Of a stretch of DNA of 64,000 bases, positions 1-64,000 are shown piece by piece. Source of the DNA: Owenia fusiformis (lineage: Eukaryota > Annelida > Polychaeta > Sabellida > Oweniidae); the NCBI GenBank assembly GCA_903813345.2, contig CAIIXF020000010.1:22765181-22829180 (forward strand). The letters run 5' to 3'. The notes under the pieces were generated by a model. The model was not told where the DNA came from. It worked only from the letters and a program-made list of their open reading frames with translations, and did no database searches. How positions within the stretch are numbered: position 1 is the stretch's first letter; every line of letters starts with the position of its first letter. The translations under genes and the position numbers were made by a program.

Positions 1-2040
1 AGAAATAAGATAATTAAGGACAAAATTTGGCATTTTTGATCATTTTCGCTTTCAGCAGTAACATATAGTTCCTTATATCTTGAGTTTAATGCTGACTGGT
101 TGTTGCAATTTTGATCAAATCTGTTCTTGTACATGTATTCTTCCATTTAAGATACAAAAAATGTATATTGGACCACCAATGGTCATATTAGAGCTTTCAG
201 ATCTCCCCTACCCCATTTATTATGAAAAATTACCGAAACATGTGAAAAAGTAAAATAACTTGAATTTATAAACTAACAATGTTTTAGCTATTCTATATCA
301 ATATTATGTGTTATTTAATGTTTTTCAGATATTTCAGAACCTTTATTGGTATATTAGTGCCTACAAATGAGACATTTAAGGACAAAACTTTGCATTTTTT
401 AATCATTTTAGCTTTCAGCAGTAACATATCCTTCCTCATATATTATAGGAATATCCTATGGTTTTGAAAAAATATCATTTATATCCATGAGTGGATATTG
501 ATATCTTCATGAGTGAGCGCAGCGAATGAGTGAAGATATTTGTATCCATGAGTGGATATAATTGATATTTTTGAAAAACCATAGGATTGTCCGTTTATCC
601 CATCAGCGAAAAAAATTTGAAAAATATAATTTGAGAAAAAATTTGAAAAAATTATTGAAAAAAGTTGTGAAAAAATGTTGACATTTTTTTGGAAATGAAA
701 TTTTTGAAAAATATTTTTGAAAATAATTAAAAAGAGTAAAAAGATTTTTTTTTTTGAAAAAAATCGAAACCATCGAATATCACTTTTCAAACCATCGAAT
801 ATCACTTTTCAAACCATCGAATATCACTTTTTAAGACGTGATATTCGATAGTTTAAAAGTGATATTCGATGGTTTGTGAATTTTTTGCTTAAATATGATA
901 TCTTGATCCACATATCAAATATATCTTCATGTGATATTCGATCTATATCCTTGCAACCATGGGATAAAGAGTTTTATGCTTACTGGTTGTTGCAATCTTA
1001 ATCAAATCTGTTCTTGTACATATCTTCTTCTATTTGAGGTATAGAAAATGTATAGTGGACCACCAATGGTCACATTAGAGCTTTCAGATCTTCCCTACCC
1101 CATTTATCATGAAAAATTAAAGAAAAATATGAAAATATAAAATAACTTGAAATTATAAACTTAAACAAAGTTGTAGCTATTCTATATCAATATTATGTGT
1201 TATTTAATGTTTTTAAGATATTTCAGAACCTTTATTGTTAAACTAGTGCCTAGAAATGAGACATTTACGGACAAAACGTGGCATTTTTTACCATTTTTGC
1301 TTTCAGCAATAATGTATAGGTCCTTGTATCTTGAGTTTCATGCTGACTGGTTGGTGCATTCTTGGTCAGATCTGTTCTTGTACATGTCTTCTTCCATTTA
1401 GGATATAAAAAATGTATATTGGACAACCAATGTTCATATTAGAGCTTTCATATCTCCCCTGCCCCATTTATAATGTAAATGAAAAAGTAATTTCAAAACA
1501 TAAACTTTAACAAATTTGTAGCTATTCTCTATCAATACTTTGTATTATTTAATGTTACCTTCATGCGATTACATTTGTCTAAAATTTATGTGTTATTTAA
1601 TGTTTTTAAGATATTTCAGAACCTTTATTGTTAAACTAGTGCCTAGAAATGAGACATTTACGGACAAAACGTGGCATTTTTTACCATTTTTGCTTTCAGC
1701 AATAATGTATAGGTCCTTGTACCTTGAGTTTCATGCTGACTGGTTGGTGCATTCTTGGTCAGATCTGTTCTTGTACATGTCTTCTTCCATTTAGGATATA
1801 AAAAATGTATATTGGACAACCAATGTTCATATTAAAGCTTTCATATCTCCCCTGCCCCATTTATAATGTAAATGAAAAAGTAATTTCAAAACATAAACTT
1901 TAACAAAATTGTAGCTATTCTCTATCAATACTTTGTATTATTTAATGTTACCTTCATGCGATTACATTTGTCTAAAATTTATGGACAAAATTTGGCATTT
2001 TTAGCATTCTGCTTTTAGCAGTAGCATATAATTTTCCACA
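1..2040 (+). repeat. Degenerate ~360-bp tandem repeat, left arm
   Basis: Successive segments repeat the same order of motifs: an AATAACTTGAA-like start, a TAGCTATTCTATATCAATA-like stretch, an ATTTCAGAACC-like stretch, a GAGACATTTA-like stretch, then CAGCAGTAACATAT and a CTTGAGTTT-like end. Units are roughly 345-390 bp. One pair, starting at 1195 and 1588, is almost identical with a 393-bp offset. The same family recurs in reverse orientation at 3741-5360. Small open frames here are repeat by-products. No protein similarity seen. Confidence 0.8.
432..965. mobile_element. Foldback-type insertion inside the left array
   Basis: A unit of the tandem array is interrupted here. The insert begins with an imperfect palindrome (about 444-585) made of ATCCATGAGTGGATAT-like arms around GTGAGCGCAGCGAATGAGTG. 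A second hairpin at about 768-882 has three direct copies of a 22-bp ACCATCGAATATCAC-type motif followed by two inverted copies. No coding potential seen. It is probably a non-autonomous foldback element or a composite of two; the ends are approximate and no target duplication was fixed. Confidence 0.5.
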
Positions 2041-3204
2041 ATTATAATTCTTTGATGATAGATTGATATATGTTTTTTATTGAATCTGTCTTCTTTGATT
2101 TAAGTTATAGAAAATGTATGTAAGACAACGAATGTTTTTATTAGAAGTCTAAGATCTCCCCTCCACCATTTAATAAGAAAACCAACAAAAATGTTATTAT
2201 TATTACATGTTAATATTCTTAAAGGTGCATTATACCAAAGGTTTCTCCCCAAGACAATCAATGATGTCCTATTGTTATTGCTCATATAATATCTAACATA
2301 CTATGGATATATCTTGAGAATAACTTATGGGCATATTATTGCCGAAATATTGAAATTATCAACAAAACAACCAACCTCCAGAATTAAACACAATCGATTC
2401 CTCGGCTAGCGAGGGGAATCCCCATTGAGTCACAAGCGCCTTGAACCAGGCAGCCAATACGTTCATGATAAACAAATCCAACGACCAATCAGATAACAGG
2501 AGGACTTTCCCGGTCTATTTAAACTTCAAATTGAATTAATTTCTGCGAAAATAATTAGATCGGCCAGCACAATCGCAAAAATTTACACTGAAAGAGGGCG
2601 ATTTTGGGACTTCTTCTTTGGAAAGTAGATGGGTGAATATGTGGTGCAATTCAATATGCAAAAAAAGTCCAGAGGGGCCTTGATTGTGCTAGCCTCTTTA
2701 AGCTTTTCAAAAGTTTAGCACATTTATAAGCACACTATTATCAAAAAATGACACATAAATGGGCAAAATGACCAATTTTTCACTTTCAGCAATAGTTGTT
2801 TATATTTTTAGTTGAATGGTGATTAGTTGATATATTTTATATATTCAATTATGTGCCTTGTTATCTTCAAAGCATAGACAATGTGTTTTAAACACATATG
2901 TTAATATTAAAGATAAAATTACTATACTACATGTACCATATTTTTAAAAGATTACTCAAAAATAGAATAGTGCAAAATAATTTTGTAATTTCACATTTTA
3001 CTCTCATATGAATCAAAGAATATGTCTATGTATAAACATGATTGTTCACAACTCTCGAACTTAATCCAGCAACAGCATGATTTTTAATATCTCCCTGGTT
3101 CTATGTTAGAGCTGCATTTCAGTCATTTTAAATGTCTAAGTTGCTCATGACACCACAAGCTATATATTTAGATATGTAAAGATCTCTAAATAATTTTTAT
3201 AGTT
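2041..3204. other. Spacer between the two repeat arms
   Basis: No exon recognised. It includes a less AT-rich stretch (about 2380-2700) with a GGACTTTCCC motif at 2502-2511, followed shortly by a TATTTAAA box, and an imperfect inverted pair (GGCCAGCACAATC near 2553 and GATTGTGCTAGCC near 2681). This could be a MITE or a regulatory island; the sequence alone does not decide. Confidence 0.3.
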
Positions 3205-3362
3205 CTGAGAAACTCATCCTAAAATATTAGGACATATGTTTCTAAGTGATCAAATTTGACCATATCAAAACATTTTTACGTGTTTTGCTAAACATGGCAA
3301 GCATATATATGGTAATAGCTACCATATGAGGAGAGAGAGTTTGGTAAGGAATATTCCTTTAA
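3205..3362. repeat. Half copy of the foldback family found at 21.9 and 48.5 kb
   Basis: The segment matches one arm of the foldback elements at 21875-22453 and 48497-49103: GTGATCAAATTTGACCATAT, then TTTTGCTAAACATGG, then a TATATATGGTAATAGCTACC-like stretch, ending in GGAATATTCCTTTAA. Only one arm is present, so it is a truncated or solo-arm relic. The stretch from 3363 to 3740 shows nothing recognisable. Confidence 0.65.
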
Positions 3363-3740
3363 CATTGAATTCCTTTGTCATGTCTGCAGCACTGTACTAG
3401 ACATGGGCCATAAGGAGAGTGTCAACTTCTTCATGATTAGTATTTGATAGATTGTTGCAACTATCAGTTTTGCAAACTTTAATAGCAGCTCTGCCATAAG
3501 TGAAATTCATCCCATTTTAGAGATACAGTAACATTGCTTCACAAACCAAAGACAGCTTGTCATTTTGTAATCCTTTTCAAAATCATCTTGTTGGCCAAGC
3601 CTTTGACAACATTGCAATTGATATGAGGGAATTCAACCAATATGGCTTGATCACTGGTTATAATTATCACACTACTATACCCCATTACATTTAAATATAT
3701 TCCAAGTGTTCTACTATACATTGCATAGATTCATGAGCAG

Positions 3741-5360
3741 TTTGCAACGTATTATTACCAGAAAGCCCAAATAGACAAAGATAGAGAATACCCGCCCCAT
3801 TTGCAACTCAACTTTAAAAGTCTAATTTTTAGACTTGTATACTCATGAAGTTCCTGAAACATCTGAAAAATATCAAATAATACATAGTATTGATCTAGAA
3901 TACCGACAACTTTGTTAAAGTCTATACTTTGAAATTGTTTGGTTTTTATATTTCTGGTTATTTTTTCAAAATAAATGGGGTAGGTGAGATATGTAAGCTC
4001 TAATATAATGACAGGCTGTCCAATATACATGTTTAAATACCTTAAATCAAAGTAGGCAGGCAAAAGAACAGATTTGTTCAAGAATCCATCAACCAATCAG
4101 CATAAAACTCAAGATAGAAGGAAATACAGCATATGTTATTGCTAAAAGTGGAAATGATGAAAAATTGATGAAAAATGCCAAATTTTGTTCTTAAATGTTT
4201 AATTTCTAAACATTAATTATACCATTCAATAACACATAAAGAATGGCTACATCTTTGTTAAAGTTTATACTGGTAATTTGAAGTTATTTTTTATATTTTC
4301 CGGTCATCTTCCCTTATAAATAGGGTAGGGGAGATCTGAAAGCTCTAATATGAACATTGTTTGTCCACTATACATTATCAATACCTTAAATGGAAGAAGA
4401 CATGTACAAGAACAGATTTAATCAAAAATGCATCAACCAGTCAGCATAAAACTCAAGATATAAGGATCTATATGTTATTGCTGCAGGCAGCATTGATTAA
4501 AAAATGCCAAGTTTTGTCCTTAAATGTCTCATTTCTAGCCACTTGAATACCAATAAAGGTTTTTAAAAATCTTAGAAACATTAAATAACACATAATATTG
4601 ATAAAGAACAGCTACAACTTTATTAAAGTTTATAATTTGAAGTTATTTTATTTTTTCATATTTCTCGTTTATTTTCCATAACAGATGGGGTAGGGGATAT
4701 CTGAAAGCTCTAATGTGAACATTATTTGTCCACTATACATTTTCTATACCTTAAATGGTAGAAGACATGCACAAGAACAGATTTGATTGAAAAAGAAACA
4801 ATCAGACAGCATAAAACTCAAGATATGAGGAACTATATATTACTGCTGAAAGCGAAAATGATAAAAAAAATGCAAAGTTTTGTCCTTAAATGTCTCATTT
4901 CTAGCCACTTGTATACCAATTAAGGTTTTTAAAAATCTTAAAAACATTAAATAACACATAATATTGATATAGAATAGCTACAACTTTGTTAACGTTTATA
5001 ATTTCAAGTTATTTTATTTTTTCATATTTTTCGGTAATTTTGCATAATAAATGGGGTAGGGGAGATCTGAAAGCTCTCATACGAGCATTGGTTGTCCACT
5101 ATACATTTTCTATACCTTAAATGGAAGAACACATGTACAAGCACACATTTAATCAAAATTGCAACAACCAGTCAGCATAAAACTCAAGATATAAGGAACT
5201 ATATGTTAATGCTGAAAGCGAAAATGATTAAAAAATGCCAAATTTTGTCCTTAAATGTCACATTTCTAGACACAGGTATACTAATGAAGGTCCTGAAACA
5301 TCTGAGAAACCTTACACAACACATACTATTGATATAGAATAGCCACAACTTTGTATGAGT
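3741..5360 (-). repeat. Degenerate ~360-bp tandem repeat, right arm (inverted)
   Basis: About four to five units of the left-arm family read here on the minus strand. Landmarks near 4108, 4453, 4812 and 5190 give spacings of about 345-378 bp. Together with 1-2040 this makes a 5.3-kb inverted arrangement with a 1.7-kb unrelated centre. The open frames in the block are shadows of the repeat. Confidence 0.8.
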
Positions 5361-6507
5361 TGAACATTTTGACTTTTTGTAGTTTCCATTTTTAGCTAAT
5401 TATTTTCTAAAAATTCAAGGTATGTCTTCTTCGGACCAGTATTTAGATATGTTCGCAAGAGTTATATGCTTCGCAGGCGAAACCCCTTATGCAGGACACC
5501 CTAATAGAATAAAAAATACAGAGAAAGTCCATCCAGCTCAAAAAGTCATTTTTTCCTTAACGGAGCCTCTTAGAAAATTTTCCACCCCGAGTATATTGTA
5601 TCGCTACTGTTTTCCTCTTTAACTCAAATTATATCCAGTGTGTGAATAACAAAATTACTTCACTTCAGAGAATGTCATAGCAGAATGAGCAGATGGAACT
5701 AAATTAAATACATTTTTCTTCTAAGAATAATTAATTAAAGAATCATGATTTTGACAACTCAACAATAATATTACAGACTATATATGATTTTCACATCAAG
5801 ATATCTGTATTGTTACTTTATTCAATTTTACAAATAAGTTAGTTATGGTAGAAAATCTTTAGTTAATATGTACACATATATACTTGATAAAGACTAGTTT
5901 ATTGAAAAGTAACCAAATAAGACAAACAAATTATAAAATTGTAAGAATTACATTACATGTAGGGAAAGACCCCCTTTTGGGGATATTATCCACAAAGTAG
6001 AAAACAAAACAAATTGATCTAAATCACCTACCCTACCCCCTCTCCATATACAGTAGTATTGATGTTAGGGTTAGAGACCCATTGGCTGGTTAAAAATGGT
6101 GTCTTGGTATTTTGAACTAAACTGGAGCAATACTATGATTCCATGCAGAAAAACATTCCAAGATGGAAAATATTGAATTTGACTGAACTCTATTAGTATT
6201 TTTGCATTTCAAAGGTTGTTGATTTTTATAATGTTTGTAATATACATACAGGCATCCTATGGGCAATGGGTATCTTTGTTTTTCTAGAAGGTACACATAC
6301 CTTCATATTTTTACATAAACGCAAACATATTTGATAATCTAAAATTATTCTGATATATTTACATTCCATTATACCTGAAGATAAGTTAATCTAAATAATC
6401 ATGAATTAACCAATTTGTTTTATGATAATAAATTTATGAATGAAAAAGCAATGTATATCATATGTACTGTACATAACAACTGTATAATGGGACTAATGGA
6501 TTTGTAG
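5361..6507. other. Upstream of the first visible IRF exon; no exon recognised
   Basis: AT-rich sequence, presumably intronic because the first IRF exon seen starts in the middle of the DNA-binding domain. A 66-codon open frame at 5422-5622 follows the repeat array but matches no family I know. I looked for the missing DBD half (its tryptophan-rich start and the WA..TG motif) and did not find it. Confidence 0.4.
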
Positions 6508-6717
6508 GAAAATATGACCCTCAGGACCAAGATCCCAAAAAGTGGAAAGCAAACTTTAGGTGTGCGATCAACACCCTCCCAGATGTCAAGTTGAGTTTGA
6601 CAGAGAGTCAGAAAAGGGGGAAAGATGCCTTTAAAGTATATGAACTTAAACCAGAGAAAGCGAGAAAAAGGAAAACAAAAACTCCAGCATTATCAACCAG
6701 TTTGCCCGCTGATTTAA
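6508..6717 (+). CDS. IRF: IRF gene, exon with second half of the IRF DNA-binding domain
   Basis: Acceptor TTTGTAG precedes 6508; donor GTAAGT follows at 6718. The frame enters in phase 1 (a preceding G would complete Gly) and reads GKYDPQDQDPKKWKANFRCA, then INTLPDV. This is the recognition-helix part of the interferon regulatory factor domain: the W in KKWKANFRCA is one of the family's conserved tryptophans, and the Arg-Cys pair contacts the GAAA core in known IRFs. KVYEL and the basic KARKRKTK stretch match the domain's end and a nuclear localisation signal. The intron inside Thr-Gly-Lys is consistent with IRF1/2-type genes. IRFs are nuclear transcription factors of innate immunity. A longer read-through to 6821 runs into a stop, so the donor at 6718 is preferred. 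Confidence 0.9.
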
Positions 6718-7119
6718 GTAAGTCGTCAAATTTTAAAGATGACAGCAATTTTGAAATCATTAAAGAGGATTTTAGTATCAAGTGCCTTGATATGGATATT
6801 ACAGAATACATCTTGTGGTAATCAAGGAAATGGGTCTTCCACTCATGATTTTCTTTATAGAAAAACATGTTCGTGTATATTAGAAACTATTAAACTATCA
6901 ATAATATAAGACATTTATAAATAGATTTTTTAGAAGGATGGATTAAATACTTGTTAAAACAATCAATGATTTACAAAATTAGACAATGCTAGAAATGATT
7001 AAGACATGACACACAAAATACATATATACATTTACATGGATTTAAATTATCACATGCACAGTAAACATGCATCATAACACTTAAATTAAATAAACATAAT
7101 TGTTATTTTTATTTTGCAG

Positions 7120-7193
7120 GTAATGCTCAACATGGAGACGAAGCACCAAGATACCATCAAGCCAGAACACAACCATACAACAATCAGAGAAGG
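7120..7193 (+). CDS. IRF: IRF gene, linker exon (24 codons plus shared Ser)
   Basis: Acceptor TTTTGCAG and donor GTAAGC fit the consensus. Phase 1 from the previous exon gives Ser, then NAQHGDEAPRYHQARTQPYN and NQRR, ending in phase 0. It is hydrophilic and disordered-looking, typical of the region after an IRF DNA-binding domain. No domain of its own. Confidence 0.8.
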
Positions 7194-7408
7194 GTAAGCT
7201 ATAATGTACTTATTTCTATTTTAATATTAACAAAAAATGAGGGATGCAGAACAACAATATGAAATATGGAACATCAGGAGTAAAGGAATATGGAAAAAGG
7301 AATGTGGAATACTGTGCCCCAAAAAATATGCACTTTGATGGTATGAAAAATAAAGAATAAGAAAAAATGAAAAAATGATATTAAATATTTTAATTTTTTT
7401 CAAAACAG

Positions 7409-7523
7409 GCTTCATCAAAGACTGTTACATTGGAAGATAAGAAAAGGATGCTGCAAGAGGCCAAAAAGAGAACATCTGACCCTATCTCCATTCCAAACGC
7501 AAAGAACAACATTAAACAAGAAG
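7409..7523 (+). CDS. IRF: IRF gene, charged linker exon ending in a SUMO-like motif
   Basis: Acceptor CAAAACAG, donor GTGAGA. Read in phase 0, it encodes a Lys/Glu-rich stretch (ASSKTVTLEDKKRMLQEAKK onwards) and ends IPNAKNNIKQE plus one base. IKQE fits the psi-K-x-E sumoylation consensus; vertebrate IRF1 and IRF2 are known to be sumoylated, but modification here is inference. The downstream intron is about 1.75 kb and holds a Harbinger-like transposon. Confidence 0.8.
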
Positions 7524-8247
7524 GTGAGAAGAAAATTAGAAAAAAATTAAATCAATGCTTAACCTATATTTAATTAAATTTTAAATTATCAACATAAGTG
7601 TTGTCGAAAGCTGAAAAAAATCAATTTTCCCTTTTGAGTAATGAGACACAAACAAGATTGAACAATGTTGTTTTTCATAGTAGGTGGAATTACACCTACG
7701 ATGTAAAAGCGCTTTTTAAAATCCTATAGGGTTTCGACCCGCCTTTAGAGTCAGGTGTAATCACGATCGCGGATTTAGAAAAGCGCTTTTGTAATCCTCC
7801 CAGACCCCTAGTCATTAAAAACCGCTTTCACACCCAAAGGCGGTTTAACGTGTAGGTGTAATACCGATTGGTTTTCAAGGCGCTTTAACTCAATTTTACA
7901 CTGAACGAAAACTATATTTGCGCATGAGCATCAAGCATGTTATTGATTTCCGGTGTGGAGGAAACTTCAAAAAACAAAATTCAAATATTGTGCCAAATAT
8001 CTCTCTACCCATCCGAAAGTTCCTTCGAAAATCATCATTATTCCACGTTCTACAAAGAACAACGCAATTTGTAAATAGAATAACCGTAAATTAAATAAAT
8101 AATATAATACTATTGACGACGGATATTGATGATTAAGCATCCCGAACAGAAGAAAGAAGCTAATATTTTGAGCACCATAGTATTATGATAATAGCTCTTC
8201 TCGATCACTTTGACGCTCACTGGGCCAAAAATCTAAAGTCTTATATT

Positions 8248-8267
8248 TATACGCCCATGGGCGTATA
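8248..8267. repeat. Perfect 20-bp palindrome inside the Harbinger-like element
   Basis: TATACGCCCATGGGCGTATA is a perfect palindrome. A partial echo (TATACGCCCAGGGCTTATAT) occurs about 65 bp later. It may be an internal transposase-binding or hairpin site. Confidence 0.5.
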
Positions 8268-8399
8268 AAAAATGATAAAATAACGGACGAAATTACCCCT
8301 TCTTTCAATTATACGCCCAGGGCTTATATACGAGAAATTCCGGTACTATTGTAGATTGGGGAAGGCGAGGGGAGGGGATGATTGAATAGTTGAAATTAC

Positions 8400-8668
8400 C
8401 TCTCTAAAATGAAGTCAAAAAAATGACGAGATCTTTGTCTTGTCCACATCGTTCGTTCCTGTCCCATATTACCAAGGATGCCAAACAGCCCCAACAAAAG
8501 TACCATCTTCATTTTACTGGATCTCTCTTGGATCTCTCCTAACGACCGAGCTTCTCTCTTTGCGCGCTTGTGCATTGTTTTCCATGCTTTCTTTAGCACA
8601 TATTTGTTAACGCCAGAGGTAGATTGAATACGATTTAAGAAAAAAAGGAACATACAGTATCGGATCAT
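8400..8668 (-). pseudogene. Harbinger-type transposase first-exon remnant
   Basis: A 90-codon frame with Met at 8668 runs to 8400, where AG|GTAATT forms a plausible donor. Its last part (RTMWTRQRSRHFFDFILER) resembles the W-x-R-x-R-S-x-x-F/W-F-x-x-(L/V) stretch near the N terminus of PIF/Harbinger and HARBI1-like transposases. The catalytic DDE part is absent, so it cannot be an active transposase. Family assignment rests on this short motif plus the 3-bp target-site pattern. Confidence 0.4.
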
Positions 8669-9268
8669 TTTGAATCTCCAGAGATGGCGCTACGGTTGAA
8701 AGTGTATATCTAAATAGCAGATTTTGATGCAAATGCGATGGTTGATGGCAAATTTTTGTCTTAAATCAGTCTAAAAGCGCTTTAGAAAAACCAAGTGTAA
8801 TCACGAAAAGTTGTCTTCAAGGCGCTTTTAAAATTCTGGTGTAATCAGGATTGCGGTTTTCTAGCCTACATTACCCAAAACGCCTTGAAAACGCCTTTAG
8901 CCATGAAATAGGTGTAATTCCACTAAGTATAAGCAAGAGAAAGTACATGAGTTTGGGGAAATGTATTGCATTAAATAAATTATAAATACATAACAACATT
9001 GCATGAACATTACATATATAGCTTTCTTGTGTTGACTCTCTGTTGCCATAACTATGATATATTAGTCACATAAAAGCACATAAACAGTTATCTTGATAGC
9101 AACATAGCTGCTATTAAAGTATACTACCAATATAACAATCTATTTTTCAAATGTACTTTTACAATAGATACAAATATACATGTACACTCACACAATAAAA
9201 CTTCGAACTCAGGAAGGCCAAAACTGTTTCCTCTTTTCAATAAAATATTTTCCTTTTATTTTTTTCAG

Positions 9269-9295
9269 CAGAAGTGCTGTATTCAAATGAAATAG
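9269..9295 (+). CDS. IRF: IRF gene, 27-nt microexon with tandem acceptor
   Basis: Preceded by a good pyrimidine tract and the tandem acceptor CAG|CAG; followed by GTAAGA. With the single G carried over it reads A-E-V-L-Y-S-N-E-I plus one base, phase 1 in and phase 1 out. Using the second CAG removes one codon and keeps frame (E-V-L-Y-S-N-E-I). Symmetric phase and a length of nine codons make it skippable. It joins in frame both with 11951 and directly with 15442. Confidence 0.65.
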   Translation, partial: QKCCIQMK

Positions 9296-11950
9296 GTAAG
9301 AGCCTACAATAGCTAATATTTGTTTCAAACCTTGTGAAAACATTCTATTTTGCATGTCATACCCATTGACATGGTTTAAGAAAACAAATCATACCAGAGT
9401 TTTGCAAAGTTTGGAAATTAACAATTTGATCAAGGAGCACTATTACCAACAGATTAAAATACTCAAAACATCAAATCAAACCTTTATATATGATAAAAAT
9501 CTTGCTGACTTATGATTAAACAAATAAAAGTTACAAAATATGGGAAATAAGCAACCCAGCTCAGGAGATTCTGATGCACAAATGTTTGATCAAAATATTT
9601 TAAATATAGATTTCTAAACAAGGAACTTGTAGGACATAAAATCCAATACTTTCATTAATGTTCAAATCTTGAACATAGAACTGATCATAAAAGCATTATA
9701 TACATGTATGTTCAATATCCTGGCAGATATTTATTCACCACACACAGTGGAATTACAAACAGCATAAGAATATTGTAGGTTTAAATTCTTTCCATTCGAA
9801 CCAAAATGATGTCTTTTGTCAGAGTAAAAAATCTGTTTAAAGTGATAGTATCCTTTACTTCCTCTTCAAACGAAATACATTTATGATGACATCATCGATA
9901 CATAACTTTGAAATTGATGGCATTTTGATATTTCCTGTCAATATAAATACAGGGAGCTATTATATCTAAGCTAGGTTTTAAATAACCATGAACAATATAA
10001 AAGATGTTTATTATCTCATATCCGCCTAATAAAATATCGGAACTGTATTAAAAGTGTGTAATTCTAAGTATTGTTAACATAATTATTTTTTGTAGAGCAT
10101 TCAACAAGGAAACAATTAAAAACTGTTAATATATTGGAAAAATATTAAAACCGTTAAATTCTAAATAATCATTAACCCTTCAGTTCTTAGAAAAAACATC
10201 TTATGATAACATACAATGTCACAACAGTTCATCTATCATACTTGTACAATTGAGTCAAGTAATACTTCTTCAATTCATAACAGTCAACAAGACATAAGTA
10301 CTGACTGGCCTGGATTTATATATACTGAATTTACATAAGTTTCATACTTGTCAAATACATGAATCTTTCTTTGATATGTCTGTTTTGTGATTTATATAGT
10401 TTTGAAACCCTCATTTATTGACCTCGTACTTTTTGACATAGCTAATAAATCTAAAATATAAATTTTATTGAGTATAATATATTAAATTTTATTGAGTATA
10501 ATATTTTTTTTTTTTGCATGCCATTTTGCATGACTGAAACTCAATACAAAGTTAATAAATAATATAAGTTGTGTCTGAGTTGTAAGTTTTGAAGATAAGA
10601 GGTTCACGTCATGATATATGGTGTCTGTCAATATTATTTTGTTTTGTACCACAAGGTCAAGGTCAGTTTGAGTGTATGATGCAATATACAATCCGACAGT
10701 TTAGCAACATCAACTCCTCTTTTTGATCTTGTGTGAAAGTCCTGAGTTGATATAAATATCTGGATGAGTGAGCATAGAGAATGAGTGCAGATATTGATAT
10801 CAATGAGTGGATTTAAATGATATCACGAAAATTCATAGGATGTATAGGATATACTATGAATTTGAGGGATATCATTTTTATCCACAAGTTGATATCAATA
10901 TCTGGACGAGTTCACTTACAAAACTAAAACAAGCATTTCAAAACAACATTCATTCATTTAAGGTAGCCTAAAATGCTGCTTATTCTTTCGTGAAGCCACT
11001 CAGTAGAATTACGATTTCTCTGCACCCTGATGTCCAATCAAGATCATTGGAGTATCTATGTGTTCTTGACACGTTTGGGCATTCGGTAATGACAATGTCT
11101 ACCCAATGTTTGCAAAGAAAATAGACGTCATTCATGACTGAATCGGGAAGACAAAAATTTGTGATATTCCTTGAGAATTGTGTAATATATTTACATGTTA
11201 TCATACAGATTTGACCTCAACTATGGAATAATTATATTCATCTATATTACCTATTTATTATTTCTTAGATTCTTCTTAATTTCTGACCTATTATGATTGG
11301 AGGAAAATTAAATTTCTAACATAAACATCACTTATCAGAGTATTGCATGGAGAAGGATATTAGGTTTGCCAAACTGTTGGAGTGGAGTGTACTCTGTCAA
11401 AAAGCCATAAAGATAGGATTTAATGACAAGCCTATAAAACATAAATTATTCATTTGAAGGACACTAATATTGTTTGTTGATATTTTAACAAGTTAAAAGT
11501 ATAGTACTAGTCTATAGTAATATTCTATTTCCTGTATTAACCTACCAAATGGTTATTTTGATAATTTATATGAATTATTGGAGGTCAAATTCTTCTGTCT
11601 CATATGTCCTGATATGTTTCTGTAGTTACATCCAATTACCATGAAAAATGACTATCTCTATCCTTGACAAGAGCAAGATGTTGCTTACACTCTTTGAATT
11701 CTAACCTTAAATCCTGGAGTTAGATAATGTAGTGAGAAAATTACAACATACATTTCATTTATTTTCTACATTTAATACGATCAATTCATTTCACATTCAA
11801 ACTCTCACAAAAGACCTGATGAATGCTAAATATGAAAATGTAAAGATTCGAGCATCAAATTGAAATATCATCCGTAATAGTCAGGAGGTAGTATGTGTTT
11901 AATGTTGGCAAATCAGGGTACCTTAAACAGTTTTAATATTGTGATCCCAG
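9296..11950. other. IRF intron, AT-rich
   Basis: No further exon recognised. It holds the hairpin element at 10740-10915 and a small direct repeat (AAATTTTATTGAGTATAATA twice, about 10460-10505). The rest is unremarkable AT-rich sequence. Confidence 0.4.
10740..10915. repeat. Imperfect palindrome related to the insert at 432-965
   Basis: The left side carries GAGTTGATATAAATATCTGG and GTGAGCATAGAGAATGAGTG; the right side carries ATCATTTTTATCCACAAGTT and ATCAATATCTGGACGAGTTC as an inverted match. The GAGTG-agcgcagcg-aatGAGTG type loop is shared with the left-end insertion, so both are probably members of one foldback family. Confidence 0.55.
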
Positions 11951-12076
11951 GTGACTACTGGAAGGATATGTTCAGCTCCACCATGAGCTCAACCTTCAAA
12001 GGGATCCATTCAGGCTGCCAGATGACCATAAGAGATATAGCTTTAGAGCAATATATGATGTCTCCTTTTAATGAAG
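11951..12076 (+). CDS. IRF: IRF gene, candidate 126-nt exon
   Basis: Acceptor GTGATCCCAG, donor AAG|GTGATT. Phase 1 in and out fits both neighbours, giving Gly then 41 codons without stop: DYWKDMFSSTMSSTFKGIHS, then GCQMTIRDIALEQYMMSPFN and E. Its composition is protein-like and unlike the surrounding intron. It could be part of the activation or dimerisation region. Being 42 codons and symmetric in phase, it can be skipped without changing frame. I recognise no domain. The exon rests on splice sites, phase and composition only. Confidence 0.6.
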
Positions 12077-12288
12077 GTGATTATTGCATGTCTTCCTCTT
12101 GCATCATGCTCTTGTAATGCCCCCTCCCCCTCCAACTTACGTACATTGTGTCTAGCAACTAATAATCACATGTCTAACAACCTCATCATGACTTGTCTAC
12201 TTTTTTATTCATTGAAGGTTAATTAATATTGCATTCTTTTCTCTCGTTTTGTATCAAGCTTCCCCCAAACTTATACTTGAGCTAATTA

Positions 12289-14580
12289 ATGTCTAGCAGT
12301 ATTATCATGTCTAGCAGTTTAGTCATGTCTAGTGACATAGGAATGTTTAGCAGTATAATCATGTATAGCAGTTTAGTCATGTCTAATGACACAGGAATGT
12401 TTAACAGTATTATCATATATAGCAGTTTAGTCATGTCTAGTGACATAGGAATGTTTAGCAGTGTAATCATGTATAGCAGTTTAGTCATGTCCAGTGACAT
12501 AGGAATGTTTAGCACTATAATCATGTATAGCAGTTTAGTCATGTCTAGTAACATAGGAATGTTTAGCAGTATAATCATGTATAGCACTTTAGTCATGTCT
12601 AATGACACAGGAATGTTTAGCAGTATTATCATGTATAGCAGTTTAGTCATGTCTAGTGACATAGGAATGTTTAGCAGTATTATCATATATAGCAGTTTAG
12701 TCATGTCTAGTGACATATGAATGTTTAGCAGTATAATCATGTATAGCAGTTTAGTCATGTCTAGTGACATAGGAATGTTTATAGCAGTTTAGTCATGTCT
12801 AGTGACATAGGAATGTTTAGCAGTATTATCATGTATAGCAGTTTAGTCATGTCTAGTAACATGGAAATGTTTAGCAGTATAATCATGTATAGCAGTTTAG
12901 TCATGTATTGTGACATAGGAATGTTTAGCAGTATTATCATGTATAGCAGTTTAGTCATGTCTAGTGACATAGGAATGTTTAGCAGTATAATCATGTATAG
13001 CAGTCTAGTCAAATCTAGTGACATAGGAATGTTTAGCAGTATTATCATGTATAGCAGTTTAGTCATGTCTAGTGACATAAGAATGTTTAGCAGTGTAATC
13101 ATGTATAGCAGTTTAGTCATGTCTAGTGACATAGGAATGTTTAGCAGTATTATCATGTATCAGTAGTATCATGTATCATCCGTGGGCATTACACATTTAT
13201 ATTTCATTTTTGTACTTAAGTAATTTGTAGTTATTTGTATGCTTTGTATATGACCCCTGATGGGGATTGAAATACAATAAAGCTAATAAATTTGTATAGC
13301 AGTTTAGTCATGTCTAGTGACATAGGAATGTTTAGCAGTATAATCATGTATAGCAGTTTAGTCATGTCTAGTGACATAGGAATGTTTAGCAGTATAATCA
13401 TGTATAGCAGTTTAGTCATGTCTAGTGACATGGGAATGTTTAGCAGTATTATCATATATAGCAGTTTAGTCATGTCTAGTGACATAGGAATGTTTAGCAG
13501 TATAATCATGTATAGCAGTTTAGTCATGTCTAGTGACATAAGAATGTTTAGCAGTATAATCATGTATAGCAGTTTAGTCATGTCTAGTGACATAGGAATG
13601 TTTAGCAGTATAATCATGTATAGCAGTTTAGTCATGTCTAGTGACATGGGAATGTTTAGCAGTATTATCATATATAGCAGTTTAGTCATGTCTAGTGACA
13701 TGGGAATGTTTAGCAGTATAATCATGTATAGCAGTTTAGTCATGTCTAGTGACATGGGAATGTTTAGCAGTATAATCATATATAGCAGTTTAGTCATGTA
13801 TTGTGACATAGGAATGTTTAGCAGTATTATCATGTATAGCAGTCTAGTCATGTCTAGTGACATAGGAATGTTTAGCAGTATTATCATGTATAGCAGTTTA
13901 GTCATGTCTAGTGACATGGGAATGTTTAGCAGTATTATCATATATAGCAGTTTAGTCATGTATTGTGACATAGGAATGTTTAGCAGTATTATCATGTATA
14001 GCAGTCTAGTCATGTCTAGTGACATAGGAATGTTTAGCAGTATTATCATGTTTAGCAGTATTATCATGTATAACAGTTTAGTCATGTCCAGTGACATAAG
14101 AATGTTTAGCAGTATAATCATGTATAGCAGTTTAGTCATGTCTAGTGACATAAGAATGTTTAGCAGTAAAATCATGTATAGCAGTTTAGTCATGTCTAGT
14201 GACATAAGAATGTTTAGCAGTGTAATCATGTATAGCAGTTTAGTCATGTCTAGTGACATAGGAATGTTTAGCAGTATAATAATGTATAGCAGTTTAGTCA
14301 TGTCTAGTGACATAAGAATGTTTAGCAGTATAATCATGTATAGCAGTTTAGTCATGTCTAGTGACATAAAAATGTTTAGCAGTATAATCATGTATAGCAG
14401 TTTAGTCATGTCTAGTGACATAAGAATGTTTAGCGATATTATCATATATAGCAGTTTAGTCATGTCTAGTGACATAGGAATGTTTAGCGATATTATCATA
14501 TATAGCAGTTTAGTCATGTCTAGTGACATAGGAATGTTTAGCAGTATTATCATGCATAGCAGTGAAATCATGTCTAACTG
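12289..14580. repeat. 54-bp minisatellite, about 40 copies, in IRF intron
   Basis: The unit is three related 18-mers: ATGTATAGCAGTTTAGTC, ATGTCTAGTGACATAGGA and ATGTTTAGCAGTATAATC. Because 54 is divisible by 3 and lacks in-frame stops, both strands show long repetitive open frames; these are artefacts of the repeat, not genes. Degenerate 18-mers extend upstream (about 12145-12288). The array is interrupted at about 13160-13292. Confidence 0.95.
13160..13292 (+). mobile_element. Short 3'-truncated retroposon tail (LINE/SINE) inside the minisatellite
   Basis: About 130 bp unrelated to the satellite ends in TGACCCCTGATGGGGATTGA, then AATACAATAAAGC and AATAAA, the kind of 3' end carried by non-LTR retroposons in invertebrates (a short GC hairpin followed by an A-rich tail). 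Only the tail is present, as expected from 5' truncation. The exact family and target duplication are unresolved. Confidence 0.5.
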
Positions 14581-15441
14581 GAGTTAAATACTGCATGGCT
14601 TTCTCAAATCTGCCAAGGGTTGTGTTAATACCCAGGGATATTACCTATAATGGGCTAGAATGAAGTTGAGAGTATTAGCTTCGAAAGAAATTGTGACAAT
14701 TTACAGTATTTTTTGCTTTCATCATTCTAAGGCATGCCTTATACGGATAAAAGTCCAACAGTTTTGACTTTATTTTAGGCGACCCTTCAATTTTTAATAT
14801 TACCCCCTTTTCAATTCTAATGATTTGAACAATGCTGCATCTTGAAGCTTCAATAATCTTTATATTTGATCAGATAACTCAATTCCCCTTTTAGAAAATA
14901 AAATTGGGATTGTAAGATCGAGTCATCAATGGGATTTACGATTTTTAAGATCTAATTTCTTAGAATATGCATGCTCATATCATAACCATGTCTGGCCAAA
15001 CTCAACTGAGTTCTGTGTACATGTATATCATTCTAAGCCTGTCGATGGGAGTCTTAACACTTTACAGCTTTTTACAGTCTAATCATTTATAACTATCTAA
15101 TCTAGTCAAAATCTAACCCAGCCCAACAGTCTAAGATCACACCTAGTAGTCAATAAACCAACCCCATGTCTAACATTCTATATAATATAAATCAATCTTG
15201 AATCTCAAAATCTTTACAATTACCAACAAAAAACTCAGACTGTCTTCATTTACTTCAAATGCATACATTTATAAATAAACATGAAGAAAAGTGCTGCGCT
15301 GTTTGCTGATTGGTTGAAAGCAAAACTTGATTGACCAGAGAGCCAGAGGGTACTATATGTCAGTTAATCAATCAATCAATCAATTATCTTGGGGTAAAAT
15401 TAATTTCAAATTTGAAGAATGCAGTTACTATTTATTTACAG
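14581..15441. other. IRF intron after the minisatellite
   Basis: No exon recognised. Around 15060-15180 there are loose CTAATC / GTCTAA words that may be decayed satellite monomers. Confidence 0.35.
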
Positions 15442-15572
15442 ATATGGACGGCCAATCAGATACAAGTAGTGTTATGCTCCATAGCCCCAGTTCAAGTTCA
15501 AGGAGACCTAGTATAAGTGGAGAGTCTGATAATAGTGATAGAGGCAATAATGAAGATGATCTTATTGTTGAG
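15442..15572 (+). CDS. IRF: IRF gene, Ser-rich exon
   Basis: Acceptor TTTATTTACAG, donor GTAAAT. With the carried-over G it reads DMDGQSDTSSVMLHSPSSSS, then RRPSISGESDNSDRGNNEDD and LIVE, leaving in phase 0. The Ser/Asp/Glu-rich sequence has Ser-Pro sites and resembles an acidic regulatory linker. Several serines lie in acidic contexts suited to casein-kinase-type phosphorylation (inference). Confidence 0.8.
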
Positions 15573-16014
15573 GTAAATACAAACATTTGAATGTATGTAT
15601 GAAAGTCGATCATTCAAAGTGATCTAACTATATAACCCATCCAATGATGTTCTACTTTAAGTGGTTATAGATTAGCATATTTTTGTGCAAGTATTTTTCA
15701 CTTTTCGTCCTATTCAAAACTTCACCCCAGTTCAAAACCAATCCATAAAATTAGTATAAAACAACAAACACCATATTATATATAGAGAGCATTTATCTGT
15801 TTCTAAATTTGGGGAAAAGTGTATAACAACCCAAATCACTATAACTCAAAGTAAAGATTAAGTAATAAGTAAAAAAACACACAAAACACAACTATTTCAA
15901 TTTTCAATTTTATTTATTATACCATCGACCAAATAAAGGGTATTAGGCAAAAGTGCATACAGTAAATAAGTATATTATTGGTATTATTCTATTGCATAGA
16001 GAATTATTTTCCAG
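15573..16014. other. IRF intron
   Basis: AT-rich intron sequence; nothing else seen. Confidence 0.5.
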
Positions 16015-16327
16015 TTGGTTGATAGAATGAGAAGGGATTCTGAGACAGGGTCACCTACGAGGAGTTTAACATCCCCACCTTTACAGAGTGCCCACCTGCA
16101 GTTCTCAGAGTATTCTAGAGGCAGTGATGACAGCCCACCAATAATTCAAGAAGGCCCCAACAATTACCCAATGCCAAATCTTTACCAAAATGGACCCCTG
16201 GATCCATTCCCTCAACATCATAGTGCACCAAATTTTTCATCACAAAAGATGACAAATATGTTTGATGCTTTTCCGGACTTCTCCAACACACCGGAAATTC
16301 CAGTAACAGTTGATTTGCTTAATCCAG
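16015..16327 (+). CDS. IRF: IRF gene, Pro/Ser-rich exon
   Basis: Acceptor TTATTTTCCAG; donor AG|GTAAAA. Enters in phase 0, leaves in phase 1. It reads LVDRMRRDSETGSPTRSLTS, then PPLQSAHLQFSEYSRGSDDS and a Pro/Asn/Gln-rich stretch with FDAFPDFSNTPEIPVTVDLL near the end. It lacks the long IAD1 fold of IRF3-9, consistent with the IRF1/2 side of the family. The aromatic/acidic FDAFPDF cluster is a plausible activation patch (inference). Retaining the next intron would continue the frame to 16785, which I take as chance. Confidence 0.85.
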
Positions 16328-17034
16328 GTAAAAAATTTTATTTTTATTATTTTTTATTATTGTTTCACAATAGGGAGGTTAAGTTAGCACTTTTTAAAGA
16401 ACTCAATTTGAACATGTTCAATTGTTATGGTGCCCTGATAACTAGTTCAACCCCTCAGCTCTGGCTGAGCCTAAAAAAGGTAATTCAAACAATTAATAAC
16501 TCAGTCATTCAGCATAGGTTTAACATCATATTTGACACAATTAACCTCATTCAGTATTCTTTCCTTCTGCTACATTTCATTGGTCTATCCTTCAACAGTC
16601 ATGATTTTGTGATTTTTATATATGGGGCTAATGCTTACAATAACAACCTTTCAAACATTGTAACAAGAGATAAGAAGGAAGATGAGAGCCATAGCACAAG
16701 ATGTCTGTGCTCCTGCAGCAGTGAACAACTACACCCTATATTACTACACCCTATATTATGTACCATATTAATCATAAGAGTTTAGGTATTCACAATTGAA
16801 CTTAATATTGTTTCAAACAGTAATCTTTTATAATTTTTGTTATATCCATATACAAGTAAGTGTAAATAGCAAATATACAAGTAAGTATAAATAGCAAATA
16901 TACAAGTAAGTATAAATAGCAAATATACAAGTACAAGTAAGTGTAAGTGGCAAATGTTTGCTAATTCTGACTCAATATGTAAGTAGATTTGAATAATTTG
17001 TTATGTTCATGTATATTAAATTGGTACTTTTCAG
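16328..17034. other. Last IRF intron
   Basis: AT-rich; it contains the 25-bp tandem repeat at 16850-16945 described separately. No exon seen. Confidence 0.5.
16850..16945 (+). repeat. 25-bp tandem repeat bearing repeated cryptic 5' splice sites
   Basis: Four copies of a unit near ACAAGTAAGTATAAATAGCA. Each copy contains CAAGTAAGT, close to the 5' splice-site consensus, 90-190 bp upstream of the last coding exon. Confidence 0.75.
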
Positions 17035-17288
17035 TTGAAACAACACATGTAACTATGGAGGACCATACATATACCAATCTTGCACCAGTAACCACACAAA
17101 CAATGGCAGGACTTCAGCCAATGGCACAACATTACACAAACTCAATACAAGTGCAAGAAGGGCCTAGGGTCATGGCAGAGACTATACCATCACCACGGGA
17201 TCATTTTTTAGCTGCAATGCAGGTCGATGACAATACTACATGGTCTTATCAAGACAATCAACAGGACTCTATTGCAAAACATACTTGA
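17035..17288 (+). CDS. IRF: IRF gene, terminal coding exon with stop
   Basis: Acceptor TACTTTTCAG. With the carried-over G it reads VETTHVTMEDHTYTNLAPVT, then TQTMAGLQPMAQHYTNSIQV and ends QQDSIAKHT before TGA at 17286-17288. It is Gln/Thr-rich, typical of a transactivation tail, with no IAD domain recognisable. The exons in the window sum to 415 codons; with the missing N-terminal DBD half (about 50 residues) the protein would be about 465 residues. A polyadenylation signal follows 67 bp later. Confidence 0.85.
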
Positions 17289-17354
17289 GAATCTGAAAGT
17301 CTAGCATTTCTTCCAATTTTTAGAGGAAATATTACACAATTTAATTTTCTATAA

Positions 17355-17360
17355 AATAAA
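17355..17360 (+). terminator. Candidate poly(A) signal of the IRF gene
   Basis: AATAAA 67 bp after the stop codon. It is the first canonical signal, but the region is very AT-rich, so further downstream sites are possible. Confidence 0.4.
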
Positions 17361-19851
17361 AATGTAAAATACAAGAGCAAAAAGCAATTGCATACTCAAA
17401 ATGTGTAAAAATTCAGGAAATTATACAGTTTCTCCATGCAAATCAAAAATATAGAAAAGCAGATTGAGAAAAGCCAAGCCTTATATTGATAATTGGATCT
17501 CTCCACTATAAGTAAACTTCTCAACTGTGATAGGAAGATGTGAACAAAGGGGAATGGGTCTCATATATAATAGACCTATTTTGAGTTCAATGGAAAAAAT
17601 ATTAATTAGCGATAGAGATACTTACTTCAGCTATGTACATGTGTTCATTGTTCAATCAACAAATACATTTATATAAAGTGGGTCGAGTAAATGCTGAAGT
17701 GCAATTTTACTACTGAATGAGATTGAAGGAGATAGTGGAAAAGTAAAGTGAATGGCTTATATCTAGTGAACACATTTCTATTAACTTATGCATCAAAACT
17801 CTCTCTGTACTGAACACCTACATAGAGAGAGTATATTTTTGTCACTCCTAAGGTGATTACTATGTACAGATTTTTCTTGTATTGTACTATACTTGTATTC
17901 TACCTTACACATATGATATATATTTTCCGCAGTTATTCTACACTTAGGCTAGAGTTACTAAACAAATGTTAAGCAATAGTGTTTTCTTATTTAACAAAAC
18001 ACAAATGGATGAGATATTACCTGAATCAATTCATTTTCCATATAAATGCCAATTGGAGGTCATCATTGTTATTAGTAGTTTAAGATAAAGAAGATGCTAA
18101 ACATGTTTACTACTCTAGCCTAAAAATGTACATAAACTGTAAATAAGTTTTGTTTATATAAGCTTGTACAATCCTCAGCAATAATTACTTATTGAAGCAC
18201 CATGTCTTTAACAGCTTACCAACTTCTCTTCTGCCCTTATGCAAATAAGTATGAGAATAATTAGAAAGATAACAAGGGGAGGGGGCACATCCCAAGGTAC
18301 CAAGATTAAACATTGAAGTAACCACAAGTAAACCTGACTTTTTATCACAATGCAGTATTAGAAACATAGATCTCATCAGCCCATGTTTACCTAATCTCAC
18401 TCCATATATGTATTGCAGATCTCATTAACCCATGTCTCTAAGAATTTTTCGCTCCAAGCTTCTCAGGTTTTGTCAACCCATGTTTCTCAGACTTCGTCAC
18501 CTTCCATGTTTCAAAAATCTTAAGCACCTCATGTTATGGAGATTTTCCTTCATCGTTTTTTCATATTTTATCATCTCACATTCCTCATCAACCCATGTTT
18601 CTCATATTTTGTCACCTTAGTGTTTCAAAAATTTTAAGCACCTCATGTTTTGGAGATTTTTTCACTCCATATTTTTCATACATTAACAACTCATGTTTCT
18701 CAGATCTCACCACCCTGTTTTCCACATGGGTCTATATCTCTTAATATCTTCAGTATTAAAGATGAATATATTAATTTTCATACATTGGAAGTTCAGTTCT
18801 AATAAATAAAGAACGGAGTAATAAATAAAATGGCAATTTTGCATTTTAAGCTTATCCCATCTTGGATGGATTATATACAGTATTAATAGCCATATAATTT
18901 ACATACCTTCATAAATACTATATTACCATTCACTCATTACATTATTGTATATAACTAAAAAGTATAAGATAATAATATATAGCAGTTTGTTTGAAGAGTA
19001 ACTTTGAGGATCTATATCTCTAAATATATTTTCCTCAAAGATACTCTCCACGCATTCTGCTACCCGGTGTGCCATACAAACATTTCCATACAAACATTGT
19101 TAAAGGGGCTATTGCTTTAACATGTCTATTCATTTCATTGATCTTTTGATAAATGACACGCATGTATGTAATATGCTGTAAATAGTCTTAGAAAGTAGCA
19201 ATTTATTAGTCATGCATCATGTCTCTGAACTCATCCTACCCCTCCTTAGTTCTTTTTGGGGATCTTGGAGGGATTCAAATGCTTGATGCAAGACTATCAA
19301 TTTATGATATGTTAAAATAGTGCCATATTTTACATGGTATTTATCTATAATACAGCTTCATTGCACCTTTATATTATTGTACATATACAATTGTATGTAT
19401 TGTACTATATATTTACAATAAGAGTTTGTCTTACCCAGATGAAGGTTATATCTGGAGACAGATATGGAAGAGAAAAACAGATTATTAAAAATGATTTTTT
19501 TGAAAAAAATATATTCATATTTAAAACAAGATCTTACATAGGCAATAAAAGCTTCTAGAAATCCAATTGGTCTGATACAAACCTTCCAACTATCCTTGGA
19601 TACATTGTTTTAGAAGTGTCATTTTTAGTACACAAATGAACATTTTACAGGACCTATTCAACAAAATGCAATGAATAAAGTAGTACTTAGTATGAAACAT
19701 ATGGTTAGGCAAATGTAAAAGATACTGGATGATATAAACTCTCAAAAACTCAAGTATATTTTTGCTGTATTTCAGAATGTATCATTTTTAACAGGTATAA
19801 TAAAAAGAAATGAAGAAATAGGCCCTGGTTGAAGTGCTTATATTTTGAAAT
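17361..19851. other. Intergenic / possible extended 3' UTR
   Basis: No gene recognised. At about 18415-18720 a degenerate tandem series repeats AACCCATGTTTCTCA and TTTTAAGCACCTCATGTT type phrases several times. The remainder is plain AT-rich sequence. Confidence 0.4.
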
Positions 19852-20058
19852 TTGAAATCTCTGGAGGCTTTATGCCAAATTACTGTATATGTAGAGCTTC
19901 TAGAGGACAGAGTTTTTTATCCTGAAGAACCCAAAAGATGTTTGAATGCAAAATCACCTGTAACTTGCAGTGCCCCTATCGACATTGGTATGCGATTTTG
20001 GTATTTTAACAATGAACAGAATAAAATTTTCAGTCATATAAAACGCTATAAATCATAA
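19852..20058 (+). pseudogene. Possible Kunitz-domain-like relic
   Basis: An open frame of 68 codons contains CLNAKSPVTCSAPIDIGMRF followed by WYFNNEQNKIFSHI. The order Cys-x-x-Pro-x-x-x-Gly ... Arg-x-Trp-Tyr-Phe-Asn ... Phe resembles BPTI/Kunitz inhibitor domains. Most of the six expected cysteines are missing, including the one normally next to the reactive site and those of the C-terminal helix. If related, it is decayed. No start or splice context supports expression. Chance similarity is quite possible. Confidence 0.3.
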
Positions 20059-20512
20059 AATCTCGGTCTTTATTCCTTAATTCAAATTGCAAAAATGGGG
20101 AAAATGTTAAAATTATCCCAAATAATAAAAATGGCAACCATATTTATAAAGTAAAGAATGATGTGAGCCAAAAATATTCTATAATTGAAACAATTTTTTG
20201 TAAAGCCCACTCGCTGGGTCTGATTCTCCCTTTAATACTCCTGAGTCACTCACTTTTAAAAAAATCTGCCAACGTCTATACTGATGGTGCAAGGAACATA
20301 TCAAAACATATTTGGGGGATTCTAGAGTAACAAATATTGATATTTTGTATTGACTTCCTTGTCATGTTTTTCCTATTGCATAATAGCTGTCATTTGTATT
20401 TTTCAAATAATATTATGTAATGCACATTTACTATGTACTTATTTTTGTAAATAATAAATATAAAAACAATAGATTCAAATTATGAGTCTTTTGTTTTGTA
20501 AATAATTAACCA
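20059..20512. other. Intergenic, no feature seen
   Basis: AT-rich sequence without recognisable exon or repeat. Confidence 0.4.
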
Positions 20513-21098
20513 GGAGTCCGTTTTTGTACCATTCGTAGTAATGAACGTTCGCAATTCGTAAATATTTAAAAAGTTGCGAATGAGTTACGAATTTGTAAAG
20601 TTTGTAAAATGGACCATTTTTGTATGCTTTCGTAAGTCATTCGTAATTTTTAATTGTTTAGAGCTAGATTTATGAATGGGTTGATGGCATATTCCACCGT
20701 TGTCAGGACAGATAGTACATCAAACAGGGTTTATTAAAATAATAAAACCAAAGTCATACAATAAGAACTTTATAACATGTATAAAAATAAAGATTCCATG
20801 AAAAATACTAAAACTAAAATATAGAAAAATGTTGATAATAAGTTGGTCACGGTGTTGACCTTTGTGGTCACTGATTTAGAATGACAAAACGTCACAAATC
20901 ACAATATAAATGAATAAATAAGAAGCCGTTGGCAAAGTTACGAAAGAGTTTGAGGTGCTATTAAATCTACGAACAAAAGCAAGCATGATGTCACTATTTT
21001 CATAGTTCATAACTTTACGAATCTTACGAAAATGCAACTTTATGAAATTCGCAAATTAAACAATGGACTTACGAACGGTACAAAAATGAGCTGATGAC
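20513..21098. mobile_element. Non-autonomous TIR element with subterminal TTCGTAA repeats
   Basis: The left end TCCGTTTTTGTACCATTCGT matches, inverted, a right end whose complement is CTCATTTTTGTACCGTTCGT. Inside both ends the word TTCGTAA or its variants recurs several times (GCGAATGAGTTACGAATTTG, TTTACGAATCTTACGAAAAT), as in transposase-binding subterminal arrays. Length about 585 bp, no coding capacity. No clear target duplication; superfamily unassigned. Confidence 0.6.
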
Positions 21099-21874
21099 CA
21101 TAAATCAATATTTTTGACAAACCAAAATTTATAACTGCAAGAAGTAACATCTTATCATAAAGCAGGGACTTGACAAAATGCTAATTTTTCTGGATTCTAT
21201 GCAGGATTTTAAACTCCTATTTGAGCCAGGCCACAGGAAAAGGGGTCTTATCACAGATTTTTTCAATATTCTGATTTTTTGTTTATCTTAGAAAAGCACA
21301 AATAGACCTTTCAAATGAGCCATGGCTTGTGTCTTAACAATTTTTCCTTGCATATATAAACCAATAAGTCGGATTTGAATTTGGCACATTTTCCTCTTAA
21401 TCTTGGGCACATTTTTGGCTCTGGAGCAAAATTTCAATTTTTGTGATAAGACCGGTTTTCTTATGGCCAGGCTCGTTTATTAAATCTTGTTTCTCCATTT
21501 AATCGCCATATGGAAGCCAGACATATGCTCAATATGTATTTGTTATAGTGATGCTAAGTGCAATGATAGCATCTATCATAGAACACATTAGGCTTTCATC
21601 AAGTCTGTGGTCCTTGTCCCATTCTCTATTCTCTACTTTTTCTTTTTAGGATTATATGGGAGGTTGGATTACCCTTTGTAAAGAGTTTCACTTTACATAT
21701 CTAAATGAAAGAGAACTTTTTCTCTATAGGTATAATTCTACTGCTAGTCTCTTGGTTTTAGGGTACCTGGTGTGGGGAATGGCAATGGAGGAGGGTGTAA
21801 TATGATGGAAGGCGTATAATAGGGAAACAGACTAAACAGCAAGTCAATCCTTTAAGAATATAACAATAGGTGTA
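21099..21874. other. Intergenic, no feature seen
   Basis: No exon or repeat recognised on either strand. Confidence 0.35.
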
Positions 21875-22453
21875 ATTCCTTGCCAGACCGTCTCTCTCCT
21901 AATATGGTAGCTATTACCATATATGTACTTACCATGATTAGCAAAACATGGACAATTGTTTTGATATAGTCAATATTGATCACTTAAAAATGTAGTGCTC
22001 AATTCCAGTAGACTGCCATCTTTTTAGATTTCACTCCGAAAGTGATGTCATCAACTCTCAACTTTGCATATATATAGGATGAGGTAAGAAGGAGGTATTG
22101 CAGAATTGCAAAACCAACTGAATATTCTTTTCAATTTTTTCTATGAGTTGATCCTTCTAAAAGCCCATTCTTTTATTTAAAGCTGAAAAGCTAAGAACCA
22201 TTTGTCAAGAAGTGATTTTATTATTCTTTCCTACACTGTTATAGGCAAATATTATAGTTAAGAGTCGATGACATCACTTCCTGAGTGAAATCTTAAAATA
22301 TGGCAACTTACTGGAGATGAACACACTACATTTTTAAATGATCAATATTGACTACATTAAAACGTTTCCTGTGTTTTGCTGAATATGGAAAGTATATATA
22401 TGATTATAGCTATCATATTAAGAGAGGAATGGTCTGGCCAGGAATGTCCCTTT
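21875..22453. mobile_element. Foldback element copy A
   Basis: About 210-bp inverted arms. The left arm has CTTGCCAGACC, then GTCAATATTGATCACTTAAA, AAGTGATGTCATCAACTCTC and ACTTTGCATATATATAGG. The right arm repeats these inverted (GAGTCGATGACATCACTTCC ... GGTCTGGCCAGGAATGTCCC). It shares both arms with 48497-49103 and one arm with 3205-3362. Noncoding; it could form a long hairpin. Confidence 0.8.
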
Positions 22454-24135
22454 ATAATCAACTGCTCCACTTCAATCATATGCAATTTCACATCAATTTA
22501 AGCCTGACATCTTTAAATCTAGATTGATTTATTTAACACAGTGCAAAAAAATCAAGGCTCCAAATATCTATAGTTGTGGGAAAAATGAAATCACGTATTA
22601 TGGAGTTATTTCCCCTTATAACAATAGATTTGAAATTGTTGACTTTAGCATCATCTACTTGATATTTCATCACTATTATGTTTGTGGATACATTGCTTTT
22701 AGAGACAAAATTACCCAACACTATAATATAAAGCTCTTAGACATAACTGCTAAATAAACTAGAAAATAAACAATAATTTACTTCTTTCTGAGTCTAAAAA
22801 CAAAATCATCATCGACCTCATCTCCCCAAATAAAAATAATTATAAAATGTATGTTCTTCCACAAATGTCAACATTTTGACACCATCTTTAACAGAAACAT
22901 TATCTTGCTATTTGACTGTTTTGGTCTGTCTGAACATTATAATGCTGTTAATCAAACGCAAGCTATATAGGTGCAAATGTAATCTATATAGGATACTAAA
23001 ACAAAATCTCATATCAGGATTTTGACACTTTTTATAAATCTTTATCATAACTCAAAAATCTCCAAAGTTGTTGTTTTGAATTATAATTAGAATTTGTTAT
23101 TAAGTTGTCAACATTCTTAATATGAATTCTTTCAACAAAAATGTGAACTGTCAAAAAAGTCTGGAAAATGAAAAACGGAAAAATTTCAAGCTATTTCCCA
23201 GTGGCCATTATGAGTGCAAGTTGCGGTCTCCCACAAACCAAACTTTAAGGACCCTTGAAGCAAATCTACTTGATTGTGTATATTCCTATGTATCATAAAA
23301 TCACCAAGACCATCAAATCACCAAGGCAATCATAAATATACCAATTTAAAGCTAGACATTATGTATACCTAGTGATAAAATAAATCTAAGAAAAATACAC
23401 ATTCACTTGAGGTGGTCTTATCTGTCTTTTGGAATGGGGAAAGGGTTCTAACTTTGGAACTGCCAACTGTTGCTATTTAGTGGTTGTCCACAAACCATAT
23501 TTGTATACTATACCTCAAACCTTCAAATCTCAATCATTTCCTACATCCAGGTTTTAGTAAGAACAGCAAAGCATTGAGACTTCTATAATAATGAATGTGT
23601 TAAAAGCCTAAAGGCATAAAAAAGAAATAAAGTAGAAATTAGTTTTGAATGAAACAATACTGTAATTTTAAAAAGTTGAAGCGTATGGTTATCATAAAAA
23701 TATTTGGAAAGCAGAAAAAGAAAACAACTCAACTGCGTGTGGTTTAATTGCTCTCTTGACCTACATATCTATTGGTGAATTGATGGGATTTCTGGCTTAT
23801 AGATGTTACAATTATACCTAGATACCTTGGTACATATTAGTACTATTCTGCTCAATGGATTTAAGATTTCATATTGTTTGTCCATAGTTGTTTTTCTTTT
23901 GCTTTTGCTAGTGTTTCCCCTTATGTTTTCTGATCTGATCTACTTTAATAATCATATCATAATTAGATGTGCAAGTAGCCTCAAAACCGACTCACAAGTC
24001 TCTAATAATTTAGGATCCGTCATTTTACAGTTTGGCAACAATCAGAGTCTGATTGTTTTGTGACTTCAGAAGATTGTTGATATAAAGAGGGTGAAACATA
24101 GATAACCACTCTTGCAGAGGGTAGCCAATACTAGC
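22454..24135. other. Intergenic / distal intron, no gene recognised
   Basis: Two short open frames (22524-22757 and 23803-24063) have no recognisable similarity and AT-rich composition. About 23200-23260 and 23465-23510 share a loose CCACAAACCA-containing phrase. The downstream exons of the - strand gene (first exons at 32.4 and 27.8 kb) might lie here, but I could not find them. Confidence 0.3.
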
Positions 24136-24143
24136 CAATAGCA

Positions 24144-25798
24144 GGCATGAACTTGGTGTAAGACCACACGAAATTTAGTGTATTATATGTATAATATAAT
24201 ATAATATAAAAGTATATATTATATATATAGTTATAATATTATTAAATGGCGTATTATATATATAATATAATATAAATATATATATAAGTGCATATATATA
24301 ATATATATATTATATTCTTGTAAATGTGTATATGCATGTATTTATTTATATATTTGTCTCCTCTGGCCCCCAGTCCCCAGTCCCCAGTAGCTATATATAT
24401 ATTTATATCGGTCTCCAGTCCCTCCTTTATATATGTTTGTGTATATGCATATACATGTACTTATTTATATATCTGTCTCCTCTGGTCCCCAGTCCCCAGT
24501 AGCTATATATATATTTATATCAGTCTCCAGTCCCTCCTTTATATATGTTTGTGCATATGCATTTACTTGTATTTATTTATATATTTGTCTCCTCTGGTCC
24601 CCAGTCCCCAGTCCCCAGTGAGCTATATATATATTTATATCGGTCTCCAGTCCCTCCTTCATATATGTTTGTGTATATGCATATACATGCATCTATTTAT
24701 ATATTAGTCTCCTCTGGTCCCCAGTCCCCAGTCCCCAGTTACTACATGTATATATAAAGGAGAGGTTTTTTTGAAAAGCAATTTTGACTTTAAAGCCCCC
24801 CATGATTGATTACCAAATTTTCTCAATTTTTTTCCTCAATTACAATAAGTCGAAAATCGATGATAAATTTGATGAATTTTTTAAAATCGACATTCCCATG
24901 TTAACCAATGGGAAATGGTAGGTTTGCCGCAAGTCATATGACAGAATATCCATCCATCTGAGTCCTTGCAAAAATACGAGTTAGGCAGGGAATTGAATTT
25001 GATAACTTTATTTAACAAAAATTGATATGTTTCTTAAAGTTTAACAAAATTATAGGGCTTTAAAGTCAAAATTGTTTTTCAAAAAACCTCTCCTATATAT
25101 AGTAACTGGGGACTGGGGACCAGAGGAGACTAATATATAAATAGATGCATGTATATGCATATACACAAACATATATAAAGGAGGGACTGGAGACCGATAT
25201 AAATATATATATAGCTACTGGGGACTGGGGACTGGGGACCAGAGGAGACAGATATATAAATAAGTGCATGTATATGCATATACACAAACATATATAAAGG
25301 AGGGACTGGAGACCGATATAAATATATATATAGCTACTGGGGACTGGGGACCAGAGGAGACAAATATATAAATAAATACAAGTAAATGCATATGCACAAA
25401 CATATATAAAGGAGGGACTGGAGACCGATATAAATATATATATAACTACTGGGGACTGGGGACCAGAGGAGACAAATATATAAATAAATACAAGTAAATG
25501 CATATGCACAAACATATATAAAGGAGGGACTGGAGACCGATATAAATATATATATAACTACTGGGGACTGGGGACCAGAGGAGACAAATATATAAATAAA
25601 TATATGCATATACACATTTGCAAGAATATAATACATAACTATATATAACATATACTTTTATATTATTTTATATTATATATATATATAATACGCCATTTAA
25701 TAATATTATAACTATATATATAATATATACTTTTATATTATATTATATTATACATATAATACAATAAATTTCGTGTGGTCTTACACCAAGTTCATGCC
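24144..25798. mobile_element. Large palindromic element with perfect 8-bp target duplication
   Basis: Ends GGCATGAACTTGGTGTAAGA and its exact complement at the right end. The direct repeat CAATAGCA flanks both sides (24136-24143 and 25799-25806). The arms are AT-rich and then contain tandem ~111-120-bp units (TCTCCTCTGGTCCCCAGTCC ... GGTCTCCAGTCCCTCCTTTA): four on the left, five in reverse orientation on the right. Eight-bp duplications occur in hAT, P, Merlin and some Mutator-like superfamilies; the long arms favour a foldback derivative. Noncoding; the open frames are repeat shadows. Confidence 0.85.
24757..25094. mobile_element. Core of the palindrome, possibly a nested MITE
   Basis: At the centre, GGAGAGGTTTTTTTGAAAAG continuing through CAATTTTGACTTTAAAGCCC is matched inverted by the segment ending AACCTCTCC, giving ~44-bp TIRs around a ~250-bp unique loop. 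It may be a separate TIR element at the symmetry centre or simply the inner end of the arms. Flanks are TATATA-like on both sides, so a TA duplication cannot be judged. Confidence 0.5.
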
Positions 25799-25806
25799 CA
25801 ATAGCA

Positions 25807-26540
25807 ACAAGAATGATAAGAAGATATAAAGGCCATTTAGTAAGCAGTCTGATACTTTAGATAGCAATGTTGTTTCCAATAATGTCCAATTTGTCTGATG
25901 TTTATTTGATTGTTTATTTATTTGTTTATTTATTGAATCTCCAGACTGATCAGAATTCTTATAGATGATATATGAAACTTAAGACAATCTGGAGATTTGC
26001 TAATTTTATGTATTTCCTACTTAACTTCCACTGCTTCTACAATTTGATGGCATTTCTGATAAACTAAATCAACAAATCTTCATCCATATGGAAATATATG
26101 ATTGTCCAATAAAATACTGACATATTGTATATACCATTTCAAAGTTTGGTTTTGCTTCTTCAAAAAGAATTTTATCAAATAATATACATTGTGAAAACTT
26201 ATAAACTATAAACTTTCTATGGAATGCAAAACTTGGTGCATACATTAATTAATTTTCAATCTCTCATATTCAGCACAATTTCTTGAATTTGTTCATACAT
26301 ACATGTATGAAAATGTTAACTCATTTTAGACTAAATTAAAAATTGTTGCAAACATTCATGAAAAAACTATCCAGGGGCCAGCAGGAATAGCAATATAGAG
26401 TTTTGCAGTTCAAAGGATTTCTGCTATCAAACACCAGTGGGGCTAATGGGCAAATCTTTCTCTAACCATTGTATATCTTAAATCATCTGCTATAGATTTG
26501 TTGTGGCAATTACAACACATAAACTCCACTAAACTGTATC
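25807..26540. other. Intronic or intergenic, no feature seen
   Basis: AT-rich, with simple TTTATTTGTTTATT repeats near 25905-25935. No exon recognised. Confidence 0.4.
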
Positions 26541-26601
26541 TAGGATACACATGGCAGAAACCTGGCCATCTTTCAAGATTGGCTTCACTGCTGGAACAGA
26601 A
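26541..26601 (+). CDS. Candidate exon of an unidentified + strand gene
   Basis: TGTATCTAG|GATACACATGG ... ACAGAA|GTAAGA forms an acceptor/donor pair around 61 bp. Two frames are open: one starts with Met at 26551 (MAETWPSFKIGFTAGTE), the other reads TWQKPGHLSRLASLLEQK. I cannot choose between them and recognise neither. It lies in the long first intron region of the - strand fibrillin-like gene. Low confidence. Confidence 0.2.
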
Positions 26602-27069
26602 GTAAGAAAGGAGTGAAATACCCTTGGACTAATGATGACCTGGCTGATCATTGTGATTTTATACTTAAAGTGTCACTTTGTCTTTCTTATTTCTCTAAAA
26701 TTAAATATTGTACATGTGATTTTCTTGCCAAGAACTTAGCTATGGTTGTATAATGTCCATTTCATATAATTTTTTATTATATTCAATATCCATTCCACGT
26801 TTCAGATCTATGGAATAGCTTTTCACTATGATGTTATATTTACAGGATTTGTACAAAGGAGTCAGTAGTAGTCAGACAGTTACTTTAAATACAGAACTAA
26901 TCCTGTTTTAATTGCAGTCAAACATAAACAAACACCACTCATCTATTTACGCTCATCTATTTAGGATATTCCCTGAGTCTAAGGGGCCATATCAAAGTTG
27001 AAAAATGTAATGATATTAAAAAAACAAGGTATTGACATGCATAGTGTCATCACATGCCATTTGTTACAG

Positions 27070-27153
27070 ACACTGTTATCGATGCCAACTGCTGAACATC
27101 AACTGATGTTTGAACAGAACAAAAGGATACTGTATTTGAAAAATTTGCAATTT
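27070..27153 (+). CDS. Candidate exon of an unidentified + strand gene
   Basis: Acceptor ATTTGTTACAG, possible donors at 27132 (GTATTT) and 27154 (GTATGT). Phase 0 reads TLLSMPTAEHQLMFEQNKRI and onward without stop. Ending at 27131 (phase 2) would join in frame to the 27331 exon (SGMFESQAVEM). Not recognised; could be chance. Confidence 0.2.
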
Positions 27154-27330
27154 GTATGTTCAGTGTTATTAAGTACTTCCAAATTGATGAAAGGATTAGA
27201 TCTTTTTATTTGTCTTAAATATCCATAATTTATCAGATATTCACTGAAATGAACTAACTCTCCTTGAAAATCATAAATGTATGTCAAGTATTTTTCATAC
27301 AAAACAGTTTTTACATTATTAACATTACAG

Positions 27331-27361
27331 ATCTGGAATGTTTGAGAGCCAAGCTGTTGAA
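27331..27361 (+). CDS. Candidate 31-nt exon, + strand
   Basis: TTAACATTACAG|ATCTGG ... GTTGAAAT|GTAAGTTG is a textbook acceptor/donor pair. Phase 1 gives DLECLRAKLLK, phase 2 gives SGMFESQAVEM. No family recognised. Confidence 0.25.
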
Positions 27362-27806
27362 ATGTAAGTTGTATGCTTAATTGTTGAAATCATGTCAAAT
27401 TAATTCTGTCAATTGAAAATTCAGCTCTGGAAAATGTTATCTTACAAACAAACTGTCAGCCACAAAGGAACTCTCAGAAATAAAATGTGAAATAAAGTGG
27501 CAGTTACTGCATTGGCTGACTTTTATGATACATTCCCACACCCATCAACTATCTATTACTATACATGCATATTGCTTTAAATCATGCATCTTACAGAAAA
27601 TGCCTTTTCTATTCAAAAAATAAGGGAACCAGTTCAAATTGATGATCAGTCCTGAATATACTGTATTCTAGGCTTTTGTCAATCTTGTTATTGAGCTGCC
27701 TTTTTAATTAAGCTCACATCCTATCAATCGATCAATTTAATATTTAAGACCTTTTATGTGAATATTTTAGACCTATGGACATTTGTAGAACTATTAGAAG
27801 TCTTAC

Positions 27807-27895
27807 GTATTATGCAGGGCCCTCCAATGTATTGCTGATGCCATCCAGGGCAACAAGGGTTTTCTTTGTTGCCAGGGTAACAGACATTGTGTTCT
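27807..27895 (-). CDS. Secreted fibrillin-like Cys-rich protein, exon 2
   Basis: On the minus strand the acceptor is GCTATTTTCAG and the donor is GTAAGA. Phase 2 from the exon at 32481-32360 completes Arg and then reads EHNVCYPGNKENPCCPGWHQ, QYIGGPCII, leaving in phase 1. The pattern N-V-C-x(n)-C-C-P-G-W-x(n)-G-G-x-C-I-(V/I) matches the N-terminal cysteine-rich unit of fibrillins, which precedes EGF-like modules with a Pro-x-Cys next; a phase-1 C fits a following Pro codon. The rest of the protein was not found to the left. An extracellular-matrix or EGF-type secreted protein is the likely class; no specific ortholog can be named. Confidence 0.7.
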
Positions 27896-28461
27896 CTGAA
27901 AATAGCAAATTAATTATGAGAACATTTAAACTTAGATTAATTTAATTTCACCATTAATGCAGTCTAAACAACCCCCTCATTGGAATAATAAACAGTAAAA
28001 CCTATGTGCAGTGAACCATGCATCAATCTTCTTGCAACAAGTACAATGCATGTAGCCAAATGATAATGATTCTGCAGGAAAGTAGAAAACATTGTTTGAC
28101 TTCTTTATAAGCTGTTTAACTTGATGTTTGGTGGCAGCAACCAACATGTCAATGCCATTATCTGTCCAACAAAAGAACAGATGATTTCACTTTTCAGATC
28201 TTCCCGACCTAGAAGCCACATTTTTAAAGAAAATTAAGATATAATAATTTAATAATTATGATTTAACTTTGACTAAATTTTGAATATTTAATGGCATATA
28301 TCAAGGTTCTTTAAGCAACTTAAACAAAAAATCAATTTGAATTTCAACGTTTTTTGGCACGGCTATTCCTTGTCATAACTTGGTGTCATGATGGTGGTTA
28401 GGGCTGAATTTAACAGAATATTGAATAATTCAAACTGAGTGTCATACTATACATTCACTTA

Positions 28462-28571
28462 CATGTTAACTGTATCAAAATACCAGAAACTCTGTAGAGC
28501 TCAGTTGAACCAGACCTGGTCTCAGTTAGAGAGGGATAATTGCCAAGGGATTATTGCTCTAATTAGAGAAT
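28462..28571 (+). CDS. Weak candidate exon, + strand
   Basis: ACCAG precedes KLCRAQLNQTWSQLERDNCQ and GIIALIRESL in an open frame that runs into the minisatellite. There is no convincing donor. Listed only because it is the most protein-like reading here. Confidence 0.12.
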
Positions 28572-28830
28572 CATTAGTTGGGGTTCCTAAAGGGGGTACC
28601 AATACTTCTAAAGGGAATCATTGACTGGGGTACCTAAAGGGGTACCAATACTTCTAAAGGGAATCATTGACTGGGGTTCCTAAAGGGGTACCAATACTTC
28701 TAAAGGGAATCATTGACTGGGGTTCCTAAAGGGGTACCAATACTTCTAAAGGGAATCATTGACTGGGGTTCCCAAAGGGAATACCAATACTTCTAAAGGG
28801 AATCATTGAGTGGGTTCCCAATGGGGAACC
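28572..28830. repeat. 46-bp minisatellite, about 5.5 copies
   Basis: The unit reads TTGACTGGGGTTCCTAAAGG, then GGTACCAATACTTCTAAAGG, then GAATCA. The first and last copies are diverged; the inner ones are nearly identical. Confidence 0.9.
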
Positions 28831-29441
28831 AGAATCTTTGTTGAGATTTTAGAGTGAAAAAACCTCTTCACACAATATCAATAAACTATTCTCATTCGGA
28901 TGAATCCTAGCTCAATGATAAGTAACATTTTTGAAAAGATCTTAAAAATATCGAGGCATACTTTCTAAAAACATTTTTAAAGGCATTTTCAGATGATGAA
29001 GTTGTAATAAAGACTATTTTTCAAATATGGATGATTTTGACCCGTATAAGAACATGACCATAAAATATGTTATCCTCTCTAAAGATTAGAGACCACCCAA
29101 CTAAAAATATATGTGGACCTCTTGTAGCAATGACCATGTTCAGTCTAATTACTTATAATATCTAAAATGCTAAACATTAGTATGCTCATTTTCATTCTAA
29201 ACCCTGGTTAAAAATCTTTTCTTTTCTAATTTTTGCATACACTGAATGAACAATTTATACTGGTAAAAGTATTCCATTTTTTAAAGATTTTCTAAATTCC
29301 TTTATGCAGGGTTAAAGGCCCCTACAGATTAATTGTCTTTTTGTCTCTAACATTGAAAAACAAAATCTTCAGAAAGCTAAGAAAACATGTTCTTAACCAT
29401 CGAAAATTTAGATGTATTGATAAAAATATAATTATTTTTAG

Positions 29442-29589
29442 GGGCCATATTGTCAACTGGAGGCCAGCAGCTGGTAGTACCAATGCAGAGGAGATCACTA
29501 TAGATCATGCAGATCAGTGTAGACAGGCTATGCATGGCTTTTTAAAGGGAACTCCAATGGCTAGTTTGAGGGTTAGACAAATATTGTAG
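29442..29589 (+). CDS. Candidate terminal exon of an unidentified + strand gene
   Basis: Acceptor AATTATTTTTAG. The frame continues as GHIVNWRPAAGSTNAEEITI, then DHADQCRQAMHGFLKGTPMA and SLRVRQIL to a TAG stop at 29587-29589. An AATAAA lies about 30 bp after the stop, as expected for a short 3' UTR. Composition is protein-like, but I recognise no family, and upstream exons are only tentative (26541, 27070, 27331). It lies opposite the - strand gene's first intron. Confidence 0.3.
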
Positions 29590-31686
29590 TAAAGGTTTCA
29601 AACTGGAGCTCTGTTGTAATAAATCCTTCAGTCTTCACACTGTACGTTCATAGATCTACGCTGAATGCTGGTAAGTAACTCAGTACAGGTTAGTATGACC
29701 ACTAACATATGGCAGAATTAATAAAAAATTCAACAGTGATGACAATGCTTTACTGCGCTGGTATAAAATATCAAGGCTTAAAGGAAATCCTAACTTGTAA
29801 CAAGTGACAAATTCTGAATTGAAAACTGTGCTCTTGCATATTTCAATTTTAAAAGGTGATCAATTCTATGAGCATTTTTTCAAGCAGAGTTTCAAGCCTT
29901 GCCGTTTTCAGAAAAAGGTTCATAACATAGTCTTTTGATGGTTCAAGTTACAGATCATTATGAATAATAAAAAAACAATTTTGGGGTTAGGCATCAGAAA
30001 TATGAACACTTCCCATTTAAAGATATGATAGTACTTGCAGTTTCTTCAATGGTGTTGGGAAATGGTATGGTTTATTATGAAATCATGCATCTAATCATGG
30101 ATTTAACAAAGTAATTGGAAAGTATATGGTTTTAAAGCTATTCCAGTTCTCTAGTCTAATAACAAGTTTCTGCCCACACATTTCTTTTATTGATAACAGT
30201 ATCAACACATGACATGTGGCTCTATTTATATATCTGTTACATGTGTATGATGCAGAGGGGATAGGAAACTATACAAACTACTAACTCCATATCATATCAT
30301 TTTTTCATTCCACTTTCTTGTTAGAGAAAGTAGATTTGATAGTACTGTCTGCATCGTTTTCTTCCTTACACATATTATATAGCTATATACTGTAAAAACT
30401 GTCAAAGTGAAATACCTTTGAGACCTCTAAAATATGTTCTACTTGGGAGGTGTCCCACTTATAGGTTCAGTTAACATTAACTCAGTTGGTTTTGGGACTC
30501 TGAAAAGTGTTTAACCTAGAGGTGTTACACTCTGAGGTTTCACTGTATGTTCAATAACCATTAAATTCATAAGAGGGGATTCTTTGAACTGATCTTTTAA
30601 GCCTTTACCCAATCAGATTTGTTAGAAAGTCACTAAGTTACATTTTCTACATATAAGTAGCTAAATATTACCTCTTAGAGGATAATATGGCTACTGAGGT
30701 AATTGTGATTCAGAGTTAACATTCAAGTTTTTACAAAGTGCACACATGTTTCCATCTGGTAAACCAATGCCAAAATGAAATACTTTATACACAGTAAAAA
30801 TTTAATGTGTTAATTCCTGTTAAAGTGTTGATAGTTGAATCCCTTAATTCTGTATACATGTATATTCTTCCAAATTTGAAACTACTCATTGGTCGAGTCA
30901 ATAACATTTTACTTCAGAAAATAAGATATAAATTTCCACAAAATATACATTTGAGAACATTGCATCAAGACTGTACAATCATTTGTAGTAGTCACCTAGA
31001 GTATAATTTGCTATAGATAAAATGATAAATGGCTGATGAAAATAATTGATTGGCAAATTATCGAACACTTGGTTACATGGGGAAGATCTTGAGAGATTAG
31101 ATACATATTGCAGAGATTTCTTTAGAATGATAACAAAATGTGAATTTTAGTTAATAGACACTATTCTTGATTAAAAAGGATTTTTAATCAGAAACATTTT
31201 TTATCAAGTCATTTGACTAGCAAATTTAGCTTTCAGACTGCTATCAAAATAATGTGTTAATAAGTCAAAAAGTGCTCATCATTTTCTCTTGTTTGATTTA
31301 CCTTGCTTTCATCATTTATCACAAGTCTTAGTTCTGTCTAAATGATATATTTTAAAGAGCAAACATAGCTCAACTATCAATTAGTATTATGTGTTATCCT
31401 TCAGGGTAATCTCAGTTTGTAAGGTCACTGTAGTTGGTTTGCACCCCAGGATTTCCTTTCTTAATTTACTTCAATAATTCTTTACACATTTTGCCTACTT
31501 GACAATATTTTATCTTCCATTAGAATCTACTGTAATCGCTAACTTTGAGAATGTATTCAAGACATACATGTAAACCTATATGAGTAAAAACAAAAGCAAA
31601 AATTATAAAAACAAATACTGATTGTTTTTGTAACAAGATATTATCTAAGTGAATCTAGAAGAAGGATGAATGTTATCTATACTAGA
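29590..31686. other. Intron of the - strand gene, no feature certain
   Basis: AT-rich. About 30385-30550 has loosely complementary ends (GTCAAAGTGAAATACCTTTG and GGTGTTACACTCTGAGGTTT...CACTGTA), reminiscent of a decayed mariner-like MITE, but the match is too weak to call. Confidence 0.3.
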
Positions 31687-32073
31687 GTCCATTTCACTGC
31701 TTCAGTTCGTCAGTAGAACGGCAAAAATAAGAAATTGGGAGACCATTGTGCAATAATATGTGGAAAAGTATATTCATAATGTACATGAATGACATTTGTA
31801 CATCTTGGATTGCTTCTAGTTTGGCTTATAAAGTGTGTGGCCTCTTATATTTGGATGTTTCTCTGCCATGTTATTTTCAATAAGATTAACATGGCTGAAA
31901 TTCTTTAAATTACAAGACGACACAGGCTTATTGCACAAAAAACTAAAAAATCTGAAATATACAAATGTCATTCATGTACATTATGAATATACTTTTCCAT
32001 ATATTATTGCACAATGGTCTCCCAATTTCTTATTTTTGCCGTTCTACTGACGAACTGAAGCAGTGAAATGGAC
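31687..32073. mobile_element. MITE with ~125-bp inverted arms
   Basis: GTCCATTTCACTGCTTCAGT, TCGTCAGTAGAACGGCAAAA and ATAAGAAATTGGGAGACCAT on the left are matched almost exactly in inverted order on the right. The loop is about 140 bp. Noncoding. Target duplication not obvious. It sits in the first intron of the - strand gene. Confidence 0.8.
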
Positions 32074-32359
32074 TTTATATGATGTTTTGTTAGGAATAAT
32101 GCCATCAAGTTCAAAGTTTTGTTGTCCTGTCAAAATAATGATCACTTAATATACTGGGAACTGGGCCTGTGGCTATTGTATTGTTCTTTTATTATTCGCA
32201 ACAATCCAGCAGTGTTTTCCTTCTTTGGATTATCTAATTATTTTAGAATTCAAATTATCGTATAATTGTCTCTTTCCGAATAAAAATAAAGACAGAAAAA
32301 TCAAAGTAAAATGTTACAAAAATAATTGCTTAATAATAATTAATTAAGTGTAATCTCAC

Positions 32360-32481
32360 CTTTTTGTATTTGATAAAGAAGCTGCATTCACATTGGTAAA
32401 TAATATTCCTGAGTTGGAAAATAATTCAAGCAGAAAAAATAATTTGAAAACTTTGAAATACATTTCAAGTCCAAGTCCCAT
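32360..32481 (-). CDS. Secreted fibrillin-like Cys-rich protein, exon 1 with signal peptide
   Basis: The minus strand from ATG at 32481 reads MGLGLEMYFKVFKLFFLLEL, then FSNSGILFTNVNAASLSNTK and two bases of Arg, followed by donor GTGAGA. The hydrophobic run with a small-residue end (VNA|AS) is a signal peptide. A second in-frame ATG at 32463 would give a more compact signal peptide and may be the real start. Phase 2 matches exon 2 exactly (Arg, then EHNVC). It lies head to head with TM2D2. An ETS-like site lies about 145 bp upstream of the ATG. Confidence 0.65.
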
Positions 32482-32886
32482 AATATAAACTGTGAAGTTG
32501 AATCCAACGTGCTCCCATGCAGTATGAAACACTCTGCCAGAACCTTAGAATATACGGCTTGGAGCGCATCCTATAGTTTCACGCTAGTTTTATTGCAAGT
32601 GGAATTTTGAAATTCGAGCCGAAACTTCCGGCAAAGTTTGTTCCATGACATACCAGCAATATTCTATCATTTCTTTTGACTGATTATAAGATTATAAGTG
32701 AATTACGATTTATAGGCATGCTTGCCTGTTAATCGATCATTGCAAGGACCTCATTGTCCTTAGGTTGTTGCATAAAAAGTTAAAATTAAATGATAAGAAA
32801 TTTTTCTGAAGTATAAGATAAGGATCGTTAGATTCTTCATTCTAAACAATTATCGATTTTTCAAAGTAAAATTTAAAGTGATTTAA
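32482..32886. promoter_or_regulatory. 5' UTR/promoter of the - strand gene, formerly shared with TM2D2
   Basis: Contains ACTTCCGG at 32624-32631 (CCGGAAGT on the coding strand), the ETS-type motif common at housekeeping and bidirectional promoters. No TATA box is obvious. The matching motif of TM2D2 lies at 47154-47163 on the far side of the insertions. Confidence 0.45.
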
Positions 32887-33240
32887 GGATGTTCCCTGGT
32901 CAGATAGGAAAATATTCAATAGTATTTAACTTTTTCTCAAAAATGGTTTTCTGGGATTCTCACGGGCAACAAAGAATATTAAAACTTTAAAAACCATATG
33001 TTAGTGTGCTTTTTTCTGAGCAAGAGGCCTCTAAAGTGTCAATATTTGACAAAAGTGGGCGTGGCACTTTCTCATTGAAACCCATGTTAAAAATCAGGTT
33101 TTCACCCCAAAACACACTTTTGAATATTTAACTTTTTCTTAAACTCACAGAAACACTTAGTTATGCTATGTACTTCACATTTTTAAAAGAAAAATTAGGG
33201 GTTGGTGTTCATCGTTTTCAACTTCGTCCAGGGAACATCC
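32887..33240. mobile_element. TTAA-flanked MITE (piggyBac or Kolobok type)
   Basis: Perfect terminal inverted repeats GGATGTTCCCTGG / CCAGGGAACATCC flanked by TTAA at 32883-32886 and 33241-33244. Length 354 bp, noncoding. TTAA duplications are characteristic of piggyBac and Kolobok superfamilies. Its right TTAA provides the TAA that borders the large array. Confidence 0.8.
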
Positions 33241-33244
33241 TTAA

Positions 33245-36200
33245 GGGTCAATATAACCTACTAGATTTGTTTTGCTCATCGTATAGGAAAAGTAGTACTT
33301 AATACACTAGTTCGCTACTTTGTAGATGTATGGCACGTATATGTGTACATGTATTGGCAATTAATGTTTGGTGATAGCTAGTAGGAGTGTCAGGGACCGC
33401 TGACAGATTATTATTTTGAACCAAAAAATTGAATTATATTTTTGGCGGTCTCAGTAAATCAATGGGGTAATCAGGTCCTACGTGCTTTTTACAGGCCCAG
33501 AAATCAATGCTCGCTTATAAATGTAGCAAAATCTTTTTTCGTTCGTGGGATATTCTTTTCACCATATAACCGAACGGGAAGTTTTTGAATAGGACTACAT
33601 GATCTGAATGGATGTGAGGATTCGATGGGCTGGGATTTGAGAAATTATGATTTGAACTTTGCCAATTTTACATGTATTCCAATGGGTGAAAAAGTAAGTT
33701 GCTTTCTACCTAATATCAACCACATTTATTAGTGAATTTCGAGAAATATGTCGAATTTAGCCATATTTCGCATATATTTCTATGGAACCATTTAAAGTTT
33801 TGCAAATTAACCCCTAAAATTCTGGAGACGACGATCTAAATTTTGCTGAGTCAGCAATTTTCGTTTTTTTCATTGAAAACAGTACTTTTCAGCCTAAATT
33901 GCTACATTTCTGCTCTCTTATCAAGTAATTTGATGCAGTTCTTGCCAAATTAAAGGAAACACACCCCAAACGTTCCACAGTGTGCGAAGTTCCAACATTT
34001 TGACCCTTTAAACCCACGAAAGACCCAATTTTAAAGGGACGTATTCAGTAAACCTGCACAAAAGACAATGCTACTTGAACTAGCCATCAGAAGTTCATGA
34101 AAAACGAAAAATCAATGATATTCAGTTTAGTAAAGTAGCAAATAGTCCTACTTATGAGAGAATATAAATCACTTAAGCAATTTGTACAACTTTAAACAGC
34201 TGTTTTAAGTAGATTAGTATCGTTATGGGCAAAAATCCCCCAAAATAGCCCAAAATTTGTCCAAAAATTCAAAATTTTCATGCTCAAGGCTGAATTTTTT
34301 TGCCTATTTTGCTACATTTATCAGTGCAGTGACAAGAAGTCTTGTGGATAGCGCAACTTTTCCTGAACGTTTCTCTAATAAGATATTTTAATGACAAAAT
34401 AACTACATTTAGTCTGAAATAAATTGTCACAAAATATAATGACCCCAGGGGTCAAGAGAACCCTATAAAATCAAAAGTGCTGAGGGGATTTGAGCAAAAA
34501 TGTACATATCACTTCATAAAACCCCGAACTTTAAAATTCATATTGAATAAAATGCATATTCAGTCAACCATGACACTAATAGGGTCAATATAACCTACTT
34601 GAGATTTGTTTTGCTCATCGTATAGGAAAAGTAGTACTTAATACACTAGTTCGCTACTTTGTAGATGTATGGCACGTATATGTGTACATGTATTGGCAAT
34701 TAATGTTTGGTGATAGCTAGTAGGAGTGTCAGGGACCGCTGACAGATTATTATTTTGAACCAAAAAATTGAATTATATTTTTGGCGGTCTCAGTAAATCA
34801 ATGGGGTAATCAGGTCCTACGTGCTTTTTACAGGCCCAGAAATCAATGCTCGCTTATAAATGTAGCAAAATCTTTTTTCGTTCGTGGGATATTCTTTTCA
34901 CCATATAACCGAACGGGAAGTTTTTGAATAGGACTACATGATCTGAATGGATGTGAGGATTCGATGGGCTGGGATTTGAGAAATTATGATTTGAACTTTG
35001 CCAATTTTACATGTATTCCAATGGGTGAAAAAGTAAGTTGCTTTCTACCTAATATCAACCACATTTATTAGTGAATTTCGAGAAATATGTCGAATTTAGC
35101 CATATTTCGCATATATTTCTATGGAACCATTTAAAGTTTTGCAAATTAACCCCTAAAATTCTGGAGACGACGATCTAAATTTTGCTGAGTCAGCAATTTT
35201 CGTTTTTTCATTGAAAACAGTACTTTTCAGCCTAAATTGCTACATTTCTGCTCTCTTATCAAGTAATTTGATGCAGTTCTTGCCAAATTAAAGGAAACAC
35301 ACCCCAAACGTTCCACAGTGTGCGAAGTTCCAACATTTTGACCCTTTAAACCCACGAAAGACCCAATTTTAAAGGGACGTATTCAGTAAACCTGCACAAA
35401 AGACAATGCTACTTGAACTAGCCATCAGAAGTTCATGAAAAACGAAAAATCAATGATATTCAGTTTAGTAAAGTAGCAAATAGTCCTACTTATGAGAGAA
35501 TATAAATCACTTAAGCAATTTGTACAACTTTAAACAGCTGTTTTAAGTAGATTAGTATCGTTATGGGCAAAAATCCCCCAAAATAGCCCAAAATTTGTCC
35601 AAAAATTCAAAATTTTCATGCTCAAGGCTGAATTTTTTTGCCTATTTTGCTACATTTATCAGTGCAGTGACAAGAAGTCTTGTGGATAGCGCAACTTTTC
35701 CTGAACGTTTCTCTAATAAGATATTTTAATGACAAAATAACTACATTTAGTCTGAAATAAATTGTCACAAAATATAATGACCCCAGGGGTCAAGAGAACC
35801 CTATAAAATCAAAAGTGCTGAGGGGATTTGAGCAAAAATGTACATATCACTTCATAAAACCCCGAACTTTAAAATTCATATTGAATAAAATGCATATTCA
35901 GTCAACCATGACACTAATAGGGTCAATATAACCTACTTGAGATTTGTTTTGCTCATCGTATAGGAAAAGTAGTACTTAATACACTAGTTCGCTACTTTGT
36001 AGATGTATGGCACGTATATGTGTACATGTATTGGCAATTAATGTTTGGTGATAGCTAGTAGGAGTGTCAGGGACCGCTGACAGATTATTATTTTGAACCA
36101 AAAAATTGAATTATATTTTTGGCGGTCTCAGTAAATCAATGGGGTAATCAGGTCCTACGTGCTTTTTACAGGCCCAGAAATCAATGCTCGCTTATAAATG

Positions 36201-39200
36201 TAGCAAAATCTTTTTTCGTTCGTGGGATATTCTTTTCACCATATAACCGAACGGGAAGTTTTTGAATAGGACTACATGATCTGAATGGATGTGAGGATTC
36301 GATGGGCTGGGATTTGAGAAATTATGATTTGAACTTTGCCAATTTTACATGTATTCCAATGGGTGAAAAAGTAAGTTGCTTTCTACCTAATATCAACCAC
36401 ATTTATTAGTGAATTTCGAGAAATATGTCGAATTTAGCCATATTTCGCATATATTTCTATGGAACCATTTAAAGTTTTGCAAATTAACCCCTAAAATTCT
36501 GGAGACGACGATCTAAATTTTGCTGAGTCAGCAATTTTCGTTTTTTCATTGAAAACAGTACTTTTCAGCCTAAATTGCTACATTTCTGCTCTCTTATCAA
36601 GTAATTTGATGCAGTTCTTGCCAAATTAAAGGAAACACACCCCAAACGTTCCACAGTGTGCGAAGTTCCAACATTTTGACCCTTTAAACCCACGAAAGAC
36701 CCAATTTTAAAGGGACGTATTCAGTAAACCTGCACAAAAGACAATGCTACTTGAACTAGCCATCAGAAGTTCATGAAAAACGAAAAATCAATGATATTCA
36801 GTTTAGTAAAGTAGCAAATAGTCCTACTTATGAGAGAATATAAATCACTTAAGCAATTTGTACAACTTTAAACAGCTGTTTTAAGTAGATTAGTATCGTT
36901 ATGGGCAAAAATCCCCCAAAATAGCCCAAAATTTGTCCAAAAATTCAAAATTTTCATGCTCAAGGCTGAATTTTTTTGCCTATTTTGCTACATTTATCAG
37001 TGCAGTGACAAGAAGTCTTGTGGATAGCGCAACTTTTCCTGAACGTTTCTCTAATAAGATATTTTAATGACAAAATAACTACATTTAGTCTGAAATAAAT
37101 TGTCACAAAATATAATGACCCCAGGGGTCAAGAGAACCCTATAAAATCAAAAGTGCTGAGGGGATTTGAGCAAAAATGTACATATCACTTCATAAAACCC
37201 CGAACTTTAAAATTCATATTGAATAAAATGCATATTCAGTCAACCATGACACTAATAGGGTCAATATAACCTACTTGAGATTTGTTTTGCTCATCGTATA
37301 GGAAAAGTAGTACTTAATACACTAGTTCGCTACTTTGTAGATGTATGGCACGTATATGTGTACATGTATTGGCAATTAATGTTTGGTGATAGCTAGTAGG
37401 AGTGTCAGGGACCGCTGACAGATTATTATTTTGAACCAAAAAATTGAATTATATTTTTGGCGGTCTCAGTAAATCAATGGGGTAATCAGGTCCTACGTGC
37501 TTTTTACAGGCCCAGAAATCAATGCTCGCTTATAAATGTAGCAAAATCTTTTTTCGTTCGTGGGATATTCTTTTCACCATATAACCGAACGGGAAGTTTT
37601 TGAATAGGACTACATGATCTGAATGGATGTGAGGATTCGATGGGCTGGGATTTGAGAAATTATGATTTGAACTTTGCCAATTTTACATGTATTCCAATGG
37701 GTGAAAAAGTAAGTTGCTTTCTACCTAATATCAACCACATTTATTAGTGAATTTCGAGAAATATGTCGAATTTAGCCATATTTCGCATATATTTCTATGG
37801 AACCATTTAAAGTTTTGCAAATTAACCCCTAAAATTCTGGAGACGACGATCTAAATTTTGCTGAGTCAGCAATTTTCGTTTTTTCATTGAAAACAGTACT
37901 TTTCAGCCTAAATTGCTACATTTCTGCTCTCTTATCAAGTAATTTGATGCAGTTCTTGCCAAATTAAAGGAAACACACCCCAAACGTTCCACAGTGTGCG
38001 AAGTTCCAACATTTTGACCCTTTAAACCCACGAAAGACCCAATTTTAAAGGGACGTATTCAGTAAACCTGCACAAAAGACAATGCTACTTGAACTAGCCA
38101 TCAGAAGTTCATGAAAAACGAAAAATCAATGATATTCAGTTTAGTAAAGTAGCAAATAGTCCTACTTATGAGAGAATATAAATCACTTAAGCAATTTGTA
38201 CAACTTTAAACAGCTGTTTTAAGTAGATTAGTATCGTTATGGGCAAAAATCCCCCAAAATAGCCCAAAATTTGTCCAAAAATTCAAAATTTTCATGCTCA
38301 AGGCTGAATTTTTTTGCCTATTTTGCTACATTTATCAGTGCAGTGACAAGAAGTCTTGTGGATAGCGCAACTTTTCCTGAACGTTTCTCTAATAAGATAT
38401 TTTAATGACAAAATAACTACATTTAGTCTGAAATAAATTGTCACAAAATATAATGACCCCAGGGGTCAAGAGAACCCTATAAAATCAAAAGTGCTGAGGG
38501 GATTTGAGCAAAAATGTACATATCACTTCATAAAACCCCGAACTTTAAAATTCATATTGAATAAAATGCATATTCAGTCAACCATGACACTAATAGGGTC
38601 AATATAACCTACTTGAGATTTGTTTTGCTCATCGTATAGGAAAAGTAGTACTTAATACACTAGTTCGCTACTTTGTAGATGTATGGCACGTATATGTGTA
38701 CATGTATTGGCAATTAATGTTTGGTGATAGCTAGTAGGAGTGTCAGGGACCGCTGACAGATTATTATTTTGAACCAAAAAATTGAATTATATTTTTGGCG
38801 GTCTCAGTAAATCAATGGGGTAATCAGGTCCTACGTGCTTTTTACAGGCCCAGAAATCAATGCTCGCTTATAAATGTAGCAAAATCTTTTTTCGTTCGTG
38901 GGATATTCTTTTCACCATATAACCGAACGGGAAGTTTTTGAATAGGACTACATGATCTGAATGGATGTGAGGATTCGATGGGCTGGGATTTGAGAAATTA
39001 TGATTTGAACTTTGCCAATTTTACATGTATTCCAATGGGTGAAAAAGTAAGTTGCTTTCTACCTAATATCAACCACATTTATTAGTGAATTTCGAGAAAT
39101 ATGTCGAATTTAGCCATATTTCGCATATATTTCTATGGAACCATTTAAAGTTTTGCAAATTAACCCCTAAAATTCTGGAGACGACGATCTAAATTTTGCT

Positions 39201-42200
39201 GAGTCAGCAATTTTCGTTTTTTCATTGAAAACAGTACTTTTCAGCCTAAATTGCTACATTTCTGCTCTCTTATCAAGTAATTTGATGCAGTTCTTGCCAA
39301 ATTAAAGGAAACACACCCCAAACGTTCCACAGTGTGCGAAGTTCCAACATTTTGACCCTTTAAACCCACGAAAGACCCAATTTTAAAGGGACGTATTCAG
39401 TAAACCTGCACAAAAGACAATGCTACTTGAACTAGCCATCAGAAGTTCATGAAAAACGAAAAATCAATGATATTCAGTTTAGTAAAGTAGCAAATAGTCC
39501 TACTTATGAGAGAATATAAATCACTTAAGCAATTTGTACAACTTTAAACAGCTGTTTTAAGTAGATTAGTATCGTTATGGGCAAAAATCCCCCAAAATAG
39601 CCCAAAATTTGTCCAAAAATTCAAAATTTTCATGCTCAAGGCTGAATTTTTTTGCCTATTTTGCTACATTTATCAGTGCAGTGACAAGAAGTCTTGTGGA
39701 TAGCGCAACTTTTCCTGAACGTTTCTCTAATAAGATATTTTAATGACAAAATAACTACATTTAGTCTGAAATAAATTGTCACAAAATATAATGACCCCAG
39801 GGGTCAAGAGAACCCTATAAAATCAAAAGTGCTGAGGGGATTTGAGCAAAAATGTACATATCACTTCATAAAACCCCGAACTTTAAAATTCATATTGAAT
39901 AAAATGCATATTCAGTCAACCATGACACTAATAGGGTCAATATAACCTACTTGAGATTTGTTTTGCTCATCGTATAGGAAAAGTAGTACTTAATACACTA
40001 GTTCGCTACTTTGTAGATGTATGGCACGTATATGTGTACATGTATTGGCAATTAATGTTTGGTGATAGCTAGTAGGAGTGTCAGGGACCGCTGACAGATT
40101 ATTATTTTGAACCAAAAAATTGAATTATATTTTTGGCGGTCTCAGTAAATCAATGGGGTAATCAGGTCCTACGTGCTTTTTACAGGCCCAGAAATCAATG
40201 CTCGCTTATAAATGTAGCAAAATCTTTTTTCGTTCGTGGGATATTCTTTTCACCATATAACCGAACGGGAAGTTTTTGAATAGGACTACATGATCTGAAT
40301 GGATGTGAGGATTCGATGGGCTGGGATTTGAGAAATTATGATTTGAACTTTGCCAATTTTACATGTATTCCAATGGGTGAAAAAGTAAGTTGCTTTCTAC
40401 CTAATATCAACCACATTTATTAGTGAATTTCGAGAAATATGTCGAATTTAGCCATATTTCGCATATATTTCTATGGAACCATTTAAAGTTTTGCAAATTA
40501 ACCCCTAAAATTCTGGAGACGACGATCTAAATTTTGCTGAGTCAGCAATTTTCGTTTTTTTCATTGAAAACAGTACTTTTCAGCCTAAATTGCTACATTT
40601 CTGCTCTCTTATCAAGTAATTTGATGCAGTTCTTGCCAAATTAAAGGAAACACACCCCAAACGTTCCACAGTGTGCGAAGTTCCAACATTTTGACCCTTT
40701 AAACCCACGAAAGACCCAATTTTAAAGGGACGTATTCAGTAAACCTGCACAAAAGACAATGCTACTTGAACTAGCCATCAGAAGTTCATGAAAAACGAAA
40801 AATCAATGATATTCAGTTTAGTAAAGTAGCAAATAGTCCTACTTATGAGAGAATATAAATCACTTAAGCAATTTGTACAACTTTAAACAGCTGTTTTAAG
40901 TAGATTAGTATCGTTATGGGCAAAAATCCCCCAAAATAGCCCAAAATTTGTCCAAAAATTCAAAATTTTCATGCTCAAGGCTGAATTTTTTTGCCTATTT
41001 TGCTACATTTATCAGTGCAGTGACAAGAAGTCTTGTGGATAGCGCAACTTTTCCTGAACGTTTCTCTAATAAGATATTTTAATGACAAAATAACTACATT
41101 TAGTCTGAAATAAATTGTCACAAAATATAATGACCCCAGGGGTCAAGAGAACCCTATAAAATCAAAAGTGCTGAGGGGATTTGAGCAAAAATGTACATAT
41201 CACTTCATAAAACCCCGAACTTTAAAATTCATATTGAATAAAATGCATATTCAGTCAACCATGACACTAATAGGGTCAATATAACCTACTTGAGATTTGT
41301 TTTGCTCATCGTATAGGAAAAGTAGTACTTAATACACTAGTTCGCTACTTTGTAGATGTATGGCACGTATATGTGTACATGTATTGGCAATTAATGTTTG
41401 GTGATAGCTAGTAGGAGTGTCAGGGACCGCTGACAGATTATTATTTTGAACCAAAAAATTGAATTATATTTTTGGCGGTCTCAGTAAATCAATGGGGTAA
41501 TCAGGTCCTACGTGCTTTTTACAGGCCCAGAAATCAATGCTCGCTTATAAATGTAGCAAAATCTTTTTTCGTTCGTGGGATATTCTTTTCACCATATAAC
41601 CGAACGGGAAGTTTTTGAATAGGACTACATGATCTGAATGGATGTGAGGATTCGATGGGCTGGGATTTGAGAAATTATGATTTGAACTTTGCCAATTTTA
41701 CATGTATTCCAATGGGTGAAAAAGTAAGTTGCTTTCTACCTAATATCAACCACATTTATTAGTGAATTTCGAGAAATATGTCGAATTTAGCCATATTTCG
41801 CATATATTTCTATGGAACCATTTAAAGTTTTGCAAATTAACCCCTAAAATTCTGGAGACGACGATCTAAATTTTGCTGAGTCAGCAATTTTCGTTTTTTC
41901 ATTGAAAACAGTACTTTTCAGCCTAAATTGCTACATTTCTGCTCTCTTATCAAGTAATTTGATGCAGTTCTTGCCAAATTAAAGGAAACACACCCCAAAC
42001 GTTCCACAGTGTGCGAAGTTCCAACATTTTGACCCTTTAAACCCACGAAAGACCCAATTTTAAAGGGACGTATTCAGTAAACCTGCACAAAAGACAATGC
42101 TACTTGAACTAGCCATCAGAAGTTCATGAAAAACGAAAAATCAATGATATTCAGTTTAGTAAAGTAGCAAATAGTCCTACTTATGAGAGAATATAAATCA

Positions 42201-45200
42201 CTTAAGCAATTTGTACAACTTTAAACAGCTGTTTTAAGTAGATTAGTATCGTTATGGGCAAAAATCCCCCAAAATAGCCCAAAATTTGTCCAAAAATTCA
42301 AAATTTTCATGCTCAAGGCTGAATTTTTTTGCCTATTTTGCTACATTTATCAGTGCAGTGACAAGAAGTCTTGTGGATAGCGCAACTTTTCCTGAACGTT
42401 TCTCTAATAAGATATTTTAATGACAAAATAACTACATTTAGTCTGAAATAAATTGTCACAAAATATAATGACCCCAGGGGTCAAGAGAACCCTATAAAAT
42501 CAAAAGTGCTGAGGGGATTTGAGCAAAAATGTACATATCACTTCATAAAACCCCGAACTTTAAAATTCATATTGAATAAAATGCATATTCAGTCAACCAT
42601 GACACTAATAGGGTCAATATAACCTACTTGAGATTTGTTTTGCTCATCGTATAGGAAAAGTAGTACTTAATACACTAGTTCGCTACTTTGTAGATGTATG
42701 GCACGTATATGTGTACATGTATTGGCAATTAATGTTTGGTGATAGCTAGTAGGAGTGTCAGGGACCGCTGACAGATTATTATTTTGAACCAAAAAATTGA
42801 ATTATATTTTTGGCGGTCTCAGTAAATCAATGGGGTAATCAGGTCCTACGTGCTTTTTACAGGCCCAGAAATCAATGCTCGCTTATAAATGTAGCAAAAT
42901 CTTTTTTCGTTCGTGGGATATTCTTTTCACCATATAACCGAACGGGAAGTTTTTGAATAGGACTACATGATCTGAATGGATGTGAGGATTCGATGGGCTG
43001 GGATTTGAGAAATTATGATTTGAACTTTGCCAATTTTACATGTATTCCAATGGGTGAAAAAGTAAGTTGCTTTCTACCTAATATCAACCACATTTATTAG
43101 TGAATTTCGAGAAATATGTCGAATTTAGCCATATTTCGCATATATTTCTATGGAACCATTTAAAGTTTTGCAAATTAACCCCTAAAATTCTGGAGACGAC
43201 GATCTAAATTTTGCTGAGTCAGCAATTTTCGTTTTTTCATTGAAAACAGTACTTTTCAGCCTAAATTGCTACATTTCTGCTCTCTTATCAAGTAATTTGA
43301 TGCAGTTCTTGCCAAATTAAAGGAAACACACCCCAAACGTTCCACAGTGTGCGAAGTTCCAACATTTTGACCCTTTAAACCCACGAAAGACCCAATTTTA
43401 AAGGGACGTATTCAGTAAACCTGCACAAAAGACAATGCTACTTGAACTAGCCATCAGAAGTTCATGAAAAACGAAAAATCAATGATATTCAGTTTAGTAA
43501 AGTAGCAAATAGTCCTACTTATGAGAGAATATAAATCACTTAAGCAATTTGTACAACTTTAAACAGCTGTTTTAAGTAGATTAGTATCGTTATGGGCAAA
43601 AATCCCCCAAAATAGCCCAAAATTTGTCCAAAAATTCAAAATTTTCATGCTCAAGGCTGAATTTTTTTGCCTATTTTGCTACATTTATCAGTGCAGTGAC
43701 AAGAAGTCTTGTGGATAGCGCAACTTTTCCTGAACGTTTCTCTAATAAGATATTTTAATGACAAAATAACTACATTTAGTCTGAAATAAATTGTCACAAA
43801 ATATAATGACCCCAGGGGTCAAGAGAACCCTATAAAATCAAAAGTGCTGAGGGGATTTGAGCAAAAATGTACATATCACTTCATAAAACCCCGAACTTTA
43901 AAATTCATATTGAATAAAATGCATATTCAGTCAACCATGACACTAATAGGGTCAATATAACCTACTTGAGATTTGTTTTGCTCATCGTATAGGAAAAGTA
44001 GTACTTAATACACTAGTTCGCTACTTTGTAGATGTATGGCACGTATATGTGTACATGTATTGGCAATTAATGTTTGGTGATAGCTAGTAGGAGTGTCAGG
44101 GACCGCTGACAGATTATTATTTTGAACCAAAAAATTGAATTATATTTTTGGCGGTCTCAGTAAATCAATGGGGTAATCAGGTCCTACGTGCTTTTTACAG
44201 GCCCAGAAATCAATGCTCGCTTATAAATGTAGCAAAATCTTTTTTCGTTCGTGGGATATTCTTTTCACCATATAACCGAACGGGAAGTTTTTGAATAGGA
44301 CTACATGATCTGAATGGATGTGAGGATTCGATGGGCTGGGATTTGAGAAATTATGATTTGAACTTTGCCAATTTTACATGTATTCCAATGGGTGAAAAAG
44401 TAAGTTGCTTTCTACCTAATATCAACCACATTTATTAGTGAATTTCGAGAAATATGTCGAATTTAGCCATATTTCGCATATATTTCTATGGAACCATTTA
44501 AAGTTTTGCAAATTAACCCCTAAAATTCTGGAGACGACGATCTAAATTTTGCTGAGTCAGCAATTTTCGTTTTTTCATTGAAAACAGTACTTTTCAGCCT
44601 AAATTGCTACATTTCTGCTCTCTTATCAAGTAATTTGATGCAGTTCTTGCCAAATTAAAGGAAACACACCCCAAACGTTCCACAGTGTGCGAAGTTCCAA
44701 CATTTTGACCCTTTAAACCCACGAAAGACCCAATTTTAAAGGGACGTATTCAGTAAACCTGCACAAAAGACAATGCTACTTGAACTAGCCATCAGAAGTT
44801 CATGAAAAACGAAAAATCAATGATATTCAGTTTAGTAAAGTAGCAAATAGTCCTACTTATGAGAGAATATAAATCACTTAAGCAATTTGTACAACTTTAA
44901 ACAGCTGTTTTAAGTAGATTAGTATCGTTATGGGCAAAAATCCCCCAAAATAGCCCAAAATTTGTCCAAAAATTCAAAATTTTCATGCTCAAGGCTGAAT
45001 TTTTTTGCCTATTTTGCTACATTTATCAGTGCAGTGACAAGAAGTCTTGTGGATAGCGCAACTTTTCCTGAACGTTTCTCTAATAAGATATTTTAATGAC
45101 AAAATAACTACATTTAGTCTGAAATAAATTGTCACAAAATATAATGACCCCAGGGGTCAAGAGAACCCTATAAAATCAAAAGTGCTGAGGGGATTTGAGC

Positions 45201-47095
45201 AAAAATGTACATATCACTTCATAAAACCCCGAACTTTAAAATTCATATTGAATAAAATGCATATTCAGTCAACCATGACACTAATAGGGTCAATATAACC
45301 TACTTGAGATTTGTTTTGCTCATCGTATAGGAAAAGTAGTACTTAATACACTAGTTCGCTACTTTGTAGATGTATGGCACGTATATGTGTACATGTATTG
45401 GCAATTAATGTTTGGTGATAGCTAGTAGGAGTGTCAGGGACCGCTGACAGATTATTATTTTGAACCAAAAAATTGAATTATATTTTTGGCGGTCTCAGTA
45501 AATCAATGGGGTAATCAGGTCCTACGTGCTTTTTACAGGCCCAGAAATCAATGCTCGCTTATAAATGTAGCAAAATCTTTTTTCGTTCGTGGGATATTCT
45601 TTTCACCATATAACCGAACGGGAAGTTTTTGAATAGGACTACATGATCTGAATGGATGTGAGGATTCGATGGGCTGGGATTTGAGAAATTATGATTTGAA
45701 CTTTGCCAATTTTACATGTATTCCAATGGGTGAAAAAGTAAGTTGCTTTCTACCTAATATCAACCACATTTATTAGTGAATTTCGAGAAATATGTCGAAT
45801 TTAGCCATATTTCGCATATATTTCTATGGAACCATTTAAAGTTTTGCAAATTAACCCCTAAAATTCTGGAGACGACGATCTAAATTTTGCTGAGTCAGCA
45901 ATTTTCGTTTTTTCATTGAAAACAGTACTTTTCAGCCTAAATTGCTACATTTCTGCTCTCTTATCAAGTAATTTGATGCAGTTCTTGCCAAATTAAAGGA
46001 AACACACCCCAAACGTTCCACAGTGTGCGAAGTTCCAACATTTTGACCCTTTAAACCCACGAAAGACCCAATTTTAAAGGGACGTATTCAGTAAACCTGC
46101 ACAAAAGACAATGCTACTTGAACTAGCCATCAGAAGTTCATGAAAAACGAAAAATCAATGATATTCAGTTTAGTAAAGTAGCAAATAGTCCTACTTATGA
46201 GAGAATATAAATCACTTAAGCAATTTGTACAACTTTAAACAGCTGTTTTAAGTAGATTAGTATCGTTATGGGCAAAAATCCCCCAAAATAGCCCAAAATT
46301 TGTCCAAAAATTCAAAATTTTCATGCTCAAGGCTGAATTTTTTTGCCTATTTTGCTACATTTATCAGTGCAGTGACAAGAAGTCTTGTGGATAGCGCAAC
46401 TTTTCCTGAACGTTTCTCTAATAAGATATTTTAATGACAAAATAACTACATTTAGTCTGAAATAAATTGTCACAAAATATAATGACCCCAGGGGTCAAGA
46501 GAACCCTATAAAATCAAAAGTGCTGAGGGGATTTGAGCAAAAATGTACATATCACTTCATAAAACCCCGAACTTTAAAATTCATATTGAATAAAATGCAT
46601 ATTCAGTCAACCATGACACTAATAGGGTCAATATAACCTACTTGAGATTTGTTTTGCTCATCGTATAGGAAAAGTAGTACTTAATACACTAGTTCGCTAC
46701 TTTGTAGATGTATGGCACGTATATGTGTACATGTATTGGCAATTAATGTTTGGTGATAGCTAGTAGGAGTGTCAGGGACCGCTGACAGATTATTATTTTG
46801 AACCAAAAAATTGAATTATATTTTTGGCGGTCTCAGTAAATCAATGGGGTAATCAGGTCCTACGTGCTTTTTACAGGCCCAGAAATCAATGCTCGCTTAT
46901 AAATGTAGCAAAATCTTTTTTCGTTCGTGGGATATTCTTTTCACCATATAACCGAACGGGAAGTTTTTGAATAGGACTACATGATCTGAATGGATGTGAG
47001 GATTCGATGGGCTGGGATTTGAGAAATTATGATTTGAACTTTGCCAATTTTACATGTATTCCAATGGGTGAAAAAGTAAGTTGCTTTCTACCTAA
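33245..47095. repeat. 13.85-kb array F1: ten 1338-bp units plus a 471-bp partial unit
   Basis: Units start with GGGTCAATATAACCTAC at 33245, 34582, 35920, 37258, 38596, 39934, 41273, 42611, 43949, 45287 and 46625. Lengths are 1337-1339 bp. The differences I noticed are a two-base difference near the start of unit 1 and one extra T in units 1 and 6. The last copy stops after 471 bp at CTACCTAA, giving (A-B)x10-A with A 471 bp and B 867 bp. TAA borders both ends (33242-33244, 47093-47095). No reading frame of note on either strand. Confidence 0.97.
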
Positions 47096-47164
47096 GTGTT
47101 TAAATATTGATTTAGCTAGACAGAATTGATCTTGTTATGACCCAATTAAGTTTCACTTCCGGTA
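47096..47164 (+). promoter_or_regulatory. TM2D2 proximal promoter / 5' UTR
   Basis: Only 69 bp separate the array end from the TM2D2 start codon. CACTTCCGGT, an ETS-type motif, lies at 47154-47163, immediately before the ATG. Whatever else formed the promoter is displaced beyond the array or has been replaced by it. Confidence 0.5.
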
Positions 47165-47328
47165 ATGGATCTTGTCAAAAACTTTTATTTTTCTAATATT
47201 TTGCTTATTTACACGTTGATTGGAGTATTAAGATGCATTAAGGCCATTTCTACAGAAGGAACATGCGATGGAGAATCGTGTGATATCGAGTTTGATCCAT
47301 ATTCACCCTTAATAAAGTGCTCATACTT
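47165..47328 (+). CDS. TM2D2: TM2D2, exon 1
   Basis: ATG at 47165 begins MDLVKNFYFSNILLIYTLIG, VLRCIKAISTEGTCDGESCD and IEFDPYSPLIKCSYL, with donor GTAAGT at 47329 (phase 2). A hydrophobic signal peptide is followed by a cysteine-bearing luminal segment. FDPYSPLIKCSYL matches the YGDPHSPVILCSYL region of human TM2D2. TM2D proteins are small two-pass membrane proteins; the fly TM2D2 ortholog (amaretto) and its relatives act with Notch signalling. The TM2 domain exons are not in the window. Confidence 0.85.
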
Positions 47329-48109
47329 GTAAGTTCTTCAGATTTTTTAGTTTGGCAATTTGTTTGTGTTAGGCCTAGGCCCCTCAGGGGGTATAAGCCC
47401 AAAATTCAAAGTTGACTTACGCTTATAATGTAAACATGTATTGAGATGACATACATCTCTGGCTGGTCAAAAATCATCAAACAAATGATGTCATCAATGG
47501 CAGCTTCAAAATTTTCGAAATGTGCTTGGAATAATATCATATTATGTAATTTCTGCCGTGTAAGGTCTCGGGTAGTTATCAGAAATTTACACCAAAAAGG
47601 AAATGAAAAAACCATGTGGATTTTGGAATTTTTTGAAATAAGAACAGAGTTCTGCTTTGATCTTCAGTCAATTATACTACTCCCATGTATCATTTACATG
47701 GCCATGATCACAATGGTCATAGTCAAAATGACCCTTACTACAATGCTGAAATAGATTTTTCAGCCATCTGAAAATGTGACTGAAAAAAGTTTAAAGTTAG
47801 CGTTTCGGAAAGGTCACTGAACAGAATATTTTGAACTTTTCAGAAAATGTTCCCAACATACATGTATTGCTTTAAATGATAGGAGCTTTGAAAATTTGAA
47901 TTCATCTCTAGAAATAAAGAAAAATAAAAAATAAATGATCTAAAAAGCTATCTTTTCCCCTTTTATGTCCACAATTTTTGTTTCAGACAATTTTTTTAAT
48001 TTTCAAAGCTCCTATCATATAAAGCAATATTAAAAAGTTGACTTACAAGTACTTCAGATCGCTATAAGTCTCAGTAGGCAATTATATATTTTTATTATAT
48101 TTTATATAG
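47329..48109. other. TM2D2 intron 1
   Basis: No exon. It includes a small foldback at about 47866-48030: ATTGCTTTAAATGATAGGAG...TTTGAAAATT and its inverted match, with a ~100-bp loop, probably a short MITE. Confidence 0.5.
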
Positions 48110-48197
48110 GCCTTCTGAGTTCATAACATGTGATGAGCCTGTTGACCATGGAGGTAATGCCACAGCCAGAGATCTACTAGGTTATGGATGTGCAAAG
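48110..48197 (+). CDS. TM2D2: TM2D2, exon 2
   Basis: Acceptor TTTTATATAG, donor GTAGGC; phase 2 in, phase 0 out. Reads [30 protein letters not shown]. This aligns with the human TM2D2 stretch PDEFIECEDPVDHVGNATAS and QELGYGCLKFGG, including both cysteines, the DPVDH core and the N-glycosylation site NAT. The next exon should start with a Phe-Gly-Gly-Gln-like sequence; none was found up to 64000, so intron 2 is at least 15.8 kb. Confidence 0.9.
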
Positions 48198-48496
48198 GTA
48201 GGCTATACATCGAATGTTCATTCAACTTAGAATTTATCATCCTTGACCTCTTATACATGTATGGATTAAATTAAATAATCCTATCAAACCAAATTGATAC
48301 ACAGTTAGAATCTAAATAGGCTATTGCAGATTTAGATTCTTTTACTAAACCACAATGACAAAGAATATATTCTTCACATCAAAATAAAATTCTGTATAGA
48401 TGAATGGAGGATATCTTATGATTTATGAGTGATGTGATGTTCATCTATCATGTCTATGAATGGATGCCCATGTCAATATTCATAAAATGATAAGTT
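48198..48496. other. TM2D2 intron 2, start
   Basis: AT-rich; nothing recognised. Confidence 0.4.
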
Positions 48497-49103
48497 TAAA
48501 GGAACATTCCTGGCTAAACCTTTTCTATCCTGATGTGATAGCTATAATCATATATATACTTTCCATATTTAGCAAAACATGGAGAAATGTTTTAATATAA
48601 ATATAGTCAATATTGATCATTTAAAAATGTAGTGCTCATTTCCAGTAAGCTGCCATCTTTTAAGATTTTACTCAGGAAGTGATGTCATCGACTCTCAACT
48701 TTCATGACCTTGCATATAACAGTATAGGAAAATAGCACAATATCACTTCTAGACGAGTGATCCTTACTTTATGCACAAAAATATGTTCAGAGCTTGTCAG
48801 CTTAGAATAAAAGAAGAGACTTTTAGAAGGATTAAATCATAGACAAAATTGAAAAAGAATATTCACCTAGTTTTGTAATTCTTAATAGCTCCTTATAGTG
48901 TTATATGCAAAGTTGAGAGTCGATGACATCACTTCCTGAGTGAAATATTAAAAGATGGCAGCCTACTGGAATTCGGCACTACATTTTCAAGTGATCAATA
49001 TTGACCATATCAAAACATTTTTCCCTGTTTTGCTAAATATGGAAAGTATATATATGGTTATAGCTACCATATTAGGAGAGAAATGGTCTGGCCAGGAATG
49101 TTC
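48497..49103. mobile_element. Foldback element copy B
   Basis: Same family as 21875-22453. GGAACATTCCTGGC at the left end is matched by GCCAGGAATGTTC at the right. AGTGATGTCATCGACTCTCA and its inverse TGAGAGTCGATGACATCACT lie inside the arms. Arms about 250 bp, centre about 120 bp. No coding capacity. Confidence 0.85.
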
Positions 49104-49339
49104 ATACCTCTTATTAGAATGACTGATTGGCTATTGTAAATGTCAGCCTTGGTTTGAGTAGAGTAGCAAACCACTGTTAACTATCCTGTATTTGATGATT
49201 CAGTGACAATTTGCGAAAATATGATATCTTTCCACTGGTTGCAAAATATTCTATTATTGTTTTGACACAATATTCCTTGTATTCATTATTCTATGGAATA
49301 ATATACAAATATTGAATTCTGTGGAGTTGAATATCTGTA

Positions 49340-49840
49340 TATATTTCTGAAGGTGTATTCACCGCAGCCCGAAGGGCGAGGTGAATACATCCCTAAGAAA
49401 TATATTTTCTTGAGAGGACTTCGTGATACAACTTCACCGTCTGTCATATCGGATGAAAATACCTTTTACTAAATTCCAGGGAATTCAGTGATGTGACGTC
49501 ATTTTTAGTGAATACCACTATTTATTCAAATAAAATGAGGTCATTTTTAGTGAATACACTCTTCACACGTTTTCTAAGCAGGGAGACTAGGAATACATTT
49601 ATATAGTTTTAGTCACATGTTATCTAATTGACCAATGAGAGAACGAGTATCACGGCATGGAAATAATAATGTAATTTATCCCATGATACTACTACTTCCC
49701 GGTGAATAACACCCGGGAATATTTCTGATATTAAAAAAATTGTATCGTCCTACCCAATCCCGTTTATGAAAATCATATTCACCTCCCAATCCCGCTCATG
49801 AAAATCGTATTCACCTCCCGGGAATTTTTGATAAACAAAG
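49340..49840. mobile_element. Foldback-like element with GCAGCCCGAAGGGC hairpin
   Basis: GGTGTATTCACCGCAGCCCG and AAGGGCGAGGTGAATACATC form a short hairpin flanked by ATATATTTCT-like arms. The right end (about 49690-49830) has two copies of AATCCCG(T/C)(T/C)(T/C)ATGAAAATC with ATTCACCTCCC. Probably related in style to the hairpins at 444-585 and 10740-10915. Boundaries approximate. Confidence 0.45.
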
Positions 49841-50354
49841 CTTCCTATTTCATTCAGTTGGGTGGATAGAGCGTGCTCTAATGATGTTCTCATGTGAGAA
49901 ACATATTTTTCCAACAAAGTTCAAAATAGAGATTTTGAAACGTAAGGAGAATGAAGCTATAAAAGCCTATTAACCTCTTGACTACCTGGAGTGACGAGAT
50001 TTCTCGTCACATCAGAAATGAAATGAAATAATATAGTCTGGCTTTGTTTCATACAAAAATCAGATATGGATATTGAAATACAAATGTAATGAATTTATGG
50101 AGAGATTTTCTGAATATCATGGGATAAAAAGCTTATTTACTGGTCGGTATTCAATATGGGTTTATTCCTTGTGACAGTATAATATTTTGCAGGAATTCAT
50201 GCCAAAATATAATGAAATCTATTTTGTTCAATGGGACCAATTTATCAAGCTATAGTGGTACTTTCCTACAGAAAATATTTCCCACATGGCAAATTCACTT
50301 CAAATTTTTGCCTAAAAATGAAAAAAGAGAAAATGGTTGAATTTAATGAAAACA
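49841..50354. other. TM2D2 intron 2, no feature
   Basis: No exon or repeat recognised. Confidence 0.35.
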
Positions 50355-50356
50355 TA

Positions 50357-50651
50357 CTGTGGATACACTTAATTTGGCTCCCGTTTTAATTTGACGGATT
50401 GGTGGATTCAGAAAATCCGCCAAATTAAAAATCCGTCAAATTTTAGTTTGGAATTTTTGTCCAATGCACTTCAGAAATTAAACTCCAGGGGCCCCTTTTC
50501 CTGTCAATATGTCATCAATTCTAGATTATTCCAAAAGTTCATCTACAAAAGTTAAACTTCTGTCCTGATTCCGCCAAATTAAATTGCCACCAATATTTGA
50601 AATTGAGCAAACCAGTCAAATTAAGTAGCGCCGAAATAAGTGTATCTACAG
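50357..50651. mobile_element. Tc1/mariner-type MITE with TA duplication
   Basis: CTGTGGATACACTTAATTTGG at the left end pairs with the complement of the right end, CTGTAGATACACTTATTTCGG (20 or so bases each). TA borders both sides (50355-50356, 50652-50653). Internal GACGGATTGG / AATCCGTCAAATT repeats. 295 bp, noncoding. Confidence 0.75.
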
Positions 50652-50699
50652 TAAGTAGGAATATATTATGGGATGCAATGAATAACTTATTTACTTGTT

Positions 50700-50960
50700 G
50701 TGGATGAACATGGAAATGTTCTTTGGGGAATTATACAGTACGTCTAATGGCACGCCTTACACCATGCCATGTCGTCGGCATGCCGCCCGAATTTCGTGGT
50801 CAACTCGAACGCTTTTCGTGGTCACCGCGGGCGCGTCACGAGTGCGCTTCAAGCTCATCGCGGGGTGATTTCATATGTACAGCGGAGTTGGTTTATTCGC
50901 GTAGCTTTCGCTCACCATTCGTTGCACGGGCGCCACATTATAATTTCATGTAGTTAAGTG
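50700..50960. other. GC- and CpG-rich island of unknown origin
   Basis: The segment around 50745-50935 is far richer in CG dinucleotides than anything around it (CGTCGGCATGCCGCCCGAAT, CACCGCGGGCGCGTCACGAG). Open frames on the + strand are overlapping and without recognisable similarity. No splice context. It may be a fragment of an inserted element with its own composition. Confidence 0.4.
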
Positions 50961-51427
50961 TTTTAGATTCCATTTACTTACCCGATGGGCGAATGGTAAA
51001 TCAGGTTTAAAACCATTATTATCTTTCAACGTTAAATTACACGATCTTTCATTTCCAGAGGATATTTAGCTCTCTTCCTCATCCCGATAAACATCTGATG
51101 AATGTAGATGTTTGCTCCCCATGTACATCACATTATATTATACAATTTATAAGACTCTAAATGAGTCGCTTTAGACGAAAACAAATAATTTAACAAAGTG
51201 TTTTTCAAAATGCTTTTTGAATCATCTGTTCCCATTTAACCACAGTACAGTATAAATGCACATATATTTATTGGATCCTGAATTTAATCAATGCGATGAA
51301 TTTACATGAAATTAACAGATACTGCATGCGAACAATAACAACTATTTACCAATGAAATTGTTTTCATCAAAAAAGGCCACGCGTTAGCGTATCTACATCG
51401 TGAATTCTGAAAATTTCGTCCTGAAAT
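50961..51427. other. TM2D2 intron 2, flank of the LTR element
   Basis: AT-rich; AAAT at 51424-51427 is the left target duplication of the LTR element. Nothing else seen. Confidence 0.45.
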
Positions 51428-52712
51428 TGTGGCGAAGTTGAGTCTCTCTTCTTTTACAAAACATGAAAACAAATAAAGTTTAAAATACTAATTTATTAAA
51501 GAAAAGTTAAAGTCCAAAATATCATTTCAATCGGCTACTTACAGTTTTTGGTTTGTCCCGAGTTCACGCAACGAGGTTCTGAGGATTTCAGACAAAATTG
51601 CCCCTTTTATACCCAATTTTTTTATGTGGGCCCCACCAAAATAAGGGGTCTTATCCAATGAAATCCCCTAAAAACCCATTAACAAAAATTGGCCGGAAAG
51701 AAGTGTGAAAAATTATATGAAGATTAATTATCAACATGCCAGATTTCTGCCCACATTATTTTCTAAAAAGTTGAAAAGTTCCCATTTATTTCAGTTTTTG
51801 TTGAAACTTTTGAGACAGGTATGATTAATAACTGAATCCCAGAACCTCGGTTCAGACAATTCTCATGAACTTTTTACCTTACTCATTTAAACCATTAAGT
51901 CATTATCTCTTCAAAATACATGTTTTATAATATTTTAAACAATAAAAGTTAGCAAATTCCTTATACATATACATTACAATGTTTTTCATATATCAAAATG
52001 TATATTTCACCTACAAAATACTGATTTTTGGTCAATTTGTACATCATCACCCATCAATTTATCATATCCTATTGTTTTACCAAAATGACATCATATACCA
52101 ATATGTTTTTATGAATCTATGGAAGCTAGACAAAACATCATTAATTGAATATGATAGCTTCTTGGCTTCATTTAAAGTTATACTGTCACTCAATAGACTA
52201 GACTTCCCCCTTTCTTGGAACCACTTCTTGCCATTGGCTATGTGATTTACCTGTCAAATCTACCATCAGTCCTTACTATAAAACATGTTCAATTGAATGC
52301 AAGATATCTTTATCTAAGTTTAACTTTGTTATTCTGCAACATCCATAGATATTTAAGATTGTGTCATTGAGTTCAAGGTAAAATTGATAAATTACTAAAT
52401 TAATAACATTTTCCATTTTAGAAGCCTAAATTAATTTTACAAAAATTAAATGGAAGTGAACAATTTCTTCTTGTTTTACATTATGATGTCTTATTCGAAA
52501 GTTGTTTATATTCACATGCCAAGAAATGATGTATCTTCAATGTCTACAGTAAACAAAGCTTCCAGTTCCCAAAACATTCTGCCGTTATGATGATATCAGC
52601 ACAACGGAAGTATTTATCCTAAGATTTCTGTATTTGTAAGCAACATGTAGAGTATTCGAGATTATCATGACCTAAGTTTCAAAAATCCAATGAAAAATCA
52701 AACTTTGTCACA
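51428..52712 (-). repeat. 3' LTR (left copy), 1285 bp, uninterrupted
   Basis: Begins TGTGGCGAAGTTGAG and ends CTTTGTCACA on the + strand. It matches 57665-60727 with an offset of 6237 and preserves the empty site (single TAA at 52637-52639) of the array inserted in the other LTR. Confidence 0.9.
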
Positions 52713-53640
52713 TTCCTCCCACCTAACAAATTTGTTTGTCCTCAAACAATAAAAAGGATCTAAGAAAATTGCTAACATTTTGTTTCAGTGATTACATATT
52801 AATAGCTTAAGTGTACTTAGACATGCCTATTTACAATTTGAAACAAATTTCAATGTATTGTGTACATATTTTCATTTGTTATCGTTGTTAACAAGTTAAC
52901 TAGCCCAGTTTTTAATGTGGTTATAGTGGTTATAAGTTATATTATTGAGTATAATATTGAGTATGATATAATATATAAAATGCAGTATAATAAGTGTTCA
53001 AGTCTCATTCCAGTCATTGGTTTGGCTCATCCTTTTTGGCTTTCTCTTGTCCAGGCTTATGTCTTCTTAAAAATACATTTCCGAGACAAATGAAGTTTTT
53101 CGTGAATCTTTTCCTTTCTTAGCACATACATCCCCAGAATTAGAGCAATAACAATGAAGATTACTTGGAAAATTTCTATAATCCAGTGTTGTTCAAATTC
53201 AGCTAAATCAATGTCAGTATCAGATTCCCATTTTCCATCAAAGATAAGGGATCAAACTATGTCATCCATATCTCTGTTAAACTCACTAGCTTGGGACATG
53301 AACTCTGGCAGGGGTGGTAACTCTATGTCCTTTAAATCCTCTCCATTCTCTTTTGGCAACATCTGTTGATACTTGATGACGAATGGTGTTTGAACACTTA
53401 CATGTTCGATAAACTGGAATACATCAGAACTACAAAATGGAGCTATCAGTTCATTCCTATCATCATTCTACTTAGCTCAATAAAAGATTTATCATCGGAA
53501 GAGGCTGCTAAGTAATCCGGAACATTTGTAATCATTGAAGCTGAATTGTTGTTTGGTAGTAGAACAGAGAAAGTGTTAATCGTGTCATCACGTAAATAAA
53601 TCATAAAATCATTTTATGTCAACGTTCATTATTGCTTCCA
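52713..53640 (-). pseudogene. Interior 3' part of the LTR fossil, possible envelope-like tail
   Basis: Between the purine tract and the gag-like part, the minus strand has short protein-like stretches, one with a membrane-spanning-type hydrophobic run followed by basic residues at about 53090-53190. This could be an envelope-like C terminus, as in some Gypsy-type elements. The assignment is an inference from hydrophobicity and position only. Broken. Confidence 0.3.
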
Positions 53641-55205
53641 TAAATTGATCCAAAGCTAACTGACTCTGTACTTCACATGTTGTTTTTGGCCATGTTTTCT
53701 GACTAATTTCTTAAGGTCCTGCGCAAGTTCGGGAAGTGATTCCTTGTTTGTTTGTTTTTTTCTTACGATTCTTCAGCTGTGCTTTATACATTTGTAGCTG
53801 ATCTTCTGGTTCAAATCTATCTTGCAAGGTTGAACAAAGTTTCTCATAGTCACTTCTATCTGCTTCACTTAAGGGTATTGTCCCTCTTACTTTCAATATT
53901 GCCTCTTTGTAGGCTTCCCCAAAAATGTTGGTGTGTCTTCTTGGGTGCATCTTCCGGATCAGGTGACCGTCGTTCCTCCTTCCAAGGATATTGTTTAGCC
54001 TCCTTGAAGGCATCCCCTGTAGGTAACCATCGTTTCCTCAGGCCAAGAAACACAATTCGCCTTCTTGGTGGCGTCATCCACATCAAGTAACCGTCGTCCC
54101 CCTTCCAAGGATATTGTTTAGCCTCCTTGTAGGCATCCCCTGTAGGTAACGATCGTTTCCTCAGGCCAAGAAACACAATTCGCCTTGTTGGTGGCGTCAT
54201 CCACATCAGGTAACCGTCGTCCCCCTTTCAAGGATATTGTTTAGCCTCCTTGAAGGCGTGCCCTGTAGGTAACCGTCGTTTCCTCAGGCCAAGAATATTT
54301 GTGTGCCTTCTTGGTGGCATCCCCCCTAGGTAATTGTCCTTCCTCAGTCCAAGAATATTGGTGTGCCTTCTTGGTGGCATCCCCTGTAGGTAATTGTCGT
54401 TCCTCAGGCCAAGAATATTAGTGTGCCTTCTTGGTGGCATCTTCCGGATCAGATAATTGTGGTTCCTCAATCCAAGAATATTAGTGTGCCTTCTTGGTGG
54501 CATCCCCCATGGGTAATTGTCGTTCCTCAGTCCAAGAATATTAGTGTGCCTTCTTGGTGGCATCTTCCGGATCAGGTTGTTCCTCAGTCCAAGAATATTG
54601 GTGTGCCTTCTTGGTGGCATCTTTATTGAGCTCCAACTTTCAAGGGTATTATAGTTGCCCCCTCGTATGGCATCTTTAGTGGAAGGCCATTCCTGTTTGT
54701 AGGGAATTGGACGTCGCTTCCCCCATGGCGACAGAGTAGGTTCGAAAAGTGACTGCCTTCTTCTTTGGGAATGTTCCCATTTGAAGCACCTACTTCGGCT
54801 TTGGTCAATGATTGCTGTGGCGAGAGTACTTCCATATTAATCTGAAGCACTTGTAAATCTGAAGGGATGGATGTTACCAATCCTTCCGATATGACTTCCT
54901 GTAGCCTTGGTGTTTCGTTTTATACATCGTTGATAGGTTAATATGACTCGCTCTCTGGATCGAAATTCTTTGACTTCATCACATAAGCGGAAATTGACGT
55001 CGCTTTCCGTGGTGCGACACAAGTGACAGTATTTTTCTTGGAATTTCTCCCGAGAAAATAGATGTATGACTCGTATTGACGTGACTGCCAGCTTGTAAGG
55101 TTGTGAGTGCATGTGTGAACAACTGCAGGTCTTTGCTACCACAATCGAATATTTTGGCGCAATAGTAGTTGACTTTATGGAGCCCCCAGTCGAGACTCCC
55201 TGCAA
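53641..55205 (-). pseudogene. gag-like remnant with internal repeat expansion
   Basis: Around 53700-53880 the minus strand resembles the conserved central part of Gypsy/Mag-type gag (Tyr-x-x-Leu ... Arg-Phe ... Leu-x-x-Arg pattern). Upstream of it, 53900-54630 is largely tandem repeats: 60-bp units (about six copies, 54290-54630) and a ~124-bp duplication. The region is decayed, with several breaks. Confidence 0.5.
53990..54630. repeat. 60-bp and ~124-bp tandem repeats inside the gag-like region
   Basis: The repeated word GTGCCTTCTTGGTGGCATC recurs every ~60 bp from 54300 to 54625. A longer composite containing GAAACACAATTCGCCTT occurs twice at about 54020-54260. The 60-bp unit preserves reading frame on the minus strand. 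Confidence 0.85.
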
Positions 55206-55844
55206 TTGTCGCTAATTATACATAGATCATTGATGGTTTTCAGCATCTTTCATCTTAAGTCTGTCCTCCTCTCTGTCGTTGAGTTGTCTCAATATGTCTG
55301 CATATTGTCATCAAAGGATTGTTCTAAAGCATCAGCTCATTTCACCATATTTTAATCCAACTGTTTTTATCATAAAACGTTCCCATGTTGTTTTCACATA
55401 TCAATATCAGAGAATTCGGGACATCTTGTATCTTTCTATAGTCCTGTTGGTCTATCAAATCTTGATCAGGGATTTGATCTCAGGTTCAGTTATGCTCGGC
55501 GAATAACTTCAATGATCCACTTTGACTGAGTTGTTTAAGTCGACTTAAGTGAGAACTCCATTACACAATCTCGATTTGGCCAAAAACATGAACCTTTCAT
55601 GGTAATTTCCATGTGTTATTTTTTTTTAATGATTTTAATCAGTAGATGGCAAGTTGTTTATTGTCTAACAAAAATTACTGGATATCCGTAGTTAACAAAA
55701 AAAAGTGCCGTACTCTACATTTCCTAAATAGATGTGGCAACAGTATTTAAAGTTGCCTCGACTTCATCTTAATCTATTCAGTGTCAGAAATGTGATGTTA
55801 CAAATTATGAAAGTCATTGAACAAAGCATAAATTATTTATTTAC
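55206..55844. other. LTR element interior, no recognisable domain
   Basis: Nothing recognised. A stretch near 55656-55740 (GTCTAACAAAAATTACTGG...ACATTTCCT) is repeated at about 56313-56375, on the other side of the 139-codon frame. Confidence 0.4.
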
Positions 55845-56264
55845 TTAATATTCAGAGAACTTAAGATACTTTTTAAATAGTTCTGGAAGTGGTATTTCTG
55901 TTATGTCTTTTATCTGCACCAAATCTTGAATTTTTATGATGCAGGTGGCTTCTAGGGTTGATGGTACATCTTGAAATTCGAAAAATTCTGTGATGTTTTC
56001 GTATTTCTTTTGAAGTTTCGAAATTTTCTCAAAATTGTATCGAACAAACCCGTTTTTTACATATGAAATGTGACAATTCCTGAAAATGTGAAATTCACCC
56101 AGTTTAATATAGCCTGGCACTATGATTTGAGCATCTGACATTTGTTCATTGATAAGACGTCTATATGTTCTTAAAAGCAAATTAGATCGCTTAATAAGAC
56201 TGTATTGAAGACCAGTTATTGGAAGTGATCCCTGATTAGGGAAAATAAGGGTAATCCTTGGCAT
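55845..56264 (-). other. 139-codon open frame of unknown family in the LTR element leader
   Basis: A complete Met-to-stop frame on the minus strand between the primer site and the gag-like region. The predicted product is basic/aromatic-rich with no recognised motif. Direct repeats of ~80 bp flank it. It may be an extra element-encoded gene, a captured fragment, or chance. Confidence 0.3.
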
Positions 56265-57664
56265 TCTGAAATTTAATTACTTGCAGTGTACTTGTTATTA
56301 AACTGTAAATACAAGTCTAACAAAAATTACTGGCTATCTTTATTAAACTAAAGGTGTCATCATTTACATTTCCTCAAATTTCGCATAAATAAAATCGATT
56401 CGTAAATTTAAAGTGTTTTACAGTAGTGATACTTTCACAGTTTATATTTGAATGTGTTACGCCTTATCAACAATTAATTATTCCAGGGAGATGTTTCCCC
56501 AAAATGTCAAAACGGTTATCATAACATAACATAAACTAGTTCACGATTATCCCAAGTAAGTTGAATAGCTAGAACAGAAATGTATGCCTGTATAAAGCTG
56601 GTCATATCACAACATTTTAACAATGGAACAACATCAACAAACTGGATTAATACTGAAATGAATAAATTCAATACAGATAATATTAAATCAATTCTAAGAA
56701 AAACAATGCAAAACAAAACAACCAGAAATCATTTTATCAGGAGCTTTAAAAGTAAGTTTCAGATTTTCTTGGAATTCAAACCAAAATAAAAAGTTCAGTA
56801 CTGGTCAACATGTGATTTTGAGGGTAAGTAAAACATTCTTTTGAATTTACTGAAAACATACTTATTTTATCAGTCAAATGTGAATATGAATCATTAACAG
56901 CTCGGTCATGTTGTAGATCTACTAATAACTAAATCTAAGTCAAAATTCACCGACAAGAAAAACAGAAAATATACTTCATACTCCAGAATCAAAATATTGA
57001 GTTCTTTTCTTAACAAAAGTTGAATACATGGTCCCTCCTAAAACAAACAGATATATAATTTGAATTAAAGAAATGCTTTACTAAACATGTTCAACAAATC
57101 TTTCTAACAATCATATAAGCTTATTCTATATTATTTACCTTAAGTTTGTTTTAAAATCAAAATGGTCATCAAGAATATAACTTTTGAAATATTTAAAAAA
57201 AATTCTCAATTTCTTTATTTAAGTCACTTATTTGAAGAACTTGGTCAAATCATTTCATTATGCTTTTCATTCTTGTAATAAACCAACCAAATATCTGACA
57301 GTTATTTTAACATATGAAGTGTTTTACCGTAGTCTTGCTGTATCCTTTAAATGTTTATTCCTGCTGCCAAGTAAAGATATCCAAATGTTTACGCATATTG
57401 AGAGTATTAATCTCAAAGTCACAGCCTTCCATACAACTTCCTTCCGATAAACATTTTGTATTAAGAAACTGACGAATACTTATCTAAATAATAACAACTG
57501 ACCAAATTGCAAAATATTTAATTTAAATATAACTCAATCCAATACGTTTGCCATCCATCGATTATTTTCTAAATAATTTTCAAATGTTTTCATGTTTATG
57601 CAATGAAATATTGAGACAATACAAAGGCGGAACCTAGTCAATTTATCCCACCGCTGCCACCAAT
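56265..57664 (-). other. LTR element leader with primer-binding site at its right end
   Basis: AT-rich leader without recognised coding sequence. The primer-binding site complementary to tRNA-Leu lies at about 57645-57662, two bases inside the 5' LTR. The 18-base match to a Leu tRNA acceptor end is exact against the common eukaryotic type. Confidence 0.6.
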
Positions 57665-60600
57665 TGTGGCGAAGTTGAGTCTCTCTTCTTTTACAAAACA
57701 TGAAAACAAATAAAGTTTAAAATACTAATTTATTAAAGAAAAGTTAAAGTCCAAAATATCATTTCAATCGGCTACTTACAGTTTTTGGTTTGTCCCGAGT
57801 TCACGCAACGAGGTTCTGAGGATTTCAGACAAAATTGCCCCTTTTATACCCAATTTTTTTATGTGGGCCCCACCAAAATAAGGGGTCTTATCCAATGAAA
57901 TCCCCTAAAAACCCATTAACAAAAATTGGCCGGAAAGAAGTGTGAAAAATTATATGAAGATTAATTATCAACATGCCAGATTTCTGCCCACATTATTTTC
58001 TAAAAAGTTGAAAAGTTCCCATTTATTTCAGTTTTTGTTGAAACTTTTGAGACAGGTATGATTAATAACTGAATCCCAGAACCTCGGTTCAGACAATTCT
58101 CATGAACTTTTTACCTTACTCATTTAAACCATTAAGTCATTATCTCTTCAAAATACATGTTTTATAATATTTTAAACAATAAAAGTTAGCAAATTCCTTA
58201 TACATATACATTACAATGTTTTTCATATATCAAAATGTATATTTCACCTACAAAATACTGATTTTTGGTCAATTTGTACATCATCACCCATCAATTTATC
58301 ATATCCTATTGTTTTACCAAAATGACATCATATACCAATATGTTTTTATGAATCTATGGAAGCTAGACAAAACATCATTAATTGAATATGATAGCTTCTT
58401 GGCTTCATTTAAAGTTATACTGTCACTCAATAGACTAGACTTCCCCCTTTCTTGGAACCACTTCTTGCCATTGGCTATGTGATTTACCTGTCAAATCTAC
58501 CATCAGTCCTTACTATAAAACATGTTCAATTGAATGCAAGATATCTTTATCTAAGTTTAACTTTGTTATTCTGCAACATCCATAGATATTTAAGATTGTG
58601 TCATTGAGTTCAAGGTAAAATTGATAAATTACTAAATTAATAACATTTTCCATTTTAGAAGCCTAAATTAATTTTACAAAAATTAAATGGAAGTGAACAA
58701 TTTCTTCTTGTTTTACATTATGATGTCTTATTCGAAAGTTGTTTATATTCACATGCCAAGAAATGATGTATCTTCAATGTCTACAGTAAACAAAGCTTCC
58801 AGTTCCCAAAACATTCTGCCGTTATGATGATATCAGCACAACGGAAGTATTTATCCTAAGATTTCTGTATTTGTAAGGGTCAAGATTGCAGTAAAAAATC
58901 CCATTGACGACCATTATAACGTTTCATTTCATAATATATTCATGGGCACAGATCTAGCTCAGCGAAACAGTGCCCAGTGTTCATTGGAGTCTTGTCTAGC
59001 TTGCCGTTACAAAATAAGCATACGGTGACCACACCGTTTTTGAGATAACTGAATCTGGAGAGAGCTACCACCGTAAAGCTACCTGTTTCAGAAAATTATT
59101 CTGCTCTACATAGTCTCAAAAATCACTCCGCCATCTATAAAAATTCTGTTTCTAACCAAACTTGTAAATGTTTCCTGATAGATTAGTACTTACCCTATCG
59201 AGAATAAACCTTGATTCATTTATCAAACACTAGATGGCGCTGCGACGGGACAGAAAAGGAGAAAGAGCTTTTTATACAGAAAACCAAATAACCAACGGTA
59301 ACCGCTAGTATCCCTACTCCGGACTATATTCTAATAGTGACACGGTTGAATGATTTTGTGCCAGAAATCTTGTTTTTCTTAAACATAAGAGTGTTTCAAG
59401 ACTTTTTGTGCAATTTAAGCCCAATCGCATCAATAGAAGAGCTTTTATAGCTGCTTTGTTAACCCCGGGGTCATTTATTTTAGGGCCATGCAGTTTTATA
59501 CCTAACTGACCATTTTTGCAATAGAAATACTGCTACTCGCTATGGCTTAACAAAAATTCACAATATTTAGCATGTCAAAACGTTTATTCGCACTTCCATA
59601 ATGTTTATTGCCAAAATCACTGAACCATGAAACAGAAAAATGGTCAAATCTAGTCATTTTTGATCAGAGATTACCCCAAATTAGCCATTATTTAGTGATT
59701 AATTTTCAGTAAATGAGCTTCTATATTAAATTATCATATCAGTTTTGCATAGCAATGTTCTTGTTTTAATTACATGCATGTTAGTAACTGTTTTCAGCCA
59801 TATTTAGTCAGTCTATTGGGTTAAATGTGTCAAATTTGTCATATATTTTCAAGAAAAATTCAGACACAAAGGAAAAAGCTGTATTACATGCTATGATAAT
59901 GGCTAAATCCTTAAATTCGGTAATAATTTGATAAAAGCCTGTCAACAACCTCTTAAAACCAGCACTAACAGCCCTATTGTGCTATCCTGTAACAAAATAC
60001 AGGCCAAAAATGGCCAAAACCTGTGATTTTTAGGTAAAAAATGAAAAATGCTGAATCAGCGAAAATCTAAATTGCTAATTCTTCAGATAATTTGATTTTT
60101 CTTAGAGATGCAAGGTACACATTGCTAAGAAAGTGTAATTTTTACAAAAATAACGCTATTTCCCACCCTAGTACTGTCACCACCCTGTTGCTAATAGGGT
60201 CAAGATTGCAGTAAAAAATCCCATTGACGACCATTATAACGTTTCATTTCATAATATATTCATGGGCACAGATCTAGCTCAGCGAAACAGTGCCCAGTGT
60301 TCATTGGAGTCTTGTCTAGCTTGCCGTTACAAAATAAGCATACGGTGACCACACCGTTTTTGAGATAACTGAATCTGGAGAGAGCTACCACCGTAAAGCT
60401 ACCTGTTTCAGAAAATTATTCTGCTCTACATAGTCTCAAAAATCACTCCGCCATCTATAAAAATTCTGTTTCTAACCAAACTTGTAAATGTTTCCTGATA
60501 GATTAGTACTTACCCTATCGAGAATAAACCTTGATTCATTTATCAAACACTAGATGGCGCTGCGACGGGACAGAAAAGGAGAAAGAGCTTTTTATACAGA

Positions 60601-60727
60601 AAACCAAATAACCAACGGTAACCGCTAGTATCCCTACTCCGGACTATATTCTAAGCAACATGTAGAGTATTCGAGATTATCATGACCTAAGTTTCAAAAA
60701 TCCAATGAAAAATCAAACTTTGTCACA
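57665..60727 (-). repeat. 5' LTR (right copy), split by the F2 array
   Basis: Identical to 51428-52712 as far as I could compare, but interrupted at 58877-60651 by the 1320-bp-unit tandem element. LTR sequence resumes with GCAACATGTAGAGTATTCG at 60655. Confidence 0.9.
58877..60651. mobile_element. Element F2: A-B-A tandem unit (1320 bp) inserted with TAA duplication
   Basis: Starts GGGTCAAGATTGCAG at 58877; the second copy starts at 60197 (period 1320) and stops after 455 bp. The layout is A (455 bp) - B (~862 bp) - A. TAA flanks both sides (58874-58876, 60652-60654), while the other LTR has a single TAA at the same place, showing a clean insertion. No reading frame, primer site, purine tract or clear TIR seen. 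Its junctions resemble those of array F1 read on the other strand. Confidence 0.85.
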
Positions 60728-60731
60728 AAAT

Positions 60732-61000
60732 GACAAATTAAACTCTTGCGCCAGGCTGGTTTTCGGGAGTGGTGACTTAGACAATGGCTTGAGACATCAC
60801 CCGCACATGTCATGCAGTCTGTGTTAATGGTGAGAGGTCTCGGTCGAGGGGTCTGGGAGACAAGGTCTAGTAGCTAAGCTTCCCCAAACCACCGTCAGTA
60901 TTTATGTGACAGGTAGATTGGTTGATCCTAGGGTTATGACATCTGTGTGTCATTTCCTGCAGTCTTCATTAATGTAGAGATAGGCTGGACATCCCGATCA
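60732..61000 (+). repeat. Repeat R, intact (empty-site) copy
   Basis: TTTTCGGGAGTGGTGACTTA, GACAATGGCTTGAGACATCA, then GTGAGAGGTCTCGGTCGAGG. The same order recurs at about 62532-62559 plus 63354-63560, there split by an insertion. Confidence 0.85.
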
Positions 61001-61069
61001 TTCAGTTGTGTTAGAGATAATTTTTGGTTAAGAAAAGTTGTGGTTTTGGTTTTGTGTTTAAGTTTCATG

Positions 61070-62110
61070 TATGGTGGTGTATCTTTTATGTTGATGGTAG
61101 ATATATTGGAAGAGTTGTAAATTCGTTCGTCTTTAGTACCATTTGGATGTGTGTAGTGTGAGTTTGTGGTGGGTTCCCCGTTTGTTAAAGGTTTGGGTGT
61201 TTAGTCTGGTGTTTGAGCTACGTGTTGGTCTGTGTGTAGTGGTGGTAGTATATCTTATTGTCAAGATATTAACTTGACTAGGGGATATATTTCGACGTGC
61301 TGGGTTGTATTTTGGCTTTATCGAAGTTTTGCATTATTTTGGTTCGTAAATTTCGTGTATGTTTGGCGGCGTTTGTGGTATCTATGTGGTGGCTAAGTTG
61401 TTTTTCAATGGTTTGGGTGTGTAGTGTCATGTCTGAGGTTCATTTTGGTGTGTGTGTTATGGTAGTAGCATCTCTTGTTGTTGAGATATTAATTTGGTTT
61501 TGGAGGCTGTCTTCCCGTGATTTCATTATGTTTTGATTATCCTGTGTTTGTGGTTTGTCGGGATCGTGTAGCGTATTGATTAATTGCATCAAGTTGCGGT
61601 CAGTTTGTTTCTTTTAATTTGTTTTGTTTGTTTGGTTTGTTGTTTACCCTTTATGGCGAGGTGTTTTTATTTTGATACGATGTGTGCGTTGGGGGAGTTG
61701 TTAGCTTGTTCGCGATTGGTTGTATTTTGGTTTTATCGGAGTTTTGTGGTAATTTGGGTTGTAAATTTCGTGTTTGTTTTGTGGCGTTTTTTGGTAAGTA
61801 AATGGTAGGTAAGTTGTTTTTCAACGATTTGGGTGTGTAGTGTCATGTCTAAACTTTATTTCGGTGTGTTTGTTATGATAGTAGCATCTCTTGTTGTTGA
61901 GATATTAACTTGAATTTGGAGGCTGTCTTCTTGTGATTTCATTATGTTTTGATTATCCTGTTTGTGTTTTGTCGGGATGGTGTATGCGTTTTGGTTAATT
62001 GTATCACGATATGGTCGGTTTGTTTGTTAAAATTTGTTTCGTTTGTTTTGTTTGTTGAAATGTGTTTTATATGATGTACGGGTAATGTGTTAGATAGTTG
62101 TATATGTTTG
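61070..62110 (+). repeat. GT-rich block with ~417-bp direct repeats
   Basis: The + strand is almost depleted of C and rich in G/T. GTAGCATCTCTTGTTGTTGA recurs at about 61464 and 61881, and a diverged version at about 61246. Hydrophobic open frames in this block result from GT-rich composition. No gene recognised. Confidence 0.7.
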
Positions 62111-62531
62111 TGTTTTATTTCCATTGTTCTTTAAGAATGGGTTGTTTATTCTAAATAGGGTTCCCGATTGGGGAAACCTGGTTTGGTTGGTCGTTTGTGA
62201 GTAAATGCGTTGTTTTTAAAGTATAAATCGGAGTGAGTGTTTATCTCCAAAGGTTTATAAAGTGTATATTTTTTTGTATTGCCGGGTCGGCAGAAAAAGA
62301 TTGTTGAATATATATTCGGCACGCTGATAAGAAATGTTTGGAACACCGAGTGTGGTGAGATGGTATAGTCCTTCTACTACAAAAAATGTGTCCGATCGTT
62401 TGTGAAATGAAATATACCTTGTAGTTGTCCATAAGCTGGGCAATGGGACATAGCCCGACGGTTTTTGTACTCAGGTTATTCACTTATTATGGGTTTATCC
62501 TTATGGCTAATGGAGACAGCCGTAATAACAT
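62111..62531. other. Spacer between GT-rich block and repeat R
   Basis: Contains short inverted words but no exon or named element that I recognise. Confidence 0.35.
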
Positions 62532-62559
62532 AGTTTTCGGGAGTGGTGACTTAGACAAT

Positions 62560-63353
62560 AGAGAATTTTCGTTATAAGTTGTTTCAAAAACTTATACGTA
62601 TACTTATAGTTTAAAGGGTCTTGTCGAACTAAAATCAATTCAAATTGATTTTCATAATCTGTACCAAGTGGGGCATAACTATTCCCGATATAGTCAAGCT
62701 CCATCATCAACTAGGGACTGCGAATACAATGTCCTTTGCTAGTGTCAATTATGAACACGATAAACTAAACGCTAGTTGACGGGTCCTTGTAGTGTACGAT
62801 AAACAAGACCCTTTAAAGTGAATCACTACACGAACGAGTCGTTCATTTCAAAGTTCTCATGAAATTATAAGGTCAATTTTTAAGTTTTTACGTATAAAAG
62901 GACCTTTATACGCAGATTATAAACTTACAGAGTTGGATCTCCGCATAGTATATGTGTGGACCTTATGACCAGAATGGCTTATTAAAATTAATCGGCTGAA
63001 TAGGCATAGTATCCAATCAAACAGCTCGACTCATTCATTAGCTGAACTAATTCTCCCTTCGTTATTTCTACAAGGTGATTCAAAACGATCATCTTCAAAA
63101 AATATATTTGAGAGTAGATAAATCTGTAAAACCCGTGTGCTATATCAGCCTATTTGATTCTAGAAAACACATATGACACAACTTAACATGCTTTACATCA
63201 AGGGGGTATGGATGGTATGCCATTGGTTCTTTTTATTACCGTCCTAGGAGATATTTCCCGACGAATTAGGAAATTATGAAACACCTTGTTTATTGGGTTT
63301 ATAAGTATAAGTATACGTGTAAGTTTTTAAAAAACTTATAACGAAAATACTCT
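62560..63353. mobile_element. 794-bp TIR element inserted in repeat R, AAT duplication
   Basis: AGAGAATTTTCGTTATAAGT at the left and the complement of the right end, AGAGTATTTTCGTTATAAGT, form ~50-bp TIRs that continue with CTTATACGTATACTTATA. AAT flanks both sides (62557-62559, 63354-63356), and the paralogous site at 60783-60785 has a single AAT. Noncoding. A 3-bp duplication with these ends does not identify a superfamily for me. Confidence 0.85.
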
Positions 63354-63559
63354 AATGTCTTGAGACATCACCCGTATAAACACGCACATGTCATGCAATC
63401 TGTGTTAATAGTGAGAGGTCTCGGTCGGGGGGCCTGGATACAAGGTCTAGTAGCTTAGCTTCCCCAAACCACAATCAGTACTTATGTGACAGGTAGAGTA
63501 TATTTGGTTGATCCTAGGGCTATGGCATTGGTATGTCATTTCCTATCGTCATTTATGTA

Positions 63560-64000
63560 GAGAAGGGCACAACACAATTTTGCACAAATCAACACAAAAC
63601 ACAATCAGACAGAACCAAATGGAATACCAAAACACCCAACCAACACTCTCTGAAAACAACACCAATCACACAACACAGTCTATCTCAACCAGATACCTCA
63701 TCCTACCGGGCACAACCCGCTACTCGACCAGCACAACACAATCACAACATAACACAGCCAATTTGAAATTTACATAGCTTAATGAGACACAACCCGATAC
63801 CAAACTTACACAGCCCAACCAGGCTCAACCATACAAACAACCACCAAAACACAATCGACTAACAAACTAACTCAATCGAGCACAACCAATAAACAAAGCA
63901 ACAAAACAATGCCAACGAGACGACCACCTCTCTGGAAACAACACCAATCACACAACGCAATCTGACACAACTAGATACCTCATCCTACTGGGCACAACCC
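63560..64000 (+). repeat. AC-rich block, complement-type composition of the GT-rich block
   Basis: From 63560 to the window end the + strand is A/C-rich (ACACAACACAATTTTGCACA, CAACACAGTCTATCTCAACC) with words such as ACCAATCACACAAC and AGATACCTCATCCTAC repeated about 280 bp apart. Its open frames are compositional. The block continues beyond the window. Confidence 0.65.

Follow-up and report, generated by a model that had tools for sequence, protein, structure and literature searches.

Long direct repeats that bound a noncoding spacer, in one case as a single copy and in another as a tandem array, raise the question of what kind of mobile element could have produced them. Two such repeat families, designated F1 and F2, lie in a 64,000-nucleotide stretch of Owenia fusiformis DNA (i.e., the window). 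Both are built from a terminal repeat (A, or LTDR) and a spacer (B, or INT).

The F1 array and the F2 insertion

A preliminary description of F1 as a tandem of A and B with a unit of 1338 bp and an extra terminal A is borne out by the window sequence, in which we found 11 copies of A and 10 copies of B at a spacing of 1338 or 1339 bp. Ten A copies share one sequence, from which the first copy differs by the loss of 2 bp. Among the B copies, eight are the same and have a run of six T's, and this run is seven T's long in units 1 and 6. The ends of F1 read GG...CC, and its monomer would measure 1806 bp (i.e., 468 + 870 + 468). The features of F1 are as follows.

33242..33244, plus strand: left flank TAA, presumed TSD
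33245..47092, minus strand (orientation homologous to F2, by sequence comparison): F1 array, (LTDR-INT)10-LTDR, 13,848 bp
33245..33710, minus strand: first (outermost) LTDR, 466 bp, without 2 bp found in the other ten, 19 to 20 bp from the tip
45755..46624, minus strand: last INT (B), 870 bp, with TAATA at its start and end on the plus strand
46625..47092, minus strand: last LTDR, 468 bp
47093..47095, plus strand: right flank TAA, presumed TSD or, alternatively, INT start (TAATA)

F2 likewise has the form first proposed for it, A(455)-B(865)-A(455), with two identical copies of A and a unit of 1320 bp; its ends read GG...TC. It is located (58877-60651) within one LTR of an LTR retrotransposon that has AAAT at either side, and the other LTR provides the empty site.

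51428..52712, no strand assigned: uninterrupted LTR of the host retrotransposon, 1285 bp, with the empty site TAA at 52637-52639
57665..60727, no strand assigned: sister LTR, interrupted by F2
58874..58876, plus strand: left TSD of F2, TAA
58877..59331, plus strand: left LTDR of F2, 455 bp
59332..60196, plus strand: INT of F2, 865 bp, with TAATA at its start and end
60197..60651, plus strand: right LTDR of F2, identical to the left LTDR
60652..60654, plus strand: right TSD of F2, TAA

When F2 and one TAA are taken out, the two LTRs match at 1285 of 1285 bases. Because the LTRs are identical after this removal, F2 entered as a single unit of 1775 bp and left a duplication of 3 bp, and the locus documents to the base how a monomer moved whole into a retrotransposon. 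Since the host LTRs are still identical to each other, the insertion is probably recent.

The TAA flanks reported earlier are present on both sides of each element, and the empty site proves the duplication for F2. F1 has no empty site in the window, and its right TAA is ambiguous with the TAATA at the start of B. The duplication had been given as TWA; the plus strand reads TAA for both elements, and TWA arises when F1 is taken in the homologous orientation.

The elements were also said to be noncoding, in agreement with the frames observed: the longest stop-to-stop frame is 57 amino acids in F1 and 72 amino acids in F2, and a Pfam scan of six of the longer F1 and F2 frames gave no match. Among 12 open reading frames of the window, Pfam detected no enzyme. 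Searches for solo LTDRs gave no LTDR or INT match elsewhere in the window at an E value of 0.01.

Relationship of spacers, repeats, and ends

On the basis of their alignment score, we regard the spacer of F1 (as its reverse complement) and that of F2 as related. The local score is 554 (shuffle maximum, 393; 0 of 100 shuffles as high), and the score in the same orientation is reached in 13 of 100 shuffles. The identity of the two spacers is 50.5% over 818 ungapped columns (40 shuffles: mean, 44.1%; maximum, 47.9%). When windows of 20 bases are compared, the highest numbers of matches (17, 16, and 15) are all within the reach of single shuffles (maximum of 17 among 40 shuffles); therefore, no block of the spacer is significant on its own. 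The spacer tips share an identical 5-bp sequence, TAATA, which occurs at both tips in both families.

The repeats have no detectable relation, either with F1 as the reverse complement (score reached in 71 of 100 shuffles) or forward (26 of 100). Because shuffles score this high, the sequence matches inside A that had been listed in favor of homology are not evidence by themselves. The proposal of two homologous families in opposite orientation is supported for B but not for A. The wider proposal of one mobile, array-forming family with long direct repeats is supported by the mobility of F2, the related spacers, the position of the repeats within the transposing unit, and the F1 array.

The earlier claim that the elements carry no TIRs appears doubtful. 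The ends of A in F1 form an imperfect inverted repeat (12 of 19 positions, P = 0.003), and those in F2 form a weak one (9 of 17, P = 0.05); when only random pairs with an initial G in both members are considered, the P values become 0.008 and 0.09, respectively. Between the two families, homologous ends are unlike each other (5 of 13, P = 0.40; 3 of 11, P = 0.75), and the opposite ends F1-right and F2-left match at 9 of 11 positions (P = 0.0007, for one of six pairs compared). Overall, F1-left/F1-right and F1-right/F2-left stand out among the six pairs, F2-left/F2-right is marginal, and the other three, homologous ends included, gave no match.

Probable assignment to KolobokP and competing origins

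KolobokP is a group of DNA transposons that was described in 2022 by Kojima and Bao and is common in bivalves; according to its authors, it is the sole DNA transposon with long terminal direct repeats (PMC9587614). The preliminary statement that no named superfamily has such a design is therefore superseded, as KolobokP is defined by it. In the available portion of that description (PMC9587614), KolobokP comprises 228 characterized families and is reported from animals only (7 phyla), with LTDRs of around 450 bp, RR...YY ends, and TSDs of 3 to 4 or 4 to 5 bp. Each LTDR carries TIRs of 11 to 18 bp, perfect or imperfect, the nonautonomous families of the Pacific oyster measure 1738 to 3261 bp, multimers of the form (LTDR-INT)n-LTDR mostly have flanking TSDs, solo LTDRs are common, and KolobokP-1_MeMe has TATA at both INT tips.

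The elements of the window resemble this portrait, as far as that portion extends, in LTDR length (455 bp in F2 and 468 bp in F1), in their ends (GG...TC and GG...CC fit RR...YY), and in their TAA flanks, which fit a 3- to 4-bp TSD and are proven as such for F2 by the empty site. The F2 monomer (1775 bp) and the would-be F1 monomer both fall within the size range of the oyster families; F1 corresponds to a multimer with n = 10 and TAA at both outer flanks, and the TAATA tips of both spacers resemble the TATA of KolobokP-1_MeMe. The window also contains an IRF exon (PF00605; E value, 7.2e-11); as IRF genes are animal genes, this exon points to an animal host, in keeping with the animal-only record of KolobokP. 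A joined exon query had 397 candidates with shared words, 0 of them at an E value of 0.001. A difference lies in the TIRs, which range from imperfect (F1, 12/19), still a point in favor of the group, to weak (F2, 9/17), a point against it. Also against it are the unalike homologous ends and A repeats of the two families, the absence of solo LTDRs from the window, and the lack of a recognizable enzyme in either element and among the 12 open reading frames given to Pfam. Compared by architecture alone, F1 and F2 are best read as two families of nonautonomous composite DNA transposons of the KolobokP type (probability, roughly 0.87), and they are probably new members of a group already known.

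A separate superfamily, e.g., one driven by PIF/Harbinger, would explain the same elements as two direct MITE-like copies of A, one on either side of B, that transpose jointly and duplicate TWA. PIF/Harbinger elements target TWA, so the proven TAA fits, and the ends start with GG. We nevertheless consider this reading very unlikely: because the B regions of F1 and F2 are related, B is a part of the element rather than a chance passenger, and KolobokP, as far as its description is available, covers the same features together with LTDR length, multimers, and INT tips.

A new group of transposons that arrived at the LTDR-INT-LTDR plan by convergence would account for the unalike A repeats of the two families and would fit a link to KolobokP that is drawn from architecture. 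Such convergence is highly improbable given the close match in repeat length, ends, duplication, monomer size, multimers, and INT tips. Moreover, the identity of KolobokP transposases falls to 21% between families in the portion of the description available (PMC9587614), so a lack of similarity between the A repeats is not surprising.

Hardly credible is an LTR-type retroelement in tandem copies, whether a TRIM or another kind, for which the model would be the biv-TRIM elements of bivalves (Satovic et al. 2019; PMC6934838). According to the available part of that report, biv-TRIM belongs to an LTR-derived class and resembles F1 and F2 in being noncoding, with direct terminal repeats and TDR-I-TDR tandem arrays with common repeats in a clam genome. 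However, its repeats (202 to 218 bp) and interior (77 to 80 bp, with a 7-bp polypurine tract) are smaller than the parts of F1 and F2, whose ends (GG...TC and GG...CC) are not TG...CA. Inspection by eye found no primer-binding site or polypurine tract beside A, and the TSD of F2 is 3 bp. We rejected an LTR-type element on the basis of the end sequences and repeat sizes.

Several other candidates were rejected. A tRNA-linked origin was dropped after ARAGORN (bacterial settings) found 0 tRNA genes. A hammerhead ribozyme within a repeat is a mark of retrozymes and some Penelope elements, and Rfam returned 0 matches at the gathering score in the window. Replitrons, our first guess (Craig 2023, via PMC10741241), are similar in their direct terminal repeats and short TSDs, but their description in the available part of that review does not fit. 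The INT tip motif TWATAGTGWCAYGGTTGA occurs in 5 stretches of viral contigs and 23 stretches of prokaryote contigs; for the latter, about 60 would be expected by chance (a rough estimate assuming even base composition). In a loose blastn comparison of F1 and F2 parts with all 28 stretches, the best 10 matches listed had identities of 55 to 69% (best E value, 2e-4). We attributed these matches to AT-rich composition and discarded the stretches as relatives. The F1 unit had no match among phage records.

Proposed transposition, array growth, and spacer palindromes

We propose that a transposase, presumably encoded elsewhere in the genome, would act at the outer ends of the pair of direct LTDRs, and that the whole LTDR-INT-LTDR unit would insert with a 3-bp duplication, an insertion observed for F2. 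Recombination between the LTDRs of one copy may then add or remove LTDR-INT units, and F1, whose ten units are observed, would be such a recombined copy. For KolobokP, the authors propose in the available portion of their paper that array expansion is induced by an element-encoded His-Me finger endonuclease (PMC9587614).

Within F1, the outermost LTDR is the only one with a difference of its own, and the 7-T run is common to units 1 and 6. The latter pattern is what the duplication of a five-unit block would leave, which we take as a hint; it could also be a homopolymer sequencing or assembly error. Taken together, the ten units, the distinct outermost repeat, and the hint of block duplication favor growth by recombination after insertion.

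Each spacer contains two palindromes, about 130 bp inside either end, in both F1 and F2.

45887..45901, no strand assigned: F1 palindrome 2, TTGCTGACTCAGCAA (reverse-complement reading), 132 bp from the INT tip
46483..46497, no strand assigned: F1 palindrome 1, TGACCCCTGGGGTCA (reverse-complement reading), from INT base 128
59462..59471, no strand assigned: F2 palindrome 1, ACCCCGGGGT, from INT base 131
60050..60060, no strand assigned: F2 palindrome 2, GCTGAATCAGC, 136 bp from the other INT tip

Palindromes with arms of at least 5 bases are ordinary when any composition is allowed (3.5 per 870 bp). With a GC content of at least 50%, a cut picked after the spacer palindromes had been seen, the 25.4-kb background contains 10 (0.34 per 870 bp), and 0 with arms of at least 6. 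Both F2 palindromes and one of F1 pass; the second of F1 (47% GC) is just under the cut. The palindromes are therefore suggestive only, and they have no mention in the available portion of the KolobokP description (PMC9587614).

Together with the conserved INT tip, these palindromes (128 to 136 bp inside the tips) might be putative binding or cutting sites of trans-acting KolobokP proteins (e.g., the His-Me endonuclease), whose cuts would trigger LTDR exchange and array growth; we regard this function as rather unlikely. If true, INT would be a retained functional part of nonautonomous elements and not a deletion remnant. The spacer sites common to two otherwise diverged families are testable candidate recognition sequences.

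Insertion of F2 into a retrotransposon LTR

Both of the opposite-facing noncoding elements in the window (i.e., F1 and F2) are composed, as stated in the preliminary description, of a direct repeat (A), a spacer (B), and an extra A at the end, and the TAA reported beside them is present on the left and right of each.

33245-47092, - strand in the homologous orientation: F1 array, 11 A repeats and 10 B spacers, 1338 bp per unit
58877-60651, + strand: F2, A-B-A (A, 455 bp; B, 865 bp)
51428-52712 and 57665-60727, minus strand by eye: LTRs of a retrotransposon, forming a direct repeat; the second LTR contains F2

The retrotransposon LTRs are 1285 bp long and have TG...CA ends, with a duplicated AAAT at either side of the element; by eye, this host element looks to be on the minus strand. 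When F2 and one TAA are removed from the F2-bearing LTR, the remaining sequence equals the uninterrupted sister LTR at 1285/1285 bases. Therefore, F2 is a proven insertion, in which the whole A-B-A monomer came in as a single unit, in one step, and TAA was duplicated. The earlier proposal that the elements are mobile is thereby established for F2, and no empty site for F1 was present within the window. The insertion of F2 is later than the arrival of the retrotransposon itself, and the identity of the LTRs suggests that the retrotransposon is young. Twelve ORFs of the window were scanned against Pfam, and none of the four located in the interior of the retrotransposon (51428-60727) had a match at the cut-off (0/4). 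The same interior carries a tandem repeat (60-123 bp) at 53937-54621.

Relationship between F1 and F2

The two elements had been proposed to be homologous in opposite orientation, and alignment upheld this for B but not for A. With the B regions oppositely oriented, the local score was 554 (shuffle maximum, 393; 0/100 shuffles as high), while in the same orientation 13/100 shuffles scored as high, indicating no relationship that way round. Identity between the B regions was 50.5% over 818 ungapped columns, compared with at most 47.9% among 40 shuffles. Judging from these alignments, the B regions of F1 and F2 are related when oppositely oriented. No relationship was detected between the A repeats, for which 71/100 (reverse complement) and 26/100 (forward) shuffles scored as high.

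The B regions also share local features. A tip is common to both (i.e., TATTAGTGTCATGGTTGA / TAATAGTGACACGGTTGA), and TAATA opens and closes B on the + strand in F1 and F2 alike. Two palindromes occupy the same places in both spacers: one, ACCCC(T)GGGGT, is located roughly 130 bp from one tip of B, and the second, GCTGA(C/A)TCAGC, lies at a distance of roughly 135 bp from the opposite tip. The previous description of terminal inverted repeats (TIRs) as absent is doubtful: F1 has an imperfect candidate TIR (12/19), and in F2 the resemblance of the ends is borderline (9/17). A comparison of the corresponding (i.e., homologous) ends of F1 and F2 gave no match; between the right end of F1 in the homologous orientation and the left end of F2, 9 of the first 11 bases are alike. 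A search for additional F1 or F2 copies elsewhere in the window yielded none at an E value of 0.01.

Resemblance to KolobokP and proposed growth of the F1 array

The preliminary description knew of no named group with such a design. Following the literature on tandem arrays, target duplications, and direct repeats at element ends, we found that the available text of Kojima and Bao (2022; PMC9587614) describes DNA transposons with the same plan, namely, KolobokP; the kind of element is already known. According to that text, KolobokP consists of an internal region (INT, corresponding to B) flanked by two long terminal direct repeats (LTDRs, corresponding to A), whose length is about 450 or 660 bp; the termini are RR...YY, and the target site duplications measure 3-4 or 4-5 bp. 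Nonautonomous families in the Pacific oyster measure 1738-3261 bp. Multimers of the form (LTDR-INT)n-LTDR also occur, as do solo LTDRs, and one family has TATA at the start and end of INT (PMC9587614). F1 and F2 agree with KolobokP in repeat length, ends, and duplication, as well as in the size of the monomer, the plan of the multimer, and the tips of INT. On the basis of this architecture, the two elements are probably nonautonomous members of KolobokP. Empty sites within repeats have already been published for other KolobokP copies (PMC9587614); going by the text available, the empty site in the sister LTR and the pair of spacer palindromes set the F1 and F2 copies apart.

A KolobokP transposase supplied in trans may have acted on the outer LTDR ends during insertion. 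For F1, the left flank ends with TTAA and the right flank begins with TAAG, and TAA duplication is the simple reading. Since B begins with TAATA, the right-hand TAA could instead be a leftover stub of spacer B. The F1 array would have been enlarged through unequal exchange between LTDRs, which is one route put forward by Kojima and Bao in the text available (PMC9587614). Only the outermost left LTDR of F1 is missing 2 bp close to its tip, and a 7-T variant is found in units 1 and 6; these two features favor growth by unequal exchange. The sharing of the 7-T variant is the pattern expected from block duplication of five units, but little weight can be placed on it, given that errors in sequencing and assembly are common at homopolymers.

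Other features of the window

One exon at 6477-6818, with a PF00605 match, belongs to an interferon regulatory factor gene and points to an animal host; additional exons may be represented by the ORFs at 15318-17285. Two related, oppositely oriented tandem arrays with units of 366-393 bp occupy 969-2181 and 3814-5414. Inverted copies at 24144-24756 and 25200-25798 (92% identity) contain internal repeats of 112-120 bp. Copies of a fold-back repeat that are 76-86% alike are found at 21875-22454, 48497-49103, and 3239-3362, and another fold-back is found at 31683-32077. An array of a 54-bp unit spans 12288-14576, and both of its strands are open across long stretches.
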